Source of the DNA: Siphonodentalium dalli
Lineage: Eukaryota; Mollusca; Scaphopoda; Gadilida; Siphonodentaliidae
DNA: 64,000 nucleotides
Assembly (NCBI GenBank): GCA_032622095.1
Contig: CP136062.1
Span: 2,356,001-2,420,000 of the forward strand
Direction: 5' to 3'
The position numbers and the translations under genes were made by a program. The notes below the pieces were generated by a model. That model worked only from the letters and a program-made list of their open reading frames with translations. It was not told where the DNA came from and made no database searches. This document shows positions 1-64,000 of the stretch, one piece after another. Each line of letters begins with the position of its first letter. Within the stretch, counting starts at the first letter, position 1.

Positions 1-199
1 GTTATATATTTCTTATTGTTAAATAATGAATATTATTAAGGTCATTACTATTAGTACAGTAATGCCCTAATTAATCGACTCCTTATCAAACAGTTAAATA
101 TTTCTTATTGTTAAATAATGAATATTATTAAGGTCATTACTATTAGTACAGTAATGCCCTAATTAATGGTTAAGGAGTCGATTAATTAGGGCATTACTG
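1..199. repeat. Family A remnant inside a 92-bp tandem duplication
   Basis: Bases 1-75 and 93-167 are near-identical, a period of 92. Each copy contains flank sequence plus the left end CAGTAATGCCCTAATTAAT. Only the second copy (149-199) goes on to a right arm and closes with GGGCATTACTG followed by TA. The duplication therefore took in both flank and element arm. Confidence 0.8.
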
Positions 200-744
200 T
201 AGTGAGTAGCATATTTTATCCTAGTCCAAGTTTCCTTAGACGTAAACCAGGTAATGAAATCAGTTGGGATAATGTTTTACGTCAAAGCCCTGTGAAAATG
301 TATTTCTATAGCAGATGATCCAATGGCCGGATTTTTTGTCAGTTTTAATAAATTTTACCCTGCAAATCAATGCATGATGCTATTTACATCGGAAAGATGT
401 TAAATTTTGCATAGAATATGCTGCATACTTACGAGTAACAACACTTTGTTTACATTTAATTCACACCATCACTTCACAAGGTCAAATGAGTTTGTATTTA
501 TGTAAACAATGTGATAAAATATATTTTTCACTTTACTTTACTGCTTTCAGTTGACAACTCTTGTGGAGATCAGAACAAATATAATATTTTCTATGGAATA
601 AACAATGGTGACATTTTAGTAAAGTTATTGGAGATTTAAGGTGAGTGAACCAACAACGCTATACCCTGATTTAGAAAGACATATACACAGAACTTCAACA
701 TAAAACAGCATTATTCAACCCAACCTATTTAACTAGTGGGTCTG

Positions 745-899
745 CAGTAATGCCCTAAACAATCGACTCCTTAACCACAGCAGAATTCCGGGTAATTTTT
801 CAGGATTTAGTTGGAAATATGGCTTGTTCAAACTAAATCCCGAAAATTTTACCCATAATTCTGCTGTGGTTAAGGAGTCAATTATTTAGGGCATTACTG
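745..899. mobile_element. Family A palindromic MITE (Tc1/mariner-pogo type)
   Basis: The left arm CAGTAATGCCCTAA... and right arm ...TTAGGGCATTACTG are complementary over about 70 bases, with a shortened centre. TA follows on the right; the left flank is TG, a probable mutated TA. There is no coding capacity. Confidence 0.85.
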
Positions 900-946
900 T
901 ATGTCGAAGAATACTTGGCCACATTTTTGCCCTTGATTATGATCAA

Positions 947-1020
947 TTAACTCTTCCATGACTGGAGCTTCCTGAAATTTTATGAAAACTCTGTGCCAAT
1001 GCATTCTCTTATATATTGAA
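947..1020 (-). mobile_element. Family D end fragment (TTAA element)
   Basis: TTAA at 947-950 is followed by a copy of the family D right end in reverse (CATGACTGGAGCTTCCTGAA), then the start of the shared hairpin cassette (GCCAATGCATTCTCTTATAT). The rest is missing. Confidence 0.7.
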
Positions 1021-1214
1021 AATTTTGACTTAAGAGAAATAACCAAGCTTGCCATTTCACTACCAGTAATCCTATGCTGCTATATAATATTGTGTAATTG
1101 TAATGCTGCCGTTGATTGGGTATTAATTGAATTAAAGGGGTACTCTATGCTAAATCCAGCCATTTATGAGACCATCTCCTTTTATACTCAACAGAATATA
1201 TGCAACAAATGAAT

Positions 1215-1402
1215 GAATTTGAGCCATAGATTAGTGCAAAATACACTTGTGTGTTTGATGAATGATTGAAACAACCTGGATATTTTTATGAAACTAAATT
1301 TATGACTTGAGCCATAAATTCATTTTCATTATAATTACCATGCTCTTTGTATCATTGATAGAGCACATGAGTGTATTTTGCACAAATACATGGCTCAAAT
1401 TC
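1215..1402. repeat. Fold-back element with 32-bp arms
   Basis: Arms at 1215-1246 (GAATTTGAGCCAT...GCAAAATACAC) and 1371-1402 are inverted repeats of each other. A diverged relative of the left flank and left arm lies at 27060-27130, so this is a dispersed family. Confidence 0.65.
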
Positions 1403-1510
1403 CTTCACTTTTGGTCATTGAGAAATAACAGCAATAATTTTTGCGACATGCGTCATAACCAGCAAAGACCATTATCTGTAGGAGTGTCACCAAAATTTTG
1501 CCCAATTTTG

Positions 1511-1722
1511 GACCAATCAAATGGCGTCTTAGGTTAAGTAGATAAAATATTATCAGCTGGAGCAATCAAATGGTATCTTAGATTGAGTGGATCAAATATT
1601 ATCAGCTGGACCAATTAAATGGCATCTTAGGATTATAGTGGATTAAATATTATCAGCTGGTACAATCAAATGGCATCTTAGATTTAGTGCATCAATTATT
1701 ATCAGCTGGACCAATCAAATTG
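1511..1722. repeat. Minisatellite, about 50-bp unit, 4 copies
   Basis: Units begin at 1511, 1560, 1609, 1660 and (partial) 1709 with ACCAATCAAATGG-like starts and end with ATTATCAGCTGG. The units differ by several bases, so the array is not recent. Confidence 0.85.
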
Positions 1723-1853
1723 TAGTATATGTTGAACTGATTTATTGCTCAATTAGGTGTTTGTAATGCTTGGAATTCTTTCAAAAGTTGTTTGTTTTCG
1801 CACGATCTTCACTTGGATTTAAAAATAAACGGTAACATACTGTACTGCCCTAA

Positions 1854-2196
1854 GAAAATGACTCATCAAACAGGGGTGGCATCGTTGTAAGACCACAGTC
1901 TGAACCCATAGTATTTTTACCCTGTGCCAATGCATTCTCTTATATATGCGAGTCGACCATAGGTTGCCTCGCATATATAAGAGAATGCATTGGCCTGACA
2001 ATTTTTTATCATTTTTTTAAAATAAATGTTTCTTACAATTTTTAGAACATAAAATACAAAACATCCATTACCCTGCAGGGAGCCCCACACATATATATAA
2101 GCATATAGAAGAGTGTCGTCTGCTCATGTTTGTCTGGGGCTCTGTATGGGTGAAAATGACACATCAAACAGGGGTGGCATTGCAGTAAGACCACAT
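1854..2196 (-). mobile_element. Family E fold-back copy flanked by 45-bp direct repeats
   Basis: The interior (about 1911-2148) matches, in reverse, the right half of the E copy at 47220-47660, including one hairpin cassette (1926-1995) and the CCCTGCAGGGAGCCCCAC segment. It is bracketed by direct repeats at 1854-1898 and 2152-2196 (both contain CATCAAACAGGGGTGGCAT) that differ at about five positions. Confidence 0.7.
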
Positions 2197-2212
2197 TTCA
2201 GTTAGACTTTAA

Positions 2213-2668
2213 CCCTTTACCCAACAAAGCGGCCAAAAACGCCCAAATAAAGCTTCAACAGCCTAAAATATCTTCGGTCTGTCTCAATAACACCATACAA
2301 ATATGGATATCATTGGAACTGGTTCATTGACCACATTGTGATGGTTACAGTTATGCCCTGTGCCAATGCATTCTCTTATATATACGAGTCGACCATAGGT
2401 CGCCTCGCATATATAAGAGAATGCATTGGCCTAAAAAAAATCTTTTTGAACACTTTTTACCATTTTTTCTTACATTCTTTAACAATTTTATAATTTTTTC
2501 TTACATATTTTTACATTTTTTATAATATTTTTCTACATTCTTTGACAATTTTATCATTTTTAATATGTGTTAAGCCAATGCATTCTCTTATATATGCGAG
2601 GCAACCTATGGTCGACTCGCATATATAAGAGAATGCATTGGCACATGGCCGTTCTGTTGGGTAAAGGG
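2213..2668. mobile_element. Family C element (piggyBac-like, TTAA-flanked)
   Basis: TTAA at 2209-2212 and 2669-2672 flank terminal repeats CCCTTTACCCAACA / TGTTGGGTAAAGGG. Two hairpin cassettes lie inside in mirror orientation (about 2363-2433 and 2573-2642). TTAA target sites and CCC ends are the piggyBac hallmark. It is non-coding and needs a transposase in trans. Confidence 0.85.
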
Positions 2669-2921
2669 TTAAACACGGTTATAAACCGCAAGACAACCAG
2701 AGGATTGTGTGGTTAACATGCGTGTAATCAATCAACTCATATGAAACTGTAACATCCAGCAAACTTATATATCATAGAAATGAAACAGTCAGCAGTTACC
2801 GTGGCTACAGTGTATCAGCAGTCAAGGAATATAACCAGCGTTTCATTACTGCATTTCATCTCGGTGCCGCAGCAGTCACAGAACTGTAAACTGCAGTGCA
2901 GTTAAGGTTTTACTGCAGTTA

Positions 2922-3135
2922 CAGTAATGCCCTAAATAATTAACTCCTTAACCACAGCAGAATTATGGGTAATTTTTCAGGATTTAGTCGGAAAATATGG
3001 CTTGTTGCCATTCATCGGAAAGCTCACGGTGAGAGCTTTCCGTTGAATGGCAACAAGCCATATTTCCGACTAAATCCTGAAAAATTACCCATAATTCTGC
3101 TGTGGTTAAGGAGTCAATTTTTTAGGGCGTTACTG
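2922..3135. mobile_element. Family A palindromic MITE, full length
   Basis: A 214-bp near-perfect palindrome flanked by TA on both sides (2920-2921 and 3136-3137). Each arm is about 105 bp and includes CACAGCAGAATTATGGG and the central GGAAAGCTC. This is a typical full copy. Confidence 0.92.
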
Positions 3136-3141
3136 TAATGT

Positions 3142-3290
3142 ATTAATGCATAATAACCCCAGTTACTGAATCATCAGAGTCAATTACTTAGTTATAAATG
3201 CATAATAATGCCAGTTACAAGGTCATCAGGGTCATAATAATGCCAGTTACAAGGTCATCAGGGTCATAATAATCCCAGTTACTGGGTCAA
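3142..3290. repeat. Short tandem repeat, about 31-bp unit
   Basis: CATAATAATGCCAGTTAC with AAGGTCATCAGGGT is repeated with small changes, best between 3211 and 3290. Confidence 0.7.
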
Positions 3291-3931
3291 TTACTTAGCA
3301 CAGAACAGTATTCTTACACGACAGTATTAAAAACATGTTAGAACCATCATTTTGATGTGACATAATTAAATCCACTTTGAGATAAAACAGGATATTAGAG
3401 GCCAAATAACAAAATTAATCAAGGTGTAAAATAAGTACAATATCAAATAGTTGTATGGCATACAAGCATGAATAAGTTGACATTATTGCACTTGAATGTT
3501 AGGCTTCAATATTATAGCACAAAACAAAATTGATGTTTCGTAACACCACAATATGGCAAACATGCAATAATTCAAATTTTTCATGCGCTGTTCTATAAAT
3601 TCATGATGAAAACTGCTGATTGGTTAAAACAAAGTTAAAAGGTCAGATTGCATGATTAGATAAATTTTTTTAGCTTAACAAAAGTTATGGCAAAAAAGAA
3701 CAAAAAAACTGACAACAAACAATAAAGGAACTTACTGTGAGGTCTCATTAAACAATTCAATTCATTTGGCATGGCTAGAGCATTATTTGGGGCGTCCACC
3801 ATCAAATTGCAATTTGCAAGGAATCTTCTGTTGGAGTCATAATTTTAAAATATTTTGACAATTAATTTCAACTGCAGTGTAACCCCCTAAAAATATAATG
3901 AATAATGAATGTCTCAATTTTGGTTCACAAT

Positions 3932-4650
3932 ACTGAGTTAAATCTAGACCAAGTCTGCTCGGTCCACAACAGCTTGGGATATCCATCGGGTTGATGCTGT
4001 AACAGCTTGGGATATCTGTTGGGTTGATGCTGTAACAGCTTGGGATATCCGTTGGGTTGAAGCTGTTATTTGACCGAGTCCTGCCCTGTTGCTCTTCTAT
4101 AATGGACTGTCATTCAAAAGATGTACAGTAATGCTCTAATTAATTGACCTCTTAACCACAGCAGAATTATGGGTAACTTTTCAGGATTTAGTCGGAAATA
4201 TGGCTTGTTGCCATTCATCGGACAGCTCGCGATTAAACTGTCTTCAAAATGATATATCATTTATTGTGATAGAAAAAGGTAAAGTGATGATACGATCGTT
4301 TAATGTATTGTTTACATGAATTTTCTGATAGTGCAACAAAAAATAAAAATTCATTGAAAATCAAGACTTCGTTTACTTATAAATCTCGTTGCTTTGACAT
4401 TTAATGGACAACAGATATATGCACGTTTGATACCATCATGCTTGGGAAAGGTTGCCCTCTATGTTCATATACGCAAAGCTTCCATTTGATCTAATCCGAA
4501 GACATACAAGCAAGATCAATCCTGCCAATGATTCTGGGCATAAAGTCTGTTATAGAAGAGTAACGGGATGGGACTCGGACCAAAAACAGCATTAACCCAA
4601 CAGATATCACAAGCTGTTGTGGATCAAGCAAACTTCGTCTAAGTTCAATC
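3932..4650. mobile_element. Element P with long inverted ends and an inserted family A arm
   Basis: The left end (about 3932-4000) and right end (4590-4650) are inverted repeats sharing the TCCACAACAGCTTG block. The left end carries three 33-bp tandem units from 3968. A single family A left arm interrupts it at 4126-4232. No coding frame was seen in the rest. Confidence 0.6.
4126..4232 (+). mobile_element. Family A single left arm
   Basis: TA then CAGTAATGCTCTAATTAAT through GGCTTGTTGCCATTCATCGG. The right arm is absent. Confidence 0.8.
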
Positions 4651-4802
4651 CTATTTGTGACATAGTCAAATTTGTTCTTGGGTCACTAAATTAAGTTTGG
4701 ACTGTTTTGAGGTAATCATTATTTCATAGTAGTTTTTTTCTCTGGATTTTTATAGAATTAGAATCCATTTTATGACATTCAGATCACATTCATAGCCTCA
4801 CT

Positions 4803-5215
4803 CAAGCCTGAGAATAAGGTGCCTGTCATTTGCAAAATGAGGTCCCCAGAGGGTCAATTTAGTGATGCTATCCTTCATAGCAGGCTAGCATCACTAAGTT
4901 TACCCTCTGGGGACCTCATTCTGCTTTAATAGGCCTCTTAGTTTCTTTATTATAAAATTTCTATAGAAACATAGATTCTATTTCTTATTTTAGTTTAGTT
5001 TCTCTATATCCCCAAATAGGCAGACAACATCACAATATTCACCATTTGGGAACTTCACTCTGAGTCTTTGTCTCCCATAGCAGATGAGGCCATGTAGAAT
5101 GAGGTCTGAAGAGGTTGAATTTGGTGATGCTAGTACACTATGCGATTTAGCGTGACTAAATTCACCCTCTGCAGACCTCATTCTACAAATGACAGGCACA
5201 CTATTTCAAGGGATG
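4803..5215. mobile_element. Family B element (hAT-like) with perfect 8-bp target duplication
   Basis: GCCTCACT at 4795-4802 is repeated at 5216-5223. Ends are CAAGCC / GGGATG, a slightly mutated GGCTTG. Each end carries an internal hairpin formed by GAATGAGGTCCCCAGAGGGT and its complement, so the element holds two hairpins in mirror order. The middle is AT-rich and non-coding. Eight-base duplications are typical of hAT elements. Confidence 0.9.
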
Positions 5216-5310
5216 GCCTCACTATCAGACCCGAGTCAAATAATTAAGATAAAGCTTATATTCAGCATTGAGTCAATTGACAATGAAGTATCAATGTTTG
5301 TTGATGAATA

Positions 5311-5521
5311 CAGTAATTCTTTAAGTAATCGACTTCCTAACCACAGCAGAATTATGGGTAAGTTTTCAGGATTTAATCGGAAATATGGCTTGTTGCCATT
5401 CATCGGAAAGCTCTCCCTGAGAGCTTTCCGATGAATGGCAACAAGCCATATTTCCGACTAAATCCTGAAAACTTACCCATAATTCTGCTGGGATTAAGGA
5501 GTCGATTACTTAGAGCATTTT
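5311..5521. mobile_element. Family A MITE between perfect 23-bp direct repeats
   Basis: A full palindrome. The 23 bases immediately before it (5288-5310, starting GTATCAATGTTTG) are repeated exactly right after it (5522-5544). Tc1/mariner elements normally duplicate only TA. Confidence 0.9.
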
Positions 5522-5789
5522 GTATCAATGTTTGTTGATGAATAGTATAGTATTCTCTGAGTAAGAAACTAACGTAATGGCACATATAAGGCGTTCCATC
5601 TCCTCATGCTGAAAATGCTGCTGTCTTCCGTCTTTTCTTGCTGAAAAAAATCTAGAAAACAAAGCTTTCAATCTTACATAAAATGAGCGGAATATTCAAA
5701 ACAACAATGTTTCAATAATGAACTGAGGTATTTAACATTCATGTTACAGTTGATTTTGAGAGGGAAATATTGTTCATCAGTTTGTTAGC

Positions 5790-6366
5790 TTAAAGGGACC
5801 CAGGCCAAGCCTTGAAATAGTGTGTCTGTCACTTGCAGATTGAGGTCCCCAGAGGGTAAATTAAGTGACACTTTCCTGCAAGGCAGGCTAGCATACCAAA
5901 TTCACCCTTTGGGAACCTCATTCTGCTTAGGCCAACTGCTATCAGAGACTTGGGATCAGATTGAGTTGAAATTTGTGATGTTCACCGATTAGTCCACTCG
6001 ATTATGCATTTTATCTTCTGCAAATTAGGGGATATCAACACTGAACAGAAGGGAAAAAGTAACTAAAAACAATGTAAATTTGAGACCATAGATACTTGCC
6101 AGATGAGGCCTAAGCAGAATGATGTACCTAGAGAGTGAATTTAGTGATGCTAGCCTGCTGTGTGGGGTAGAGTCACTGAATTCACTCTCTGAGGACCTCA
6201 TTCTGCAAATGATATGCACACTAAACTCAGACTTGCCCCCGAAATGTTTTTTTCGAAGGACAAAATTAGTCGATCTATTTTTTCGTGTACTTGTTGATGA
6301 TGGTTGTTTTACAGACTTTTAAGTTATTTCGCATTAAACCACTTCGAAGGCCTAGAGTCCCTTTAA
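5790..6366. mobile_element. Element R (TTAA-bounded) carrying a nested family B copy
   Basis: TTAAAGGGACCCAGGCC at the left and GGCCTAGAGTCCCTTTAA at the right are inverted repeats ending in TTAA. A family B copy fills 5806-6235. Confidence 0.7.
5806..6235. mobile_element. Family B element (hAT-like), diverged
   Basis: CAAGCCTTGAAATAGTGTG at the left and ACTCAGACTTG at the right; both internal hairpins are recognisable but mutated. The flanking 8-mers match at only four of eight bases, so the duplication is not convincing here. Confidence 0.75.
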
Positions 6367-6509
6367 TATTAATGGTGAAATTTTATGGCTTTGGGCCATA
6401 ATTTCAAATATGTTTCTTCTGCCCACTCGCTACCACACAATGAAAAGTGTCAAACCAACCAAAAGGTTACCCAAAGTAATTAATTACAATTACTTACATA
6501 AAGTAATTA

Positions 6510-6569
6510 CAGTAATGCTCTAAATAATCGACTCCTTAATTAAGGAGTCGATTATTTAGAGCATTACTG
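6510..6569. mobile_element. Minimal 60-bp family A palindrome
   Basis: CAGTAATGCTCTAAATAATC followed directly by its complement, flanked by TA on both sides, with no internal sequence at all. It sits inside a TAATTACAATTAC-type simple repeat (about 6459-6650). Confidence 0.9.
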
Positions 6570-7460
6570 TACAATTACAATTACCCAAAGTAATTAATTA
6601 CAATTACTTACACAAAGTAAGAAATTATAATTACTTACTGTCAATAGCTTTATATGTGGCATGTCTGATACTGACAAAATTCCGACTGAAATTAGCTGCC
6701 AAAATAGAAAATTTTAAACAATTGGTAGAGAATGGGCAAATTATGATGTTACTAATACTGGTCTCATCGATTGTTTCATGAGCAAATATTTGTGAATGTG
6801 ATTCATACAAGTACGGTTAGGACAAATTAGTTTATTTTTCTGCTTTATGTTTTTTTTGGACCTTGTTTGGGTCGGGTCGGTTGGGAAAAAAATAAAAATA
6901 AAGGAACGTCATTCCTATCTGAGAACAAACTTTGTAGACTCTATCATGTTATTATAAAGATCACCATAACTTCTGAGGAATACCAAATGTATTTCTAAAG
7001 ACCATTCTAAGTTTTAAAGTTTAAAGAGGTATGACTATGTCAAGTTCATAAAAATGTCAGGACTTCACAGCTTTCATCCTAGATGTAGTTAAAAATAATG
7101 CTTTGGTGGTACGGTAATAAATGCCAGAGAAAAACAATTAGGAATCATTTTAATTTTCTCGTCGGGGCCACAGAGAACCCAGTCAACGGATCCGTAAAGC
7201 AGAAAAATAAAAAAGTTTGGCCTTAGTGACACCTAGATCTTACGAGTCATACAACTCTCCAAAGTTTCCGAGCTGATACCATTGAACTAACTTGTCCAGA
7301 TCCAGGTGTTAACTCTGTCAAATACGATCTCTGAACTCTCTCGTTGATGTCCACATCTGATTATTGTACTTGATTCAAAGCTTGGGCTAACAAGCTGATG
7401 ACCAATGAGAATTGTGTGATGAAAACACGATCATTCCGTGCAATCTTTAGTTCACTGCCC

Positions 7461-7709
7461 TTTATTTCAACAATAAATCACGTCTCATAACACTCGATGT
7501 GCAGTGCTCAGATCTTTGCATCTCTCATCCTTAATAGGAGAGATTTTGAATGATGATAATCACTGGCCAGCTGTTCATAACTCGTAAAGTACACACAACT
7601 GTCACAAGCATCCATCCCCAAGTCCAGAATTTCAAATCCCAGAAACTATAATTCAAACAGACGTAATAACTATAAGAGATACATTTAGTTATTTGTTGTA
7701 ACGAAACAT
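7461..7709 (-). promoter_or_regulatory. 3'UTR of the receptor gene with candidate poly(A) signal
   Basis: Downstream of the stop on the minus strand, AATAAA occurs at 7466-7461 (tttatt on the plus strand), about 245 bases after the stop. This is the first canonical signal seen. The transcript end is inferred, not demonstrated. No repeat family was recognised within this stretch. Confidence 0.5.
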
Positions 7710-8713
7710 TCATTTTAAATTAAATATTTCAAGCATGAGCGGTTCAATCTCTCCTGGGTTCACCTGGAGTAAAACTTTAGCGTGATCGTCACTAAGAGTT
7801 CTCAACTCTGCCATGATTTGCAGAAGTGCGAAATAATAGTAACGCGCGTATTCATATGTGAACTCCGCCTCCAGGTAGTGCTTTAATAAAGTTAGGTACT
7901 TGTCTTGCACATTTGAAACAACGTCTCTATCTTTAATATTGTGCCCTTCTGGACTGAACACAGAAAGCGCTTGAATTAACGCCATCAACGTACTGTCATT
8001 GCCCACAATTGTTTTAAGTGACCGACAGTATCGCGTATGACTGTCGTGCAGTTCGACGAACCCAGTAGCTTTTTTCAATATACTTGTGGGAATCTCGCCT
8101 TTCGGTGTTATCCACGCATCCCTTTCGACGACGTAAAACACAACTGACCTCAAAAGAAGAGTATGTAGTACGCAAGATTTCAGAGCTGCTATTTGATCTT
8201 CTTGCGGAAGTTTGCGGAAGTCTTCGAGACGTTTGACGAATTTGATCAAGCGTCTGACGGCTGCCTGTGAGTTATTAACGAGGTCATTCGGGTTGCTATA
8301 TCCCGCTTCTTCAAACATTTCCGGATTATTATCTTCAGTACAGAACTGCCCCAGTGTCATTTTGTAGCTGTCGCTCAGTTCTTTAAATACAATCATCTCG
8401 TCGATTGATAAATTACGATAGAGTGACGGCTCTGTCGGCAGCTCTGATTTTGGAAGGAGACTGACTTCGCTGCGAATAATGCCGACGGGTGAATTAACAA
8501 CAGTGGTGACAATTTGCCCCTGCGGTGATAAGTTGGGCTCGATTTTGATTGGCTGCGACATTGGTGAGAAGAGATTGGTTGTGCTTGATGATGAACTAGT
8601 TGGCTCCGGATAAGGATCTTCATCTTGATCATGTCTAACGTGAGCACTTTTTTGATGGCGTTTTTGTCGGTTCTCCATCACTTTTTGTAACCGGGCCTGT
8701 CTTTCATTCTCAT
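7710..8713 (-). CDS. Nuclear receptor, last coding exon: hinge plus complete ligand-binding domain (VDR/HR96-like, NR1I/NR1J type)
   Basis: This exon encodes about 334 residues. The acceptor is TTTTCAG just above 8713; the first codon is split (G from the upstream exon plus AT), giving Asp in DENERQARL. A basic hinge of about 100 residues follows, then the ligand-binding domain. Helix 3-5 carries the family signature (FVKRLEDFRKLPQEDQIAAL, then LLLRS). The C-terminal part has LSDDHAKVLLQVNPGEIEP and an AF-2 helix LMLEIF that fits the rule of two hydrophobics, any residue, Glu, two hydrophobics, as in VDR (LVLEVF). The stop is TGA at 7710-7712. By family, this is a nuclear ligand-regulated transcription factor that would bind DNA as an RXR partner. 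The ligand cannot be read from sequence. The whole hinge and LBD sit in one uninterrupted exon. Subfamily (NR1I, NR1J or a mollusc-specific NR1 group) is uncertain. Confidence 0.95.
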
Positions 8714-8739
8714 CTGAAAAGATAAGGATAATAATATTT

Positions 8740-9640
8740 ATTCCACACACATTGACGCGAGGAACATGTATTCAACGGAATCACAGCCATTGAATACATA
8801 GTAGTGTATACCTCTAGTGGAATACGAGACGGAACTATTCTTGTTGACGTTGTTGCCAAGAAAGATGACGTACATTACATCGATCATCCGCTTCCGGTGA
8901 TCCCCGCCCATAATTACTGGTTATTTGTCAGACTTAAATCACAATAAAGGTAGCTATAGTAACAATGGAAGTGACAGTCAAGGATTGAACTTATCTGACT
9001 GAACGGTGTAGAATAAATACAGATCACAACTTGCATCATAATCTCGAATCTTTTATCGAACTCGTTGCGGACGGCGCAAAGTTATATTTCGCTCGAGCTG
9101 CGTTCTCGCGAAATATATCCTTGCACCATCCGCAACTAGTTCGATAAAAGAGTCTCGATTAAGATGCGCGTTGTGTTCTGTCTATTTATTCCACACACAT
9201 TGACATGAGATGTGTGTATTCAATGGAATCCGAGCCATTGAAAACATATTATTGTATACTTCTATCATATACAAGCCGGAACTCTTTTTGTGGACATTGA
9301 CGCCAAGAAAGATGACGTACATTGTCTCAACGATCCACTTCGAGTGATGGCCCAATCATTATTGGTTATTGATTTGACTTGAATTACAAAAGAGGTAGCT
9401 ATGGTATCAATGAAGGTGACAGCCATGGATTGAACTTATCTGACACAGTGGTGTAGAATAAATACAGAACACAACTTGCACCCTAATTTCGAATCTTTTG
9501 TCGAACTCGTTGTGGGCGGTGCAAAGATGTATTTCGCTTGAGGTACGCGCGAAAAATATCCTTGTGCCATCTGTAACTCATTTGATAAAAGATTCTCGAT
9601 TAAGATGCGTGTTGTGTTCTGTTTATTTTTATACAATATT
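8740..9640. repeat. Two tandem copies of a 446-bp unit ending in a 120-bp hairpin
   Basis: TATTCCACACACATTGAC starts units near 8740 and 9186. Each unit ends in a long hairpin with arms around TCTTTTATCGAACTCGTTG, spanning about 9045-9165 and 9490-9608. The array starts about 27 bp upstream of the receptor's last splice acceptor. The second copy is diverged and its hairpin is less perfect. Confidence 0.85.
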
Positions 9641-9708
9641 GCCTATGCTATTGTGTGTGTAATACCTATTTTGTAAATTTCATCTTTACACCTTGATCAG
9701 GCCATTAA

Positions 9709-9757
9709 TCTCTACTCTGGTTAACAACCATTACGGGTTAACAAGAGCAGAGATTCA
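9709..9757. repeat. Small inverted repeat
   Basis: AATCTCTACTCTGGTTAAC and its near complement separated by about ten bases. Apart from this and an ACTGTAGG-rich patch near 10260-10320, nothing is recognised in 9645-10500. Confidence 0.6.
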
Positions 9758-10504
9758 TAGCAAGATCTACTTTGCACCCTACTGTGGGTATAAATTTCTA
9801 CTGCGGGTGTAAATATTCAAATGTCATTTCATGGGTTAGGCATTTATACCCATAGTAGAACTACATCTTATTAGTAAAATAGTTCTTCTGTTACATTGAT
9901 TTAAAATTGGAATTTGTTACATCACTTAATTATGAAGAAAATTGCCTGTATTTCAATCAAACGTAGCTTGCTAGTGTTATAACAATTAGGAAACATGAAT
10001 GGGAATATCAAGTGACTGATGGCTTAGAAACAGGCTGACGTCATAAAAAGTATGGATCACTACGAGTGACACACATTCCTTATAGTGTCGTGTTTGTGTA
10101 TCTTGGTGAGGATATATATATTTTAAAAGTAAACACAGGCACAGTTGAATCCACGGAACAAATCAAAACTAATAATTATGACATAATAAAATACACCCAT
10201 AGTAGCTAAGAGAACCAATTTTTCACCACTCGTAGATCGTCGTATCTATCTCTTCAGAGCTACAGTGAAATCGGGTTTTGGAATTTCACTGTAGGTTCCA
10301 ATATTTCACTGTAGGGCTTGAAACTAACAAGAGCTGCCAAGGTTGATTGAGTGATCATTGCGTGTGCACTGTCCACTAACCAATCAGAAGCAACAAATTT
10401 ATGATGGCACATGATCAATTGATAATTCTATGTTTGAGTCATATCGGTCAATTTCAATGGCTCTTTCCTGTTTGTAAACACTGACAATTAAGTGTGCTCT
10501 TTAA

Positions 10505-10895
10505 CCCTTTACCCAACAAACCGGCCAAAACCGGCCAAATAAAGCTTCAACAGCCTAAAATATCTTCGGTCTGTCTCAATAGAACCATACAAATATGGAT
10601 ATCATTGGAACCGGCTCCTTGACCACATTGTGATAGTTACAGTTAGCCCTGTGCCAATGCATTCTCTTATATATGCGAGTCGACCATAGGTCGCCTCGCA
10701 TATATAAGAGAATGCATTGGCCTAAAAAAAATATTTGTTTAACACTTTTTACCATTTTTTCTTACATTCTTTAACAATTTTATAATTTTTAATGTGTTAA
10801 GCCAATGCATTCTCTTATATATGCGAGGCGACCTATGGTCGACTCGCATATATAAGAGAATACATTGGCACAGGGCCGTTCTGTTGGGTAAAGGG
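10505..10895. mobile_element. Family C element (TTAA-flanked)
   Basis: TTAA at 10501-10504 and 10896-10899; ends CCCTTTACCCAACA / TGTTGGGTAAAGGG. Two mirror-image hairpin cassettes at about 10648-10722 and 10799-10869. Confidence 0.92.
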
Positions 10896-10974
10896 TTAAT
10901 TAAGTCCAATTAATTATTTAAGTAATTAAGAATTAACTTAGCAACTTTGAGTCTAAATAAGCCGCATATAATAA

Positions 10975-11140
10975 AAAGAATACCTACAGTTTTTGTTTAA
11001 ATACTTGAAACATCTCATTCGTGTCTGGAAAGAAATATCAAAATTTCACTCGCGGCTCGTGAAAATTTTATATATCTTTCAAGGCACTCATGAGATATTT
11101 CAGGTATTCAAACAAATACTGTAGGTATTCTCTATTTACT
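10975..11140. mobile_element. Fold-back element, AAGAATACCTACAG ends
   Basis: AGAATACCTACAG at the left pairs with CTGTAGGTATTCT at the right; the interior also pairs through TGAAACATCTCAT / ATGAGATATTTCA. Related copies lie at 14036-14190 and 59393-59535. Confidence 0.75.
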
Positions 11141-11528
11141 ATATGCTCAACAATGTATTATTGAAAAAATAACAGTTAAATAATTTTCAATATCCCTGCA
11201 GGGGGAAAAAGAAAGTTTCGCTTTCATTCACGCATTAGCGACTTTCATTCACGCATTAGCGACCAATTCACAAATACATGCACCAATTTCTCTGCGCATA
11301 TTTCTCTGTAAGGCTGTGTAAGTGCCAAGTGGACAGACATCAGCTGTCGGTTTGAAGGTGATTATCACCTCTGGTCAAGTGGTCCTGCTAATTTGCTATG
11401 ATGCTGGTGGTCCTGCTGAATTGCTATGATGCGGGTAGGGCAAACTGATGCCATTGTGAAAAGTACCGTTATTTTTTTTAAAGTTGTAATTTTCGAGGTG
11501 TGTGGCTAATCTGCGCGATTTGAGAAAC

Positions 11529-12430
11529 AAGAGGCCGATCACGATCGGCAGATGTTTAACCCATCCCTTGGCAATAGTAAATTGTTATGATCGGAATCAT
11601 AATCTTTTAATGTTGAATTATAGAGTATACTGTTATGATCTAAAGTAGTATAGACAAATGCACATAATAACCAGTAATAACACAAAGTATTGGAATGTAT
11701 GAGTCAAAATAGAAGGGTTAATATAACTCTAGAGCCTGTCAACACAATCTTGTGTAAGCAGTTCTATTCATGTTGTTGCAAATGGCCATGTGAGATATCA
11801 AAATAATATAGTTATTTATTTAATGTAAAAGGTTAAAAGACATGGAAAGATAAAAGGGGTTAAATCACCTATCTCTGCCCTGTTTGATCCAATGTAGTCC
11901 CATCATCCAATGACTTAGAGAGCTCCATTGGTCTAGTTAAATAAATTCACATGGCTAAGTTGTGGTTAAAAGATAGCTAAATCAATTTATCCAATAATTC
12001 ACAACTAATCTGTGTGTGGCCAATTCTCTTAAATAGAGTTAACATATGAGGGCTATAAATAACTCTCAAGGCAATAAACCATATTGTCTCCTATGTCTCT
12101 CACAGAGAAGCAGGTATTAATTAATTGTGAGTTACTTAGGTTATAATCTGGATAATTCTTAGTTGAAAAAGTGCCATATCTCTGGTATAACAAATTGGAT
12201 CTAACCCATATTCAAACTCGATCTGTATTTTGGGCTGAAAAACTCACATACCAAATTTGGTTTTGATCGGATAGAGAATGTTTGAGTTATCGCATTACAC
12301 GTAAAGTGTTTACGGCTAGACAGACAGATGGACGGCTAGACAGACAGATGGACGGACGGACGAACGAACGATGAGTGGTCAATCCGGACGTCGACACTAT
12401 GTGTACCATACTATGGTATGGGTACACATA
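11529..12430. repeat. Family G long repeat, copy 1
   Basis: Starts AAGAGGCCGATCACGATCGG (a short palindrome) and ends with an ACAGATGGACGG tract and the hairpin GTGTACCATACTATGGTATG..., followed at once by a second copy. Core phrases include CCAAATTTGGTTTTGATCGG and TTTGAGTTATCGCATTACAC. No coding frame. Confidence 0.8.
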
Positions 12431-13651
12431 ACGAGAGGCCGATCACGATCGGCAGATGTTAACCCATCCCTTGGCGATAAAAATTTAATATGATCGGATA
12501 AATGAGAGTTTTGGTGTTGAATTATAGAGTATACTGTTATGTACTATTATAGACAAATGTACATAACACAAATTATTGGAATTTATGGGTCACTGGCATT
12601 TATATAAGAGAATGCACTGGTACAGGATCTGTAATGCTAAACCACCACAGCCAGCAAGTCTGTGGGTTAAATGTGTAGGTGTGACCTGGACATGGAATAC
12701 TTGGGTTAAGAGAGTCCAATTTAAGTTTACAATAATAATGTGTCCTAGTATACAGATAAGCAACCTCACCACTGACCCATTAATATCAATTATATAGCAC
12801 AGCTGTCAAAAAATCACAGGAATTGTTTATGTTGAACACTACTGACCTCTATTAAACCAATAACAATTATAATGATATCAGACCATCTGAAGATATAACT
12901 CTGCAGCACAGATGTCCAAGTCTACTGTTAATATCATGTGATAGTTTATTGTTGAATCTTATTTTAAATTAGATACCATAGCCTTCTTTATCAGATTATT
13001 TGCACATTGGCATAAGAGACATCAGAAAATAATATAGCTTTATCAATAGCTAAGTAGTCCAAATGCAATTGGTGAATTAATTAAAAAATTAAAGGGACAC
13101 ATTGGAAAATTTTTTATCAACTTGTATCATAATCATCAATATCTAAATGAAAACAAATGACAATGTCAATGACATTTTTTTTATTATTATTATAAAAGTT
13201 AAAAATAATTATTTTTTTAAATCAATTTTTTTTTTCAAATTTTTTTTTTTTGTTGAAAAATGGTCATACCTCCTTTAAAATAAATCGGAAACCCATATTC
13301 GAACTAGATCTGTATTTTGGGCTGTGAAACTCACATACCAAATTTGGTTCCAATCAGATAAAAAATGTTTGAGTTATGGCAGAATATGTGAATTCTAAGT
13401 CGAAAAAGGGGCATAACTCTGTAACAAAAACTCGATTCAAACCCAAATTCGAACTCGATCTGTATTTTGGGCTGATATACCCATATACAAAATTTGCTTC
13501 TGATTGGATAGAAAATGTTTGAGTTATCGCATTACACGTGAAGTGTCTACGGACGGACAGACGGACGGACGGACAGACGGACGGACGAACGACGAGTGGT
13601 CAATCCGGACAACGACACTATGTTTACCATACATGGTATGGGTAAACATAA
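12431..13651. repeat. Family G long repeat, copy 2
   Basis: Directly abuts copy 1 and has the same head. Two core units (about 13265-13400 and 13405-13550) are followed by (GGAC)n at 13551-13588 and a terminal hairpin at about 13619-13651 (TATGTTTACC ... GGGTAAACATA). Confidence 0.85.
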
Positions 13652-14035
13652 AAACCAGTGTGTGTATGAAACATTCAAGAACATATATATTTTTGAAAAA
13701 TATAACAACGTCTGCGCTGGTGTTTCTAAAACGAAATGAATAGCCATCTTGATTAAAATCTATTTTCAACAACTAATACAACCAGTATTAAAAGTATTTC
13801 TCAATAAATGTTTTAAATGTTTGATACGCATATTAAATGGCTTTTCCTGCACATGTTCAGATTATCGGAACACCGAGAAAAAGACAAATTAAAAAAATAA
13901 GGGTACTTTTTGTTAACAGCATCGCTTTGCCCGTACACACAACAGCATCATAGCATTTCAGCAGGACCACTTGACCAGGGGTGATTATGATAAACTTCAT
14001 TATTTTAAATGGAGAGTTCTTTTGAATTGCATATA

Positions 14036-14190
14036 ATAAAAAGAATATCTTGCGTTCTTGAGAGGATACCAAAAATTTTCTCATTCACAACTGAAACAAA
14101 TGTTTATTTTTCGCTTGCGAAATGAAAATAAACATTTGTCTGTCACTCATGTGATAATTTTCAGTAACCACTCAAAAACACTAGATATCC
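14036..14190. mobile_element. Fold-back element related to 10975-11140
   Basis: AAAAAGAATATCTTGCG at the left and a central inverted repeat ACAAATGTTTATTTTTCGC. A family B element is inserted just after it, at a CATGTATT target. Confidence 0.65.
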
Positions 14191-14200
14191 TCCATGTATT

Positions 14201-14598
14201 CAAGCATGAGTTTAGTGTGCCTGTCAATTACAGAATGAGGTCCCCAGAGGGTGAATTCAGTGACGCTATCCTGCATAGAGGCGTAGCATCACCAAATTCA
14301 TCCTCTGGGGACCCCATTCGACATGGCCTCATCTGCTATGGGAGACATAAACTCAGATTGAATTTCCCAAATGGTGAATATTGTGATGTATACCCATTGG
14401 GAACCTCGATTATATAACGTGTCATCTGCTAATTTGGGGATATAGAGAAACTAAACTAAAAAAGAAATAGAATCTATGTGAAGAAGTTTCTATAGAAATT
14501 TTATAATAAAGAAACTTTTGAGGGTGAATTTAGCGCTGCTAAATTTAATCTCTGGGGACCTCAGTCTGCAAATGACAGGCACCTTATTCTCAGGCCTG
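14201..14598. mobile_element. Family B element (hAT-like) with perfect 8-bp target duplication
   Basis: CATGTATT at 14193-14200 is repeated at 14599-14606. Ends CAAGCATG / CAGGCCTG. The left hairpin is intact and the right one decayed. Confidence 0.9.
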
Positions 14599-14648
14599 CA
14601 TGTATTGCGTGTCAGTAATATTTACACTGACTGTAGTACTTTTTCCGT

Positions 14649-15010
14649 AAAGGTACTCAATCTGATCAGATGGTCCCCATATCATCAAGTTACCACATTT
14701 CTTCAAAATACGCTTTATTTATCAGTAGGTATAAATTTCCAAAAACGTGTCAATTTTCAACATGTTGTTCAACGAAATATGGCCATATTATAACTTGATT
14801 TAGAGTTATCCATCTTGATCCGCAATTTGGTCGGTTTGACAAATATTTTCCAGGTGGAAAAAAAAGTACATATCTCGAGAAATAACTTCGTTCAAAAATT
14901 AATATCTCATCACTCTGAGCTTTGATGAGTGGGTTCCTCGACTCAAATCAGATATTTTTTATCCCTGAAGCCAAAGAAATACTAATTTAGGGGTGTTTAA
15001 TCAGATAATG
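14649..15010. mobile_element. Family F copy, right end decayed
   Basis: AAAGGTACTCAATCTGATCA at the start. The interior (GATTTAGAGTTATCCATC, ACTCTGAGCTTTGATGAG, GGGTTCCTCGACTC) matches the better copy at 26437-26924. Confidence 0.7.
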
Positions 15011-15059
15011 CATCTTTAACTTCCAAGAGGCTAGAAATAATTCAGGGTTCTCACAAGTC

Positions 15060-15890
15060 AAACCTCTAAGCTCGTCCCTGCTATAAGCATCAGGTGCCTG
15101 GGTACGGGTCTAGAGAGAATTGACTTCTCCATGTTTTAATCCTGTAAGCTTGTCTCGGGTATAATACGCCTTAGGTGCCTGGGTACGGGTCTAGAGAGAA
15201 TTGACGTCTCCCTGTTTTAATCCTGTAAGCTTGTCTCTGGTATAATAAGCCTTAGGTGCCTGGGTACGGGTCTAGAGAGAATTGACGTCTCCCTGTTTTA
15301 ATCCTGTAGACTTGTCTCTGGTATAATAAGCCTTAGTTGCCTGGGTACGGGTCTAGAGAGAATTGACGTCTCCCTGTTTTAATCCTGTAAGATTGTCTCT
15401 GGTATAATAAGCCTTAGGTGCTTGGGTACGGGTCTAGAGAGAATTGACGTCTCCCTGTTTTAATCCTGTAGGCTTGTCTCTGGTATATAATAAGCCTTAG
15501 GTGCCTGGGTACGGGTCTAGAGAGAATTGACGTCTCCCTGTTTTAATCCTGTAGGCTTGTCTGGTATAATAAGTCTTAGGTTCCTGGGTACGGGTCTAGA
15601 GAGAATAGACATCCCCCTGTTTTAATCTCATTCCTGGTATATAATAAGCCTTAGGTGCCTGGGTACGGGTCTAGAGATAATTGACATCACCCCGTTTCAA
15701 TCCTCTAGGCTATAGTCTCTGGTAGAAGCAGATCAGGTGTCTGGGTATGGGTCTAGAAAGAATTGACATCTCCCTGTTTTAATCTCTAAGCTGGTTCCTG
15801 GTATATAATAAGCCTCAGGCACCTGGGTACGGGTTTAGAGAGAATTGAAATCACCCTGTTTCAATCCTCTAGGCTGTCTCAGCCTTCAAC
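15060..15890. repeat. Minisatellite, about 80-82-bp unit, ten copies
   Basis: GGTGCCTGGGTACGGGTCTA recurs at about 15092, 15173, 15255, 15334, 15416, 15499, 15580, 15652, 15736 and 15818. The central copies are nearly identical and the right-hand ones more diverged, the pattern left by repeated unequal exchange in the middle of an array. Confidence 0.93.
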
Positions 15891-17101
15891 ATAACCATTA
15901 TAATTTATCTATCTGTTATCAGTCTGGTGACTAGATAGGGATCTAAGAAGAAGAGTCTTCTCTTTAGGCTGGTGGTCCCTGCCTTTTAGAATTAATATCA
16001 TGATCAGCAATTTGTGCTGACAAACATACTTCATGATGTGTCTGGCCAGCGAGGCAATTTATTGGGAGACATCACTTCAAAAATCATCAATCAATAAGAA
16101 AATTGAGTAAATTGCACGATGGGAGTAGTTAACGCACGCCATCGTTTCAGTGCATTTGTGGCAAGGGAAATCGTTCAGCTGCGAGCAGCAACTACTTACA
16201 ACGCCACGCCATATTCTAATTAATTACATGCTCGATAATAATAGAAGAATACCCAATATTCAATCATTGCAACAAATGCACATTCTGTTCACCACTTGCA
16301 TGTCACGGAAAAATTCAATAATATATGCTAATCTTGTCTGTTTGTACACTCCTCAAATCATTAACGACCTCCGGACAAAGATGTATCAAACAGGGTCAAC
16401 TACACAGACAGGTCGCAACCTTCAGCAGCATGTCATCGAATCACGATATAGATTAGACTTTACAATGCACAAAATCTTTGTAGCATACTTTGTGAAGGAG
16501 CTGTTTTTAGTATCACGGGAATAATTCAATAATGTACTTTAATCTCTAATGTTTGTTATCGGGCCGGAACTATTGCTGACGTTTCGATATTGTTCCGGGA
16601 CAAAGATCCATCAAAGAGTGTCGACTGCTCAGACAGTTCGCAACCTTCAGACAAATTACATCACGGGATAGATCAGCCTTCCCAACAGCGACCATGCAGT
16701 CCAGAAATTTCAAATTGGGAGAAGTCACTTCTCCCTATTTGCTTACAGCTTATCAGGGAGATGTGGGCTGTTATCAGGGAGAAGTGGGCTGTTATCAGGG
16801 AGACTTGGGCTGTTATCAGGGAGAAGTGATAATGAGTAGTTACACCAATATTATCAGGAAATACACTTTAAATATAAATGTGTGGACATATGCATACTGA
16901 AAACATTTCCAACACCACATTCACCAACCCCCCCCCCCCATCCCCTTGTCCCATGTCAGAATTTTTTCTTCTGCTAAAAAGAATAGGTTTCAATTATTTG
17001 CATACTCAACATTCTTGCTTTTATGATTGGAACTTGGTCCTTTATCGATCATATCAGAGTTTGTTTGGGTCTGGCTTAAAATTATTGATTTAATTGTTGA
17101 T
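15891..17101. other. No gene recognised; local repeats only
   Basis: An open frame of 124 codons at 16150-16524 resembles no family I know. Parts of 16300-16460 and 16510-16680 repeat each other (GGACAAAGAT..ATCAAA, CGCAACCTTCAG), which suggests repeat rather than gene. A 21-bp tandem repeat (TATCAGGGAGAAGTGGGCTGT) occupies 16754-16828, and a C-run lies at about 16928-16939. Confidence 0.6.
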
Positions 17102-17105
17102 TTAA

Positions 17106-17275
17106 CCCTTTGATGACGGGAGCTGTGCTGGTGCAGCATTAAAGATCATTTGCCAGTGCATTCTCTTATATAGGCGAGTCTCCCACAGGAAGCCTCGCAT
17201 ATAATTATAAGAGAATGCACTGTTGAGATAAATATTGTTAGGACAATGTATTCTCTTACATACATGTATATATAA
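17106..17275. mobile_element. Family D element, left part
   Basis: TTAA at 17102-17105, then CCCTTTGATGACGGGAGC and GCTGGTGCAGCATTAAAGAT. A hairpin cassette variant lies at about 17150-17222 and the start of a second at 17240. The copy is cut off by a GT/TA microsatellite. Confidence 0.75.
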
Positions 17276-17278
17276 GGT

Positions 17279-17292
17279 GTGTGCGTGTGCGT

Positions 17293-17326
<34 letters not shown>
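17279..17326. repeat. (GT)n/(TA)n microsatellite
   Basis: GTGTGCGTGTGCGTGTATGT grading into (TA)n, at the junction between the D element and the Penelope-like element. Confidence 0.9.
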
Positions 17327-19090
17327 ATTGAGACCAATTATCGCTGGATCCTCTTGTCCCACTAACAGACTCAGTAATTTCTTGGACATAATCATGAAAC
17401 CATTATGTGAAAAAATACCAAGCTACATAAGAGATGATATGGATTTTGTCAGAGAATTGCCAGAAAGAACTGAAGAAGGGTCAACACTTGTGAGTTTTGA
17501 TGTAGTTGGTCTCTACTTAAATATTCCACATGATTTAGGAATAAAAGCAGTAGAATACTGGATCGAAAAACATTGCGATATGATCGACAAGAGATTCAGT
17601 TCTGACTTCATCGTACAAAGTTTGCGTATTATATTGGAGAACAATAAGTTCTTCTTCAATGACAAATACTACCTACAAATAAAAGGAACTGCCATGGGCA
17701 CAAAAGTGGCCCCTAAATTTGCAAACCTTCTTATGGGCTTCCTAGAAAATTAACTATATACAAGAGCGGAAAACATCTTCAAATTGTCAATAAGTACACA
17801 TATTCGAACATCTTGGAGGAGATACCTTGACGATTGTTTTGTAATATGGATTGATTCAATGGACAGTCTCAACGAATTCCATGTGTTACTCAATTCTCTG
17901 GACAAATCTATTCAGTTCACGAAGGATGCAAGCAAGGAGGGACTCCCATTCCTAGATGTTCTTATAATTCTAAATAACACGAAAATTGAAACTGACATAT
18001 ATTATAAACCTACCGATGCACACCAATATATGGATTTCCGCTCTTGCCACCCGTCGCACACCAAGAGAAATATTCCATATAGTCTTGCTAGACGTGTGTG
18101 CATGATCGTCAGTAATGCAGAAAAGAGACTTTTGAGACTAAAGGAATTAGAGTCATTCTTATCGAAACAACATTATCCAAAAGGTTTGATTACAAATGGG
18201 ATTCAGAGAGCCCAACTCATTCCAGAAAATGAATTACGGACTGCCAAACAGAAGTCCTCAGAAACTAACATTATTCCTTTTGTGACAACACATAATCCAC
18301 ATTGTCACTTTAATATATCTGCAAAAGCCCAAGAATTACTACCAATTCTTCATACCAGTAATAAAATGCGATCTTTGGTGACCAAAGCGGACATTTTACC
18401 CAGCAAGCTTCAACGAAGGAACCTAAAACGCATGCTCACTGGTGCTAAATAAACGACAAACAGATCTAAGGAATATAAAGTCAACAAATGTGGCGATTCC
18501 AGATGTAAAGTGTGCCAGCACAGCATAGAAGGAAATACTATTACCCTTAAAAACGGTATGAAGATATACACCAATGCCGATATGACGTGCAAGACAGTAA
18601 ATCTGATATACTGTATAATGTGTGATGGATGTGGAGAAAGCTATATTGGGGAAACTGGCAATAGTGTGGTTGAGCGTATGCGAATCCACCGACAGCATAT
18701 TAAGCAGCCATAATACAGGAAGATTCCATTGAGTGCCCATCTGGACGATTGTGGCAGAAAGAGTTTCCACGTCTTCCTGTTCTGCAAGATGTACAAGAGC
18801 AAAATACATCGCAAGATTCGGGAAGATTTCTTCAAAATCCTGTTCAAAGCAAAACTAAATGCTGACTAATGACGTAATAGCCGGAAGTGCATGGGAGAGT
18901 TATCTCTCTTGCGTCTATTACGTACGACAATAACAGTCTACTTAAGAGTGCAATGATACTAAGCACGAAAGGCCTCTAGACTTACAAATGTATTAAATGA
19001 TCGTTTTATAAGTCATGTCTCCATTCTTTTGGATCATATATACAACTCTACGCTCAAGTACTATATAAACGGTTATATATATACATGTAC
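17327..19090 (+). mobile_element. Penelope-like element fossil (reverse transcriptase plus GIY-YIG endonuclease), 5'-truncated
   Basis: Parts in order: a reverse transcriptase region (about 17327-18450) with the catalytic YLDD motif; a cysteine-rich linker (CGDSRCKVC, near 18490); and a GIY-YIG nuclease region (near 18600-18710, with SYIGETGN). The coding part ends near 18870 and a non-coding tail may run to about 19090. This domain order is specific to endonuclease-bearing Penelope-like elements. The copy lacks its 5' part and is broken by a small number of changes (about three). The long readable stretches suggest moderate age. The tail contains CGAAAGGCCTC, also found in the duplicated block at 20571-23494. 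Confidence 0.9.
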
Positions 19091-19093
19091 ATG

Positions 19094-20395
19094 TATACTA
19101 GCCGATGAGCCCGACGTTGTCCGGGCTATTCAAAAACCAAATTTCAAGTCGATAGCTCCACCCGTTTCCGAGATCTCGTCTGCGCATGCGCTGCACGGGC
19201 GTCGCACGGGCTCGCCAATACGACAACGACGACCGCCTGGTCAAACTACACACACGTACCAAGTTTCGTCCCGATCGGTCGAGAATCGTAGATTTGTATA
19301 AATGACATACATACAGACAGACAGACAGACAGACAGAGGTCTTCAAAATATATATGAGACTAGCCGATGAGCCCGACGTTGTCCGGGCTATTCAAAAACC
19401 AAATTTCAAGTCGATAGCTCCACCCGTTTCCGAGATCTGGTCTGCGCATGCACGAAGCTTGTGTCGCACGGGCTCGGCGACCCGATAAAAATCGTATCCG
19501 GGGCAAGATACATTCACATAGCAAATTTCAAGTCGATAGCTCCACCCGTTTCCGAGATCTCGTCTGCGCATGCGCTGCACGGGCGTCACACAGGCTCGCC
19601 AATACGACAAGGACGACCGCCTGGTCAAACTACACACACGTACCAAGTTTCGTCCCGATCGGTCGAAACGACAGCACAACACGTATTTTTTGTTTTTCAT
19701 GATTTAATTCATGGTACCCGTCCCTCAAAGACTGACCCGATGAAAATTCCCCTGTTCCTAGGACATATATGACACAACAACCCATTCTGCCTTTTTAATC
19801 GAGATAATTGCATTCCGCGTTTCGTTTTGCATCCGTATTTTACGCATGGGTAGCCGTTTAGCAGCTTCGATTGTAATAAAGAGCGTTAATCCTTAACACC
19901 TCCGAATATGGTCAATATAAAGATCGTTGATGCCTTAACCCCTGAAGTGGCGTTTGCAGTGATTTTGATGATTGGGAGTGGAGAATCGGTGCTCAGAGCT
20001 TGTCCAAAATGCGGCGTCGACAATCCCTGTGGGTTTTTACACTTATATACGATCGGTCAACCCGTTTTCGATTCTATAAAGGACATACAGACAGACAGAC
20101 AGAGGTCTTCAAAATATATATGAGACTAGATTCGTATCCGGGGCAAGACACATTCACATAGCAAATTTCAAGTCGATAGCTCCACCCGTTTCCGAGATCT
20201 CGTCTGCGCATGAGCGAAGCGGGCGCCGCACAGACTCGCCAATACGACAAGGACGACCGCCTGGTCAAACTACACACACGTACATGTACCAAGTTTCGTC
20301 CCGATCGGTAGAGAATCGTAGATTTGTATAAATGACATACAGACAGACAGACAAACAGAGGTCTTCAAAATATATAAGAGATATATATATGGATG
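19094..20395. repeat. Family I repeats, three head-to-tail copies, GC-rich
   Basis: Units start near AGCCCGACGTTGTCCGGGCT (19107, 19370) and carry CAAATTTCAAGTCGATAGCT, GTCTGCGCATGCGC and CCAAGTTTCGTCCCGATCGG. They end with (CAGA)n and GGTCTTCAAAATATATATGA. Copies: about 19094-19360, 19361-19673 (with an inserted partial copy from 19496), and about 20040-20395. They are clearly richer in GC than the surroundings. Open frames here on both strands are by-products of low stop density. Confidence 0.8.
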
Positions 20396-20570
20396 ATTCC
20401 ATTAAGTAAACATCTTGATGTGGGGATGGATCCTTCCGAATTTCCCCATACACAAAATGATGGAAGTCAACACGTTCAAACGGTTACAGATGGAACAAAA
20501 GTTTCGGAACAAATTAAATCTGAAACTAAACTCTATCATATAATCGCGATGTCACACACCCACCTCCCGG

Positions 20571-20691
20571 AAGTGACGTCACAATAGAAATAATTGAAAT
20601 AATAAAATGGCATTAACCTGATGATCGGCCAAAAGCCGTGAAAGGCCTCGTTATACAGCCAAAAATTGTGTTTATGTTTATTAACATCTTA

Positions 20692-20726
<35 letters not shown>

Positions 20727-22037
20727 GAATAAAATAAAGTAACACCATTTAAGACTCATTTGAGTTTAAAAAAACACGAGCTTTCGGCTATCTAGTAGCC
20801 TTTATCAAGTATGAAGTGAACAAATAGTGAAAAGTCGTTGACGTTGAAAGTGTCCCTCACGATGACGTGCATAACAAGAGTCTTGTTATGCACGTCATCG
20901 TGTGGGACACTTTCAACGTCAACGACTTTTCACTATTTGTTCACTAAATTCGATTTGAGGCGAGGTTTACCGAGGCTCAAATAGAATTTAGTGGACGAGG
21001 TTGATAAATTATGTATAAAATAGAACGAGTTTGAGATACTTTTTATCACATGGTCATACAATCGCTTAAATTTTATCGAAAACAACAATAATTAACAGAC
21101 AGAGAACTTTGTCCCAAAGAGCAGCGTGACGTCATTGCACGCGACGATATTACACGTGTCTATTACGCTCGAATATTACATAGTGCTAAGTGTGATAAAT
21201 ATATATATCAGAAAATGGATGTTTATATCCATGTTATAAATCTTCAATGACCAAAATTATAGTTGCAGCCATTTTGTCATGAGGTTAAAATTAAGATAGT
21301 CCTCATTATCTCGCTGTCTGTTAACTACTTGGTATTCAACAATCTATTTTCGTTGTTTGCATACTACATGTTGTACTGGCTACAATAAGACAATAAAACA
21401 TTGGCAGCTCTCAGTTAAAAAAAAAGGCTGACAGAATATAGCCATTTGCCTTACTTCAGCCGATAGCCAACACTGAAGGGCTGAAAAAATACTTTCCTTT
21501 AGGTTTATACTCTTGGGATCCAAATAATCATCTTGAACGAATATGTCAACTATAATTATTGTTTTTTGAATTAAAAGACTGATATTGATATTTATTACAT
21601 GATCCTACCCATATTCCATTCAAACCCATTCTATAAATTGTGACAAGCATGTTCGTTGCATAATAGGAAATAGTGCCAGGTGGCTTTTGACTTCCAGTTT
21701 GTCATCTGTTTGCATTACATACGCTACGTCTCAAAATACTATGGCTTCCAATATTTTTTCGACAAACTCTAAAGAATGAAGAGTTTGAAAAGTTATTTCA
21801 TTAAATATGTCAGTCTTTATTTATCTGGGACTATTTCTTGACACGTTTGTTGAGTTGAATACGGGATTCCAGCAATTGCAGCCAAACTCATCCGGCAAAC
21901 CTCAAAAGTCTTCATCCCATATATACTGCCATAGGTCAGGAGTCCAGCTTTATACAATTCAAATGGCAGATTTCAGTAAAATACAGAGATCGATGAAGTT
22001 TGACGACTATGAAAGTTCGAAAGCACATAAGTGACAT
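20571..22037 (+). repeat. 1.46-kb tandem duplication, first copy
   Basis: Nearly identical to 22038-23494, differing in (TA)n length (20695-20724) and at a few single bases (for example GCAGCCATTTT against GCAGCAATTTT). It contains a 130-bp near-perfect hairpin at 20817-20946, the phrase CTGATGATCGGCCAAAAGCC and a small open frame (21807-22034). Possibly a Penelope-type tail, because GAAAGGCCTC is shared with 18968-18990. A diverged relative lies in reverse at 55795-56105. Confidence 0.9.
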
Positions 22038-23494
22038 AAGTGACGTCACAATAGAAATAATTGAAATAATAAAATGGCATTAACCTGATGATCGGCCAAA
22101 AGCCGTGAAAGGCCTCGTTATACAGCCAAAAATTGTGTTTATGTTTATTAACATCTTACCTATATATATATATATATATATATATATGGGAATAAAATAA
22201 AGTAACACCATTTAAGACTCATTTGAGTTTAAAAAAACACGAGCTTTCGGCTATCTAGTAGCCTTTATCAAGTATGAAGTGAACAAATAGTGAAAAGTCG
22301 TTGACGTTGAAAGTGTCCCTCACGATGACGTGCATAACAAGAGTCTTGTTATGCACGTCATCGTGTGGGACACTTTCAACGTCAACGACTTTTCACTATT
22401 TGTTCACTAAATTCGATTTGAGGCGAGGTTTACCGAGGCTCAAATAGAATTTAGTGGACGAGGTTGATAAATTATGTATAAAATAGAACGAGTTTGAGAT
22501 ACTTTTTATCACATGGTCATACAATCGCTTAAATTTTATCGAAAACAACAATAATTAACAGACAGAGAACTTTGTCCCAAAGAGCAGCGTGACGTCATTG
22601 CACGCGACGATATTACACGTGTCTATTACGCTCGAATATTACATAGTGCTAAGTGTGATAAATATATATATCAGAAAATGGATGTTTATATCCATGTTAT
22701 AAATCTTCAATGACCAAAATTATAGTTGCAGCAATTTTGTCATGAGGTTAAAATTAAGATAGTCCTCATTATCTCGCTGTCTGTTAACTACTTGGTATTC
22801 AACAATCTATTTTCGTTGTTTGCATACTACATGTTGTACTGGCTACAATAAGACAATAAAACATTGGCAGCTCTCAGTTAAAAAAAAAGGCTGACAGAAT
22901 ATAGCCATTTGCCTTACTTCAGCCGATAGCCAACACTGAAGGGCTGAAAAAATACTTTCCTTTAGGTTTATACTCTTGGGATCCAAATAATCATCTTGAA
23001 CGAATATGTCAACTATAATTATTGTTTTTTGAATTAAAAGACTGATATTGATATTTATTACATGATCCTACCCATATTCCATTCAAACCCATTCTATAAA
23101 TTGTGACAAGCATGTTCGTTGCATAATAGGAAATAGTGCCAGGTGGCTTTTGACTTCCAGTTTGTCATCTGTTTGCATTACATACGCTACGTCTCAAAAT
23201 ACTATGGCTTCCAATATTTTTTCGACAAACTCTAAAGAATGAAGAGTTTGAAAAGTTATTTCATTAAATATGTCAGTCTTTATTTATCTGGGACTATTTC
23301 TTGACACGTTTGTTGAGTTGAATACGGGATTCCAGCAATTGCAGCCAAACTCATCCGGCAAACCTCAAAAGTCTTCATCCCATATATACTGCCATAGGTC
23401 AGGAGTCCAGCTTTATACAATTCAAATGGCAGATTTCAGTAAAATACAGAGATCGATGAAGTTTGACGACTATGAAAGTTCGAAAGCACATAAG
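22038..23494 (+). repeat. 1.46-kb tandem duplication, second copy
   Basis: Starts at the repeated AAGTGACGTCACAAT; homology to the first copy ends near 23494 at CACATAAG. It has the same hairpin, a shorter (TA)n and the same small frame. High identity means recent duplication or an assembly duplication. Confidence 0.9.
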
Positions 23495-24046
23495 AGTTTC
23501 CTAAACTGTTCCACCTCTTCACTCTTGATACAAGCGATATAATGATTTGATTCGAGATTCTATGCGATTTCAAATTTCTTATCCGATTCGATTCAATTCG
23601 AGTTTCGAAATGAAAATCCTCGATTCGGAGGGCCCTATTGATAATTCAGTAGTTATGTACTCCGTAAAAAATAGATGATATCATAATTCAGTGGTTATAT
23701 ACTCCGTAAATGATAGATGATATCACATGAATACAATCAACTATGAATTAGAAAATCACAGTGGTAATCTATTAAGCCATCACTTTTATTCTGAAAGGGG
23801 GGGGGAGTATGTCATTGTATCCACTATCATGGACACCTCTTGTGTGGTTTAATAATTGAGGGCATGTTGAGATATTCCTGTAGATATCATGCCTACCAAC
23901 AATTGGAATCTACATAACTCAGATAGAAGAGGGGGAAAAAATCAATTTACCACACTATGTTTAGATTGACCCAGCCATACCAAAATAGACTCCCTGTCTC
24001 CTAAACTCTTATCCAATGTCAGTTCAGGCGACCAGGATTCAATTGT
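23495..24046. other. No gene; possible hAT-like end
   Basis: 23560-23640 is rich in GATTCGATTC-like words ending CCTCGATTCGGAGGGCCC, a style common at hAT ends, but no partner end was found. 23640-23740 holds a two-copy 58-bp repeat (ATAATTCAGT..TTAT..TACTCCGTAAA). A G-run lies near 23799. Confidence 0.4.
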
Positions 24047-24054
24047 AAGTGGAG

Positions 24055-24368
24055 CAAGCCTTGAAATAGTGTGTCTGTCATTTGCAGAATGAGGTCCCCA
24101 GAGGGTGGATTTAGTGATGCTACCCCGCATAGCGGGCTAGCATCACCAAATTCACCCTCTGGGGACCTCATTCTGCTTACAACTCAGCATAGCGGGCTAG
24201 CATCACCAAATTCACCCTCTGGGGACCTCATTCTGCTTACAACTCAGCAGAATGAGGTTCCCAGAGGGTGAATTTGGTGATGCTAGCCTGCTATGCGGGG
24301 TAGCGTCACTAAATTCACCCTCTGGGAACCTCAATCTGCAAATGACAGACACGCTATTTCAAGGCTTG
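24055..24368. mobile_element. Family B element (hAT-like) with perfect 8-bp target duplication
   Basis: AAGTGGAG at 24047-24054 is repeated at 24369-24376. Ends CAAGCCTTGAAATAGTG / complementary, over about 60 bp. A 60-bp segment containing the hairpin's right strand is tandemly duplicated inside (24128-24187, 24188-24247). Confidence 0.93.
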
Positions 24369-24385
24369 AAGTGGAGGTATCAGAC

Positions 24386-25612
24386 CAAGCCTGAGAATAA
24401 GGTGCCTGTCATTTGCAGAATGAGGTCCCCAGAGGGTGAATTTAGTGATGCTATCCCACATAGTAGGCTAGCAACACTAAATTCACCCTCTGGATACCTC
24501 ATTCTACTTAGGCCTCATCTTCTCGGGAAAGTTTCTTTATTATAAAATTTCTATACAAACTATTTCTCTATATCCCCAAATTGGGAGATGACACATTGCA
24601 TAATCGAGGTTCCCAATGGGTGTATATCAAAATATTCACCATTTGGCCAATGGCCAATCTTTTTCGAATTTGGCTAATAAAAATTTCATTTGGCTTAACT
24701 TTTGGCCCCAAATTGAGACGGAAAGCATGGCGTCGGAAAGCTAATAAAAAGCGCTGAATAGATCGACATTCAAGATGAAATTGGGTGACGAATGTATTTC
24801 GTACCATGGAAATATCGTAAAATTTCTACAATGAGTAACAAACGCAAGTTGCACATAATCAAACTTCACGAGACGGCAAATGGTATGCTCTAACATTTAA
24901 CCAGCCTAATCGTCAAAACGCTTAAGCTGTATACTGGTTATGTAATTTTTTGTTGATTAGGCAGTCTGTAAGATAAATTACCTAAATGCTTACAGACGAG
25001 CCGTTCTTAACTCAGTGGTTACGTAATTGTGTCATAAACTGCGTCCCATCTAATAACCTGGCTTCACACCATAAAAGGTTTGAATACAATAGATATTCAA
25101 CAGTTATCACCTTACTATAATAAGCAATAGTTAGCGACCGTCATGGTGTCATCGAAATAAGAGTTATTACAATTTGTTTAGCGGATTTGTGTGATTATAA
25201 TTATATAGAATTTTCACCGGGCTATTTGCGTATGATCTGATGTGAAGTGAAATCCAGCCATATTCTATATGAATTGATCTGCCTGTGTGATACCTATGTT
25301 CGTATAATATTGTTTTTAAAGTTGTTTTAATTATGTTTTTATTCTGAGTAACAAATAAAGTTTAAAAAAAATATTTTAGTCATTAATTGTGAACCGCCCA
25401 AAAAATGAGGATTTAATTTGGCCAAAGTTTTTTTTAATTTGGCCAAAGTTTTTTTCATTTGGCTAATAAAATTTCATTTGGCTAAACTTTTGGCCAAACG
25501 ATTTTTCGGTCCAGCGCGAACACTGGCTAGCACGCTATGCAGGATATTGTCACTAAATTCACCCTCTGGGGACCTCATTCTGCAAATGACAGGCACACTA
25601 AACTCAGGCCTG
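24386..25612. mobile_element. Family B element split by an inserted repeat
   Basis: The left part (24386 to about 24650) and right end (about 25510-25612, closing AACTCAGGCCTG) belong to one B copy. The insert of about 860 bp is bounded by TTTGGCCAA/TTTGGCTAA words on both sides and contains an AATAAAGTTTAAAAAAAAT patch near 25355. No coding frame was recognised in the insert. Confidence 0.7.
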
Positions 25613-26436
25613 AATCGGGACACAACAAATTCGTGGGTAGTTTGTTCACACGATTGTGATGTCATCGCAGATGAGGATATTGTGGGTTGTTAGTAAGCCA
25701 TGGCTAACCAAGTGATGGACTACCCTACAATATTATCACCTACTATTTATACACACACAACTGATTCCATCGACTGTGATTCCACGCAAGTGGACATAAC
25801 AAAGGATACACCAGAATTTCGCATCTGAAAACAAACAGCGCAATTCAACTAATGGTTACTACCCATGATGGAAATCTGTCCACATACGATCGAATCGTGG
25901 TCGTCTGAACATTCACTAAACAACTCATAATCTCAAAGCCTTAAATTAATCCTTTCTGAACTAAATAGTCATTTGTTCAACTTATTATTTGAACATTTCC
26001 TAAGGGAACTACTAGTCAATGAGTATTTAGTATAGAAATTAAGGGTTAACCCTTTGTGTGATTGAATTTCCATGATTTTTCAAGGACTTTTCCATGACCC
26101 AGTACCATTTTTCCATGACCTAATAGATTATTACCAAATGCCTGAGTTATGTTAAATATGCATGTTAACAAAGGAAACATTCATTCACAAAGTTGACAAT
26201 TATACGCTTCGATAACCTTTAATTTGAAGTAATTAAAACTGGGTCGGAAGAGCGCATATGGTAAACTTAAAGTTAGGAATATGACCTGCATTAAGGAAGC
26301 TGACCATGAACTGTGCATAACTAATTTACGATGCGATATTGTCAGACATATATCGAATTATCATTCTCAAAGGCAGGAAGAACATTTTATTTTCCATGAA
26401 TCACCCAAAAGTAGTGTGGTCGTGGGAGAAACGGTT

Positions 26437-26924
26437 AAAGGTACTCAATCCGATAAAACTCCTCTCAATTACTATTTAAATGGCTTCGGGGGTCAAAAAT
26501 ATTTGATTCAAGTCGAGGAAGTCTAACCCATCAAAGCTCAGATTTGTTAGATATCTATTTTAGAAATCTATTATTTTTCATTATCGGGAATACTTTCTGG
26601 CCCAGAACACAGTCAAAATTGCGTTATTATTACCACTTGATTTTAGAGTTATCCATCCTTGTCTGTTTGAATAATGTTTTGGTGTACACATCTCGAGCAG
26701 GTTACGAAATTGACGGCAATTATTAGTACTCATCTCGAGAAAATAACAAATTTCAAAAATCAATAACTAATAACTCTGAGCTTTGTTTGATGGGTTCCTC
26801 GACTCGAATCAAATATCTTTTACCCCCAAAGCCAAAGAAATAGTAATATATAGGACCCTCTGATCGGATTGTTGTTGTTGGAATCTGTTGAGATGGGGAC
26901 CCTCTGTTCGGATTGAGTACCTTT
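26437..26924. mobile_element. Family F element (TTAA-bounded)
   Basis: TTAAAGGTACTCAATCCGAT at the left and CGGATTGAGTACCTTTAA at the right form a terminal inverted repeat inside TTAA. The interior has two opposed CATCTCGAG-type arms and is non-coding. The flanking stretches 25613-26436 and 26925-27270 show no gene; 27060-27130 resembles 1190-1240. Confidence 0.8.
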
Positions 26925-27270
26925 AAATCTGGACTTTTGGGCACCCAGAAAAGGAAAAATAACAGTTTTATCTGTACTGCTTATCTGACCAAAAACATAC
27001 ATCATCTCATTTTTAAAATAGGTGTATAAAAAGTTATATCAATTTATGGGGCATGCAATCTCCAACTATATTCAATAGAAAATATGCAACAAATGAATGA
27101 ATTGGAGTTAGGAATAAGTGCAAAATAAAATAATGTACTCTATGAACAAATTGTAAAACATCATGGTAATTATAATTAAAATGAGTATTCAAATGGCTTA
27201 TGCCTTTTATTCATTTTCGTTATAATTATCAGGTTGTTATAATTGGTTCTTTGTGTAGGTGAGTGTATTT

Positions 27271-27399
27271 CAAGCCTTGAAATAGGGTGTCTGTCATTTG
27301 CAGAATGAGGTCCCCAGAGGGTGAGTTTAGTGATGCTACCCCGCATAGCGGGCTAGCATCACCAAATTCACCCTCTGGGGACCTCATTCTGCTTATACC
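27271..27399 (+). mobile_element. Family B left end, truncated
   Basis: CAAGCCTTGAAATAGGGTGT and a complete first hairpin. A family C element begins immediately where the copy stops. Confidence 0.85.
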
Positions 27400-27403
27400 T
27401 CAA

Positions 27404-27794
27404 CCCTTTACCCAACAAACCGGCCAAAAACAGCCAAATAAAGCTTCAACAGCCTAAAATATCTTCGGTCTGTCTCAATAGAACCATACAAATATGGATA
27501 TCATTGGAACCGGCTCCTTGACCACATTGTGATAGTTACAGTTATGCCCTGTGCCAATGCATTCTCTTATATATGCGAGTCGACCATAGGTCGCCTCGCA
27601 TATATAAGAGAATGCATTGGCCTAAAAAAAATCTTTTTTTAACACTTTTTACCATTTTTCTTACATTCTTTAACAATTTTATAATTTTTAATGTGTTAAG
27701 CCAATGCATTCTCTTATATATGCGAGGCGACCTATGGTCGACTCGCATATATAAGAGAATGCATTGGCACAGGGCCGTTCTGTTGGGTAAAGGG
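27404..27794. mobile_element. Family C element sharing a TTAA with the next element
   Basis: Ends CCCTTTACCCAACA / TGTTGGGTAAAGGG. The left site reads TCAA; the right TTAA (27795-27798) is also the left target of the D element that follows. Two mirror hairpin cassettes are present. Confidence 0.9.
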
Positions 27795-27798
27795 TTAA

Positions 27799-28599
27799 CC
27801 CTTTCATGACTGGCGCTTCCTAAAATTTTGCGAAAACCCTCCCATTTATAAGAAAATTCAATGGCCTAACAATATCTACCTTGACCTTGTAAGCCAGTTC
27901 ATTCTCTTATATTTGCATATATTTGTTTGGAAAAATCTATAAGGAGTTCAAAACTCACTCAAACTTATTTAACATTAGGGATACCTAAATCTCTCACCAG
28001 GCACCTGAATGCAATGAGGGTCAGTGCTCATAATTTAGCCACAGAAAAGGAAACAGAAACACTATCTCAAAGAACTTGCTCACTATGTCTTCAATTAGAA
28101 GACGAAGAAAAAAAATTCCTTTTCTGTATGAAGAATATTAACCAAAGAAATAATTTATTTGCAAAACTCAATCAACAAGTTGAACCAAAAACTTTACAAC
28201 AAGGATCAAAAGAATCTTTCAATAATTTTCGAGGTCTTCTTAGCCCAGACACAGCTCGCGAAACAAAATTGATATGTGAAATTATTTCATGTTCTCTAGA
28301 CTGACAGGGTCCTCCACAGATGTTTCACCTATTATAGTCAATTATAGTCACCAAATATATGATTTCTTTCTCAGATGTATATTGTATATATATTATGTTA
28401 CGACAGACACCATTGTTTTATGGTTTGTTTTAATAAATCTTATAAGAGAATACACTGGCTTATAAAGTCAAGGTAAATACTGTCAGGCCAGTGCATTCTC
28501 TTATATATGAGGCTCCCTATGGGTGACTCGCATATATAAGAGAATGCACTTGCATAGGATCTTTAATGCTGCACCAGCTCAGCTTCCATCATGAAAGGG
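27799..28599. mobile_element. Family D element with a LINE tail inserted in its hairpin
   Basis: Starts CCCTTTCATGACTGG after the shared TTAA and ends CATCATGAAAGGG before TTAA (28600-28603). The first hairpin cassette is split by LINE-derived DNA; the second is complete at about 28487-28553. Confidence 0.85.
27915..28438 (+). mobile_element. LINE 3' end: C-terminus of a non-LTR retrotransposon ORF2 and 3'UTR
   Basis: The frame to 28304 ends in a typical ORF2 C-terminus: MRVSAHNLATEKETETLSQR followed by CSLC, EDEEKKFLFC and QRNNLF. This resembles the R-x-S-x-H-N-L, C-x2-C, E-D-E, F-L-x2-C pattern of many LINEs. Only about 125 codons remain. The 3' region ends near AATAAATCTTATAAG without a long A-tract. 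Heavy 5' truncation is normal for LINE insertions. Family not assigned. Confidence 0.75.
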
Positions 28600-28732
28600 T
28601 TAACTCTGCCCTGTATTGTTTTTAACACCCCTGAATTTACTATTTCTTCAGCTTCGGGGTGAGAAATATTTTGAATTCCATATATGGTGATGCCAGGTTC
28701 GAATTCGAAATGTAAACAAACATCTTATTTAA

Positions 28733-29028
28733 TTTGTAACGGTGATCCCTATGGTAGATATTAGTATTGCTAACTAGTTTTGACCATGACATGTATGAAA
28801 CATTGACTCTAAAATGGCAAATTCTCATAACGCAATAGATGTTATTGAGAGCATTCCGATGAATGGTAACAAGCCATATTTCCGACTAAATCCTGAAAAA
28901 TTACCCATAATTCTGCTGTGGTTGAGGAGTCGATTATTTAGGGCATTACTGTATTTCATGTGTAATGGTGATCCATATGGTAGATATTATTAGAACATGC
29001 TGCTAATTAGTTTTCACCATTACATATA
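28733..29028. mobile_element. Family A right arm between diverged direct repeats
   Basis: The arm occupies 28847-28951 and ends GGGCATTACTG plus TA. Flanks 28733-28797 and 28959-29028 are related (GGTGATCC..TATGGTAGATATTA, then CTAA..TAGTTTT..ACCAT). The left arm of the element is missing. Confidence 0.7.
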
Positions 29029-29339
29029 TACAAGAAAACTAAGATGCATGCATCAGGTCGGCCGTGAACTATCTACCATAGAATTGTTGTAGCTATCGAT
29101 TATACATTTTGGAACACCTGTCTGTATGTATGTGTGTATGCATGAATGCATGTGTGTATGTGTTATAGACTCTAACACTGCTCGACTGATCCGACTCGGA
29201 TTTGGTATTTAACGTGTCAACTTGACCTCGCTCATAGGCATGTTTCTGGACCTTGACCGATCCGACTAAAAATTTGTGTGTAGGACTACTTCGATCCCGG
29301 GAGCAATATTGACGGGTCCAATTTCACGTGGGACCATGT

Positions 29340-29745
29340 TCTCGAACGTGCTGATGTAGGCATGTTTCTGGACTATTTGGACGGGTCAAATCTTGATCCC
29401 GACCTGACTTTGACATTCAAAAAGATCAATTCAAGGTCAAATCTGGTAAAACGAAGTATTTCAACGAAATATAATACCTACTGTTACTTTTGTCCCAGGA
29501 GTGTTTCGGGTGTGACCGACCCTGACCTGATCTTGACATTCAAAATTGTCAATTCAAGGTCAAATCGGGTAAAGCCGGGCGGATTTCGACGGGTACTTTT
29601 GTCGTGACTTTTGTCCGGGGAGTGTTTTGGGCGGGTCAAATCGTGACCCGACATGACGTTCACCTTTAAAATGGTCAATTCAAGGTTAAATCGCGCAATT
29701 CTCCGAAAATCAGAGGGGAACATCCCGGACGAAGTAGGGTCCACC
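29340..29745. repeat. Degenerate tandem repeat, three units
   Basis: GACCTGATCTTGACATTCAA plus GTCAATTCAAGGTCAAATC recurs near 29400, 29525 and 29650. The block is followed by GGGTCCACCAGCTACTATT. Origin not recognised. Confidence 0.65.
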
Positions 29746-29934
29746 AGCTACTATTATATATTTCTAGATTTAGTTACAAACTAAATACCTGTATATTGTA
29801 CAAAGAAATGTTTGACAAATATATCTGTATCAATATTACCATACGGGTCATTAAAATAGATACGACGAAACAAATTTTGAAGGGTGCATGGTATCAGGTA
29901 AATTTTTATATTTCAAATGATGACAGGAATGCGG

Positions 29935-31300
29935 AAAGTTGAAGTACCTACGTAATACTGGCTATCCGAATGAAGAGATATACATGTATATAAAAACCAA
30001 AATAGAAGATGACTGCTGGCGACAATGTTTTCCAAAAAAATTCAAAGCATTCGATAGCTCCCATCTAGTTGTCAGCCCGAAGATCAATATAAAGTGTGGT
30101 GACTATCAGATGAGGGATATGACTGTACAGTTGCTAAACAATTCAGTCACGCAAAAGAGGATCAAACAGTAAGATACCAAATTGCTGCCTGTGGTAATGT
30201 TTTTTAACGAAATTCGGGAAAATTAGATTACTCTCCCCCTTGGTTATCCAGAAGATCATTGTGGAATCTGGTGACGATCGGACAAGGGGTGTCGTCTGTA
30301 GGATCAACCAAATTATTTAGCCATAAAAATAGTAAAATTCAAGATCACCGCTGGCAGTGATGTCTTCACAAGGACAGCTTGAGAACAAAACATGGCTCAC
30401 ATCTAGCGGTGACCCAAACTATCCACATGAGAAAAAGTTCTCCAATAAAAGCTGGCTGCAGGGTGCGCCAATTGATTCAAATTCGAAATTTAACAGGGTG
30501 TACTGCTTGTGGCCATGTTTTCCCCGCAAATTTGATAGACTGATGGACAAAACCACTGAATCCGTTGAATCAATATTCATGTATACATGGATTAATGTAT
30601 ATGCATTGTTATACACAGTACTGGTATATAAAGGTACTGAAAATAACAATATTACTATGATACACAAAATAAACCATATATCATGGCTATGGGTTCTAAT
30701 ATCCGAATATGACAGCTGATAACTTGGTGTGAATTGAAGAGTGGTGGTGTCTCACGCATATCTAACCCTCCATGTTAGAAACATGCCATTAAATGTCATA
30801 AGTATAACATGCTTGAGGACAGAAGTTATCCATAAAAACCCCCCTTAATTCAACCAGGTCCTCGCGCGATGTATGGTCGATCACATGATGATCTAGGGGG
30901 GATTAGAATTGTTGTATAAAAACAGCACTGCATGTAAATATAAAATAAAATAGTGCTACATCTTATTACAGATTATTGCCATATATAATCAGTGACTATA
31001 CAGACAGTCTGACAAAATAAAGTTTCAGTGACACTCTATCCGAAGAGGGGAATAATTCCATCTGTTACAGTCAATGGAGCAATTATGAATCTGGAAAGGT
31101 GAAATTTCTAAGTAATACTAGATATCGACATGACGCGATAACATATAACGTAAATGCAATATGGCCGCTGGCGACCATTTTTTCCTATAAAATTAAAAAA
31201 ATATTTGATAGCTCTCATCTGATAGATCAATATCAAGATAAATATGAAGTTTAGTGATGATCGGATGAGTGAAGTGGACTGTGCTAAACGGTTTAGTAAT
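29935..31300. repeat. Degenerate family J relatives
   Basis: Segments near 29960-30180, 30190-30330, 30340-30500 and 31020-31300 share phrasing with the J array (GATGACTGCTGGCGACAATG, CTCCCATCTAGTTG, GTGACTATCAGATGAG). The head near 31025-31110 matches the J head at 40070-40140 (ACAGTCAATGGAGC). Frames here are not supported as genes. Confidence 0.55.
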
Positions 31301-31595
31301 GCTTAAAAAGATTTTTACCTTAATATTTTTATGTTCATCTTTGTCATGTATTGAGTTTGATATCTTTTGTTAACAGTTTATAAATCATGTATGTCTCATG
31401 TTTGTTATTTTAATTTATGTGTTTATTATCATTAAATAAAGTTGAATTCCTTAAAAAGATTCTTACCTCAATGTTTTTATGTTCACTTTATAAACTCCAC
31501 TGAGTCATCTTTGTCATGTATTGAATTTGATATCTTTTGTTAACAGTTCATAAATTATGTATGTCTCGTGTTCGTTATTATATTATATACACTTT
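31296..31595. repeat. Imperfect tandem duplication, about 160 bp
   Basis: AATTTGATATCTTTTGTTAACAG-like stretches with TCATCTTTGTCATGTATTGA occur near 31350 and 31510. An ATTAAATAAAGTTGAATTCC patch lies between the copies. 31600-32470 shows no recognisable feature beyond a short direct repeat (TTATTCCGAGTTGGC) near 31732. Confidence 0.65.
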
Positions 31596-32473
31596 ATAGT
31601 GTGTTTCAGAACGAAAACAAAATGAATAAAATCAACAAATTTGTAAATTTAAAAACAATTCAAACGTTGTTGTATTCCATGTCCCAGCCCGGACATATAC
31701 ACCAAATTTCAATAACACCCCGTATGCATCTTTTATTCCGAGTTGGCCTTTTATTCCGAGTTGGCACGCGCCGATTGGGCGAGTTAGCCCTGGGGCGAGT
31801 ACGCCGATTCCGACACCTTTTCTATTTGCAGCAGGTTAAGTTTACGCGTAATTTAATTTACAAAGTTCCCCAATTGGTATCGTAAATAGAGCAACCTTAT
31901 TTGACAGAGAATGCTTCTGTTATTGATTATAAAGTTGCTATACATTAAAAACGACAATTCACATGCTCGTTCAAGCGCAGTAGTCTATTTTCCCCATGTT
32001 AAAGGACATCCACAAATACTAAATAACGCTAACTTACTGCCGAATGTTTTACATGACAACTGTTAACATATTTGGGCTGAATTCATCTGACGCGGTATTA
32101 TTCCTCAAAATAAACAACAAAACCATCGTTACTTGGAAATGTAGTTTGGGCTAACATTTACATAAATCATCCACATCATTATTCCGACACCCACGTCAGA
32201 TGAAAAACTCACATGAAGTAACCGGCCAAATTGGCCGAAATAAAGCATTGACACTTTTTATGGCACAATTCTAATAATGCCATAGATGTTATTCCTGCTG
32301 AAAAACAAAATTTCCGACAGTGACAACAGAATTGCATCTACTTTTTCAACCCAAATGTTCATAAACGAGGTTATTTTATGTGGCCTTATCTGGATTAAGA
32401 TTGTATTGAGACCTCCCACAGTGAAATGATACCATACATAAAATACTTTATCATAATCATATTGTGTTACTTT

Positions 32474-32865
32474 AAAGGCACGGATGGCCTTCGTTACAGG
32501 TAACAGCATGTAAATAGTGAGTGATTAGCAAAACACTCAACAGTGGCGATTTTGTTACGAGAGTGATTCACGGTGACACCAAAATCTTGAGTGGCGAGAA
32601 TTAGCGAGCACAATACTGGTATGTTGTAAATAACTTGGTGGAATTTCTAACCAATTTCACTTAGGAGTCTCCCCAGTGTTGAGTGTTTTGCTTATCGCAT
32701 ACTCTTTACGTACTTCTTGTTTACATAACACAGAGTACTAACATGACAATAACATGCAATTTATAGGAAAACTGTGTTTTATAATATAATATTCTTTCTG
32801 TTTATGGCAGTTTTAACGGATGTGACTATTTTGATCAGCAATAGCCATTGCCAAAGCTTATGAAA
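32474..32865. mobile_element. Element O, copy 1, with a nested fold-back element
   Basis: AAAGGCACGGATGGCCTTCG at the left and GTGACTATTTTGATCAGCAA onward at the right match the O2 ends at 38121 and 38494. A separate fold-back of about 190 bp (32517-32706, arms AAAACACTCAACAGTGG / CCAGTGTTGAGTGTTTT) is inserted in it. Confidence 0.7.
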
Positions 32866-32962
32866 TATCTTGGAGCAATAGAAGAAACTCTTTACACCAA
32901 TGTTTCTACATGACTTTACTACAAGGGGGACAGGGGATATCTTTTGATCCTGTGTCAGAGTA

Positions 32963-33137
32963 CAGTAATGCCTTAATTAATCGACTGCTTAACCACAGCA
33001 GAATTATGGGTAACTTTTCAGGATTTAGTCGGAAATATGGCTTGTTGCCATTCATCGGAAAGCTTTCACGACTAAATCCTGAAAAGTTACCCATAATTCT
33101 GCTGTGGTTAAGGAGTCGATTACTTAGGGCATTACTG
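32963..33137. mobile_element. Family A MITE, shortened centre
   Basis: Flanked by TA at 32961-32962 and 33138-33139. The left arm is complete; the right arm lacks its innermost part. Confidence 0.9.
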
Positions 33138-33479
33138 TATGTGTCAAAACTGATGCTATTATTATTAACATTTGTAGAGCGCCTATTTCACAACATTGTG
33201 TTCATACACGCTTTATAATATAGGGTGTGGTCAATTAAATGCTATATATATAAATAATAATACAGTTATTCATACATGTATGACTCCGTATTTTGAACAG
33301 GTGCGTTTTCAACAGTTTTCGGAATTCTAACAGGTCACATGATAACTTAAGTTCATCCGGATGACTGTTCCATATAGTTGGTGCTCCATGCTGTAAAGTG
33401 TTTAATTATGTACATGTATAAATGCTGTCAAAATAAAATAAAATAAAATGAAATACCGTTAGCCCCTAATTGACTGTTA

Positions 33480-33620
33480 CTCACCCAAGGGCAATTGATC
33501 TGGAGCTGCCATGTTGGTGTGTCCTGCTGATTTACCTCTGCTGTTGGTAGCACAAACTGATGCTGTTAAGAAAGAGTGCCGCTAGTTATCTCAAATTGTC
33601 ATTTTCACGACCCTTGGCAA
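33480..33620. mobile_element. Element H end fragment
   Basis: Resembles the H left end: GTCCTGCTGATTT, GCACAAACTGATGCTGTTAA and TTTTCACGACC..TTGGC. Diverged. Confidence 0.5.
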
Positions 33621-33671
33621 ATCTTTATGATTCAAGACAATGCAGTTATGTACAGCCCAGTTAGATTCACG

Positions 33672-34085
33672 CCAGATTAGCTGTTGGAACAGTGATGGAA
33701 CACCGTTCCACATTCAATCATATTAGAAAATTTCTTGTCATTATTGTTGGAACATATACAGAACATCGTAAATCAATCGCTTTAGAAAATTTCTTGTCAT
33801 TATTGTTGAAAGTCACGGGAATTGTTCAACATTCAATTCTGCATTAGAAATTATTTCGTCATTATTGTTGTAACGGTCACGGAACATTGTTCCACATTCA
33901 ATTACATTATACAATTTCTTATCGTTATTGTTGGAACAGTCACGAAAATCATTCCACATTCAATTGCATTAGAAACTTTGTTATTATACTTCGTTCCACA
34001 TTGAATCACAACAGAAAGTTTCTTGTTATTATTGTTGGAACAGTTACGGAACATTTTACCATGTTCAATCGAATTAGAATATTTC
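33672..34085. repeat. Minisatellite, about 62-bp unit, six to seven copies
   Basis: Repeated GTTCCACATTCAAT, TTAGAAA.TTTCTTGTCATT and ATTGTTGGAACAGTCACGG. The units are well diverged. Confidence 0.85.
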
Positions 34086-34194
34086 TCCCTGGACCTCATC
34101 AATAGTTACACTGCAGATCTATCAGTACATGGACCCTGAGAGGTGAATGTTTGTTTGGAATAGTCATTGATGCAATATTATCACCACCAGGTAA

Positions 34195-34322
34195 CCCTTT
34201 CATGATAGGAGCTATGCTGGTGCATCATTAAAGATCCTGTGCCAGAGCATTCTCTTATAAATGAGTCTCATTCATTGGCACAGGGTTTTCGCAAAATTTC
34301 AGGAAACTCCAGTCATGGAAGG
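34195..34322. mobile_element. Family D element, short form
   Basis: CCCTTTCATGATAGGAGC to CTCCAGTCATGGAAGG. Flanking tetramers are GTAA and ATCA, so the TTAA sites are mutated or were imperfect. One reduced hairpin remains. Confidence 0.75.
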
Positions 34323-34457
34323 ATCAAATGGACCTGCTAATTTGCTACGATGCTGGCGGATCCTGCTGAATTGCTTTGATGCTGATAAGGCAAAGCGATG
34401 CTGTTAAGAAATAGTACCGTTATTTTTTTCCAGAGTTGTCATGTTTGCAGTGTTTGG

Positions 34458-34543
34458 CACAGGTCCCCAGAACAAAATTTGACCCCACCTATAGAATTAA
34501 GTATTATTTGGGGTGGGGTCAAATTTTGTTCTGGGGACCTGTG
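34458..34543. mobile_element. 86-bp palindromic hAT-like element with perfect 8-bp target duplication
   Basis: GTGTTTGG at 34450-34457 and 34544-34551. Arms CACAGGTCCCCAGAACAAAA and its complement are perfect over about 32 bp around an 18-bp AT-rich spacer. No other member was seen in the window. Confidence 0.93.
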
Positions 34544-34673
34544 GTGTTTGGCTAATCTGAGCGATTTGAGCAACGACAAATGTATAAAACTTCTAGAACA
34601 TATATATTTTTTAATATTTTAATAACGTTGGTGCTGGTGTTTACAAAACACAAGGAATAGTCATCTCAAATAA

Positions 34674-35383
34674 CCCTTTCATGACGTGAGCTGCGCTGGT
34701 GCAGCATTAAAGATACTGTGCCAGTGCATTCTCTTATATATGCAATTGAGTCTCCCATAGGGAGCCTCACATATATAAGAGAATGCACTGTCTTACAAGG
34801 TCAAGGGAAATATTGCTAGGCCAATATACTCTCTTATATATGGGAGACTCGCATATATAAGAGAATGCTTTGGCACAGGGTTTTCGCAAAATTTCAGGAA
34901 GCTCCAGTGAAGAAATGCACGGTGGGAAATCATGTGGTTTTGAGTTGATGAGTACCATGCATTCAAAATGGCCGAGGTGATCTAAAACGCCACCGAAGCG
35001 AGGTAAAAAAGGTAATAAACGATGATATGACATATTACATAGTATTTTGACAGCTGTTATACAATTTTTCAAACAAGCTGATACCTCATTTATGTCCAAA
35101 TTCACAGTTGTTTGCTCTAACATTCTGACCAAATTTATCAGTCGAAGAATTTCCCCAAGATGTCTGGACTGGTGTATTCCATGCACCTACGCCTGGCAAC
35201 TTTGGTCAGAATGTTATAGAAAACCACTAAGTATTTCCTAACAAATAAGGCACCAACTTGTTTCAAAAATAAACCAGCGTATGCTCGTAACAGTCAAACT
35301 GCTATGTTTTGTGTCAGTTCCTCGTACATTATGATTTTGTAGGTTTGCACATTTTGAATGTGTGATTCCCCACCGTGAAAGGG
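34674..35383. mobile_element. Family D element carrying another element near its right end
   Basis: CCCTTTCATGACGTGAGCTG at the left; GTGAAAGGG plus TTAA (35384-35387) at the right. Two hairpin cassettes lie at about 34728-34788 and 34820-34875. Its right terminus is split by the element at 34918-35377. Confidence 0.8.
34918..35377. mobile_element. Element with CACGGTGGGRAATCA ends
   Basis: CACGGTGGGAAATCATGTGG at the left and TGTGATTCCCCACCGTG at the right are inverted repeats, each followed inward by CATTCAAAATG-like words. No transposase frame was seen. The target duplication is unclear. Confidence 0.65.
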
Positions 35384-35832
35384 TTAAGGCCGGTTTACAA
35401 CAACCAACACAGCCATCATTTATATTATCCACGATATAAATGTTTTTGAATGTTTTATACACATAATGGCTTTTCCTTGATTTTGTTCAGATCACCAAAA
35501 CGCCGCAAAAATGACAACTTTAGAAGAAAAAAAAAGGTACAATTTTTAACAGCATCACTTTGCCCTACCAGCATCATAGCAAATAAGCAGGACCCCCAGC
35601 ATCATAGAACATTAGCAGGTCCACTTAACCGGTGGTGACTATGCTATAGAGAAAAGATGACAGTATGGAAATCAAATTGATCAAATGGTAATTTGTATAA
35701 AACTTGTAACATTCTGACTGACATAACACTTGATTCCTCTCCGATGCTTAATAATGTTACACTTCAACATATACTAGTATTCCTTCTGACGTTACGATAC
35801 TGCGGTTTAATTGTCATCAAAGTCAGCATACA

Positions 35833-35970
35833 TCTGCATCCCAATGGTGTTCCATCCAACATACATCACCATCCCATACATCCCCATCCCAATGGTGTTC
35901 CATCCAACATACATCCCCATCCCATACATCCCCATCCCATACATCCCCATCCCAATGGGATTCCATCCAA
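35833..35970. repeat. Proline/histidine-reading minisatellite
   Basis: CATCCCCATCCCA-type units with GGTGTTCCATCCAACATA. The open frame across it is a product of the repeat. Nothing else was seen in 35646-36187. Confidence 0.8.
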
Positions 35971-36187
35971 GTTTGAATCAAATGAATTTCAGTTGAATTC
36001 TTTTATTTGGGGTCAACTTGCAACATTTCATGCAGCCGTTGTCATTATATTTTTTAGATATCTAACGGGCAATTAATTGAACACATCGGTATATAAAAAT
36101 ATTATAACAAAGGCTACATGAATCGTTGCAAGTTGACCCAAAATCAAGATAAATCTTACAGCTGCCTTACAAAAATCCACGCAACTA

Positions 36188-36400
36188 CAGTAATGCTCTA
36201 AGTAATCGACTTCTTAACCACAGCAGAATTATGGGTAACTTTTCAGGATTAAGTCGAAAATATGGCTTGTTGCCATTCATCGGAAAGCTCTCCTCGAGAG
36301 CATTCCGATGAATGGCAACAAGCCATATTTCCGACTAAATCCTGAAAAGTTACCCATAATTCTGCTGTGGTTAAGATGTCAATTACATAGAGCATTACTG
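36188..36400. mobile_element. Family A MITE, full length
   Basis: 213 bp, TA on both sides, with CTC-type ends (GCTCTAA / TAGAGC) in both arms. Confidence 0.92.
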
Positions 36401-37034
36401 TATTATGAAAATATTACCAAATATCAATATTCATAGATGCTGCTTACACATAACGGTCTTGATTTGAATTGTTCTGATTTGCCAAAGACTTTGTAAATCA
36501 CAAGGTGCGAAGAATAGCGGTACTTTTTCTAACAGCATTTGTGCATAATTCAGCTACCAACTGGCAACTTTAGTCTTATGTTAATAGTGTTAAAGCACAG
36601 GCCTCAGGGAAAAATTCCAAATATACTAATAAATACCATATGGGAGACACTTAAGGCACACAAGTCAGATTTTTGCAAAAACACAACATCTATCAAACTC
36701 CAATCCTAGAACTTGCAAATTCCTGGTATGATGTGCCGACTTCGCTTCGATTGATGTCATCAATATATATCAAACAAAAGGAAAATTTATAGCCTATAAG
36801 ATACACTTTTGGATATTTTGACCAACTTTTAGAATTAATGAGGTTATTTACATGGATGCCCAAGTCGATGACCAATTTCCTCCCTCCCAAATTGACGGTA
36901 GATTTTTGAAGTTTTTAGTATGATATCTCAAAAACATTTCCTTTTATTCAGAAAATTTTATGGCCAATAAAACTTTCAGTGAGATCACAAATTTGGTGAG
37001 TTTATGAGGGATATGGTAGTTGGTGTGTTTTTTA

Positions 37035-37444
37035 CAAGCCTGTAAATAGTGCGTCTGACATTTGAAGAATGAGATCCCCAGAAGGTGGATTTATTGACGC
37101 TATCGCACTCAGGGGAACCTCATTCTGCTTAGGCCTCAACTGCTATGGGAGACATAGGATCAGATTGAAGTTCCCCAGTTGAAGTCGTAATATGCACCCA
37201 TAATAGTCACCATGATTGTGCAATTTTTGTTCTGCAAATTATGGGATATATAAACAGACCAGAATGGAAAAAGTAACTAAAACAGATACATACATGTAGA
37301 TACATCCTCGAAGATGAGGCCTAAGCAGAATGAGGTCCCCAGAGGGTGAATATGGTGATGCTAGCCCACTTTGCGGGGTAGCATCACTAAATTCACCCTC
37401 TGGGGACCTCATTCTGTAAATGTCAGACAGTATTTACAGGCTTG
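37035..37444. mobile_element. Family B element (hAT-like)
   Basis: CAAGCCTGTAAATAGTG / TATTTACAGGCTTG ends. The right hairpin is well preserved and the left reduced. The immediate 8-mers do not match; longer direct repeats flank it instead. Confidence 0.85.
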
Positions 37445-37496
37445 GTGATATCTTGGGTGCGATGACAAATTTTGCGAGTTATTGAAGGATATGGTA

Positions 37497-37707
37497 CATG
37501 CCCTAAATAATCGACTCCTTAACCACAGCAGAATTATGGGTAATTTTTCAGGATTTAGTCGGGAAAATGTAGCATGTTGCCATTCAACAGAAAGTTCTCA
37601 CCGAGAGCTTTCCGATGAATGGCAACAAGTCATATTTCCGACTATATCCTGAAAAATTACCAAAAAATCTGCTGTGGTTAAGGAGTCGAATATTTAGGGC
37701 ATTACTG
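37497..37707. mobile_element. Family A MITE, left tip shortened
   Basis: The left tip reads CATGCCCTAA instead of CAGTAATGCCCTAA; the right tip GGGCATTACTG plus TA is normal. Confidence 0.88.
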
Positions 37708-38120
37708 TAGTTGGTGCATTTTTTTGCCAAAAACCTGACTTGTGAGCCTTGTTGTTCGTATTGTATATATTAGTATACTTGGAATTTTTCAGGGACCAGT
37801 GTGTTAAAGGTGGTTTGTAAACTAGTAAGGAAAGTAAGACTACAGGTAAAATACAACACTCTCTAACAAATAACTACATCAAAATCTAGACAATAAATAT
37901 GTTGTCAATGCAGCTAGGGCTGTAAAGATGTATAACCTCAAAATAAAATACCACTCGATACGCATCACGATACATTTTAATTTGGACTCTACGAGTTTAT
38001 TTTTCTCTTGAATCAAAGTTCAAATAAAATACGGCTATACAAATTTGAACTTGAATATTGTATTGAATATTGCAGACTCTGGCAATTATAAGATTTATTT
38101 TGTTTGGTGCGCCGTATGTT

Positions 38121-38494
38121 AAAGGCACAGATGGCCTTCCCAGTGTGTATGATGTTCAAAATAGTCACACCCATTAAAACTTCCATAAACAGAAAGAATA
38201 TTAAAATATAGAAATATTTTGTTTTCATACCAATCATAAATATTGTGTAAATAGTATGTTATTGTCAAGTGGTTGTATGCTCTGTTATGTAAACAACGGC
38301 CAGGTTCTGTCACATTTTTGGCTTTTGTTTACATAACAAAGCATAAAAACTTGACAATAACATACTATTTACGCGATATTTATGATTGGTACGAGAACAA
38401 ACTGTGTCTATAATTATCTATTAATTGTTTATTGTGTTTTTAAAGGATGTGACTTTTTTAACAGCATACCCATCCTGAAGGCCAACCGTGCTTT
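38121..38494. mobile_element. Element O, copy 2
   Basis: AAAGGCACAGATGGCCTTCC at the left and GAAGGCCAACCGTGCTTT at the right. A strong inner inverted repeat (AATAGTATGTTATTGTCAAG / complement) surrounds ACGGCCAGG. An upstream patch 37915-37980 (AGGGCTGTAAAGATGTATAA) may be a hAT-like end. Confidence 0.75.
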
Positions 38495-40071
38495 CACTGA
38501 AAGATTTATTGCATGAAATACTCCATCACAGTCTCTAGTCATGAATATTAACCCTGTCTATGCTGAATAGACTCTCCCATTCAGTTATAAAGTATAGACT
38601 GGAACGATCTATTATTTCATGTAATGGGGTGTACAATTAAAACTGTAATAAAAGCAAATAGAAGACAGACAAAAAGATAATACTAGAGCAAAAGGATTCA
38701 GTCATTTATGTAGACTATATCTAATAAATTAATGAAGAAATTTTCTGTTAAAGTCGATGTCGCCATTGACGTTGACATAATCGGTTTGTATTGTTCAATA
38801 CACATTTTTTTATTGGGCGTTTTGAAATCTTCTGTATTTCGCACAAATAAGCCATTGTGTGTGCAATAAATATAATTATTATCAGATAATTTCCTATGGG
38901 AACTACTCACCAATGAGTATTTAGTATAGAAAGGATTAAAACATTCCAGACTATCGCATTAATAATTTTGATGTATTATAAATTAGTACTTGGTGTTTTA
39001 AAATCGAATGTACTTAATTTAGAGTAAAAAGCACCAGATATTTTTATAACATGGTACATTTTGTGTACTTTTGGAATGACTTTTTACATCTTTCGACTCT
39101 GGTATACACATGTATTGAGTGAGTTATTTTGATCTTATTTCAAACAGAAATCGTAACTTAAAATTTTAACCATTTATAAACTAAATACTCAGTGATGAAA
39201 GGGCTAATTCCATGTTCTCATTTATATATTGATTTGGGAATTTAACAGTTGACAAGTCGATGGTGACTAGTCAGTTAGTAGTCGACAACTTATCACATAT
39301 AGTCCAAAAAATTCTAACTGAAACTCTGAAGTATAATTTTAGGACATTGAGCACCGCTCATTTGACTGCAAAATTATGTAATCATGATCAAGCTAGTTTG
39401 GTTACTGAATATATTATTCCAAAACAACATTTTGGTGCTTTCACATGGATGATGCTAATTTTGTCTATATAATACATGCAGTTATGAATATAATCAGTCA
39501 TAACTATAGAGCTATCATTCTAGGCAAAAAGAGCGATTAGTCGACTGGCAATTTTGTAGTCGAATTTGGAAGAAATTCTGGTTGATATTGACGAGTCGGT
39601 TAATCGATTCAAAAATTTTAAAGGTAGTCAGCCCTGTTAATTAGCAAAAATTTGCTAAAAATATTTCTCGGCCAGAAAAATTATCCTCCGCTAAAAAGCC
39701 TAGGTTGGCCATAGTTGCATGCTCTACACATATATGTATAAATTCAGTTTGTAATTAGAACATGGCCCATTATCATGGCAGACATTGGTTGGGTCTGCTT
39801 TAATATTGCTGATTATCAAGATACATGTGTAGTCCTTGTTATCTCAGTAGTCCTTGGCAATCCACAATGAATATTTGCTGTCTGCAGACTTCTACAGTGC
39901 AACACTAAGACAATGTCTTCAGATTGAAGCAATCTATTATTCATTTGGAGGGGTGTTTCTAATAAAAGGTAATAAAAGCATGTCAGACAGAAATAAAATA
40001 ATATGAGAGCAGAATGATTCATATTTATATTGGTGGGAGTCGCTCAGATAATGAAAGTGTCAATGACACTG
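38495..40071. other. No gene recognised
   Basis: An AT-rich stretch. 39240-39640 contains several GTCGAC words (GTGACTAGTCAGTTAGTAGTCGACAAC near 39261 in pieces; GATTAGTCGACTGGCAATTT near 39535) that may mark ends of a hAT-like element. Open frames at 39260 and 39816 resemble nothing known. Confidence 0.4.
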
Positions 40072-41691
40072 TAGCTCAACTTGGAAAGGGAATAATTTAA
40101 TGTATCACAGTCAATGGAGCGATTAGGAATGTGGAAAGTTGAATGTCTAATACTAGTTTATAGACATGAAGAGAAAAGTAAAATCCAAGATGGCTGCTGG
40201 CGGCCATGTTTTCGGCCGAATGACCCCAAAATGAGTCGTTCCCATCTACATGTCATCGTTAACATCCATGACAAATTTTATGACGATCAGACTAAAGGTA
40301 CGACCTGTAACCCATGCTAAAGAATTTAGTCATACAAAGAGTAAAATCCAAGATGGCTGCTGGTGGCCATGTTTTCGGCCGAATGACCCCAAAATGAGTC
40401 GTTTCCCATCTACATGTCATCGTTAACATCCATGACAAATTTATGACGATCAGACTAAAGGTACGACCTGTAGCCCATGCTAAAGAATTTAGTCATACAA
40501 AGAGTAAAATCCAAGATGGCTGCAGGCGGCCATGTTTTTTTGGCCAAATGACCCCAAAATTACTCGTTCCCATCTACATGTCAATATTAACATCCATGAC
40601 AAATTTCATGATGATCAGACGAACAGTACGACCTGTGGCCCGTGCTAATGGATTAAATTTTGAAATCCAAGATGGCCGCTGGCGGCCATGTTTTTTGTCC
40701 GAATGACCCCAAAATGACTTGTTCCCATCTACATTCCAATTTCAACAGCCATGACAAATTTTATGATGATCAGACTAAAGGTACGCCCTGTAGCCCGTGC
40801 TAAAGGATTTAGTCATACAAAGAGTAAAATACAAGATGGCTGCTGGCGGCCATGTTTTTTGGCCGAATGACCCCAAAATGACTCGTTCCCATCTACATGT
40901 CATTATTAACATTCTTGACAAATTTTATGATGATCAGACTAAAGGTACGACCTGCAGCCCGTGCTAAAGAATTTAGTCATACAAAGAGTAAAATCCAAGA
41001 TGGCTGCTGGCGGCCATGTTTTTTGGCCGAATCACCCCAAAATTACTCGTTCCCATCTATATGTCAATATTATCATCCATGACAAATTTCATGATGATCA
41101 GACGAACAGTACGACCTGTGGCCCGTGCTAATGGATTAAATTTTGAAATCCAAGATGGCCGCTGGCTGCCATGTTTTTTGTCCGAATGACCCCAAAATGA
41201 CTCGTTCCCATCTACATTCCAATTTCAACAGCCATGACAAATTATATGATGATCAGACTAAAAGTACGACCTGTAGCCCGTGCTAAAGGATTTAGTCATA
41301 CAAAGAGTAAAATCCAAGATGGCTGCTGGCGGCCATGTTTTTGGGCCGAATGACCCCAAAATTACTCGTTCCCATCTACATGTCAATATTAACATCATTG
41401 ACTACTTTCATGATGATCAGACAAACAGTACGACCTGTAGCCCGTGCTAATGGATTGAATTTTGAAATCCAAGATGGCCACTGGCGGCCATGTTTTTTTT
41501 TCCAAATGACCCCAAAATGACTCGTTCCCATCTACATGTCAATGTCAACATCCATGACAAATTTCCTAATAATCGGACCAAAGGTACGAACTGTAGCCCG
41601 TGCTAAAGGAAATTGTTGACGAATCACGCACACACACGACGGATACCAAGCCATGGCAATAGCTCAAACTTTACAAAGTAAAGTTGAGCTA
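40072..41691. repeat. Family J: nine 160-bp units with higher-order order and a terminal hairpin
   Basis: The head TAGCTCAACTT (40072) is mirrored by AAGTTGAGCT (41681-41690). Units carry CCAAGATGGCTGCTGGCGGC, CGTTCCCATCTACATGTC and GACAAATTTCATGATGATCA, spaced 157-167 bp from about 40179 to 41467. Two unit types (preceded by AAAGAGTAAAATCC or by TTAAATTTTGAAATCC) alternate so that about 483 bp repeats as a block. A hairpin closes it at about 41660-41691. Confidence 0.88.
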
Positions 41692-41838
41692 ATAATATAA
41701 GAACTCATTTATAAAACCATTATATTGAATAAGTACAGCATATTAATCAGGAAATACACTTTGAATATTCTGTTTGGTCATATACATACTGGTATATCAG
41801 TGAGAAGCAAACATGTTAAGTATTGAAAATGGCTATCA

Positions 41839-41986
41839 TAGAGATTTTTGCAGGAGGGACCACCTCCAATTTGCAACCACATTTCCTGTTCACCGACTGG
41901 TTTATTCTATATATCACCTTCAATGGGCGATCACCTGTTAAACTACCATTGAGATTTTTGCGGGAGGGACCACCTCCAATTTGCAA
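41839..41986. repeat. Direct repeat of a 37-bp word, 111 bp apart
   Basis: GAGATTTTTGCAGGAGGGAC plus CACCTCCAATTTGCAA occurs twice (41839 and 41950). Confidence 0.8.
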
Positions 41987-42169
41987 GTAAAAATACTCAG
42001 AATTCCACTGGATACAGCCAGATATGCGCAAAACCGAAAGTACAAAATAAGAATAACTATGAAACGAATGGTTTAACCTCCCAAAGAAATCACATTCCAC
42101 CATTTATTAACAAATAAATAAAAATAATTTATGTGTTAATAATAAAAATAATTTATTAACAAATAAAAA

Positions 42170-44172
42170 CGAGAGGCCGATCACGATCGGCAGATGTTTA
42201 ACCCATACCTTGGCGATAGCGATTAGCTATTTTTATAAATTTTATAAATCCTCACACCAACCTTTTCATGAGTGCAAAAGTTTCAACAATTCACACTTTA
42301 TATAGTGATCGTGTGAAAAATATTTAGTTATCACATTGTGTCAACAGGATTGGTGGAGGATGTTAATATTTTTAAGCAAATAAACCAAATGACCCTCACT
42401 ATGCAGGTTAGGGGTGTGTTATCGTCAACTATGCCAAGAACTATAAACATAATCAATGGAAATATTTGAGTTATCAAATCGGATAGAATGGGGTTAATCT
42501 TACCCAAACTAATGAACTGATAAACACAAAATAGTCTATGAAAAGCATGTCATTGGATTTAGAACCCCATACAATAAGTCAGTCTCAAGAATACCAGCAC
42601 CATTAATATTATCCTGCAGCCCAAATGCAATTGAGGGAATTTCAAAATAAGACATTTCCTCTAATGATGAATATTCAATTGGTGATGTATTGAAACCCTT
42701 ACTGAACCTGGCTCAAAGTGAAAGGGATAATATTATATCTGTCTATCGCATAATATGTGTCTATGGAATGGTTTAATTTTAATCCCAAATCCATGCAAAT
42801 CAAAAGTGGATCACCATCAACCTGGACATAACATAGGAGAATGATTAAATGAAAAGCATCAAAACCATATGATGTGTGGAGAGGGTTAATCATTTTCAAT
42901 GACATCATGTTATGGAACTAAGGAATGTGTGGATAAATTTTTGTCTAAGATAAGACAACAGTGTTTGTAAAGAACAATGTCTGTAAAACAACACTACAAA
43001 GTAACAATGGACTATTCCAATTTATTATTTTAGAATAAGTGTCATATAGTGTGTGCATATAGCTAATGTAATAAACCTGTTTCAACAAAGGGGTTAACTT
43101 CATATTGCACAGAAAGCAGAACTCCACCAGAGAGTGAGTAATCAATCACAGTTTGACATAATTATGATAACAAGTCCAGCCAGCCAGTGGTACCACTATC
43201 ATGCTTTATAGCATGTAGTATCTAATGTCATAGTGATAATTAACTCATTTCAATAACACACATTGCTGGGGGATATATGTTCTCTTCAAATTCCCAGCAG
43301 TAATTACTTGAATTATAAAGGGTCATAACTCTGTTAAAATATATCGGATCAAACCCATATTCGAACTCGATCTGTATTTAGGGGTGATAAATTCATATAC
43401 CAAATTTTGTGTTGATCAGATGAAAAATGTTTTGAGTCATAGCAGCTTGGGTGAATTCTAAGTAAACATAAGAGTGAAAAGGGTTAATTAAACAATACCA
43501 AAAACCAGACAGATGAAGAACGTGCTAAGAAAAACCTAGGTAAGAAATATGAGGCAGATCAGAAGAAATATGTTCAACTTATTGCATTGGATAGCATGTG
43601 TGTAAAGGGTTAATTATTTTCTAAACTGATCAACCAATCAATACCAAAAACTATACAGGTGAGGGGTGTGTCATCATAAACCTACATATCAAATATGAAC
43701 ACAATCGGACAAAAAAATATTTCGGTTAGAGCATCGGATTTTTTAAAAATTTATTTTATTTTCGAAAAAAGGGTCATAACTCCTTTAAAATAAATCGGAT
43801 CAAACCCATATTCGAACTCGATCTGTATTTTTGGCTGTGAAACTCACATATCAAATTTGGTTCCAATCAGATAAAAAATGTTTGAGTTATGGCAGAATGC
43901 GTGAATTCTAAGTTGAAAAAGGGCCATAACCCTGTAACAAAATCTCGGATCAAACCCAAATTCGAACTCGATCTGTATTTTGGGCTGAGAAACCCATATA
44001 CAAAATTTGGTTTCGATTGGATAGAAAATGTTTGAGTTATCGCATTACTCGTAAAGTGTCTACGGACAGACAGACAGACAGACGGACAGACAGACAGACA
44101 GACGGACGAACGACGAGTGGTCAATCCGGGCAACGACACTATGTTTACCATACTATGGTATGGGTAAACATA
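42170..44172. repeat. Family G long repeat, copy 3, about 2 kb
   Basis: Head CGAGAGGCCGATCACGATCG. Core units with AACCCATATTCGAACTCGAT and CCAAATTTGGTTCCAATCAG appear near 43370, 43800 and 43960. A (CAGA)/(GGAC) tract lies at about 44063-44107 and the terminal hairpin ATGTTTACCATACTATGGTA ends at about 44172. Its first half (42250-43300) reads as unique AT-rich DNA. Confidence 0.8.
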
Positions 44173-44324
44173 AAAAGCAGAAACTTTTTTTAAAATAAGT
44201 AAAAATGAACCAGAGTTACATGTACAAAGGTAGTTTTTTTAGAGGTTTTCGATATAGCAATCCGAGAGTCTCATGGACAATCCGTGAAACTTAACAGCTC
44301 AAGTCACTTACTTCTCCCTAGGAC

Positions 44325-44538
44325 AGAAGTAAAACAAAATCAGATCAAACCGATATTCGAACTTGATTTGTATTTTGGGCTGAAAAACTCACATACCAAA
44401 TTTGGTTCCGATCAGATGAAAAATGTTTCAGTTATTGCACTATGCATAAAAGTGTCTAAGGACAGATAGACGACTAGACGGATGGACGGACAAATGACGA
44501 GTGGTCAATTCAACTACTATGGTATGGTACACATAAAA
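44325..44538. repeat. Family G partial copy
   Basis: One core unit (CATACCAAATTTGGTTCCGA), then GGATGGACGGAC and a decayed terminal hairpin. Confidence 0.75.
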
Positions 44539-44633
44539 ACTGGATGCTCTATATACCAGTACTTTAATCGCTCAAAATTAGCAACGATGATTCTACCAAG
44601 CGCTTCATCATACTATATAATCATATCTTTGGA

Positions 44634-45126
44634 GAATCAGGGTTTGATTTTCGGAGAATCAGTGTTTTATTCGGAGATTCAGACAAATGATTATACATGT
44701 GGTATGTACTGTACAAGCCATGAAATAGTGTGCCTGTCATTTGCAGAATGAGGTCCCCAGAGGGTGAATTTAGTGATGCTACCCCGCATAGTGGGCTAGC
44801 ATCACCAAATTCACCCTCTGGGGACCTCATTCTGCTTACACCTCAGCAGAATGAGGTTCCCAGAGGGTGAATTTGGTGATGCTAGCATGCTATGCGGGGT
44901 AGCATCACTAATTTCACCCTCTGGGGACCTCATTCTGCAAATAGCAGACACCCTATTTCAAGGCCTGGTGTTGTACACTTAAAAATCCAATAATCAAAGT
45001 AATATCTTTCTGAACTCTTTAAATTCATCTTTCTTTATAGACACTGGAATAAAATTATCTGAAAAAATCTTCAGATAATCAGCGTTTGATTTTCGGAGAA
45101 TCAGTGGTTTATTCGGAGAATCAGAT
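44634..45126. repeat. Direct repeats around a family B element
   Basis: TTTGATTTTCGGAGAATCAG with TTTATTCGGAGA occurs at 44634-44692 and 45071-45126, on either side of the B element at 44714-44967. Confidence 0.75.
44714..44967. mobile_element. Family B element (hAT-like)
   Basis: CAAGCCATGAAATAGTG to TATTTCAAGGCCTG with two adjacent hairpins. Flanking 8-mers GTACTGTA and GTGTTGTA match at six of eight. Confidence 0.9.
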
Positions 45127-45264
45127 ATCAGATAAACGATTCTACAGTTTTGTCATGTGGCCAATTCCTCGCATGTGTGGAATCACTTGAAGAATATGAC
45201 ATGGCCAACGATGACGAAATTGTGTGTTTTTAAGGAACAGGGTGTAATAAAAGGGGATACTTAA

Positions 45265-45815
45265 CTCTTTCATGATGGGAGCTGCGCTGGTGCAGCATTA
45301 AAGATCTGTGCCAGTGCATTCTCTTATATATGCGAGTCTCCCTGTCAGTACGATTTTTAATTTTGGAGAAAATTCCAAACGATCACTATTATTTAGACCT
45401 CTTCTGTGTCCATAACCCCCTGACATCTACCCACTGACCAATCAAATACACACCCAACCAACCTAGAGTATGAAAGGATTGGCAAAATCTGCATCTACCC
45501 ATGCCATCCTGGTCCTGATGAAGATAAACTGTTATAGAAAGTGCTTGACCATTTTTAATATATTCAAGTGATTTAGTACCTCCCTGGAGGATCATCCTCG
45601 CCTAATTTTCTCTACTATTATTTAGCATTGAGACATAGTGTGAAATTGTCATCACTATTATTAATTTCAGCCGAAATCCCTATTCATCACTATTATTATA
45701 CCATCATGATTATTAGGCACCTGAGAGTATGGGAGACTTACATATATAAGAGAAATTCTCAGAATGCATTGGCACAGGGTTTTCGCAAAATTTCAGAAAG
45801 CTCCAGTCATGGAGG
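45265..45815. mobile_element. Family D element interrupted in its hairpin region
   Basis: TTAA at 45261-45264 and 45816-45819. The left part is typical to about 45342 and the right part resumes at about 45734 (ATATATAAGAGAAATTC, then CAGGGTTTTCGCAAAATTTC). The insert of about 390 bp has no recognised identity. Confidence 0.75.
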
Positions 45816-46267
45816 TTAACAACAACACAGTGTCCAGGTTGCAGATCAACATATTACACAGAAGTGAGGCTGTTATTACCGGTAGTTATCTTCAAGCCTT
45901 GAAATAGTGTGCATGTCATTTGCAAAATGAGGTCCCCAGAGGGTGACTTTAGTGATGCTACCCCGCATAGTGGGCTAGCATCACCAATTCTCCTTCTGGG
46001 GACCTAATACTGCTTACACATCAGTCATGGAGGTTAAGAACAACACAGTGTCCAGGTTGCAGATAGATCAACATATTACACAGAAGTGTGGCTGTTATTA
46101 GTTATCTTCAAGCCTTGAAATAGTGTGCATGTCATTTGCAAAATGAGGTCCCCAGAGGGTGAATTTAGTGATGCTACCCCGCATAGCGGGTTAGCATCAC
46201 TAAATTCACCCTCTGGGAACCTCATTCTGCAAATGACAGACACAATATTTCAAGGCTTAGTTATCTT
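45805..46267. mobile_element. Family B element in a 218-bp tandem duplication of flank plus left arm
   Basis: Bases from 45805 (AGTCATGGAGG) repeat from 46023. Each copy runs through flank into the B left end (CAAG at 45893 and 46109). Only the second copy finishes the element (46109-46259). GTTATCTT at 46101-46108 and 46260-46267 is a perfect 8-bp target duplication. Confidence 0.88.
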
Positions 46268-47042
46268 CGACAATCGGGGACATGGAGATTTAAAACCTGG
46301 ATGTTGATTTTGAAAAAAGATACATCCAGGTATTCAATCTCCATGTACCCCACGGTGTTGCTGGGAATAACGATTTTGTCCCCACAACAATAGCCATGTC
46401 TCCTTAAATTAAGAGTGTTTTTCATAGGTTCTCCGATTAATTCACGCCAATAAGAATAATTCAGTATCCATACTCGGCATGAGAGAGCAATGTCACGATT
46501 GGTGGAACCTGCTTGTTCAAGGGTAATTCATATATCTCCGATGTTTTACATGATCATATACCCCCCCATGTTTCGCGCATGTTCGCTTATACCACGCAGT
46601 CAAGGGTGAAGGGACATGGTGATTTAAACGTGACATTGTAGCCAATCAGATTGATAGTTACAACCAGATGTGGGGACAAGGTCACATACCCTAGATTAAT
46701 TACAGTACTTCACATCGTGGTGGGTTTTCAAATTACATTGATGAACAATTACAAATGAAACTACCATTGGATACAATACTTTTAGGAAAATATTTTTTTT
46801 CTTCTTTTGAATTCACGCACTATAGGGTGCAATTTTGTGCTGCATGAATTCAAAATGGATTTAAAAAATATAGTACTGCAAAAATTAAAATACGAGTAAG
46901 GTATGATAAATAATTGTTAAGTGACTCACAATATTCATGCATAAATTAGACACAGTAATATCTCACTTTTATCTTATCGCATCAAAGTAATATTTTTTTT
47001 TTAGATAAATACATGAAATACTATAAATAAAGTGACACTTAA
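46268..47042. other. No gene; weak fold-back near the left
   Basis: GGGGACATGGAGATTTAAAA (46277) faces TTCAATCTCCATGTACCCCA (46333), a hairpin of about 75 bp. 46800-46850 holds TTTTGAATTCACGCACTATA and a complementary GAATTCAAAATGG. Otherwise AT-rich with no recognised feature. Confidence 0.45.
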
Positions 47043-47695
47043 CCGTTTCATGAAGTCCATAATGGGAGCTGCGCTTGTGCATCGATCATTAAAGATCCTG
47101 TGCCAATGCATTCTCTTATATATGCAAGTCTCCCATGGGAAGCTTCACATATATAAGAGAATGAACTGGCTTACAATGTCAAGGTAAAATATTGTTCGGC
47201 CAATTTATTCTCTTATATGTGACCCGCCATATCAAATCCAGTCGTAAATCGGGATTTTTTTACCCTGTGCAAATGCATTCTCTTATATATGCGAGTCGAC
47301 CATAGGTCGCCTCGCATATATAAGAGAAGCATTGGCCTAACTTTTTTTTACAATTTTAATAATTTTTTCTTGTATTCTTTAACAATTTTATAATTTTACC
47401 CACACAGAGCTCCAGACAAACATGAGCAGATGATACTCTTCTATATGCTTCTATATATGTGTGGGGCTCCCTGCAGGGTAATGGATGTTTTTTATTTTAT
47501 GTCCTAAAAATTGTAAGAAACATTTATTTAAAAAAAATGATAAATTGTTAGGCCAATGCATTCTCTTATATATGCGAGGCGACCTATGGTCGACTCGCAT
47601 ATATAAGAGAATGCATTGGCAAAGGGTAAAAAAATCCTGACTTACGACTGGATTTGATATATTTAAAAGAATACATCGGAACAGGTTTTCGCAAC
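47043..47695. mobile_element. Family D element split by a family E element
   Basis: TTAA at 47039-47042, then CCGTTTCATGAAGTCC and one hairpin cassette (47098-47167). In its second hairpin the sequence jumps into E (47220) and resumes at about 47661. The right terminus is decayed. Confidence 0.75.
47220..47660. mobile_element. Family E fold-back element, best copy
   Basis: TGACCCGCCATATCAAATCC at the left; CGACTGGATTTGATATATTT at the right. It carries two mirror hairpin cassettes (about 47272-47335, 47555-47620) of the same sequence as in C elements, around CACACAGAGCTCCAGACAAA / GTGTGGGGCTCCCTGCAGGG. It lies about 280 bp from the zinc-finger exon's donor. Confidence 0.85.
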
Positions 47696-47936
47696 AGGAC
47701 GTTTGTTTGTTGAACCTATAATCTAAACATTTCCCACAATTGTATAGGAGTCCTTTTGTATTATCTTATTGTTCATCTGTCGTCTGCTCATTTTCCCTGA
47801 ACACCCCTCCGAATTAATAATAGACCATTCCAATATATACTTTTATAACTCAGGGAGAATCCATTCGAGTTTGAATTGCAAATTTGATCCAAGTACCGAT
47901 ACACAAAACCTTTTCTGAGTAACTACAAATACTTAC

Positions 47937-48054
47937 CCAGTATCATATCCTTCTTCATACCGATAGCAAAGCACTTCTCTAACCGACACGAGGGACAGAA
48001 TCGCCGTGTCCGCTGGTCAATCGGACATTGTCCGTGAAACAGACATTTATTCAC
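47937..48054 (-). CDS. Nuclear receptor, second zinc-finger exon of the DNA-binding domain
   Basis: This internal exon of 118 bp is bounded by TTTGCAG above 48054 and a perfect GTAAGT donor below 47937. It encodes 39 residues plus one base. The reading shows the zinc finger 2 spacing C-x5-C-x9-C-x2-C (CLFHGQC, then PIDQRTRRFC, then PSC), followed by RLEKCFAIGM and KKDMIL. This matches VDR (C-x5-C, RLKRC, DIGM, KEFIL). The leftover G joins AT of the exon at 8713 to make Asp, so the protein reads MKKDMIL-DENERQ across the junction, like ILTDEE in VDR. That continuity is the evidence that both exons belong to one gene. Zinc finger 1 and the P-box must come from an exon farther upstream on the minus strand, which I did not find in 48055-64000. 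Confidence 0.93.
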
Positions 48055-48787
48055 CTGCAAAGATAAAAGTTTTTTTTTTAATCTCTTATCTGTCTATATA
48101 AAAGTCAAGTGTTTGTCTGTGTGTGCGTATCTGCTTTATCTGTCATGATTTTGGTGCATTTAAAAATATATCATCCTCATGTCCAAATGCGCCCAAATTT
48201 TTACCATGTCCTGCGGAACATACTAGAATAAGACACGCACAATTTCAGGCCAATCGGTACAAGATGATCTGAGATACAATGCATTTCCCAAAGATTATCA
48301 ATGTGATATTTTTACTGATATAATAATGCGTATACAAAACAATATAAGATGAATGTGGTTTCAGTGGTCCCTGTGCCCGTGCCGTGTAATGTTTGCCGGC
48401 TTTCTTTGAAAAGATATTCAAAGTTTATTAAGCTATACACGGGGTAGGAACTGCTACGCGAGGCTGATACCTCTTCCGATCTTCGGTCCAGTTCTTAACC
48501 GATCTGGTCAAGGTCACTGGGGATTTTCCCATGGTAAATAACGCAAGTTTTACGCAACAAGAGTTATATATGCAGTTCATTTATTGTATATACCTTGCCA
48601 GCTACCTCAACTATCAAGACATACTAGGTGGAAATTGTTAAGTAAATGTGGAATAGTAGAATTTTTCCATTTTAAGAAATGTTCCAGTTCACTAGTGATG
48701 GGTCCCAGTTCACATTAATAAGATCCGTTCACTATACGAACATCTATGCAACAGATTTTTGTTAAAATAAGTGTGCACATATATTTG
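48055..48787. other. Upstream intron of the receptor gene, little recognised
   Basis: 48085-48330 resembles the core-unit style of the G/I/Q repeats (AATTTCAGGCCAATCGGTAC) but lacks their tail. No first zinc-finger exon was seen here. Confidence 0.4.
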
Positions 48788-49076
48788 TTCTTGTATTCTT
48801 TAACAATTTTATAATTTCACCCATACAGAGCCCCAGACAAACATGAGCAGACGACACTCTTCTACATGTATGTGCTTCTATATATGTGTGGGGCTCCCTG
48901 CAGGGTAATGGCTGTTTTTTTTTATTTTATGTCCTAAAAATTGTAAGAAACATTTATTTAAAAAACATGATAAAAAATTGTTAGGCCAATGCATGGTCGA
49001 CTCCCATATATAAGAGAATGCATTGGCACATGGTAAAAAAATCCTGACTTCCAACTGGATTTGATATGGCGGGTCA
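48788..49076. mobile_element. Family E element, left end missing
   Basis: From TTGTATTCTTTAACAATTTT to the right end GGATTTGATATGGCGGGTCA. The second hairpin cassette is shortened (48984-49025). Confidence 0.8.
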
Positions 49077-49400
49077 TATACATGTTTAGTGAAGCAAAAC
49101 CTTGAAATGTGCATTTTATTGTACAATAATTGGTTCAAGGAAAAGTGACCACTGTGACCATGACTTCAGGAGCACGTGTGTAGATCTATTTGAGAATCGC
49201 AATTATAAACATTGCCTTATTTGGATACATGAATATTAATGAGTTTTCACAAAATGGGGATTCCGTCTTCATCCCTGAAATCTGTTAGAATGTCAGTCTC
49301 CCCAGGTGCAGTTGAAGGTACATGTAATGAGATGGAGTCTGGATATTTATCAGACTAGACTTGGACATCAGCAATCAAATAGCGAAGAACATAGAAGGCC

Positions 49401-49718
49401 AATATAAACAAATTACTAGATTTAAATCCCCATCCGACCCTATTTTTAGTCCCCTCAATTTTTGTTTTAATTTGGATATCTTTTATGTGAATATTTCCCC
49501 ACTCCTTAACCATATCAAATTATATTTGACAATCTAAATCACCTTATTTTATATTTAAGATAGGATACTGCTTCAATATCTAGAACTGTCCATGGCCATT
49601 TATTAAAATGGGGGGGGGGGGAAACTTTATTTGTTAAGAATAACATTAAAAAATAAAACCCCCCCCATTTTTCTGAAAAAGTTGGGATGTAAATCTAGCC
49701 GTTTATTTATATTGGCCT
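49401..49718. mobile_element. Fold-back element with GGCCAATATAAAC ends
   Basis: GGCCAATATAAACAAATTAC at the left and TTTATTTATATTGGCC at the right; the inner ATTTAAATCCCCATCC pairs with GGATGTAAATCT. A G-run (about 49611-49621) faces a C-run (about 49661-49668). Confidence 0.8.
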
Positions 49719-49849
49719 AAGAGTGGGCGTGAACTCTCTCTGGCAAGGTGCATATTACCAGGAAAAATGAGCTAGTGGCTTGAAGGCCAATGGCCAGAAC
49801 AAGTAGACAATAATCAATATATGCTGATTATTGCTGACATGGCAATTTA

Positions 49850-50240
49850 CAAGTCTGAAAATAGTTTGTCTGTCATTTGCAGAATGAGGTCCCCAGAGGA
49901 TGAATTTGGTGACGTTGCTTCGCAAAGCTGCTATAGGAGATCTAGGATCAGATTGAAGTTCTGTTGAAGTTGGTGATGTTCACCCATTAAGTCACTTTGA
50001 TTATGCATTTTATCTTCTGCAAATTAGGGGATATAGAAACTTCCCAGAAGGGAAAAAGAAACTAAAACAATGCTAATTTGAGACTATACATACTTCCGAG
50101 AAGATGAGACCTAAGTAGAATGAGGTCCCCAGAGAGTGAATTTGGTGATGCTAGACTGCTGTGTGAGATATCATCACTGAATTCACCCTCTGGGGACCTC
50201 ATTCTGCAAATGACAGACACACTATTTGCAGAATTGATGA
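49850..50240. mobile_element. Family B element (hAT-like)
   Basis: CAAGTCTGAAAATAGTTTG at the left. The middle AAATTAGGGGATATAGAAAC and the well-kept right hairpin match other copies. The right tip is altered (TATTTGCAGAATTG) and no target duplication is clear. Confidence 0.8.
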
Positions 50241-50289
50241 CATATTGAGGAGGTTTAGATTGCCGATGTACATGTAGACAAATAATGTA

Positions 50290-52239
50290 CAGTAATGCCC
50301 TAAATAATCGACTTCTTAACCACAGCAGAATTATGGGTACCGTACCGGCTGGTGGATAAATCGCATCGTTGGATAAGTCGCATTGAATTTTGAAGCTTAA
50401 AAGGTTGCCTTTTGGCTCTTTCTGTTGTATACGTCGCACCTATTTCAGTGGCTTGTAAGGGAACATCAAAATGACAGATTGACCTGGATTTAGAGTTATT
50501 TAGAGCAGAGGAAGCATTTTTTAAAAATCTATTTATCACAGACGTCAAAATGAACGAATATTCCACCAATGCTTCCGGTATTCCCAATGTGATTTGGGGG
50601 AATTCCCAAGCAGGGGAGATAACATTGGTTCATTTTCATTAGGAGTGTGTGGGAACATGGATTATAAAACTTATTATTTTGACTTGAAAGATGTTTGGAC
50701 TAACTCTGGGTGGTTGAGAGTAAAATCAATGTATTAATTAACATTTATTCATCATCATTTCAACTTGTATAACATGTGTATAACTAAATATAAATAAAAC
50801 AGAAACATTTGACTTCACTTTCACAATATCATGCACAATCACTCATCACCGTCTTCACTGTCTGCCTCCATATACAATTTCCACCACTCAGCGTGCGACA
50901 AATTATCGTCAAAAACATCACAAAAACCTTTCGGATCATCATAAACATCATCATCTTCATCATCATCATCACTCACACCGTTATCATCACCACACTCTAT
51001 ATCAACATTCTCGCTAACTTTCGCATCCTTTTCCAACACATATTTACTATACAGTTCGTCATCCTCGGTACCATGCATCCATAGCATTCGAAATACAACA
51101 CTTTTTGAAAGATTTCACAATAAGTTCAGTGTCTAATTCGTCCCATGACTGCTTCACCCATTTTGCCACTAACGGTAAGTCAGGTCGTTTAAGGTTTCCT
51201 GCTTTAGTGAATACTTTGTCTTTTTCATCGCACATCCACTCAGTCTATTTATTCCTGATTGCATTCTTGAATGGCTTATTTAAACATACATCCAACGGCT
51301 GTAGTATGGAGGTCATGCCTCCTGGAATAAACGCAACATTTGTCCTTCTTCGATTACACTCGTCTTTCACACTTTCTTTTATGTGGGCGCTAAAGCTATC
51401 AAACACCAACAATGATCTCTCTTTCATCAATCCACCAGGCCTACAAATCCACACACTGTCCAACCACGCAAACATCTGTTTTTTGTCCACCCAACCTTTT
51501 TCTTGCATACGAATATTCACACCGGGCGGGAATTTCTCTTTGGGCATTGTTTTCCTCTTGAAAATCAACGTAGGTTTTAGCTTTGTCCCATCTGCCATGC
51601 ACGCGAGAACAACTGTGAAGTGAGATTTCTCGTGACCCGTTGTTTTGATTTGTACAGTTCTCTCACCTAACTTGTTGACAGTTCTGTCTGGCGGCATGTC
51701 GAAGTACATCGGAACTTCGTCCATACTCCCTATTTGTGATAGTTTATAGTTGTTTGTTTTCCTTTCCTTGATGACAAACTTTTGAAAGCTATAGTTTGTC
51801 TTCATAGTCCTTTGGCATTTTTTGTGATATTCTCGTTTTTTGTCACAGTGAAAGTCCTTTCCTTTTCATAAAACACGAAACCCAACTTGATGCACGTTTG
51901 AAGTCAGAGATCTCTCGCTAACTCGATGGCGCGCAAACGAATTCCGTTTCGTGAAACTGGCAGGAGTTGAGCACGTCTTTCTTCAAACCACGTTAGGAGA
52001 ACATTCTCAAGTTCAGGCCAGAATGCAGCTTTGCCGCGATTTGCTCGTTTGTCTCTACGCATGGCAAAAATCATATCTTTCTTTTTGTGCGAGTCCCTGA
52101 TTATTTTCTTGCTAACACCAAACTCTCGTTCTGTGAAAGCTTCCCGATGAATGGCAACAAGCCATATTTCCGACTAAATCCTGAAAAATTACCCATAATT
52201 CTGCTGTGGTTAAGGAGTCGATTATTTAGGGCATTACTG
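50290..52239. mobile_element. Family A element containing a pogo/Tigger-type transposon remnant
   Basis: The left family A end (50290-50336, to TTATGGG) and a whole right arm (about 52140-52239) are both flanked outside by TA. Between them lie TACCGTACCGGCTGGTGGAT with tandem GGATAAATCGCAT/GGATAAGTCGCAT words (50337-50386) and a decayed transposase on the minus strand. Either a pogo element jumped into the TA of GGGTA in a MITE and one side was then lost, or this is a coding relative of the MITEs. The rest of the MITE left arm is missing. Confidence 0.8.
50839..52136 (-). pseudogene. Pogo/Tigger (Tc1/mariner superfamily) DDE transposase, decayed
   Basis: Minus strand, N to C: a pogo-type helix-turn-helix (REFGVSKKIIRDSHKKKDMI, about 52127-52068), a CENP-B-like second HTH (FWPELENVLLTWFEERRAQL), then the catalytic core in a 186-codon frame (51805-51245). 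The core has Asp29 in SMDEVPMYFD, Asp136 in LLVFDSFSAH and Asp172 in SILQPLDV, a DD35D arrangement typical of pogo. Frame-disrupting changes include a TAG right after the core (NAIRNK, 51247-51245), a stop in the N-terminal part (after ELARDL), and a frame change before the acidic C-terminal tail (DDDDEDDD, 50839-51087). The N-terminus ends abruptly at the family A arm. Confidence 0.92.
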
Positions 52240-52322
52240 TACTCAATCTTCAGATTTGTCTTTTATTCCCCCAAAAAAGCTAGTTGTAGTTTTGAAATCG
52301 GGTTTAGTGGTTTCCATGCATA

Positions 52323-52473
52323 CAGTAATGCTCTAAGTAATCGACTCTTTAACTACAGCAGAATTATGAGTAACTTTTCAAGATTTAGTCGGAAATATGG
52401 CTTTTGCCATTCATCAGGGAGAGCTTTCCGACTAAATCCTGAAAAGTTACCTACAATTCTGCTGTGGTTAAGG
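52323..52473. mobile_element. Family A MITE, right tip missing
   Basis: CAGTAATGCTCTAAGTAATC at the left after TA. The right arm stops at GGTTAAGGA, where the DIRS-like element begins. Confidence 0.85.
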
Positions 52474-53163
52474 AAATAAGATCTTCTATCCACGATTAAA
52501 TAAACTTCTGGCATTTACCGTTTTACCATTCGGATTGTCCTTGGCTCCGCGAGTTTTTACGAAAATATTTAAGCCTATATATGCTCATTTACGATCATGT
52601 GGAATCCAGTCTTTTTATTATATCGACGATTCATTAATAGCTCATAGCAAAGAATCAACTTGTTTAGAAAACACACAACATTTGATTCATATCTTGCAGG
52701 AATTAGGTTTCTGCATTAATTGGGAAAAATCAATGCTTCAACCCACACAGTCAATTAAACATTTGGGATTTACTATTGACTCTCATGCATTCAAGGTTTT
52801 TTTGCCCAGTGCGAAAATCCAACGTATCATTGACCAATCCAAGAAATCTGCACGCAACCGCAAGCCCAATATTAGAGAAACTGCCAAGTTGATTGGCTAC
52901 TATAACGCTGCGTCAAGAGTGATAAATCTGTCAATTTCATTACTGGTACCTTGATCGTGACAAAAATGGAGCGCTAATATTATGTAATCATGATTGTGAT
53001 TGTTCCATGTCCCTCTCTTCCGATGGTAATTGCGGAAGTGACATGGTGGATAGATAATATTATTATAATGAATTGTCACCCTATATGCTTCGAGAAAATA
53101 TCAGCTGACAACTCACGCTTCCTTGCAAGGTTGGGGAGCCACTAACGAAATCATGTCCATTAA

Positions 53164-53486
53164 CCCTTTACCCAACAAACCGGCCAAAACCGGCCAAATA
53201 AAGCTTCAACAGCCTAAAATATCTTCGGTCTGTCTCAATAGAACCATACAAATATGGATATCATTGGAACCGGCTCCTTGACCACATTGTGATAGTTACA
53301 GTTATGCCCTGTGCCAATGCATTCTCTTATATATGCGAGTCAACCATAGGTCGCCTCGCATATATAAGAGAATGCATTGGCACATATATAAGCCAATGCA
53401 TTCTCTTATATATGCGAGGCGACCTATGGTTGACTCGCATATATAAGAGAATGCATTGGCACAGGGCCCTTCTGTTGGGTAAAGGG
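53164..53486. mobile_element. Family C element inserted in the DIRS fossil
   Basis: TTAA at 53160-53163; ends CCCTTTACCCAACA / TGTTGGGTAAAGGG followed by GTAA. The two hairpin cassettes are almost back to back because the spacer is deleted. Confidence 0.9.
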
Positions 53487-55123
53487 TAAATGGTCGTTAG
53501 TCGTAGGTTGACAGTTCTCGTCATATAAATTATCTTGATCACAGACAACACAACAGCAGTTGCCTACATGTACATCAATAATTCCAGAGGCCCATCATTG
53601 GCGCTTCAGCGTTTGAGTAACTAAATTCATCTCTGTGCTCTAGACAGAAACATACATGAATTTTTTGTCAATATGGAATGGCAACTTGATACTAACATTT
53701 TTGACAATTTTTTTTTTTTTACAAATACGACCTTGGCACCCAGACGTTGATTTGTTTGCAACCTATTTGAATAATCAACTGCCACAGTTTTATTCTTGGG
53801 ATTTCAATGCTAAGGCTATCGGCACTGATGCATTTTAATCAAACATGGAACATCCATAAACCTGATCTCTTTCCACCTTTCAAAATGATTATGCGGTCTC
53901 TGCAAAAGATTCAAGATGACCAGGTAGATATACATGTAGCACTGCTAGTAGTACCATGGTGGCCAACACAGCCATGGTTTCTAGTTTTACTGAATTATGC
54001 ATGGCAGACCTGCTTCTTTTACCTCCCAGCACAACGCTGTTACAAATGCCACTGTTGAGCAGATTCACCCCCTGCTACCCAAGATGCGGTTACTCGCTTG
54101 CATGATATCAGGCAGAGATGTGAAACATCAGAGCACTATGTCAATTACATCATTGACTCATGGAAACCATGGCAGCTACCAATAGACATTATGGGTTGGC
54201 TTGGAAGCAGAGGAATTTGCGGTGTGCTGCACAATCTTGCGATTCCATTCACACGATTGAGACTTCCACAGCCAATTATTTGGCACATCAAGGAAAATCT
54301 TAGTGTCATTAATATCCATAACAGGGGGAAAAAAAAATTCCTAACTCCCCTCTGGTAGTGCGCCTTATGAAAGGTATTTTTCTATCCAATTAACCACCTA
54401 AACCCAGATACAATGGGTTTTGGAATGTGTCACTTTTGCTGACAAAATGTAAATCGATGACACCGCATAATAGTCTAACATTACACCAATTGACTCTAAA
54501 TTTAGTCAGTTTATTGGCACTCACTATACAACACAACGATCTCAGACATTAGCTCATATTCATATTCATCATCTCCAATGGACTTTGGATGGAATGCTTT
54601 GTCATATTCCGCATCATTTGAAAACATCACGGCCGTCAAACCCGCAAAATGCATTGGATTTACGGTTCTTTCCTGACAAAAACTTGTGTGTAGTGATGAC
54701 ACTAAAAGATTACCTTGACCGCATGCAAGATTTACGGAAAGACATATACCTTCTCATATCTGGTAAAACTGTGCGGACAATTTAATCTGCAACAGTATCT
54801 CGGTGGATACTTTCTATGATGACCGATGCTGGTGTTAACACAGCTTTATTCAAAGCACATTCCATTTGAAGGGCAGCAACTTCCACTGCATTGAACAGTG
54901 GTGTGTCCCTGCAGACTATTCTAAAAACCATTAATTGGACATCAGCTGCAACTTTTTATACATTCTATTACAGATCAGAACTGGAGAAACTGGAGGATGG
55001 TTCAAAGTTTGCTTCAGCAGTTCTTATTGGTACTTCTAGGTCGGATCAGTGATGGTGTCCCGACTGTCAGAGGATTGGTTGTCTTCAACACTGTTGTTTA
55101 CGGAACACGCAACGTGACTTTAT

Positions 55124-55313
55124 AAGTTTCAGTTTTGTATACTATCTATACAGTAATGCTCTTGGGAAGTTTCAGTTTTGTATACTATCTATACAGTAAT
55201 GCTCTTGGGAAGAGCTTTCCGATGAATGGCAACAAGCCATATTTCCGACTAAATCCTGAAAAGTTACTCATAATTCTGTTGTGTTTAAGGAGCGATTAAT
55301 TAGAGCATTACTG
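55124..55313. mobile_element. Family A element with a 43-bp tandem duplication of flank plus left tip
   Basis: 55124-55166 and 55167-55209 are identical 43-mers containing 27 bp of flank and CAGTAATGCTCTTGGG. The right arm then follows to GAGCATTACTG. The left arm is cut to its tip. Confidence 0.9.
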
Positions 55314-55794
55314 CACATCTGTCTTGGTGTGATTACACTTAATTGCTACACCTTTTTTCGTGGTTCCATATAAGTACCCAATTGTTGTCTGTAAATTTGC
55401 TACTTAATCCCGAACTTATGAGCTTATGGGAATAGAATACTCCCCTCATCCAAGACTGGATGAAGGATGAGTGGAATTCTATGAACATAAGTGAATATGT
55501 GAGCATTGACTTCCCACCTCATCCCACCCTTATGCACAACTATTGGGTGAATCTTTATAAAGTGAATGGTCAGCTATGGCTACGGGTCGATGCACATGTC
55601 ATATTAGCGCACGGACTCCCATGTTTTGTTGTCTCGCTTACTCGACCCACACTACGAACAGAGATTGATTGACCCGCAACAGCTATATGCTACTTAATCC
55701 TGAAATATTTCATGATCCAAAACCTCCATAAAACATACCTAAATAAACAAATGGGATGTGAATACTAACATCGACTTCTGTAAGGCCTGCGATG

Positions 55795-56105
55795 TTTCAC
55801 TAAACTATGCATTGTTTGCCTGCGTAAAGAAATAGTCCCAGATAAATAAAGACTCTTTCACTCATTTAATGGCGTATATTTAATAAAATAACTTTTCAAA
55901 CTCCACATTTCGTTAGAGTTTTGTTGGAAAAATAGTGGAAGCCATAGTATTTTGAGACATAGAATACGGAATGTAAACAGATGACAAACCAGAAGTCAAA
56001 GATCACCTGGCACTATTTCCTGTTATGAAACGAACATTTAATATCACAATTAATAGAATGGGTTTATCGAATGGAATAAGGGTAGGATCATGTAGTAAAT
56101 ATTTA
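55795..56105 (-). repeat. Diverged reverse copy of the 1.46-kb duplicated unit
   Basis: In reverse it matches 21580-21860 (CATGATCCTACCC, CAGGTG..TTTGACTT, TTATTTATCTGGGACTATTT). Many substitutions show that the family is much older than the tandem pair. 56106-56877 holds no recognised feature; a 70-codon frame at 56587 is of unknown meaning. Confidence 0.8.
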
Positions 56106-56877
56106 TATCGCAAAAGTCTTCCAAATGTGGGTGAAATGTCACTGGTGGCAGCAGTCTTACCAAGTCAACAAGGGAGGTAAAACCCTGCATGGAGTTTGGC
56201 ACATTCAGCCCAGAGTACATGTATGTGTATTTCTGACAAGCATTTAAGATGTTACCATTATTTGTTGCTTAATTTACATATGAATAACAGTTATGATATT
56301 GGTTGCTGTGTGTAAATATAGCTATATACATATACAATAATAATACATGTAGGCCAAAATGACTATTCAGTCCAACCGCCATGCATGCTCTTCCAAAAAT
56401 CATTGATAGATAGGAACTAGTAAAGCCTAAACACATTTTATTGCCATATTATGCCAATACAATTTGTATATGACAGCAGGGATTGGGGCACAAGTGCTAA
56501 CCACTTAAATATACCCTGATCCTCCAAGTAAAGAGTATAGAAAGGGTTAGTTAAGGAAATTTAATTTCGGAGTCAAGGCCTTCCATGTGGTGGGCAACAG
56601 ACGCTATAAATTTGCCAACTGTCCCTACCAGCATAATAAATCATGTGGAATGCAATTTGAAATGGCAGTGCCCTCACTTTGTCTGGAGAAAACAGGCGAT
56701 TTAATTATCCAACCCGGGGACTTCCAATATCATGGGAAATTCACACTCCCTATATGGACACCTACAGGATCGTTGTCTAATACGCTAATAAGTTCTTAAG
56801 ACATATACCATCAATAGAAATATACCCCGGAGAAAGCACTCAGATGTCAGCAAAACCTTATAGCACTTCATCAACGT

Positions 56878-56997
56878 CAGGCCTCACCAAATGGTGCTGG
56901 ACATGAGAATGAGGTCCCCAAGAGGATGTGTGTAGCTTCACAAAATTCACCCTCTGGGGACCTCATTCTGCAAGTGTTTGATACCATATGAGGCCTG
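56878..56997. mobile_element. Short family B relative, single hairpin
   Basis: CAGGCCTCACCAAATGGTG / ACCATATGAGGCCTG ends with one hairpin (GAATGAGGTCCCC...CCTCATTC). Flanking 8-mers ATCAACGT and ATTAACTT match at six of eight. Confidence 0.85.
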
Positions 56998-57137
56998 ATT
57001 AACTTCAACTTCATCAGCCAATGTCATCAGGGATGTGGTGACAAGAGAGGGATGGTGGGGTTGGAGGTGTGGAGGCTATGCGGTGAGACCCACAACTTTG
57101 GTGGAAATTATTTGATAGGTTGATTTTCCAACCAGTA

Positions 57138-57247
57138 CAGTCATGCCCTAAATAATGACTCCTTAACCACAGCAGAATTATGGGTATTTTTTTTAGGATT
57201 TAGTCGGAAATATGGCTTGTTGCCATTCATCGGAAAGCTCTCAGTGA
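57138..57247 (+). mobile_element. Family A single left arm
   Basis: TA then CAGTCATGCCCTAAATAATG through CATCGGAAAGCTCTCAGTGA. No right arm. Confidence 0.85.
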
Positions 57248-57573
57248 GAATTGAGAATTTCCAGAAAGGCAATAATGGAATATAATAAAATATATTGACA
57301 GAACACAAAGCGTAATGGTCGGGGCATCACCCAAAGCAGAACATTGACTGGTGACAGTGTCAACAAGAAAAGTTCTGGCTTGTATTCCACTAGAGGTATA
57401 TAATAATATGTACTCAATGGCTGGGATTCCATTAAATACATGTGACTCACGTCAATGGGTGTCAAATCAAATGGTAGAACAATTGTATTCCAATAATAAT
57501 TCCCTACATTTTGATCTATGGCTCAACCATGTTCAGTCATCGACTCTGGAGATACATTCACAGAAACCATTTG

Positions 57574-57876
57574 CAAGCCTGCAAATAGTGTGTCTGTCAT
57601 TTGCAGAATGATCGAGGTTCCCAGAGAGTGAATTCAGTGACGCTAGTCTGCATGGCAGGCTAGCATCACCAAATTCACCCTCTTGGAACCTCATTCTGCT
57701 TAGGCCTCAACTGTTATGGAACACCTAGTATCAGATTGAAGTTCCCCAGTTGAAGTTGGTGATACAAGCCGGAATGAAGTCCCCAGGTGGTTAAGTTGGT
57801 GATGATAGCCAGCTGTGCGGGATAGCATCACTAAACTCACCTTCTGGGGACCTCATTCTGTAAATGACAGACACAC
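57574..57876. mobile_element. Family B element, right tip replaced
   Basis: CAAGCCTGCAAATAGTGTGT at the left and two hairpins. The right end stops at GACAGACACACTA, where the next element starts. Confidence 0.85.
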
Positions 57877-58272
57877 TACTCTTGGGCTCCAAATAAACAT
57901 GCATTTATTATTTTCTTGGGAAGTTTCACCCCTGCACAATGCTTATTTGGGTCTGCATGTTTATTAATTTTGAGGCTATGAAAATTGAAATCAGCACAAA
58001 CTCAAGATTTCTATATGATTCTGATATCAAAATGACGAGCTTACTGATAACTTTATGCATGTACATATTCATATGGCATACATGTGAACATCTAAATATT
58101 GAATAAAACACCACTATGTTGACTCCTATACTTGACCTGCTATCAAAATAATTTGTTGATGTTTTACTCTTCCTGCACAATTATTTGGGTCTGCACTTTT
58201 ATCAACTTTCAATGAAATTCCCCCCCCGCACTATTATTTGGGCCTGCACTTTCATTTGGAGCCCGAGAGTAT
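57877..58272. mobile_element. Fold-back element with ACTCTTGGGCTCCAAAT ends
   Basis: ACTCTTGGGCTCCAAATAAA at the left and TTTCATTTGGAGCCCGAGAG at the right are inverted repeats. The inner TTATTTGGGTCTGCA words repeat three times. No coding frame. Confidence 0.75.
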
Positions 58273-58373
58273 TTGTAGGATTGTTCGATGAATTTCTTTC
58301 ATTGGGTATACATGTATATGTTACAGGGAATCTTTATAATCAGGATTCCATAGTTCGCCTGAAATATTTAGCG

Positions 58374-58448
58374 AATCTATCAGATTCCCTCAGAATCTGT
58401 CAGATTCCCTGAGAGAATCTGTCAGATTCCCTGAGGGAATCTATTAGA
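58374..58448. repeat. Minisatellite, about 22-bp unit
   Basis: AATCTGTCAGATTCCCTGAG in four units, each partly self-complementary. Nothing else was recognised in 58449-58715. Confidence 0.85.
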
Positions 58449-58719
58449 TCAATTTAATACCCACCTCCCTAGTATTGTCATTTAATATATGCTTCCCCGT
58501 TAAATAGTGGGACATTGCCATGGTGTAGAAAGTTATATCAATCGTTGGATGAAAGTGATCAATAACAGGCCGACTTTTTTGTGTACTTCTTTGTGTAAAT
58601 TCTTATCATTAAATTGTGTATACATTCATTTCTCGCATCTTTTCAGAATGAAATAATAGGTAGCCGAAAATGTGTGCCCCCGAAAAGGTGGCTTTTTAGT
58701 AAGGACGGCTTTCTTTTAA

Positions 58720-58961
58720 CCCTTTGAGTGCCAGGGGCCGATCTAATCGGCCCTAAACCTACACAATAAGTCTGTTAAAGAATATAATAAAATATATTAA
58801 AATTGTTAAAAATTGTAAAAAAAACAAAATACAAAAACATTGTTAGGCCAATGCATTCTCTTATATATGCGAGGCGACCTATGGTCGACTCGCATATATA
58901 AGAGAATGCATTGGCACAGGGTATATGGGTTGATACAAAAATCGGCCTGGCACTCAAAGGG
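58720..58961. mobile_element. TTAA element with one hairpin cassette (C/D relative)
   Basis: TTAA at 58716-58719 and 58962-58965; ends CCCTTTGAGTGCCAGGGCC-like / GGCCTGGCACTCAAAGGG. The single cassette (58849-58915) has the C-type centre, so the cassette occurs with a third kind of terminus. Confidence 0.88.
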
Positions 58962-58965
58962 TTAA

Positions 58966-59392
58966 CTCTGTCAAATTCTTCGGACCAACCAAATTAAAAC
59001 TTGGCCTTTGTCTTCTAAAATTTGAACCACATACCAAATATCAAGAGATTCAGTTGTATAAAGTTATATATCATCCTGAAACCAAAATTATCAGTCGACA
59101 AGGACCATAACTCTGGCAGAAATGGGCAGAGCAAACCCATATTCAACTTGAGCTGATAACCTCACCTAACTTTCAGCAAGAATGGACGGACATTGTCTAT
59201 TTTAGTAGTCTCCAAATAAAATAAAATTTTGAGGGACTATTTCTTTGGCGGGTGTGCTCGATATTTGTCATTTAGTGGTGATCAAATCAATCGATTGGAT
59301 TAAACATTGCCACTTCTAAGTTTTCCAACAATTTGCAGTGATCTGTAGAACAAAACTAGCAGTTTTGTGGAATTTGATAACGTATCACATAA
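58966..59392. other. No gene; traces of GGAC-type repeat
   Basis: 58985-59180 reads like decayed G/Q core units (ACATACCAAATATCAAGAGA, GGACCATAACTCTGGCAGAA, AATGGACGGACA). 59180-59392 holds nothing I recognise. Confidence 0.4.
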
Positions 59393-59535
59393 CAATAAGA
59401 CCACCTACAGCTTTTGATAGAATACCCGGATTATCTCATTTGTGGCTGCAAGGAAATACAGAATATTGTGTATATCCTTGAAGCCACTCATGAGATAATC
59501 CGGGTATTCAATCAAAACCTGTTGATATTCTTCTT
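59393..59535. mobile_element. Fold-back element related to 10975-11140
   Basis: GAATACCCGGATTATCTCAT and ATGAGATAATCCGGGTATTC are perfect complements around a spacer with paired GCAAGGA/TCCTTG. Confidence 0.85.
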
Positions 59536-59922
59536 TTCAGGAAATCTAGCTCTCAACTATTTTGACCGATTTTAGAAATTCTGTAAAAAAAAAAAATAAA
59601 AAAAAAAATAGGCATTTCTGCCTAAAAAAATTGCATACATGTACATTGATATATCATGGTCATGATAGTTCGAGGTGTTTGATGTCCAAATGGTAGCAAG
59701 CAAAATTCTTCTACACCATAACATCCAGAGTTGAGACACTGGAACCACTTCCACACTGAATTCTTCCTATTGATTTAACTAAGAAATGATGGAACGAGAA
59801 CAATTTGGCAGACAACATGCGTTTGTCTTGAAGTCAAATGGAACATTGACAATGATAAATTAGCTGGCTCATACTTCTTCCAAGAATTCAATGACTGGCA
59901 GAACATTTAATTTAAGAAGTAT

Positions 59923-60098
59923 GAGTAATGCCCTAAATAATTGACTCCTTAACCACAGCAGAATTATGGGTAATATTTCAGGATTTAGTCGGAAATATGG
60001 CTTGTTGCCATTCATCGGAAAGCTCTCAGTGCTAGCCTCACTAAATTCACCCTTTGGGAACCTCATTCTGCAAATATCTGGCACCATATTTTGAGGCG
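59923..60098. mobile_element. Chimera: family A left arm joined to a family B right end
   Basis: 59923-60027 is an A left arm up to GGAAAGCTCTCAGTG. From 60028 the sequence is B right end (GCTAGCCTCACTAAATTCAC to TTTTGAGGCGTG). The join lies at each element's hairpin tip. Confidence 0.85.
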
Positions 60099-60777
60099 TG
60101 GTAATAATCCAGGTATTTGAGGAATGCCAATTGGAGAATCGACTTCCAGAAAATCATGTTTTCAAAAGCCGTCCTGCTGCCAAATTGTTCCCTATATTAT
60201 TAATAACCCTTTAATGATGGGAGCTGCGCTGGTGCAGCATTAATCTGCCCACCTCTTCCAATACTGCCCATAATTCCCAAGAAAAGTAAAATATTCTCAC
60301 AAATATCCAAAGCAAAGGCTACAAAGTTACAATTTGAAGTAATTTAAAATGCTCTGTGTTCTGATCGAGTTACAAATTATATTTGCTTACTGAATAATCT
60401 TCAAATAACAAAAATAAAAATTATTCACACAAATCCCCCAAAACTAAGAGTTAAAGCCACATGGTGGTTTGCGCCCCAAAATACACCTAATAATATTTTG
60501 ATAAACATAAATCTGGACATATCTTTCAACAAACTTTGTACATCCATTTGTCCTGGAATCCAATGAAAATTTTCCCTTTTTCAGTTATAGAGTTATTTAT
60601 CTTTAACTATTGGTTAACCAATAGTTATTTATCTGTAACTATTGGTTTTCTGTCTGTTCTTTGTAGCTACTCTAAACAGGTCAATCTGTTCCTTTGTTAT
60701 CACTGGGTATGATCTAGGCAGGGGTGGCACCAGTGGGGGGGGGAAGGACCTATCAGGGAGTGAAATTCAACTAGCTT
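60099..60777. other. No gene; family D left-end stub
   Basis: 60207-60242 is the first 36 bp of a D element (CCCTTTAATGATGGGAGCTG). A palindrome around TATTGGTTAACCAATA lies near 60616. The rest is AT-rich and unrecognised. Confidence 0.5.
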
Positions 60778-61003
60778 TCATCTAAACATGTAAAATGTAC
60801 ATATAAATTGTTTCATGTTAAACTCGGGCATAGTGCAATGGATCGATGAAATTCAACTAGCTTTCAGTGCAATGGACCAGTGAAATTCAACTAGCGTTCA
60901 GTGCAAATGGATCAGTGAAATTCAACTAGCTTTCAGTGCAATGGACCAGTGAAATTCAACTAATTAAACTCTGGCATAGTGCAATGGGCTGGCAACTCAA
61001 GTA

Positions 61004-61212
61004 CAGTATAATGCCCTAAGTAATCGACTCTTTAACTACAGCAGAATTATGGGTAACTTTTCAGGATTTAGTCGGAAATATGGCTTGTTGCCATTCATCG
61101 GAAAGCTCTCCCCGATGAATGGCAACAAGCCATATTTCCGACTAAATCCTGAAAAGTTACCCATAATTCTGCTGTGGTTGTTAGGGAGTCGATTAATTAG
61201 GGCATTATACTG
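61004..61212. mobile_element. Family A MITE with an empty site nearby
   Basis: Both tips carry the same two-base insertion (CAGTATAATGCC / GGCATTATACTG). The paralogous segment at about 62455-62475 lacks the element and has a single TA (62463-62464), showing that insertion duplicated TA. Confidence 0.93.
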
Positions 61213-61706
61213 TACCATCTAAATATGTGAAATGTACATAAACTGTTGCATGTTGAACTTACTAGTAGGCTCGATACAATGGACAAGCATTAACAGATAA
61301 AAGGTACGTACTGGTTTCACATTCAAACAGTATTCAGTGAAATGGACCAGCATCTAGTGCCATCTAAACACGTATAATGTACCTAAAAATTGTTGCATCT
61401 TCATCTCGGGCTTAGTGAAAATAGACCATGCAGGTCAATTCAGTTGGCAACCTCTGACGAATATTGTTTACGATACTGTTTCGAAACTAGACAGTGTCTC
61501 CTGCTTCCGCCATGATCTATTAGACTGGCTCCCCTGTCTCTGTTTCTTCCCGCGTCTATAAATCACTGGTTGGAATATCGTTCAGATATTACAACTGTTG
61601 ATCCTGTTTTGCCACCCAAGTAACTGCATGGAGTACTATATATATAGTAGCTCCAGGGTTCCCTTGTCATCAGCCCAACTAGGGCTGATCATGGCTGTGT
61701 TATGTA

Positions 61707-61905
61707 CAGTAATGCTCTAAATAATCGACTCCTTAACCACAGCAGAATTATGGGTAACTTTTCAGGATTTAGTCGGAAATATGGCTTGTTGCCATTCATT
61801 GGAAAGTTCTCACTGAGAGCTTTCCAATGAATGGCAACAAGCCATATTATCGACTAAATTCAGAAAAGTTACCCATAATTTTTTAGATTATTTAGAGCAT
61901 TACTG
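61707..61905. mobile_element. Family A MITE
   Basis: TA on both sides; CTC-type tips. The T in CATTCATTGG is mirrored by CCAATGAATG in the other arm. Part of the right arm near 61880 is deleted. Confidence 0.92.
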
Positions 61906-62921
61906 TACATGTACTGTACCTTGGTCAGCTAGAATTCAGTGCAATGGACCCATGCAAGTACATGTAGCATCATCTAAACATGTAAAATGTACCCACTGAT
62001 ATAATTACTGTATCACATTCAACTAGAATCCAGTGCAGTGGACCAGCGGGAACTAGTAATCATTCCAATATTCGACCGGCAACTACATGTAGCATCATCA
62101 AAGCATGTCAAATGTACCTATAAATTTTACTTCATTCAATTAGCATTTAGTGCAAAATTGAACCGGCATCTAGTACGATCTAAACATGTAAAATGTACCT
62201 ATAAATTGTCTCATGTTAAACTCGGGCATAGTGCAATGGACCGGTGAAACTCAACTAGCTTTCAGTGCAAAGGATCAGTGAAATTTAACTAGCTTTCAGT
62301 GCAAAGATTCAGTGAAATTCAACTAGCTTTCGGTGAAAAGGACCAGGGAAATTTAACTATCTTTCAGTGCAGTGCAAAGATTCAGTGAAAGTTAACTAGC
62401 TTTCAGTGCAATGGACCAGTGAAATTCAACTAGCTTTCAGTTCAATTGACTGGCAACTCTCGTATCATCTAAATATGTAAACTGTACCTATAAATTGTAG
62501 CATGTTGAAATTAAGACTTAATACAATGGACATGTATACTGTAACCAGTATTCAGTGAAACGGACCAGCATCTAGTGCCATCTAAACATGTATAATGTAT
62601 CTAATAATTGTTGCATGTTCAACTCGGGCTTATAGTGCAGCAGACCAGTTCAATTTGGTTGGCAACCTCTAGACGAATATTGTTTATTATACTGTTTCGA
62701 TACTATAGACAGTGTCTTCTGCTTCCGCCATTATCTATTAGACTGGCTCCCCGTCTATGTTTCTTCCCGCGTCTATAAATCACTGGTTGGAATATCGTTC
62801 AGATATTAGAAATGCTGATAAGAATAAAAGTGAATTAGACGATTGGAACTGAGTAAGCAATCTCCGTATGGTCTAGACTGAACTGTTCAATAATCTATTA
62901 GACGACGAATCGAGGGATGGC

Positions 62922-64000
62922 CAAGCCTGCAAATAGTGTGGCCTCACCTTCTGGGAAGTATCTACATCAAACTAGAGGTGTGACCCCCCCCCCCCCCCCC
63001 CCCCCCCCCCCGTGTTTTTAAAATACTAAGACGTTTCACATGTCAGTAAACATTTAGTTAAAATAATAAAATAACAGTTCCCATTGCAGGTGAATAAACC
63101 TAACCCTAATCTTAAACCTATTACCGAAAAATATGTAGGAATAAAAGCTCGGACAAAATTATGCATGTTGCAAAAATGTTCTCAGTCGAAAAAGGGGAAT
63201 AACTCCACAAAAAAAAGTCGGACAGACATCATAATCGCAGGTGCACAGGTTCCCATGGTACTATTTATCAGTGTCAAGATTAAAAAATGTAGGAATAAAA
63301 GCTCGGACAAAATTACGCATGTTGCCAAAAAATTTCTAAGTCGAAAAAGGGGGATAACTCCACCAAAAAATGTCGGACAGACGTCATAATCGCAGGTGCA
63401 CAGGTTCCCATGGTACTTAATATATGTGCCAAGTTAAAAAAAAATTGACCTAAAAATGTAGGAATAAAAGCTTGGACAAAATTATATATGTTGCGAAAAG
63501 TTTCTAAGTAAAAAAAGGGGGGATAACTCCACCAAAAAAAGTCTGACAGACGTCATAATCGCAGGTGCACAGGTTCCCATGGTGGTTGATATCTGTGCCA
63601 AGTTTCACAGAAATTGATAAAAAAAACGACTGAGAAAATCTCCGGACAACTTTGTGTCCATGGACGGACGGACGACGGACGGACGACAGACAAGCTGATT
63701 CCAGTATACCCCCCTAACTTCGTTGCAGGGGGGTATAATTAACATTGTTTTAGTTACTTTTTTACTTTTTGGAAGTTTCTATATCCCCTAATTTGCAGAA
63801 GATAAAATGCATAATCGATGTGACTAATGGATGAACATCACCAACTTCAACTGGATAAATTCAATCTGATCCCAGGAATCCCATGGCAGTTGAGGCCTAA
63901 GCAGAATGAGGTTCCTAGAGAATGAATTTGGTGATGCTAGCACACCTTAAGGAATAGCGTCACTAAATTCACCCGCTGGGGACCTGATTCTGCAAATGAC
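62922..64000. mobile_element. Family B element split by a Q repeat, running off the window
   Basis: 62922-62960 is a B left end (CAAGCCTGCAAATAGTGTG). B sequence resumes at about 63741 (the middle GGAAGTTTCTATATCCCCTA, then the second hairpin from about 63903) and continues past 64000. A C-run of about 33 bases lies at 62986-63011 and beyond. Confidence 0.75.
63093..63737. repeat. Family Q repeat: three 165-bp units, (GGAC)n, terminal hairpin
   Basis: ATGTAGGAATAAAAGCTCGG and CGCAGGTGCACAGGTTCCCA recur in three units. (GGAC)n follows at 63662-63686, then a hairpin TATACCCCCC...GGGGGGTATA at 63705-63737. The frame across two units is a repeat product. Confidence 0.88.

Follow-up and report, generated by a model that had tools for sequence, protein, structure and literature searches.

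The 64,000-base stretch of the Siphonodentalium dalli genome analyzed here (the window) contains fold-back elements that sit in or beside local direct duplications of their flanking sequence, which raises the question of whether the hairpins gave rise to these duplications or whether the elements adjoin repeats that were already there. The original prediction, built on eight such cases, held that the association is too frequent for chance, and put it down to replication stalling at hairpins with template switching or to the repair of hairpin-associated breaks.

Fold-back elements and the local repeats around them

Family A, the main subject of this analysis, consists of elements of about 217 bp that show the traits of MITEs, being short, present in high copy number and provided with long inverted arms; genome-wide, exact matches numbered 95,979 for the outer end and 17,323 for the intact centre. 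The near-complete copy at 36186..36402, which served as the family query, has arms of 107 bp and a loop of 3 bp, and its DNA fold (-109.5 kcal/mol, z -27) predicts a long hairpin (here and below, features carry no strand unless one is given). At one site, discussed below at 36960, an A element stands between GGTA and TAGTTGG and matches an empty site in the neighboring repeat unit, indicating a TA target duplication, and we regard the family as a putative palindromic MITE of the Tc1/mariner type. On contig C1, arm probes that lie inverted to each other at distances of 1.7-4 kb hint at longer relatives. Within the A element at 52349, the second copy of the region (see below) carries a C-containing element with TTAA on both sides, a motif that is single in the window; from this one site, the insertion is presumably a piggyBac-type MITE.

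Defining a local direct repeat as a pair of at least 20 bp with at least 90% identity and at most 800 bp apart, we found 168 pairs in the 64-kb window and kept 140 after removing 28 that lie mostly inside elements; 46% of the window falls within 300 bp of a copy from these 140 pairs. The identity cut-off excludes the pairs at 28733 and 36960, two of the eight, in data and controls alike. Upon circular shifting of the 54 fold-back intervals, the numbers near a repeat (26/54 vs 27.8 expected, P = 0.74), spanned by a repeat pair (7 vs 5.1, P = 0.24) or carrying a repeat that overlaps an element edge (6 vs 7.9, P = 0.83) showed no clear excess. When the elements were instead excised from the window, 7/54 junctions fell inside a repeat span, compared to 7.4 expected for all repeats and 3.85 if two-copy repeats only are counted; the corresponding values for family A alone were 4/19 against 3.3 and 1.8. 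A random sample of 200 kb, made up of 20 stretches at randomly drawn coordinates, gave 3/39 vs 3.8 expected in the excision test, and 2 vs 1.9 for two-copy repeats.

The claim of an association too frequent for chance is therefore not borne out, since no clear excess was seen in the circular-shift and excision tests of the window or in the random sample. Local repeats are so dense in the window that fold-back elements must often adjoin one; where repeats are this common, finding one in the flank of a fold-back calls for a control before any cause is claimed.

The eight sites and the second copy of the region

As descriptions, the eight cases hold: all eight repeat pairs are present, and in three of them (1-199, 45804 and 55124) the duplicated unit does consist of flank plus left arm. 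A second copy of the region, in inverted orientation, lies on contig C2 near 159.2 Mb, with 0.53% mismatch in long aligned pieces; the structural differences counted below come from 54,920 of the 64,000 window bases, with nothing chained past 63448. A supposed end of the homology at window position 1 was rejected, the same upstream sequence being found in both copies. Seven of the eight cases are also present in the second copy, and only 55124 differs.

At this site, the A element (55124..55313) lacks most of its left arm and carries an exact 43-bp tandem repeat (55124-55166/55167-55209, 100%), the unit of which is made of flank and the left end of the element. The fold-back is intact in the second copy, so that the two copies form a before/after pair: in the window, the arm was lost between a GCTCT close to the base of the element and another at the loop, and the 43-bp repeat was gained, with AAG at its joint.

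In four further cases the element is truncated, and neighboring flank is copied at the truncation. The feature at 1..201 is a tandem repeat with a 92-bp period (1-75/93-167, 99%), comprising flank and 21-31 bp from the outer end of an A-family fold-back; in its second unit, the element is down to 21 bp of left arm and ~35 bp of right arm, a structure identical in the second copy of the region. At 1854..2195, a C-type element ends after 2155 (repeat 1854-1897/2152-2195, 91%), and 44 bp copied from the left flank stand where its right side was lost; homology to the element stops where the flank copy begins, GAAA is common to the joint, and the loci L006 and L007 run on past it. This arrangement is found in the second copy at 93%. 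The A element at 5288..5544 lies between exact 23-bp repeats (5288-5310/5522-5544, 100%) and is seemingly short by ~4 bp at its right end, while the joints share GTA and TA, again in the second copy too. Likewise found in both copies, the 216-218-bp repeat at 45804..46258 consists of flank plus the left half of a B element (45804-45846/46022-46064, 98%, with a further repeated stretch at 45883-45987/46099-46203, 96%), and its joint shares about three bases (CAG). By reading, the joints at 1854, 5288 and 45804 thus have 3-4 bases in common.

The remaining cases are of a different appearance. At 36966..37745, a repeat with a B element between its units (36979-37018/37457-37496, 83%) carries in the right unit an A element (37498-37709) with a TA duplication, and the left unit represents the empty site, 60/75 aligned columns being identical once the element is removed from the right unit; judged by sequence, the repeat looks older than the element. 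The full B element at 44714-44967, within 44607..45125, lies between minisatellite-like units (44607-44683/45049-45125, 82%; 63/78 identical), and here too the flank repeat appears to be the older of the two. At 28726..29030, a half A element with one arm, which stops at the loop, is placed between flank units (28726-28766/28952-28992, 88%) that are 65/77 identical. That these units belong to a dispersed small TIR element was not supported: of 307 candidate matches 40 were scored, and among these the unit was confined to this site and its counterpart in the second copy. The eight cases are a mixture of about five apparent repair scars and two apparently older repeats, with one assigned to neither group. 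With regard to timing, an order can be read only at 55124, from the difference between the two copies, and at 36960, from the prior repeat.

Two fold-back sites with repeats in their flanks are absent from the original list. A 64-bp perfect mini-palindrome of family A at 6467..6620 lies between 40-bp repeats (98%) with a tandem-repeat flank, and looks like an insertion into or beside a repeat already present; the half A element at 4103..4252 (forward strand, arm 1-105) has an imperfect flank repeat on both sides (22/24 columns). In the A element at 50288..52241, ~1.79 kb stand in place of the inner left arm up to the loop, the element being uninterrupted in the second copy. Two A copies in direct order at 61002..61907 (forward strand) correspond to one A and ~700 bp less in the second copy, a difference (60928-61710) that reads as if an A-A exchange had taken place there. 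A 131-bp fold-back occurs twice at 20815..22408, 1463 bp apart; the second copy of the region is rearranged around this fold-back and has one flank in reversed orientation. At 59924..60100 (forward strand), the left half of A is joined at its loop, near the B loop, to the right half of B; this copy deviates from the exact A-B pattern, for which the genome holds only 2 sites, neither of them the window copy. On this count, the idea that loop-to-loop chimeras are common was rejected.

Differences between the two copies cluster at fold-backs here. Among the 16 non-VNTR differences of at least 15 bp, 11 touch fold-backs, compared to 3.7 expected (P = 0.0007), and 6 touch family A alone, compared to 1.3 (P = 0.007), both figures being post hoc, as the test was devised after the data were seen and covers one 55-kb region with the differences clustered at 50-62 kb of the window. 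Families B and C alone showed no significant excess among the 16. The count leaves out VNTR length differences (at 3233, 15173, 16804, 23683 and 31734) and the listed indels of 6-14 bp (at 2092, 46078, 52853 and 60892). Omitting the 20-bp margin weakens the result (8/16 vs 3.0, P = 0.011); removal of two plain insertions and two doubtful cases gives 7/12 vs 2.7 (P = 0.009), and addition of the five VNTRs 11/21 vs 4.8 (P = 0.003).

Tandem duplication along the family A hairpin

Using arm probes, we counted tandem repeats of 31-61 bp across the genome. The probe near the hairpin tip was tandemly duplicated in 897/87,519 matches (1.0%), compared to 50 of at least 51,459 (at most 0.10%) for the mid-arm probe and 266/180,611 (0.15%) for random 15-mers. 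The outer-end probe gave 762/95,979 (0.79%) over the whole genome, a value raised by at least one array: 89 of the 100 outer-end tandem matches listed lie in one array, an outer-end array is located on contig C2, and the strands differ, with 662/48,260 forward, close to the tip rate, and 100/47,719 reverse. On contig C1, the outer end was duplicated at 8 loci of ~11,900 (about 0.07%, the denominator being an estimate prorated by C1 size). Small tandem duplications are thus commonest near the hairpin tip; those at the edge are rare on C1, and their whole-genome count is inflated by at least one array.

All 100 tip matches listed lie on C1, and their periods take 30 different values (lengths transcribed by hand). 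Within the window and loci L001-L044, the tip probe, allowing up to 2 mismatches, was nowhere directly repeated at a spacing of 16-120 bp. Of the half-A elements in window and sample, 55124 excluded, 4/6 end by eye at or within ~5 bases of the loop. Linked probes were recovered at 34,646/87,519 across the loop vs 51,459/87,519 within the arm, a comparison that depends on probe conservation and in which longer relatives share the arms. Direct repeats of the tip probe could partly be flipped arm pieces; one place on C1 that was cross-checked holds three arm copies.

Origin of the duplications

We consider it probable that 55124, 1854, 1-199, 45804 and 5288 are scars formed at hairpins, and that 36960 and 44634 are insertions into or beside prior repeats. 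The mechanism originally proposed, hairpin stalling with template switching or break repair, accordingly fits a subset of the cases and fails as a single cause for all eight. An element would extrude a hairpin or cruciform, which may then break or stall a replication fork; repair or restarted synthesis would prime on a few shared bases in the neighboring flank, so that part of the fold-back is lost and a copy of the adjacent flank, sometimes together with the element end, is pasted at the joint. Short copies would be ascribed to templated end joining of the polymerase-theta type, and those of at least 43 bp to replication template switching, known as MMBIR or FoSTeS. The two states at 55124, the truncations with their shared bases, the clustering of differences at fold-backs in this region and the tip excess over the mid-arm are direct observations; the hairpin as trigger, the sequence of events at the other sites and the enzymes are inferences. 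On reading of the joints, the traits of templated end-joining scars, namely a deletion, an insert templated by the flank and shared bases at the joint, occur together at 55124, 1854 and 5288, with inserts longer than typical.

Coincidence, by which elements merely landed in or beside the short tandem and local direct repeats that abound in this genome, is an unlikely account of the set, even though the near-repeat rate matches the shifted controls, 36960 retains an empty-site unit and the flanks at 44634 and 6467 are minisatellite-like. Against it, 55124 presents, by comparison with the second copy, a new joint within the element, the flank copy at 1854 begins where the element is cut, and the excess at the tip over the mid-arm is left unexplained. 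We regard as very improbable that the duplications are products of transposition, either unusually long target duplications, with the two ends joining TA sites separated by ~20 bp, or misrepair of excision sites. The repeat at 5288, which spans GTA to TA and directly abuts the element on both sides, would suit this origin, and the ~16 bp of duplicated target at a 311-bp element that the second copy carries as an insertion at 28555 indicate that long target duplications exist here; at 55124, 1-199, 45804 and 1854, however, the breakpoint lies inside the element and not at its ends. Unequal exchange or simple slippage at short repeats, in which the hairpin plays no role, would agree with the 3-5 bp shared at joints, the apparent A-A exchange at 60928-61710, the VNTR differences elsewhere between the copies and the array on C2, yet slippage without a structure does not predict that, within one family, the tip is duplicated ~10-fold more often than the mid-arm, and it can hardly be the explanation.

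The class of mechanism that we favor, scar formation at hairpins, is already known. At PATRR8/PATRR22, the palindromic AT-rich repeats of human recurrent translocations, breakage occurs at the symmetry center, with loss of surrounding sequence and joins of minimal homology (PMC4255720), features that may have counterparts here; those palindromes undergo symmetric center deletions and two-locus translocations, whereas the cases described here lose one arm and carry direct copies of local sequence, at a mobile element that is dispersed. TMEJ/SD-MMEJ similarly yields a deletion and an insert copied from flanking DNA, primed by few shared bases, with synthesis of 1-25 nt per step (PMC7407515). In contrast, three of the copies seen here span 23-44 bp and two others about 92 and 216 bp, and replication template switching fits these lengths better. 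Seeding of tandem repeats from a fold-back element is also reported for Tetris in satellite birth in Drosophila virilis, the arms of which already contain internal repeats of about 220 bp (PMC4079207), unlike the A element, which measures about 217 bp as a whole. For MITE-derived satellites such as Xstir in Xenopus, it has been proposed that a stem-loop and replication delay build tandem arrays, the stem-loop forming between two neighboring elements and its loop being cut out (PMC12628747), whereas single elements and their tips are involved here.

On a bolder and less probable reading, family A, with tens of thousands of arms in one genome, would represent a natural set of hairpin reporters, the tips of which would yield short tandem duplications at several times the genomic rate, some of them growing into minisatellites or satellite arrays. 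To our knowledge, palindrome instability has been studied mostly in engineered constructs and at a few human loci. With its 17,323 exactly intact centres, family A offers, from a single genome, a statistical record of the positions along a hairpin at which small duplications arise; ancestral and derived states are supplied by the two copies of the region. If this model is true, fold-back MITEs would be a source of new tandem repeats.

Fold-back elements and their flanking repeats

The window (C2:2356001-2420000; contigs are given as C-numbers, and the genome comprises 2.2 Gb in nine contigs) carries three recurring families of fold-back elements: family A (TACAGTAATGC.., arms of ~107 bp and a 3-bp loop; 19 window intervals), family B (GCAGAATGAGGTCCCC..; 19 window intervals) and family C (GCCAATGCATTCTC..; 14 window intervals). 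A de novo search of the window found 29 fold-backs, and merging these with the family matches gave 54 intervals. According to fold prediction, an A element could form a single long hairpin (-109.5 kcal/mol; 0/200 shuffles equally good). Additionally, a 131-bp fold-back with arms matching 98% occurs twice, 1463 bp apart (20815-20945 and 22278-22408), and at 59924-60100 half an A element is fused to half a B element near both loops, a joint with a similar exact pattern at two further places (C3:87427219 and C9:180425982).

The eight direct-repeat pairs named at fold-backs in the original prediction are all present in the window; the claim that they are too frequent for chance was not borne out, as shifted-interval, excision and random-stretch controls gave no clear excess. 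Local direct-repeat pairs (≥20 bp, ≥90% identity, ≤800 bp apart) numbered 168, or 140 once pairs mostly inside elements were removed, and with the latter set 46% of window bases lie within 300 bp of a repeat; the pairs at 28733 and 36960, being less than 90% identical, bear on an excess in neither direction. Compared with circular shifting of the intervals around the window, fold-backs were near a repeat in 26/54 cases (mean 27.8, P = 0.74), spanned by a repeat pair in 7 (5.1, P = 0.24) and overlapped by repeats at their edges in 6 (7.9, P = 0.83). When elements were cut out and the resulting junctions compared with random points, a test that carries no P value, 7/54 window junctions lay inside a repeat span against 7.4 expected (3.85 for two-copy repeats only). 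The corresponding values were 4/19 against 3.3 (all repeats) or 1.8 (two-copy) for family A alone, and 3/39 against 3.8 (two-copy, 2 against 1.9) in 20 random 10-kb stretches. A modest excess of two-copy repeats at fold-backs is possible.

Comparison with a second copy of the region

Searches with window pieces located a colinear inverted counterpart ~157 Mb away, at C2:159.20-159.26 Mb (C2:159196501-159261500), differing by 0.53% mismatch over 48.6 kb (aligned pieces ≥700 bp and ≥97%; one stretch counted twice). This second copy may be an allele misplaced in the assembly, or a segmental or recent duplicate. Seven of the eight duplications are common to both copies; they therefore predate the split between copies, and chance assembly errors are an unlikely source of them. 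The exception is 55124, where the second copy has a full fold-back. In the window, the left arm has been lost between a GCTCT close to the base and another at the loop, and a 43-bp repeat comprising flank and left end has been gained, with AAG at the joint.

Reading the sequences by eye, and partly by judgement, we consider 55124, 1854, 5288, 45804 and 1-199 likely scars. At 1854, the relatives L006 and L007 run past GGGTGAAA into the element's right half, whereas the window continues with 44 bp copied from the left flank, GAAA being shared at the joint. At 5288, ~4 bp of the right end are seemingly swapped for a 23-bp flank copy (GTA and TA at the joints). The repeated unit comprises flank plus the left half of B at 45804, with about three bases common at the joint, and flank plus left end at 1-199, where both arms are shortened. 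By the same partly subjective sorting, 36960 (left unit an empty site, 60/75 columns identical; joined unit retaining one element base) and 44634 (minisatellite-like flank, 63/78 identical) appear to be older repeats. The pair at 28733, where a half element ending at its loop lies between units that are 65/77 identical, falls clearly into neither group.

Across 54,920 compared bases, the copies show 16 structural differences of at least 15 bp, tandem-repeat length variants left out. In 11/16, a breakpoint lay inside a fold-back interval or no more than 20 bp from one, against 3.7 by shifting (P = 0.0007), in a test devised post hoc with the differences already seen and with matches clustering at 50-62 kb of the window; without the margin, the figures were 8/16 against 3.0 (P = 0.011). 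Family A alone accounted for 6 against 1.3 expected (P = 0.007), with no significant excess at B (2 against 1.3, P = 0.37) or C (2 against 1.1, P = 0.28). The differences include a 1.79-kb stretch in place of an A element's inner left arm, up to the loop (50340), and two deletions, one of 512 bp that begins within an A arm (52475) and one of 174 bp that removes a B palindrome (57579). Also among them are an apparent exchange involving two copies of A (60928), a reversed interior and a differing spacer in a C-containing element whose ends are of the CCCTTTACCCAACA type (53185-53487), and a rearrangement surrounding the 131-bp fold-back (18592-22433). Five, at 5030, 31491, 53671, 54979 and 58588, are not at fold-backs. 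Dropping two plain insertions of other elements that are among the 11 (28555 and 52349) left 9/14 against 3.2 (P = 0.003), and dropping 46273 and the C inversion as well left 7/12 against 2.7 (P = 0.009).

At 28555-28570, the second copy has an inserted 311-bp element with ~16 bp of target duplicated, and an identical stretch lies at window 35499-35809. The left flank of the 131-bp fold-back is seemingly reversed and on the right side in the second copy.

Tandem duplication along the family-A arm

Genome-wide, we counted same-orientation repeats 31-61 bp apart of exact 15-base words, both strands summed. The tip-side arm probe, 12 bp from the loop, was repeated in 897/87,519 matches (1.0%) and the mid-arm probe in 50 among at least 51,459 (at most 0.10%), a ratio of about ten that is approximate, as matches may overlap or share descent. 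Random 15-mers, low-complexity words excluded, gave 266/180,611 at 14 loci (0.15%) in the sample and 175/57,995 (0.30%) in the window. The outer-end probe was repeated in 762/95,979 (0.79%); at least one array makes its strand counts uneven (forward 662/48,260, reverse 100/47,719). Among 100 outer-end matches listed, 11 at 8 loci are all the C1 matches, and a single array holds the remaining 89. On C1, the outer end is thus repeated at 8 loci per ~11,900 ends (0.07%; ends estimated by the size of C1), against at least 100 matches per ~10,900 for the tip probe. The tip region therefore stands out against mid-arm and random DNA, and against the outer end clearly on C1 only. The 100 tip matches listed, all on C1, show 30 different periods, which argues against a single amplified variant. 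At C1:6835511-6835689, the combined probe matches show both arms plus, 38 bp further on, an additional piece of right arm, a duplication that leaves the palindrome intact.

The array, from C2:10890603 onward, advances in 44-50-bp steps, its units containing family A's 15-bp outer end (at least 89 matches). Inverted-order A-type arm probes 1.7-4 kb apart, some forming a 14.6-kb series, occur at C1:734241-767422 and C1:5830935-5832604, and are possibly longer family-A relatives.

A possible origin at the hairpin tip

Each step of the mechanism considered here is already known from other systems. In the work cited, palindromes break at their centre (PMC4255720), hairpins are opened and stall forks (PMC7999016), insertions are templated by flank with a few bases as primer (PMC7407515), and tandem arrays derive from fold-backs or MITEs (PMC4079207; PMC12628747). 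A genome-wide duplication profile along a palindromic MITE was not found in the limited literature searched. In the proposed model, the hairpin or cruciform of an element would be cut at its tip, or would stall a fork, and synthesis would then be primed on a few shared flank bases; such events would yield both the excess of duplication at the tip and the loss of an arm accompanied by pasted-in flank sequence.
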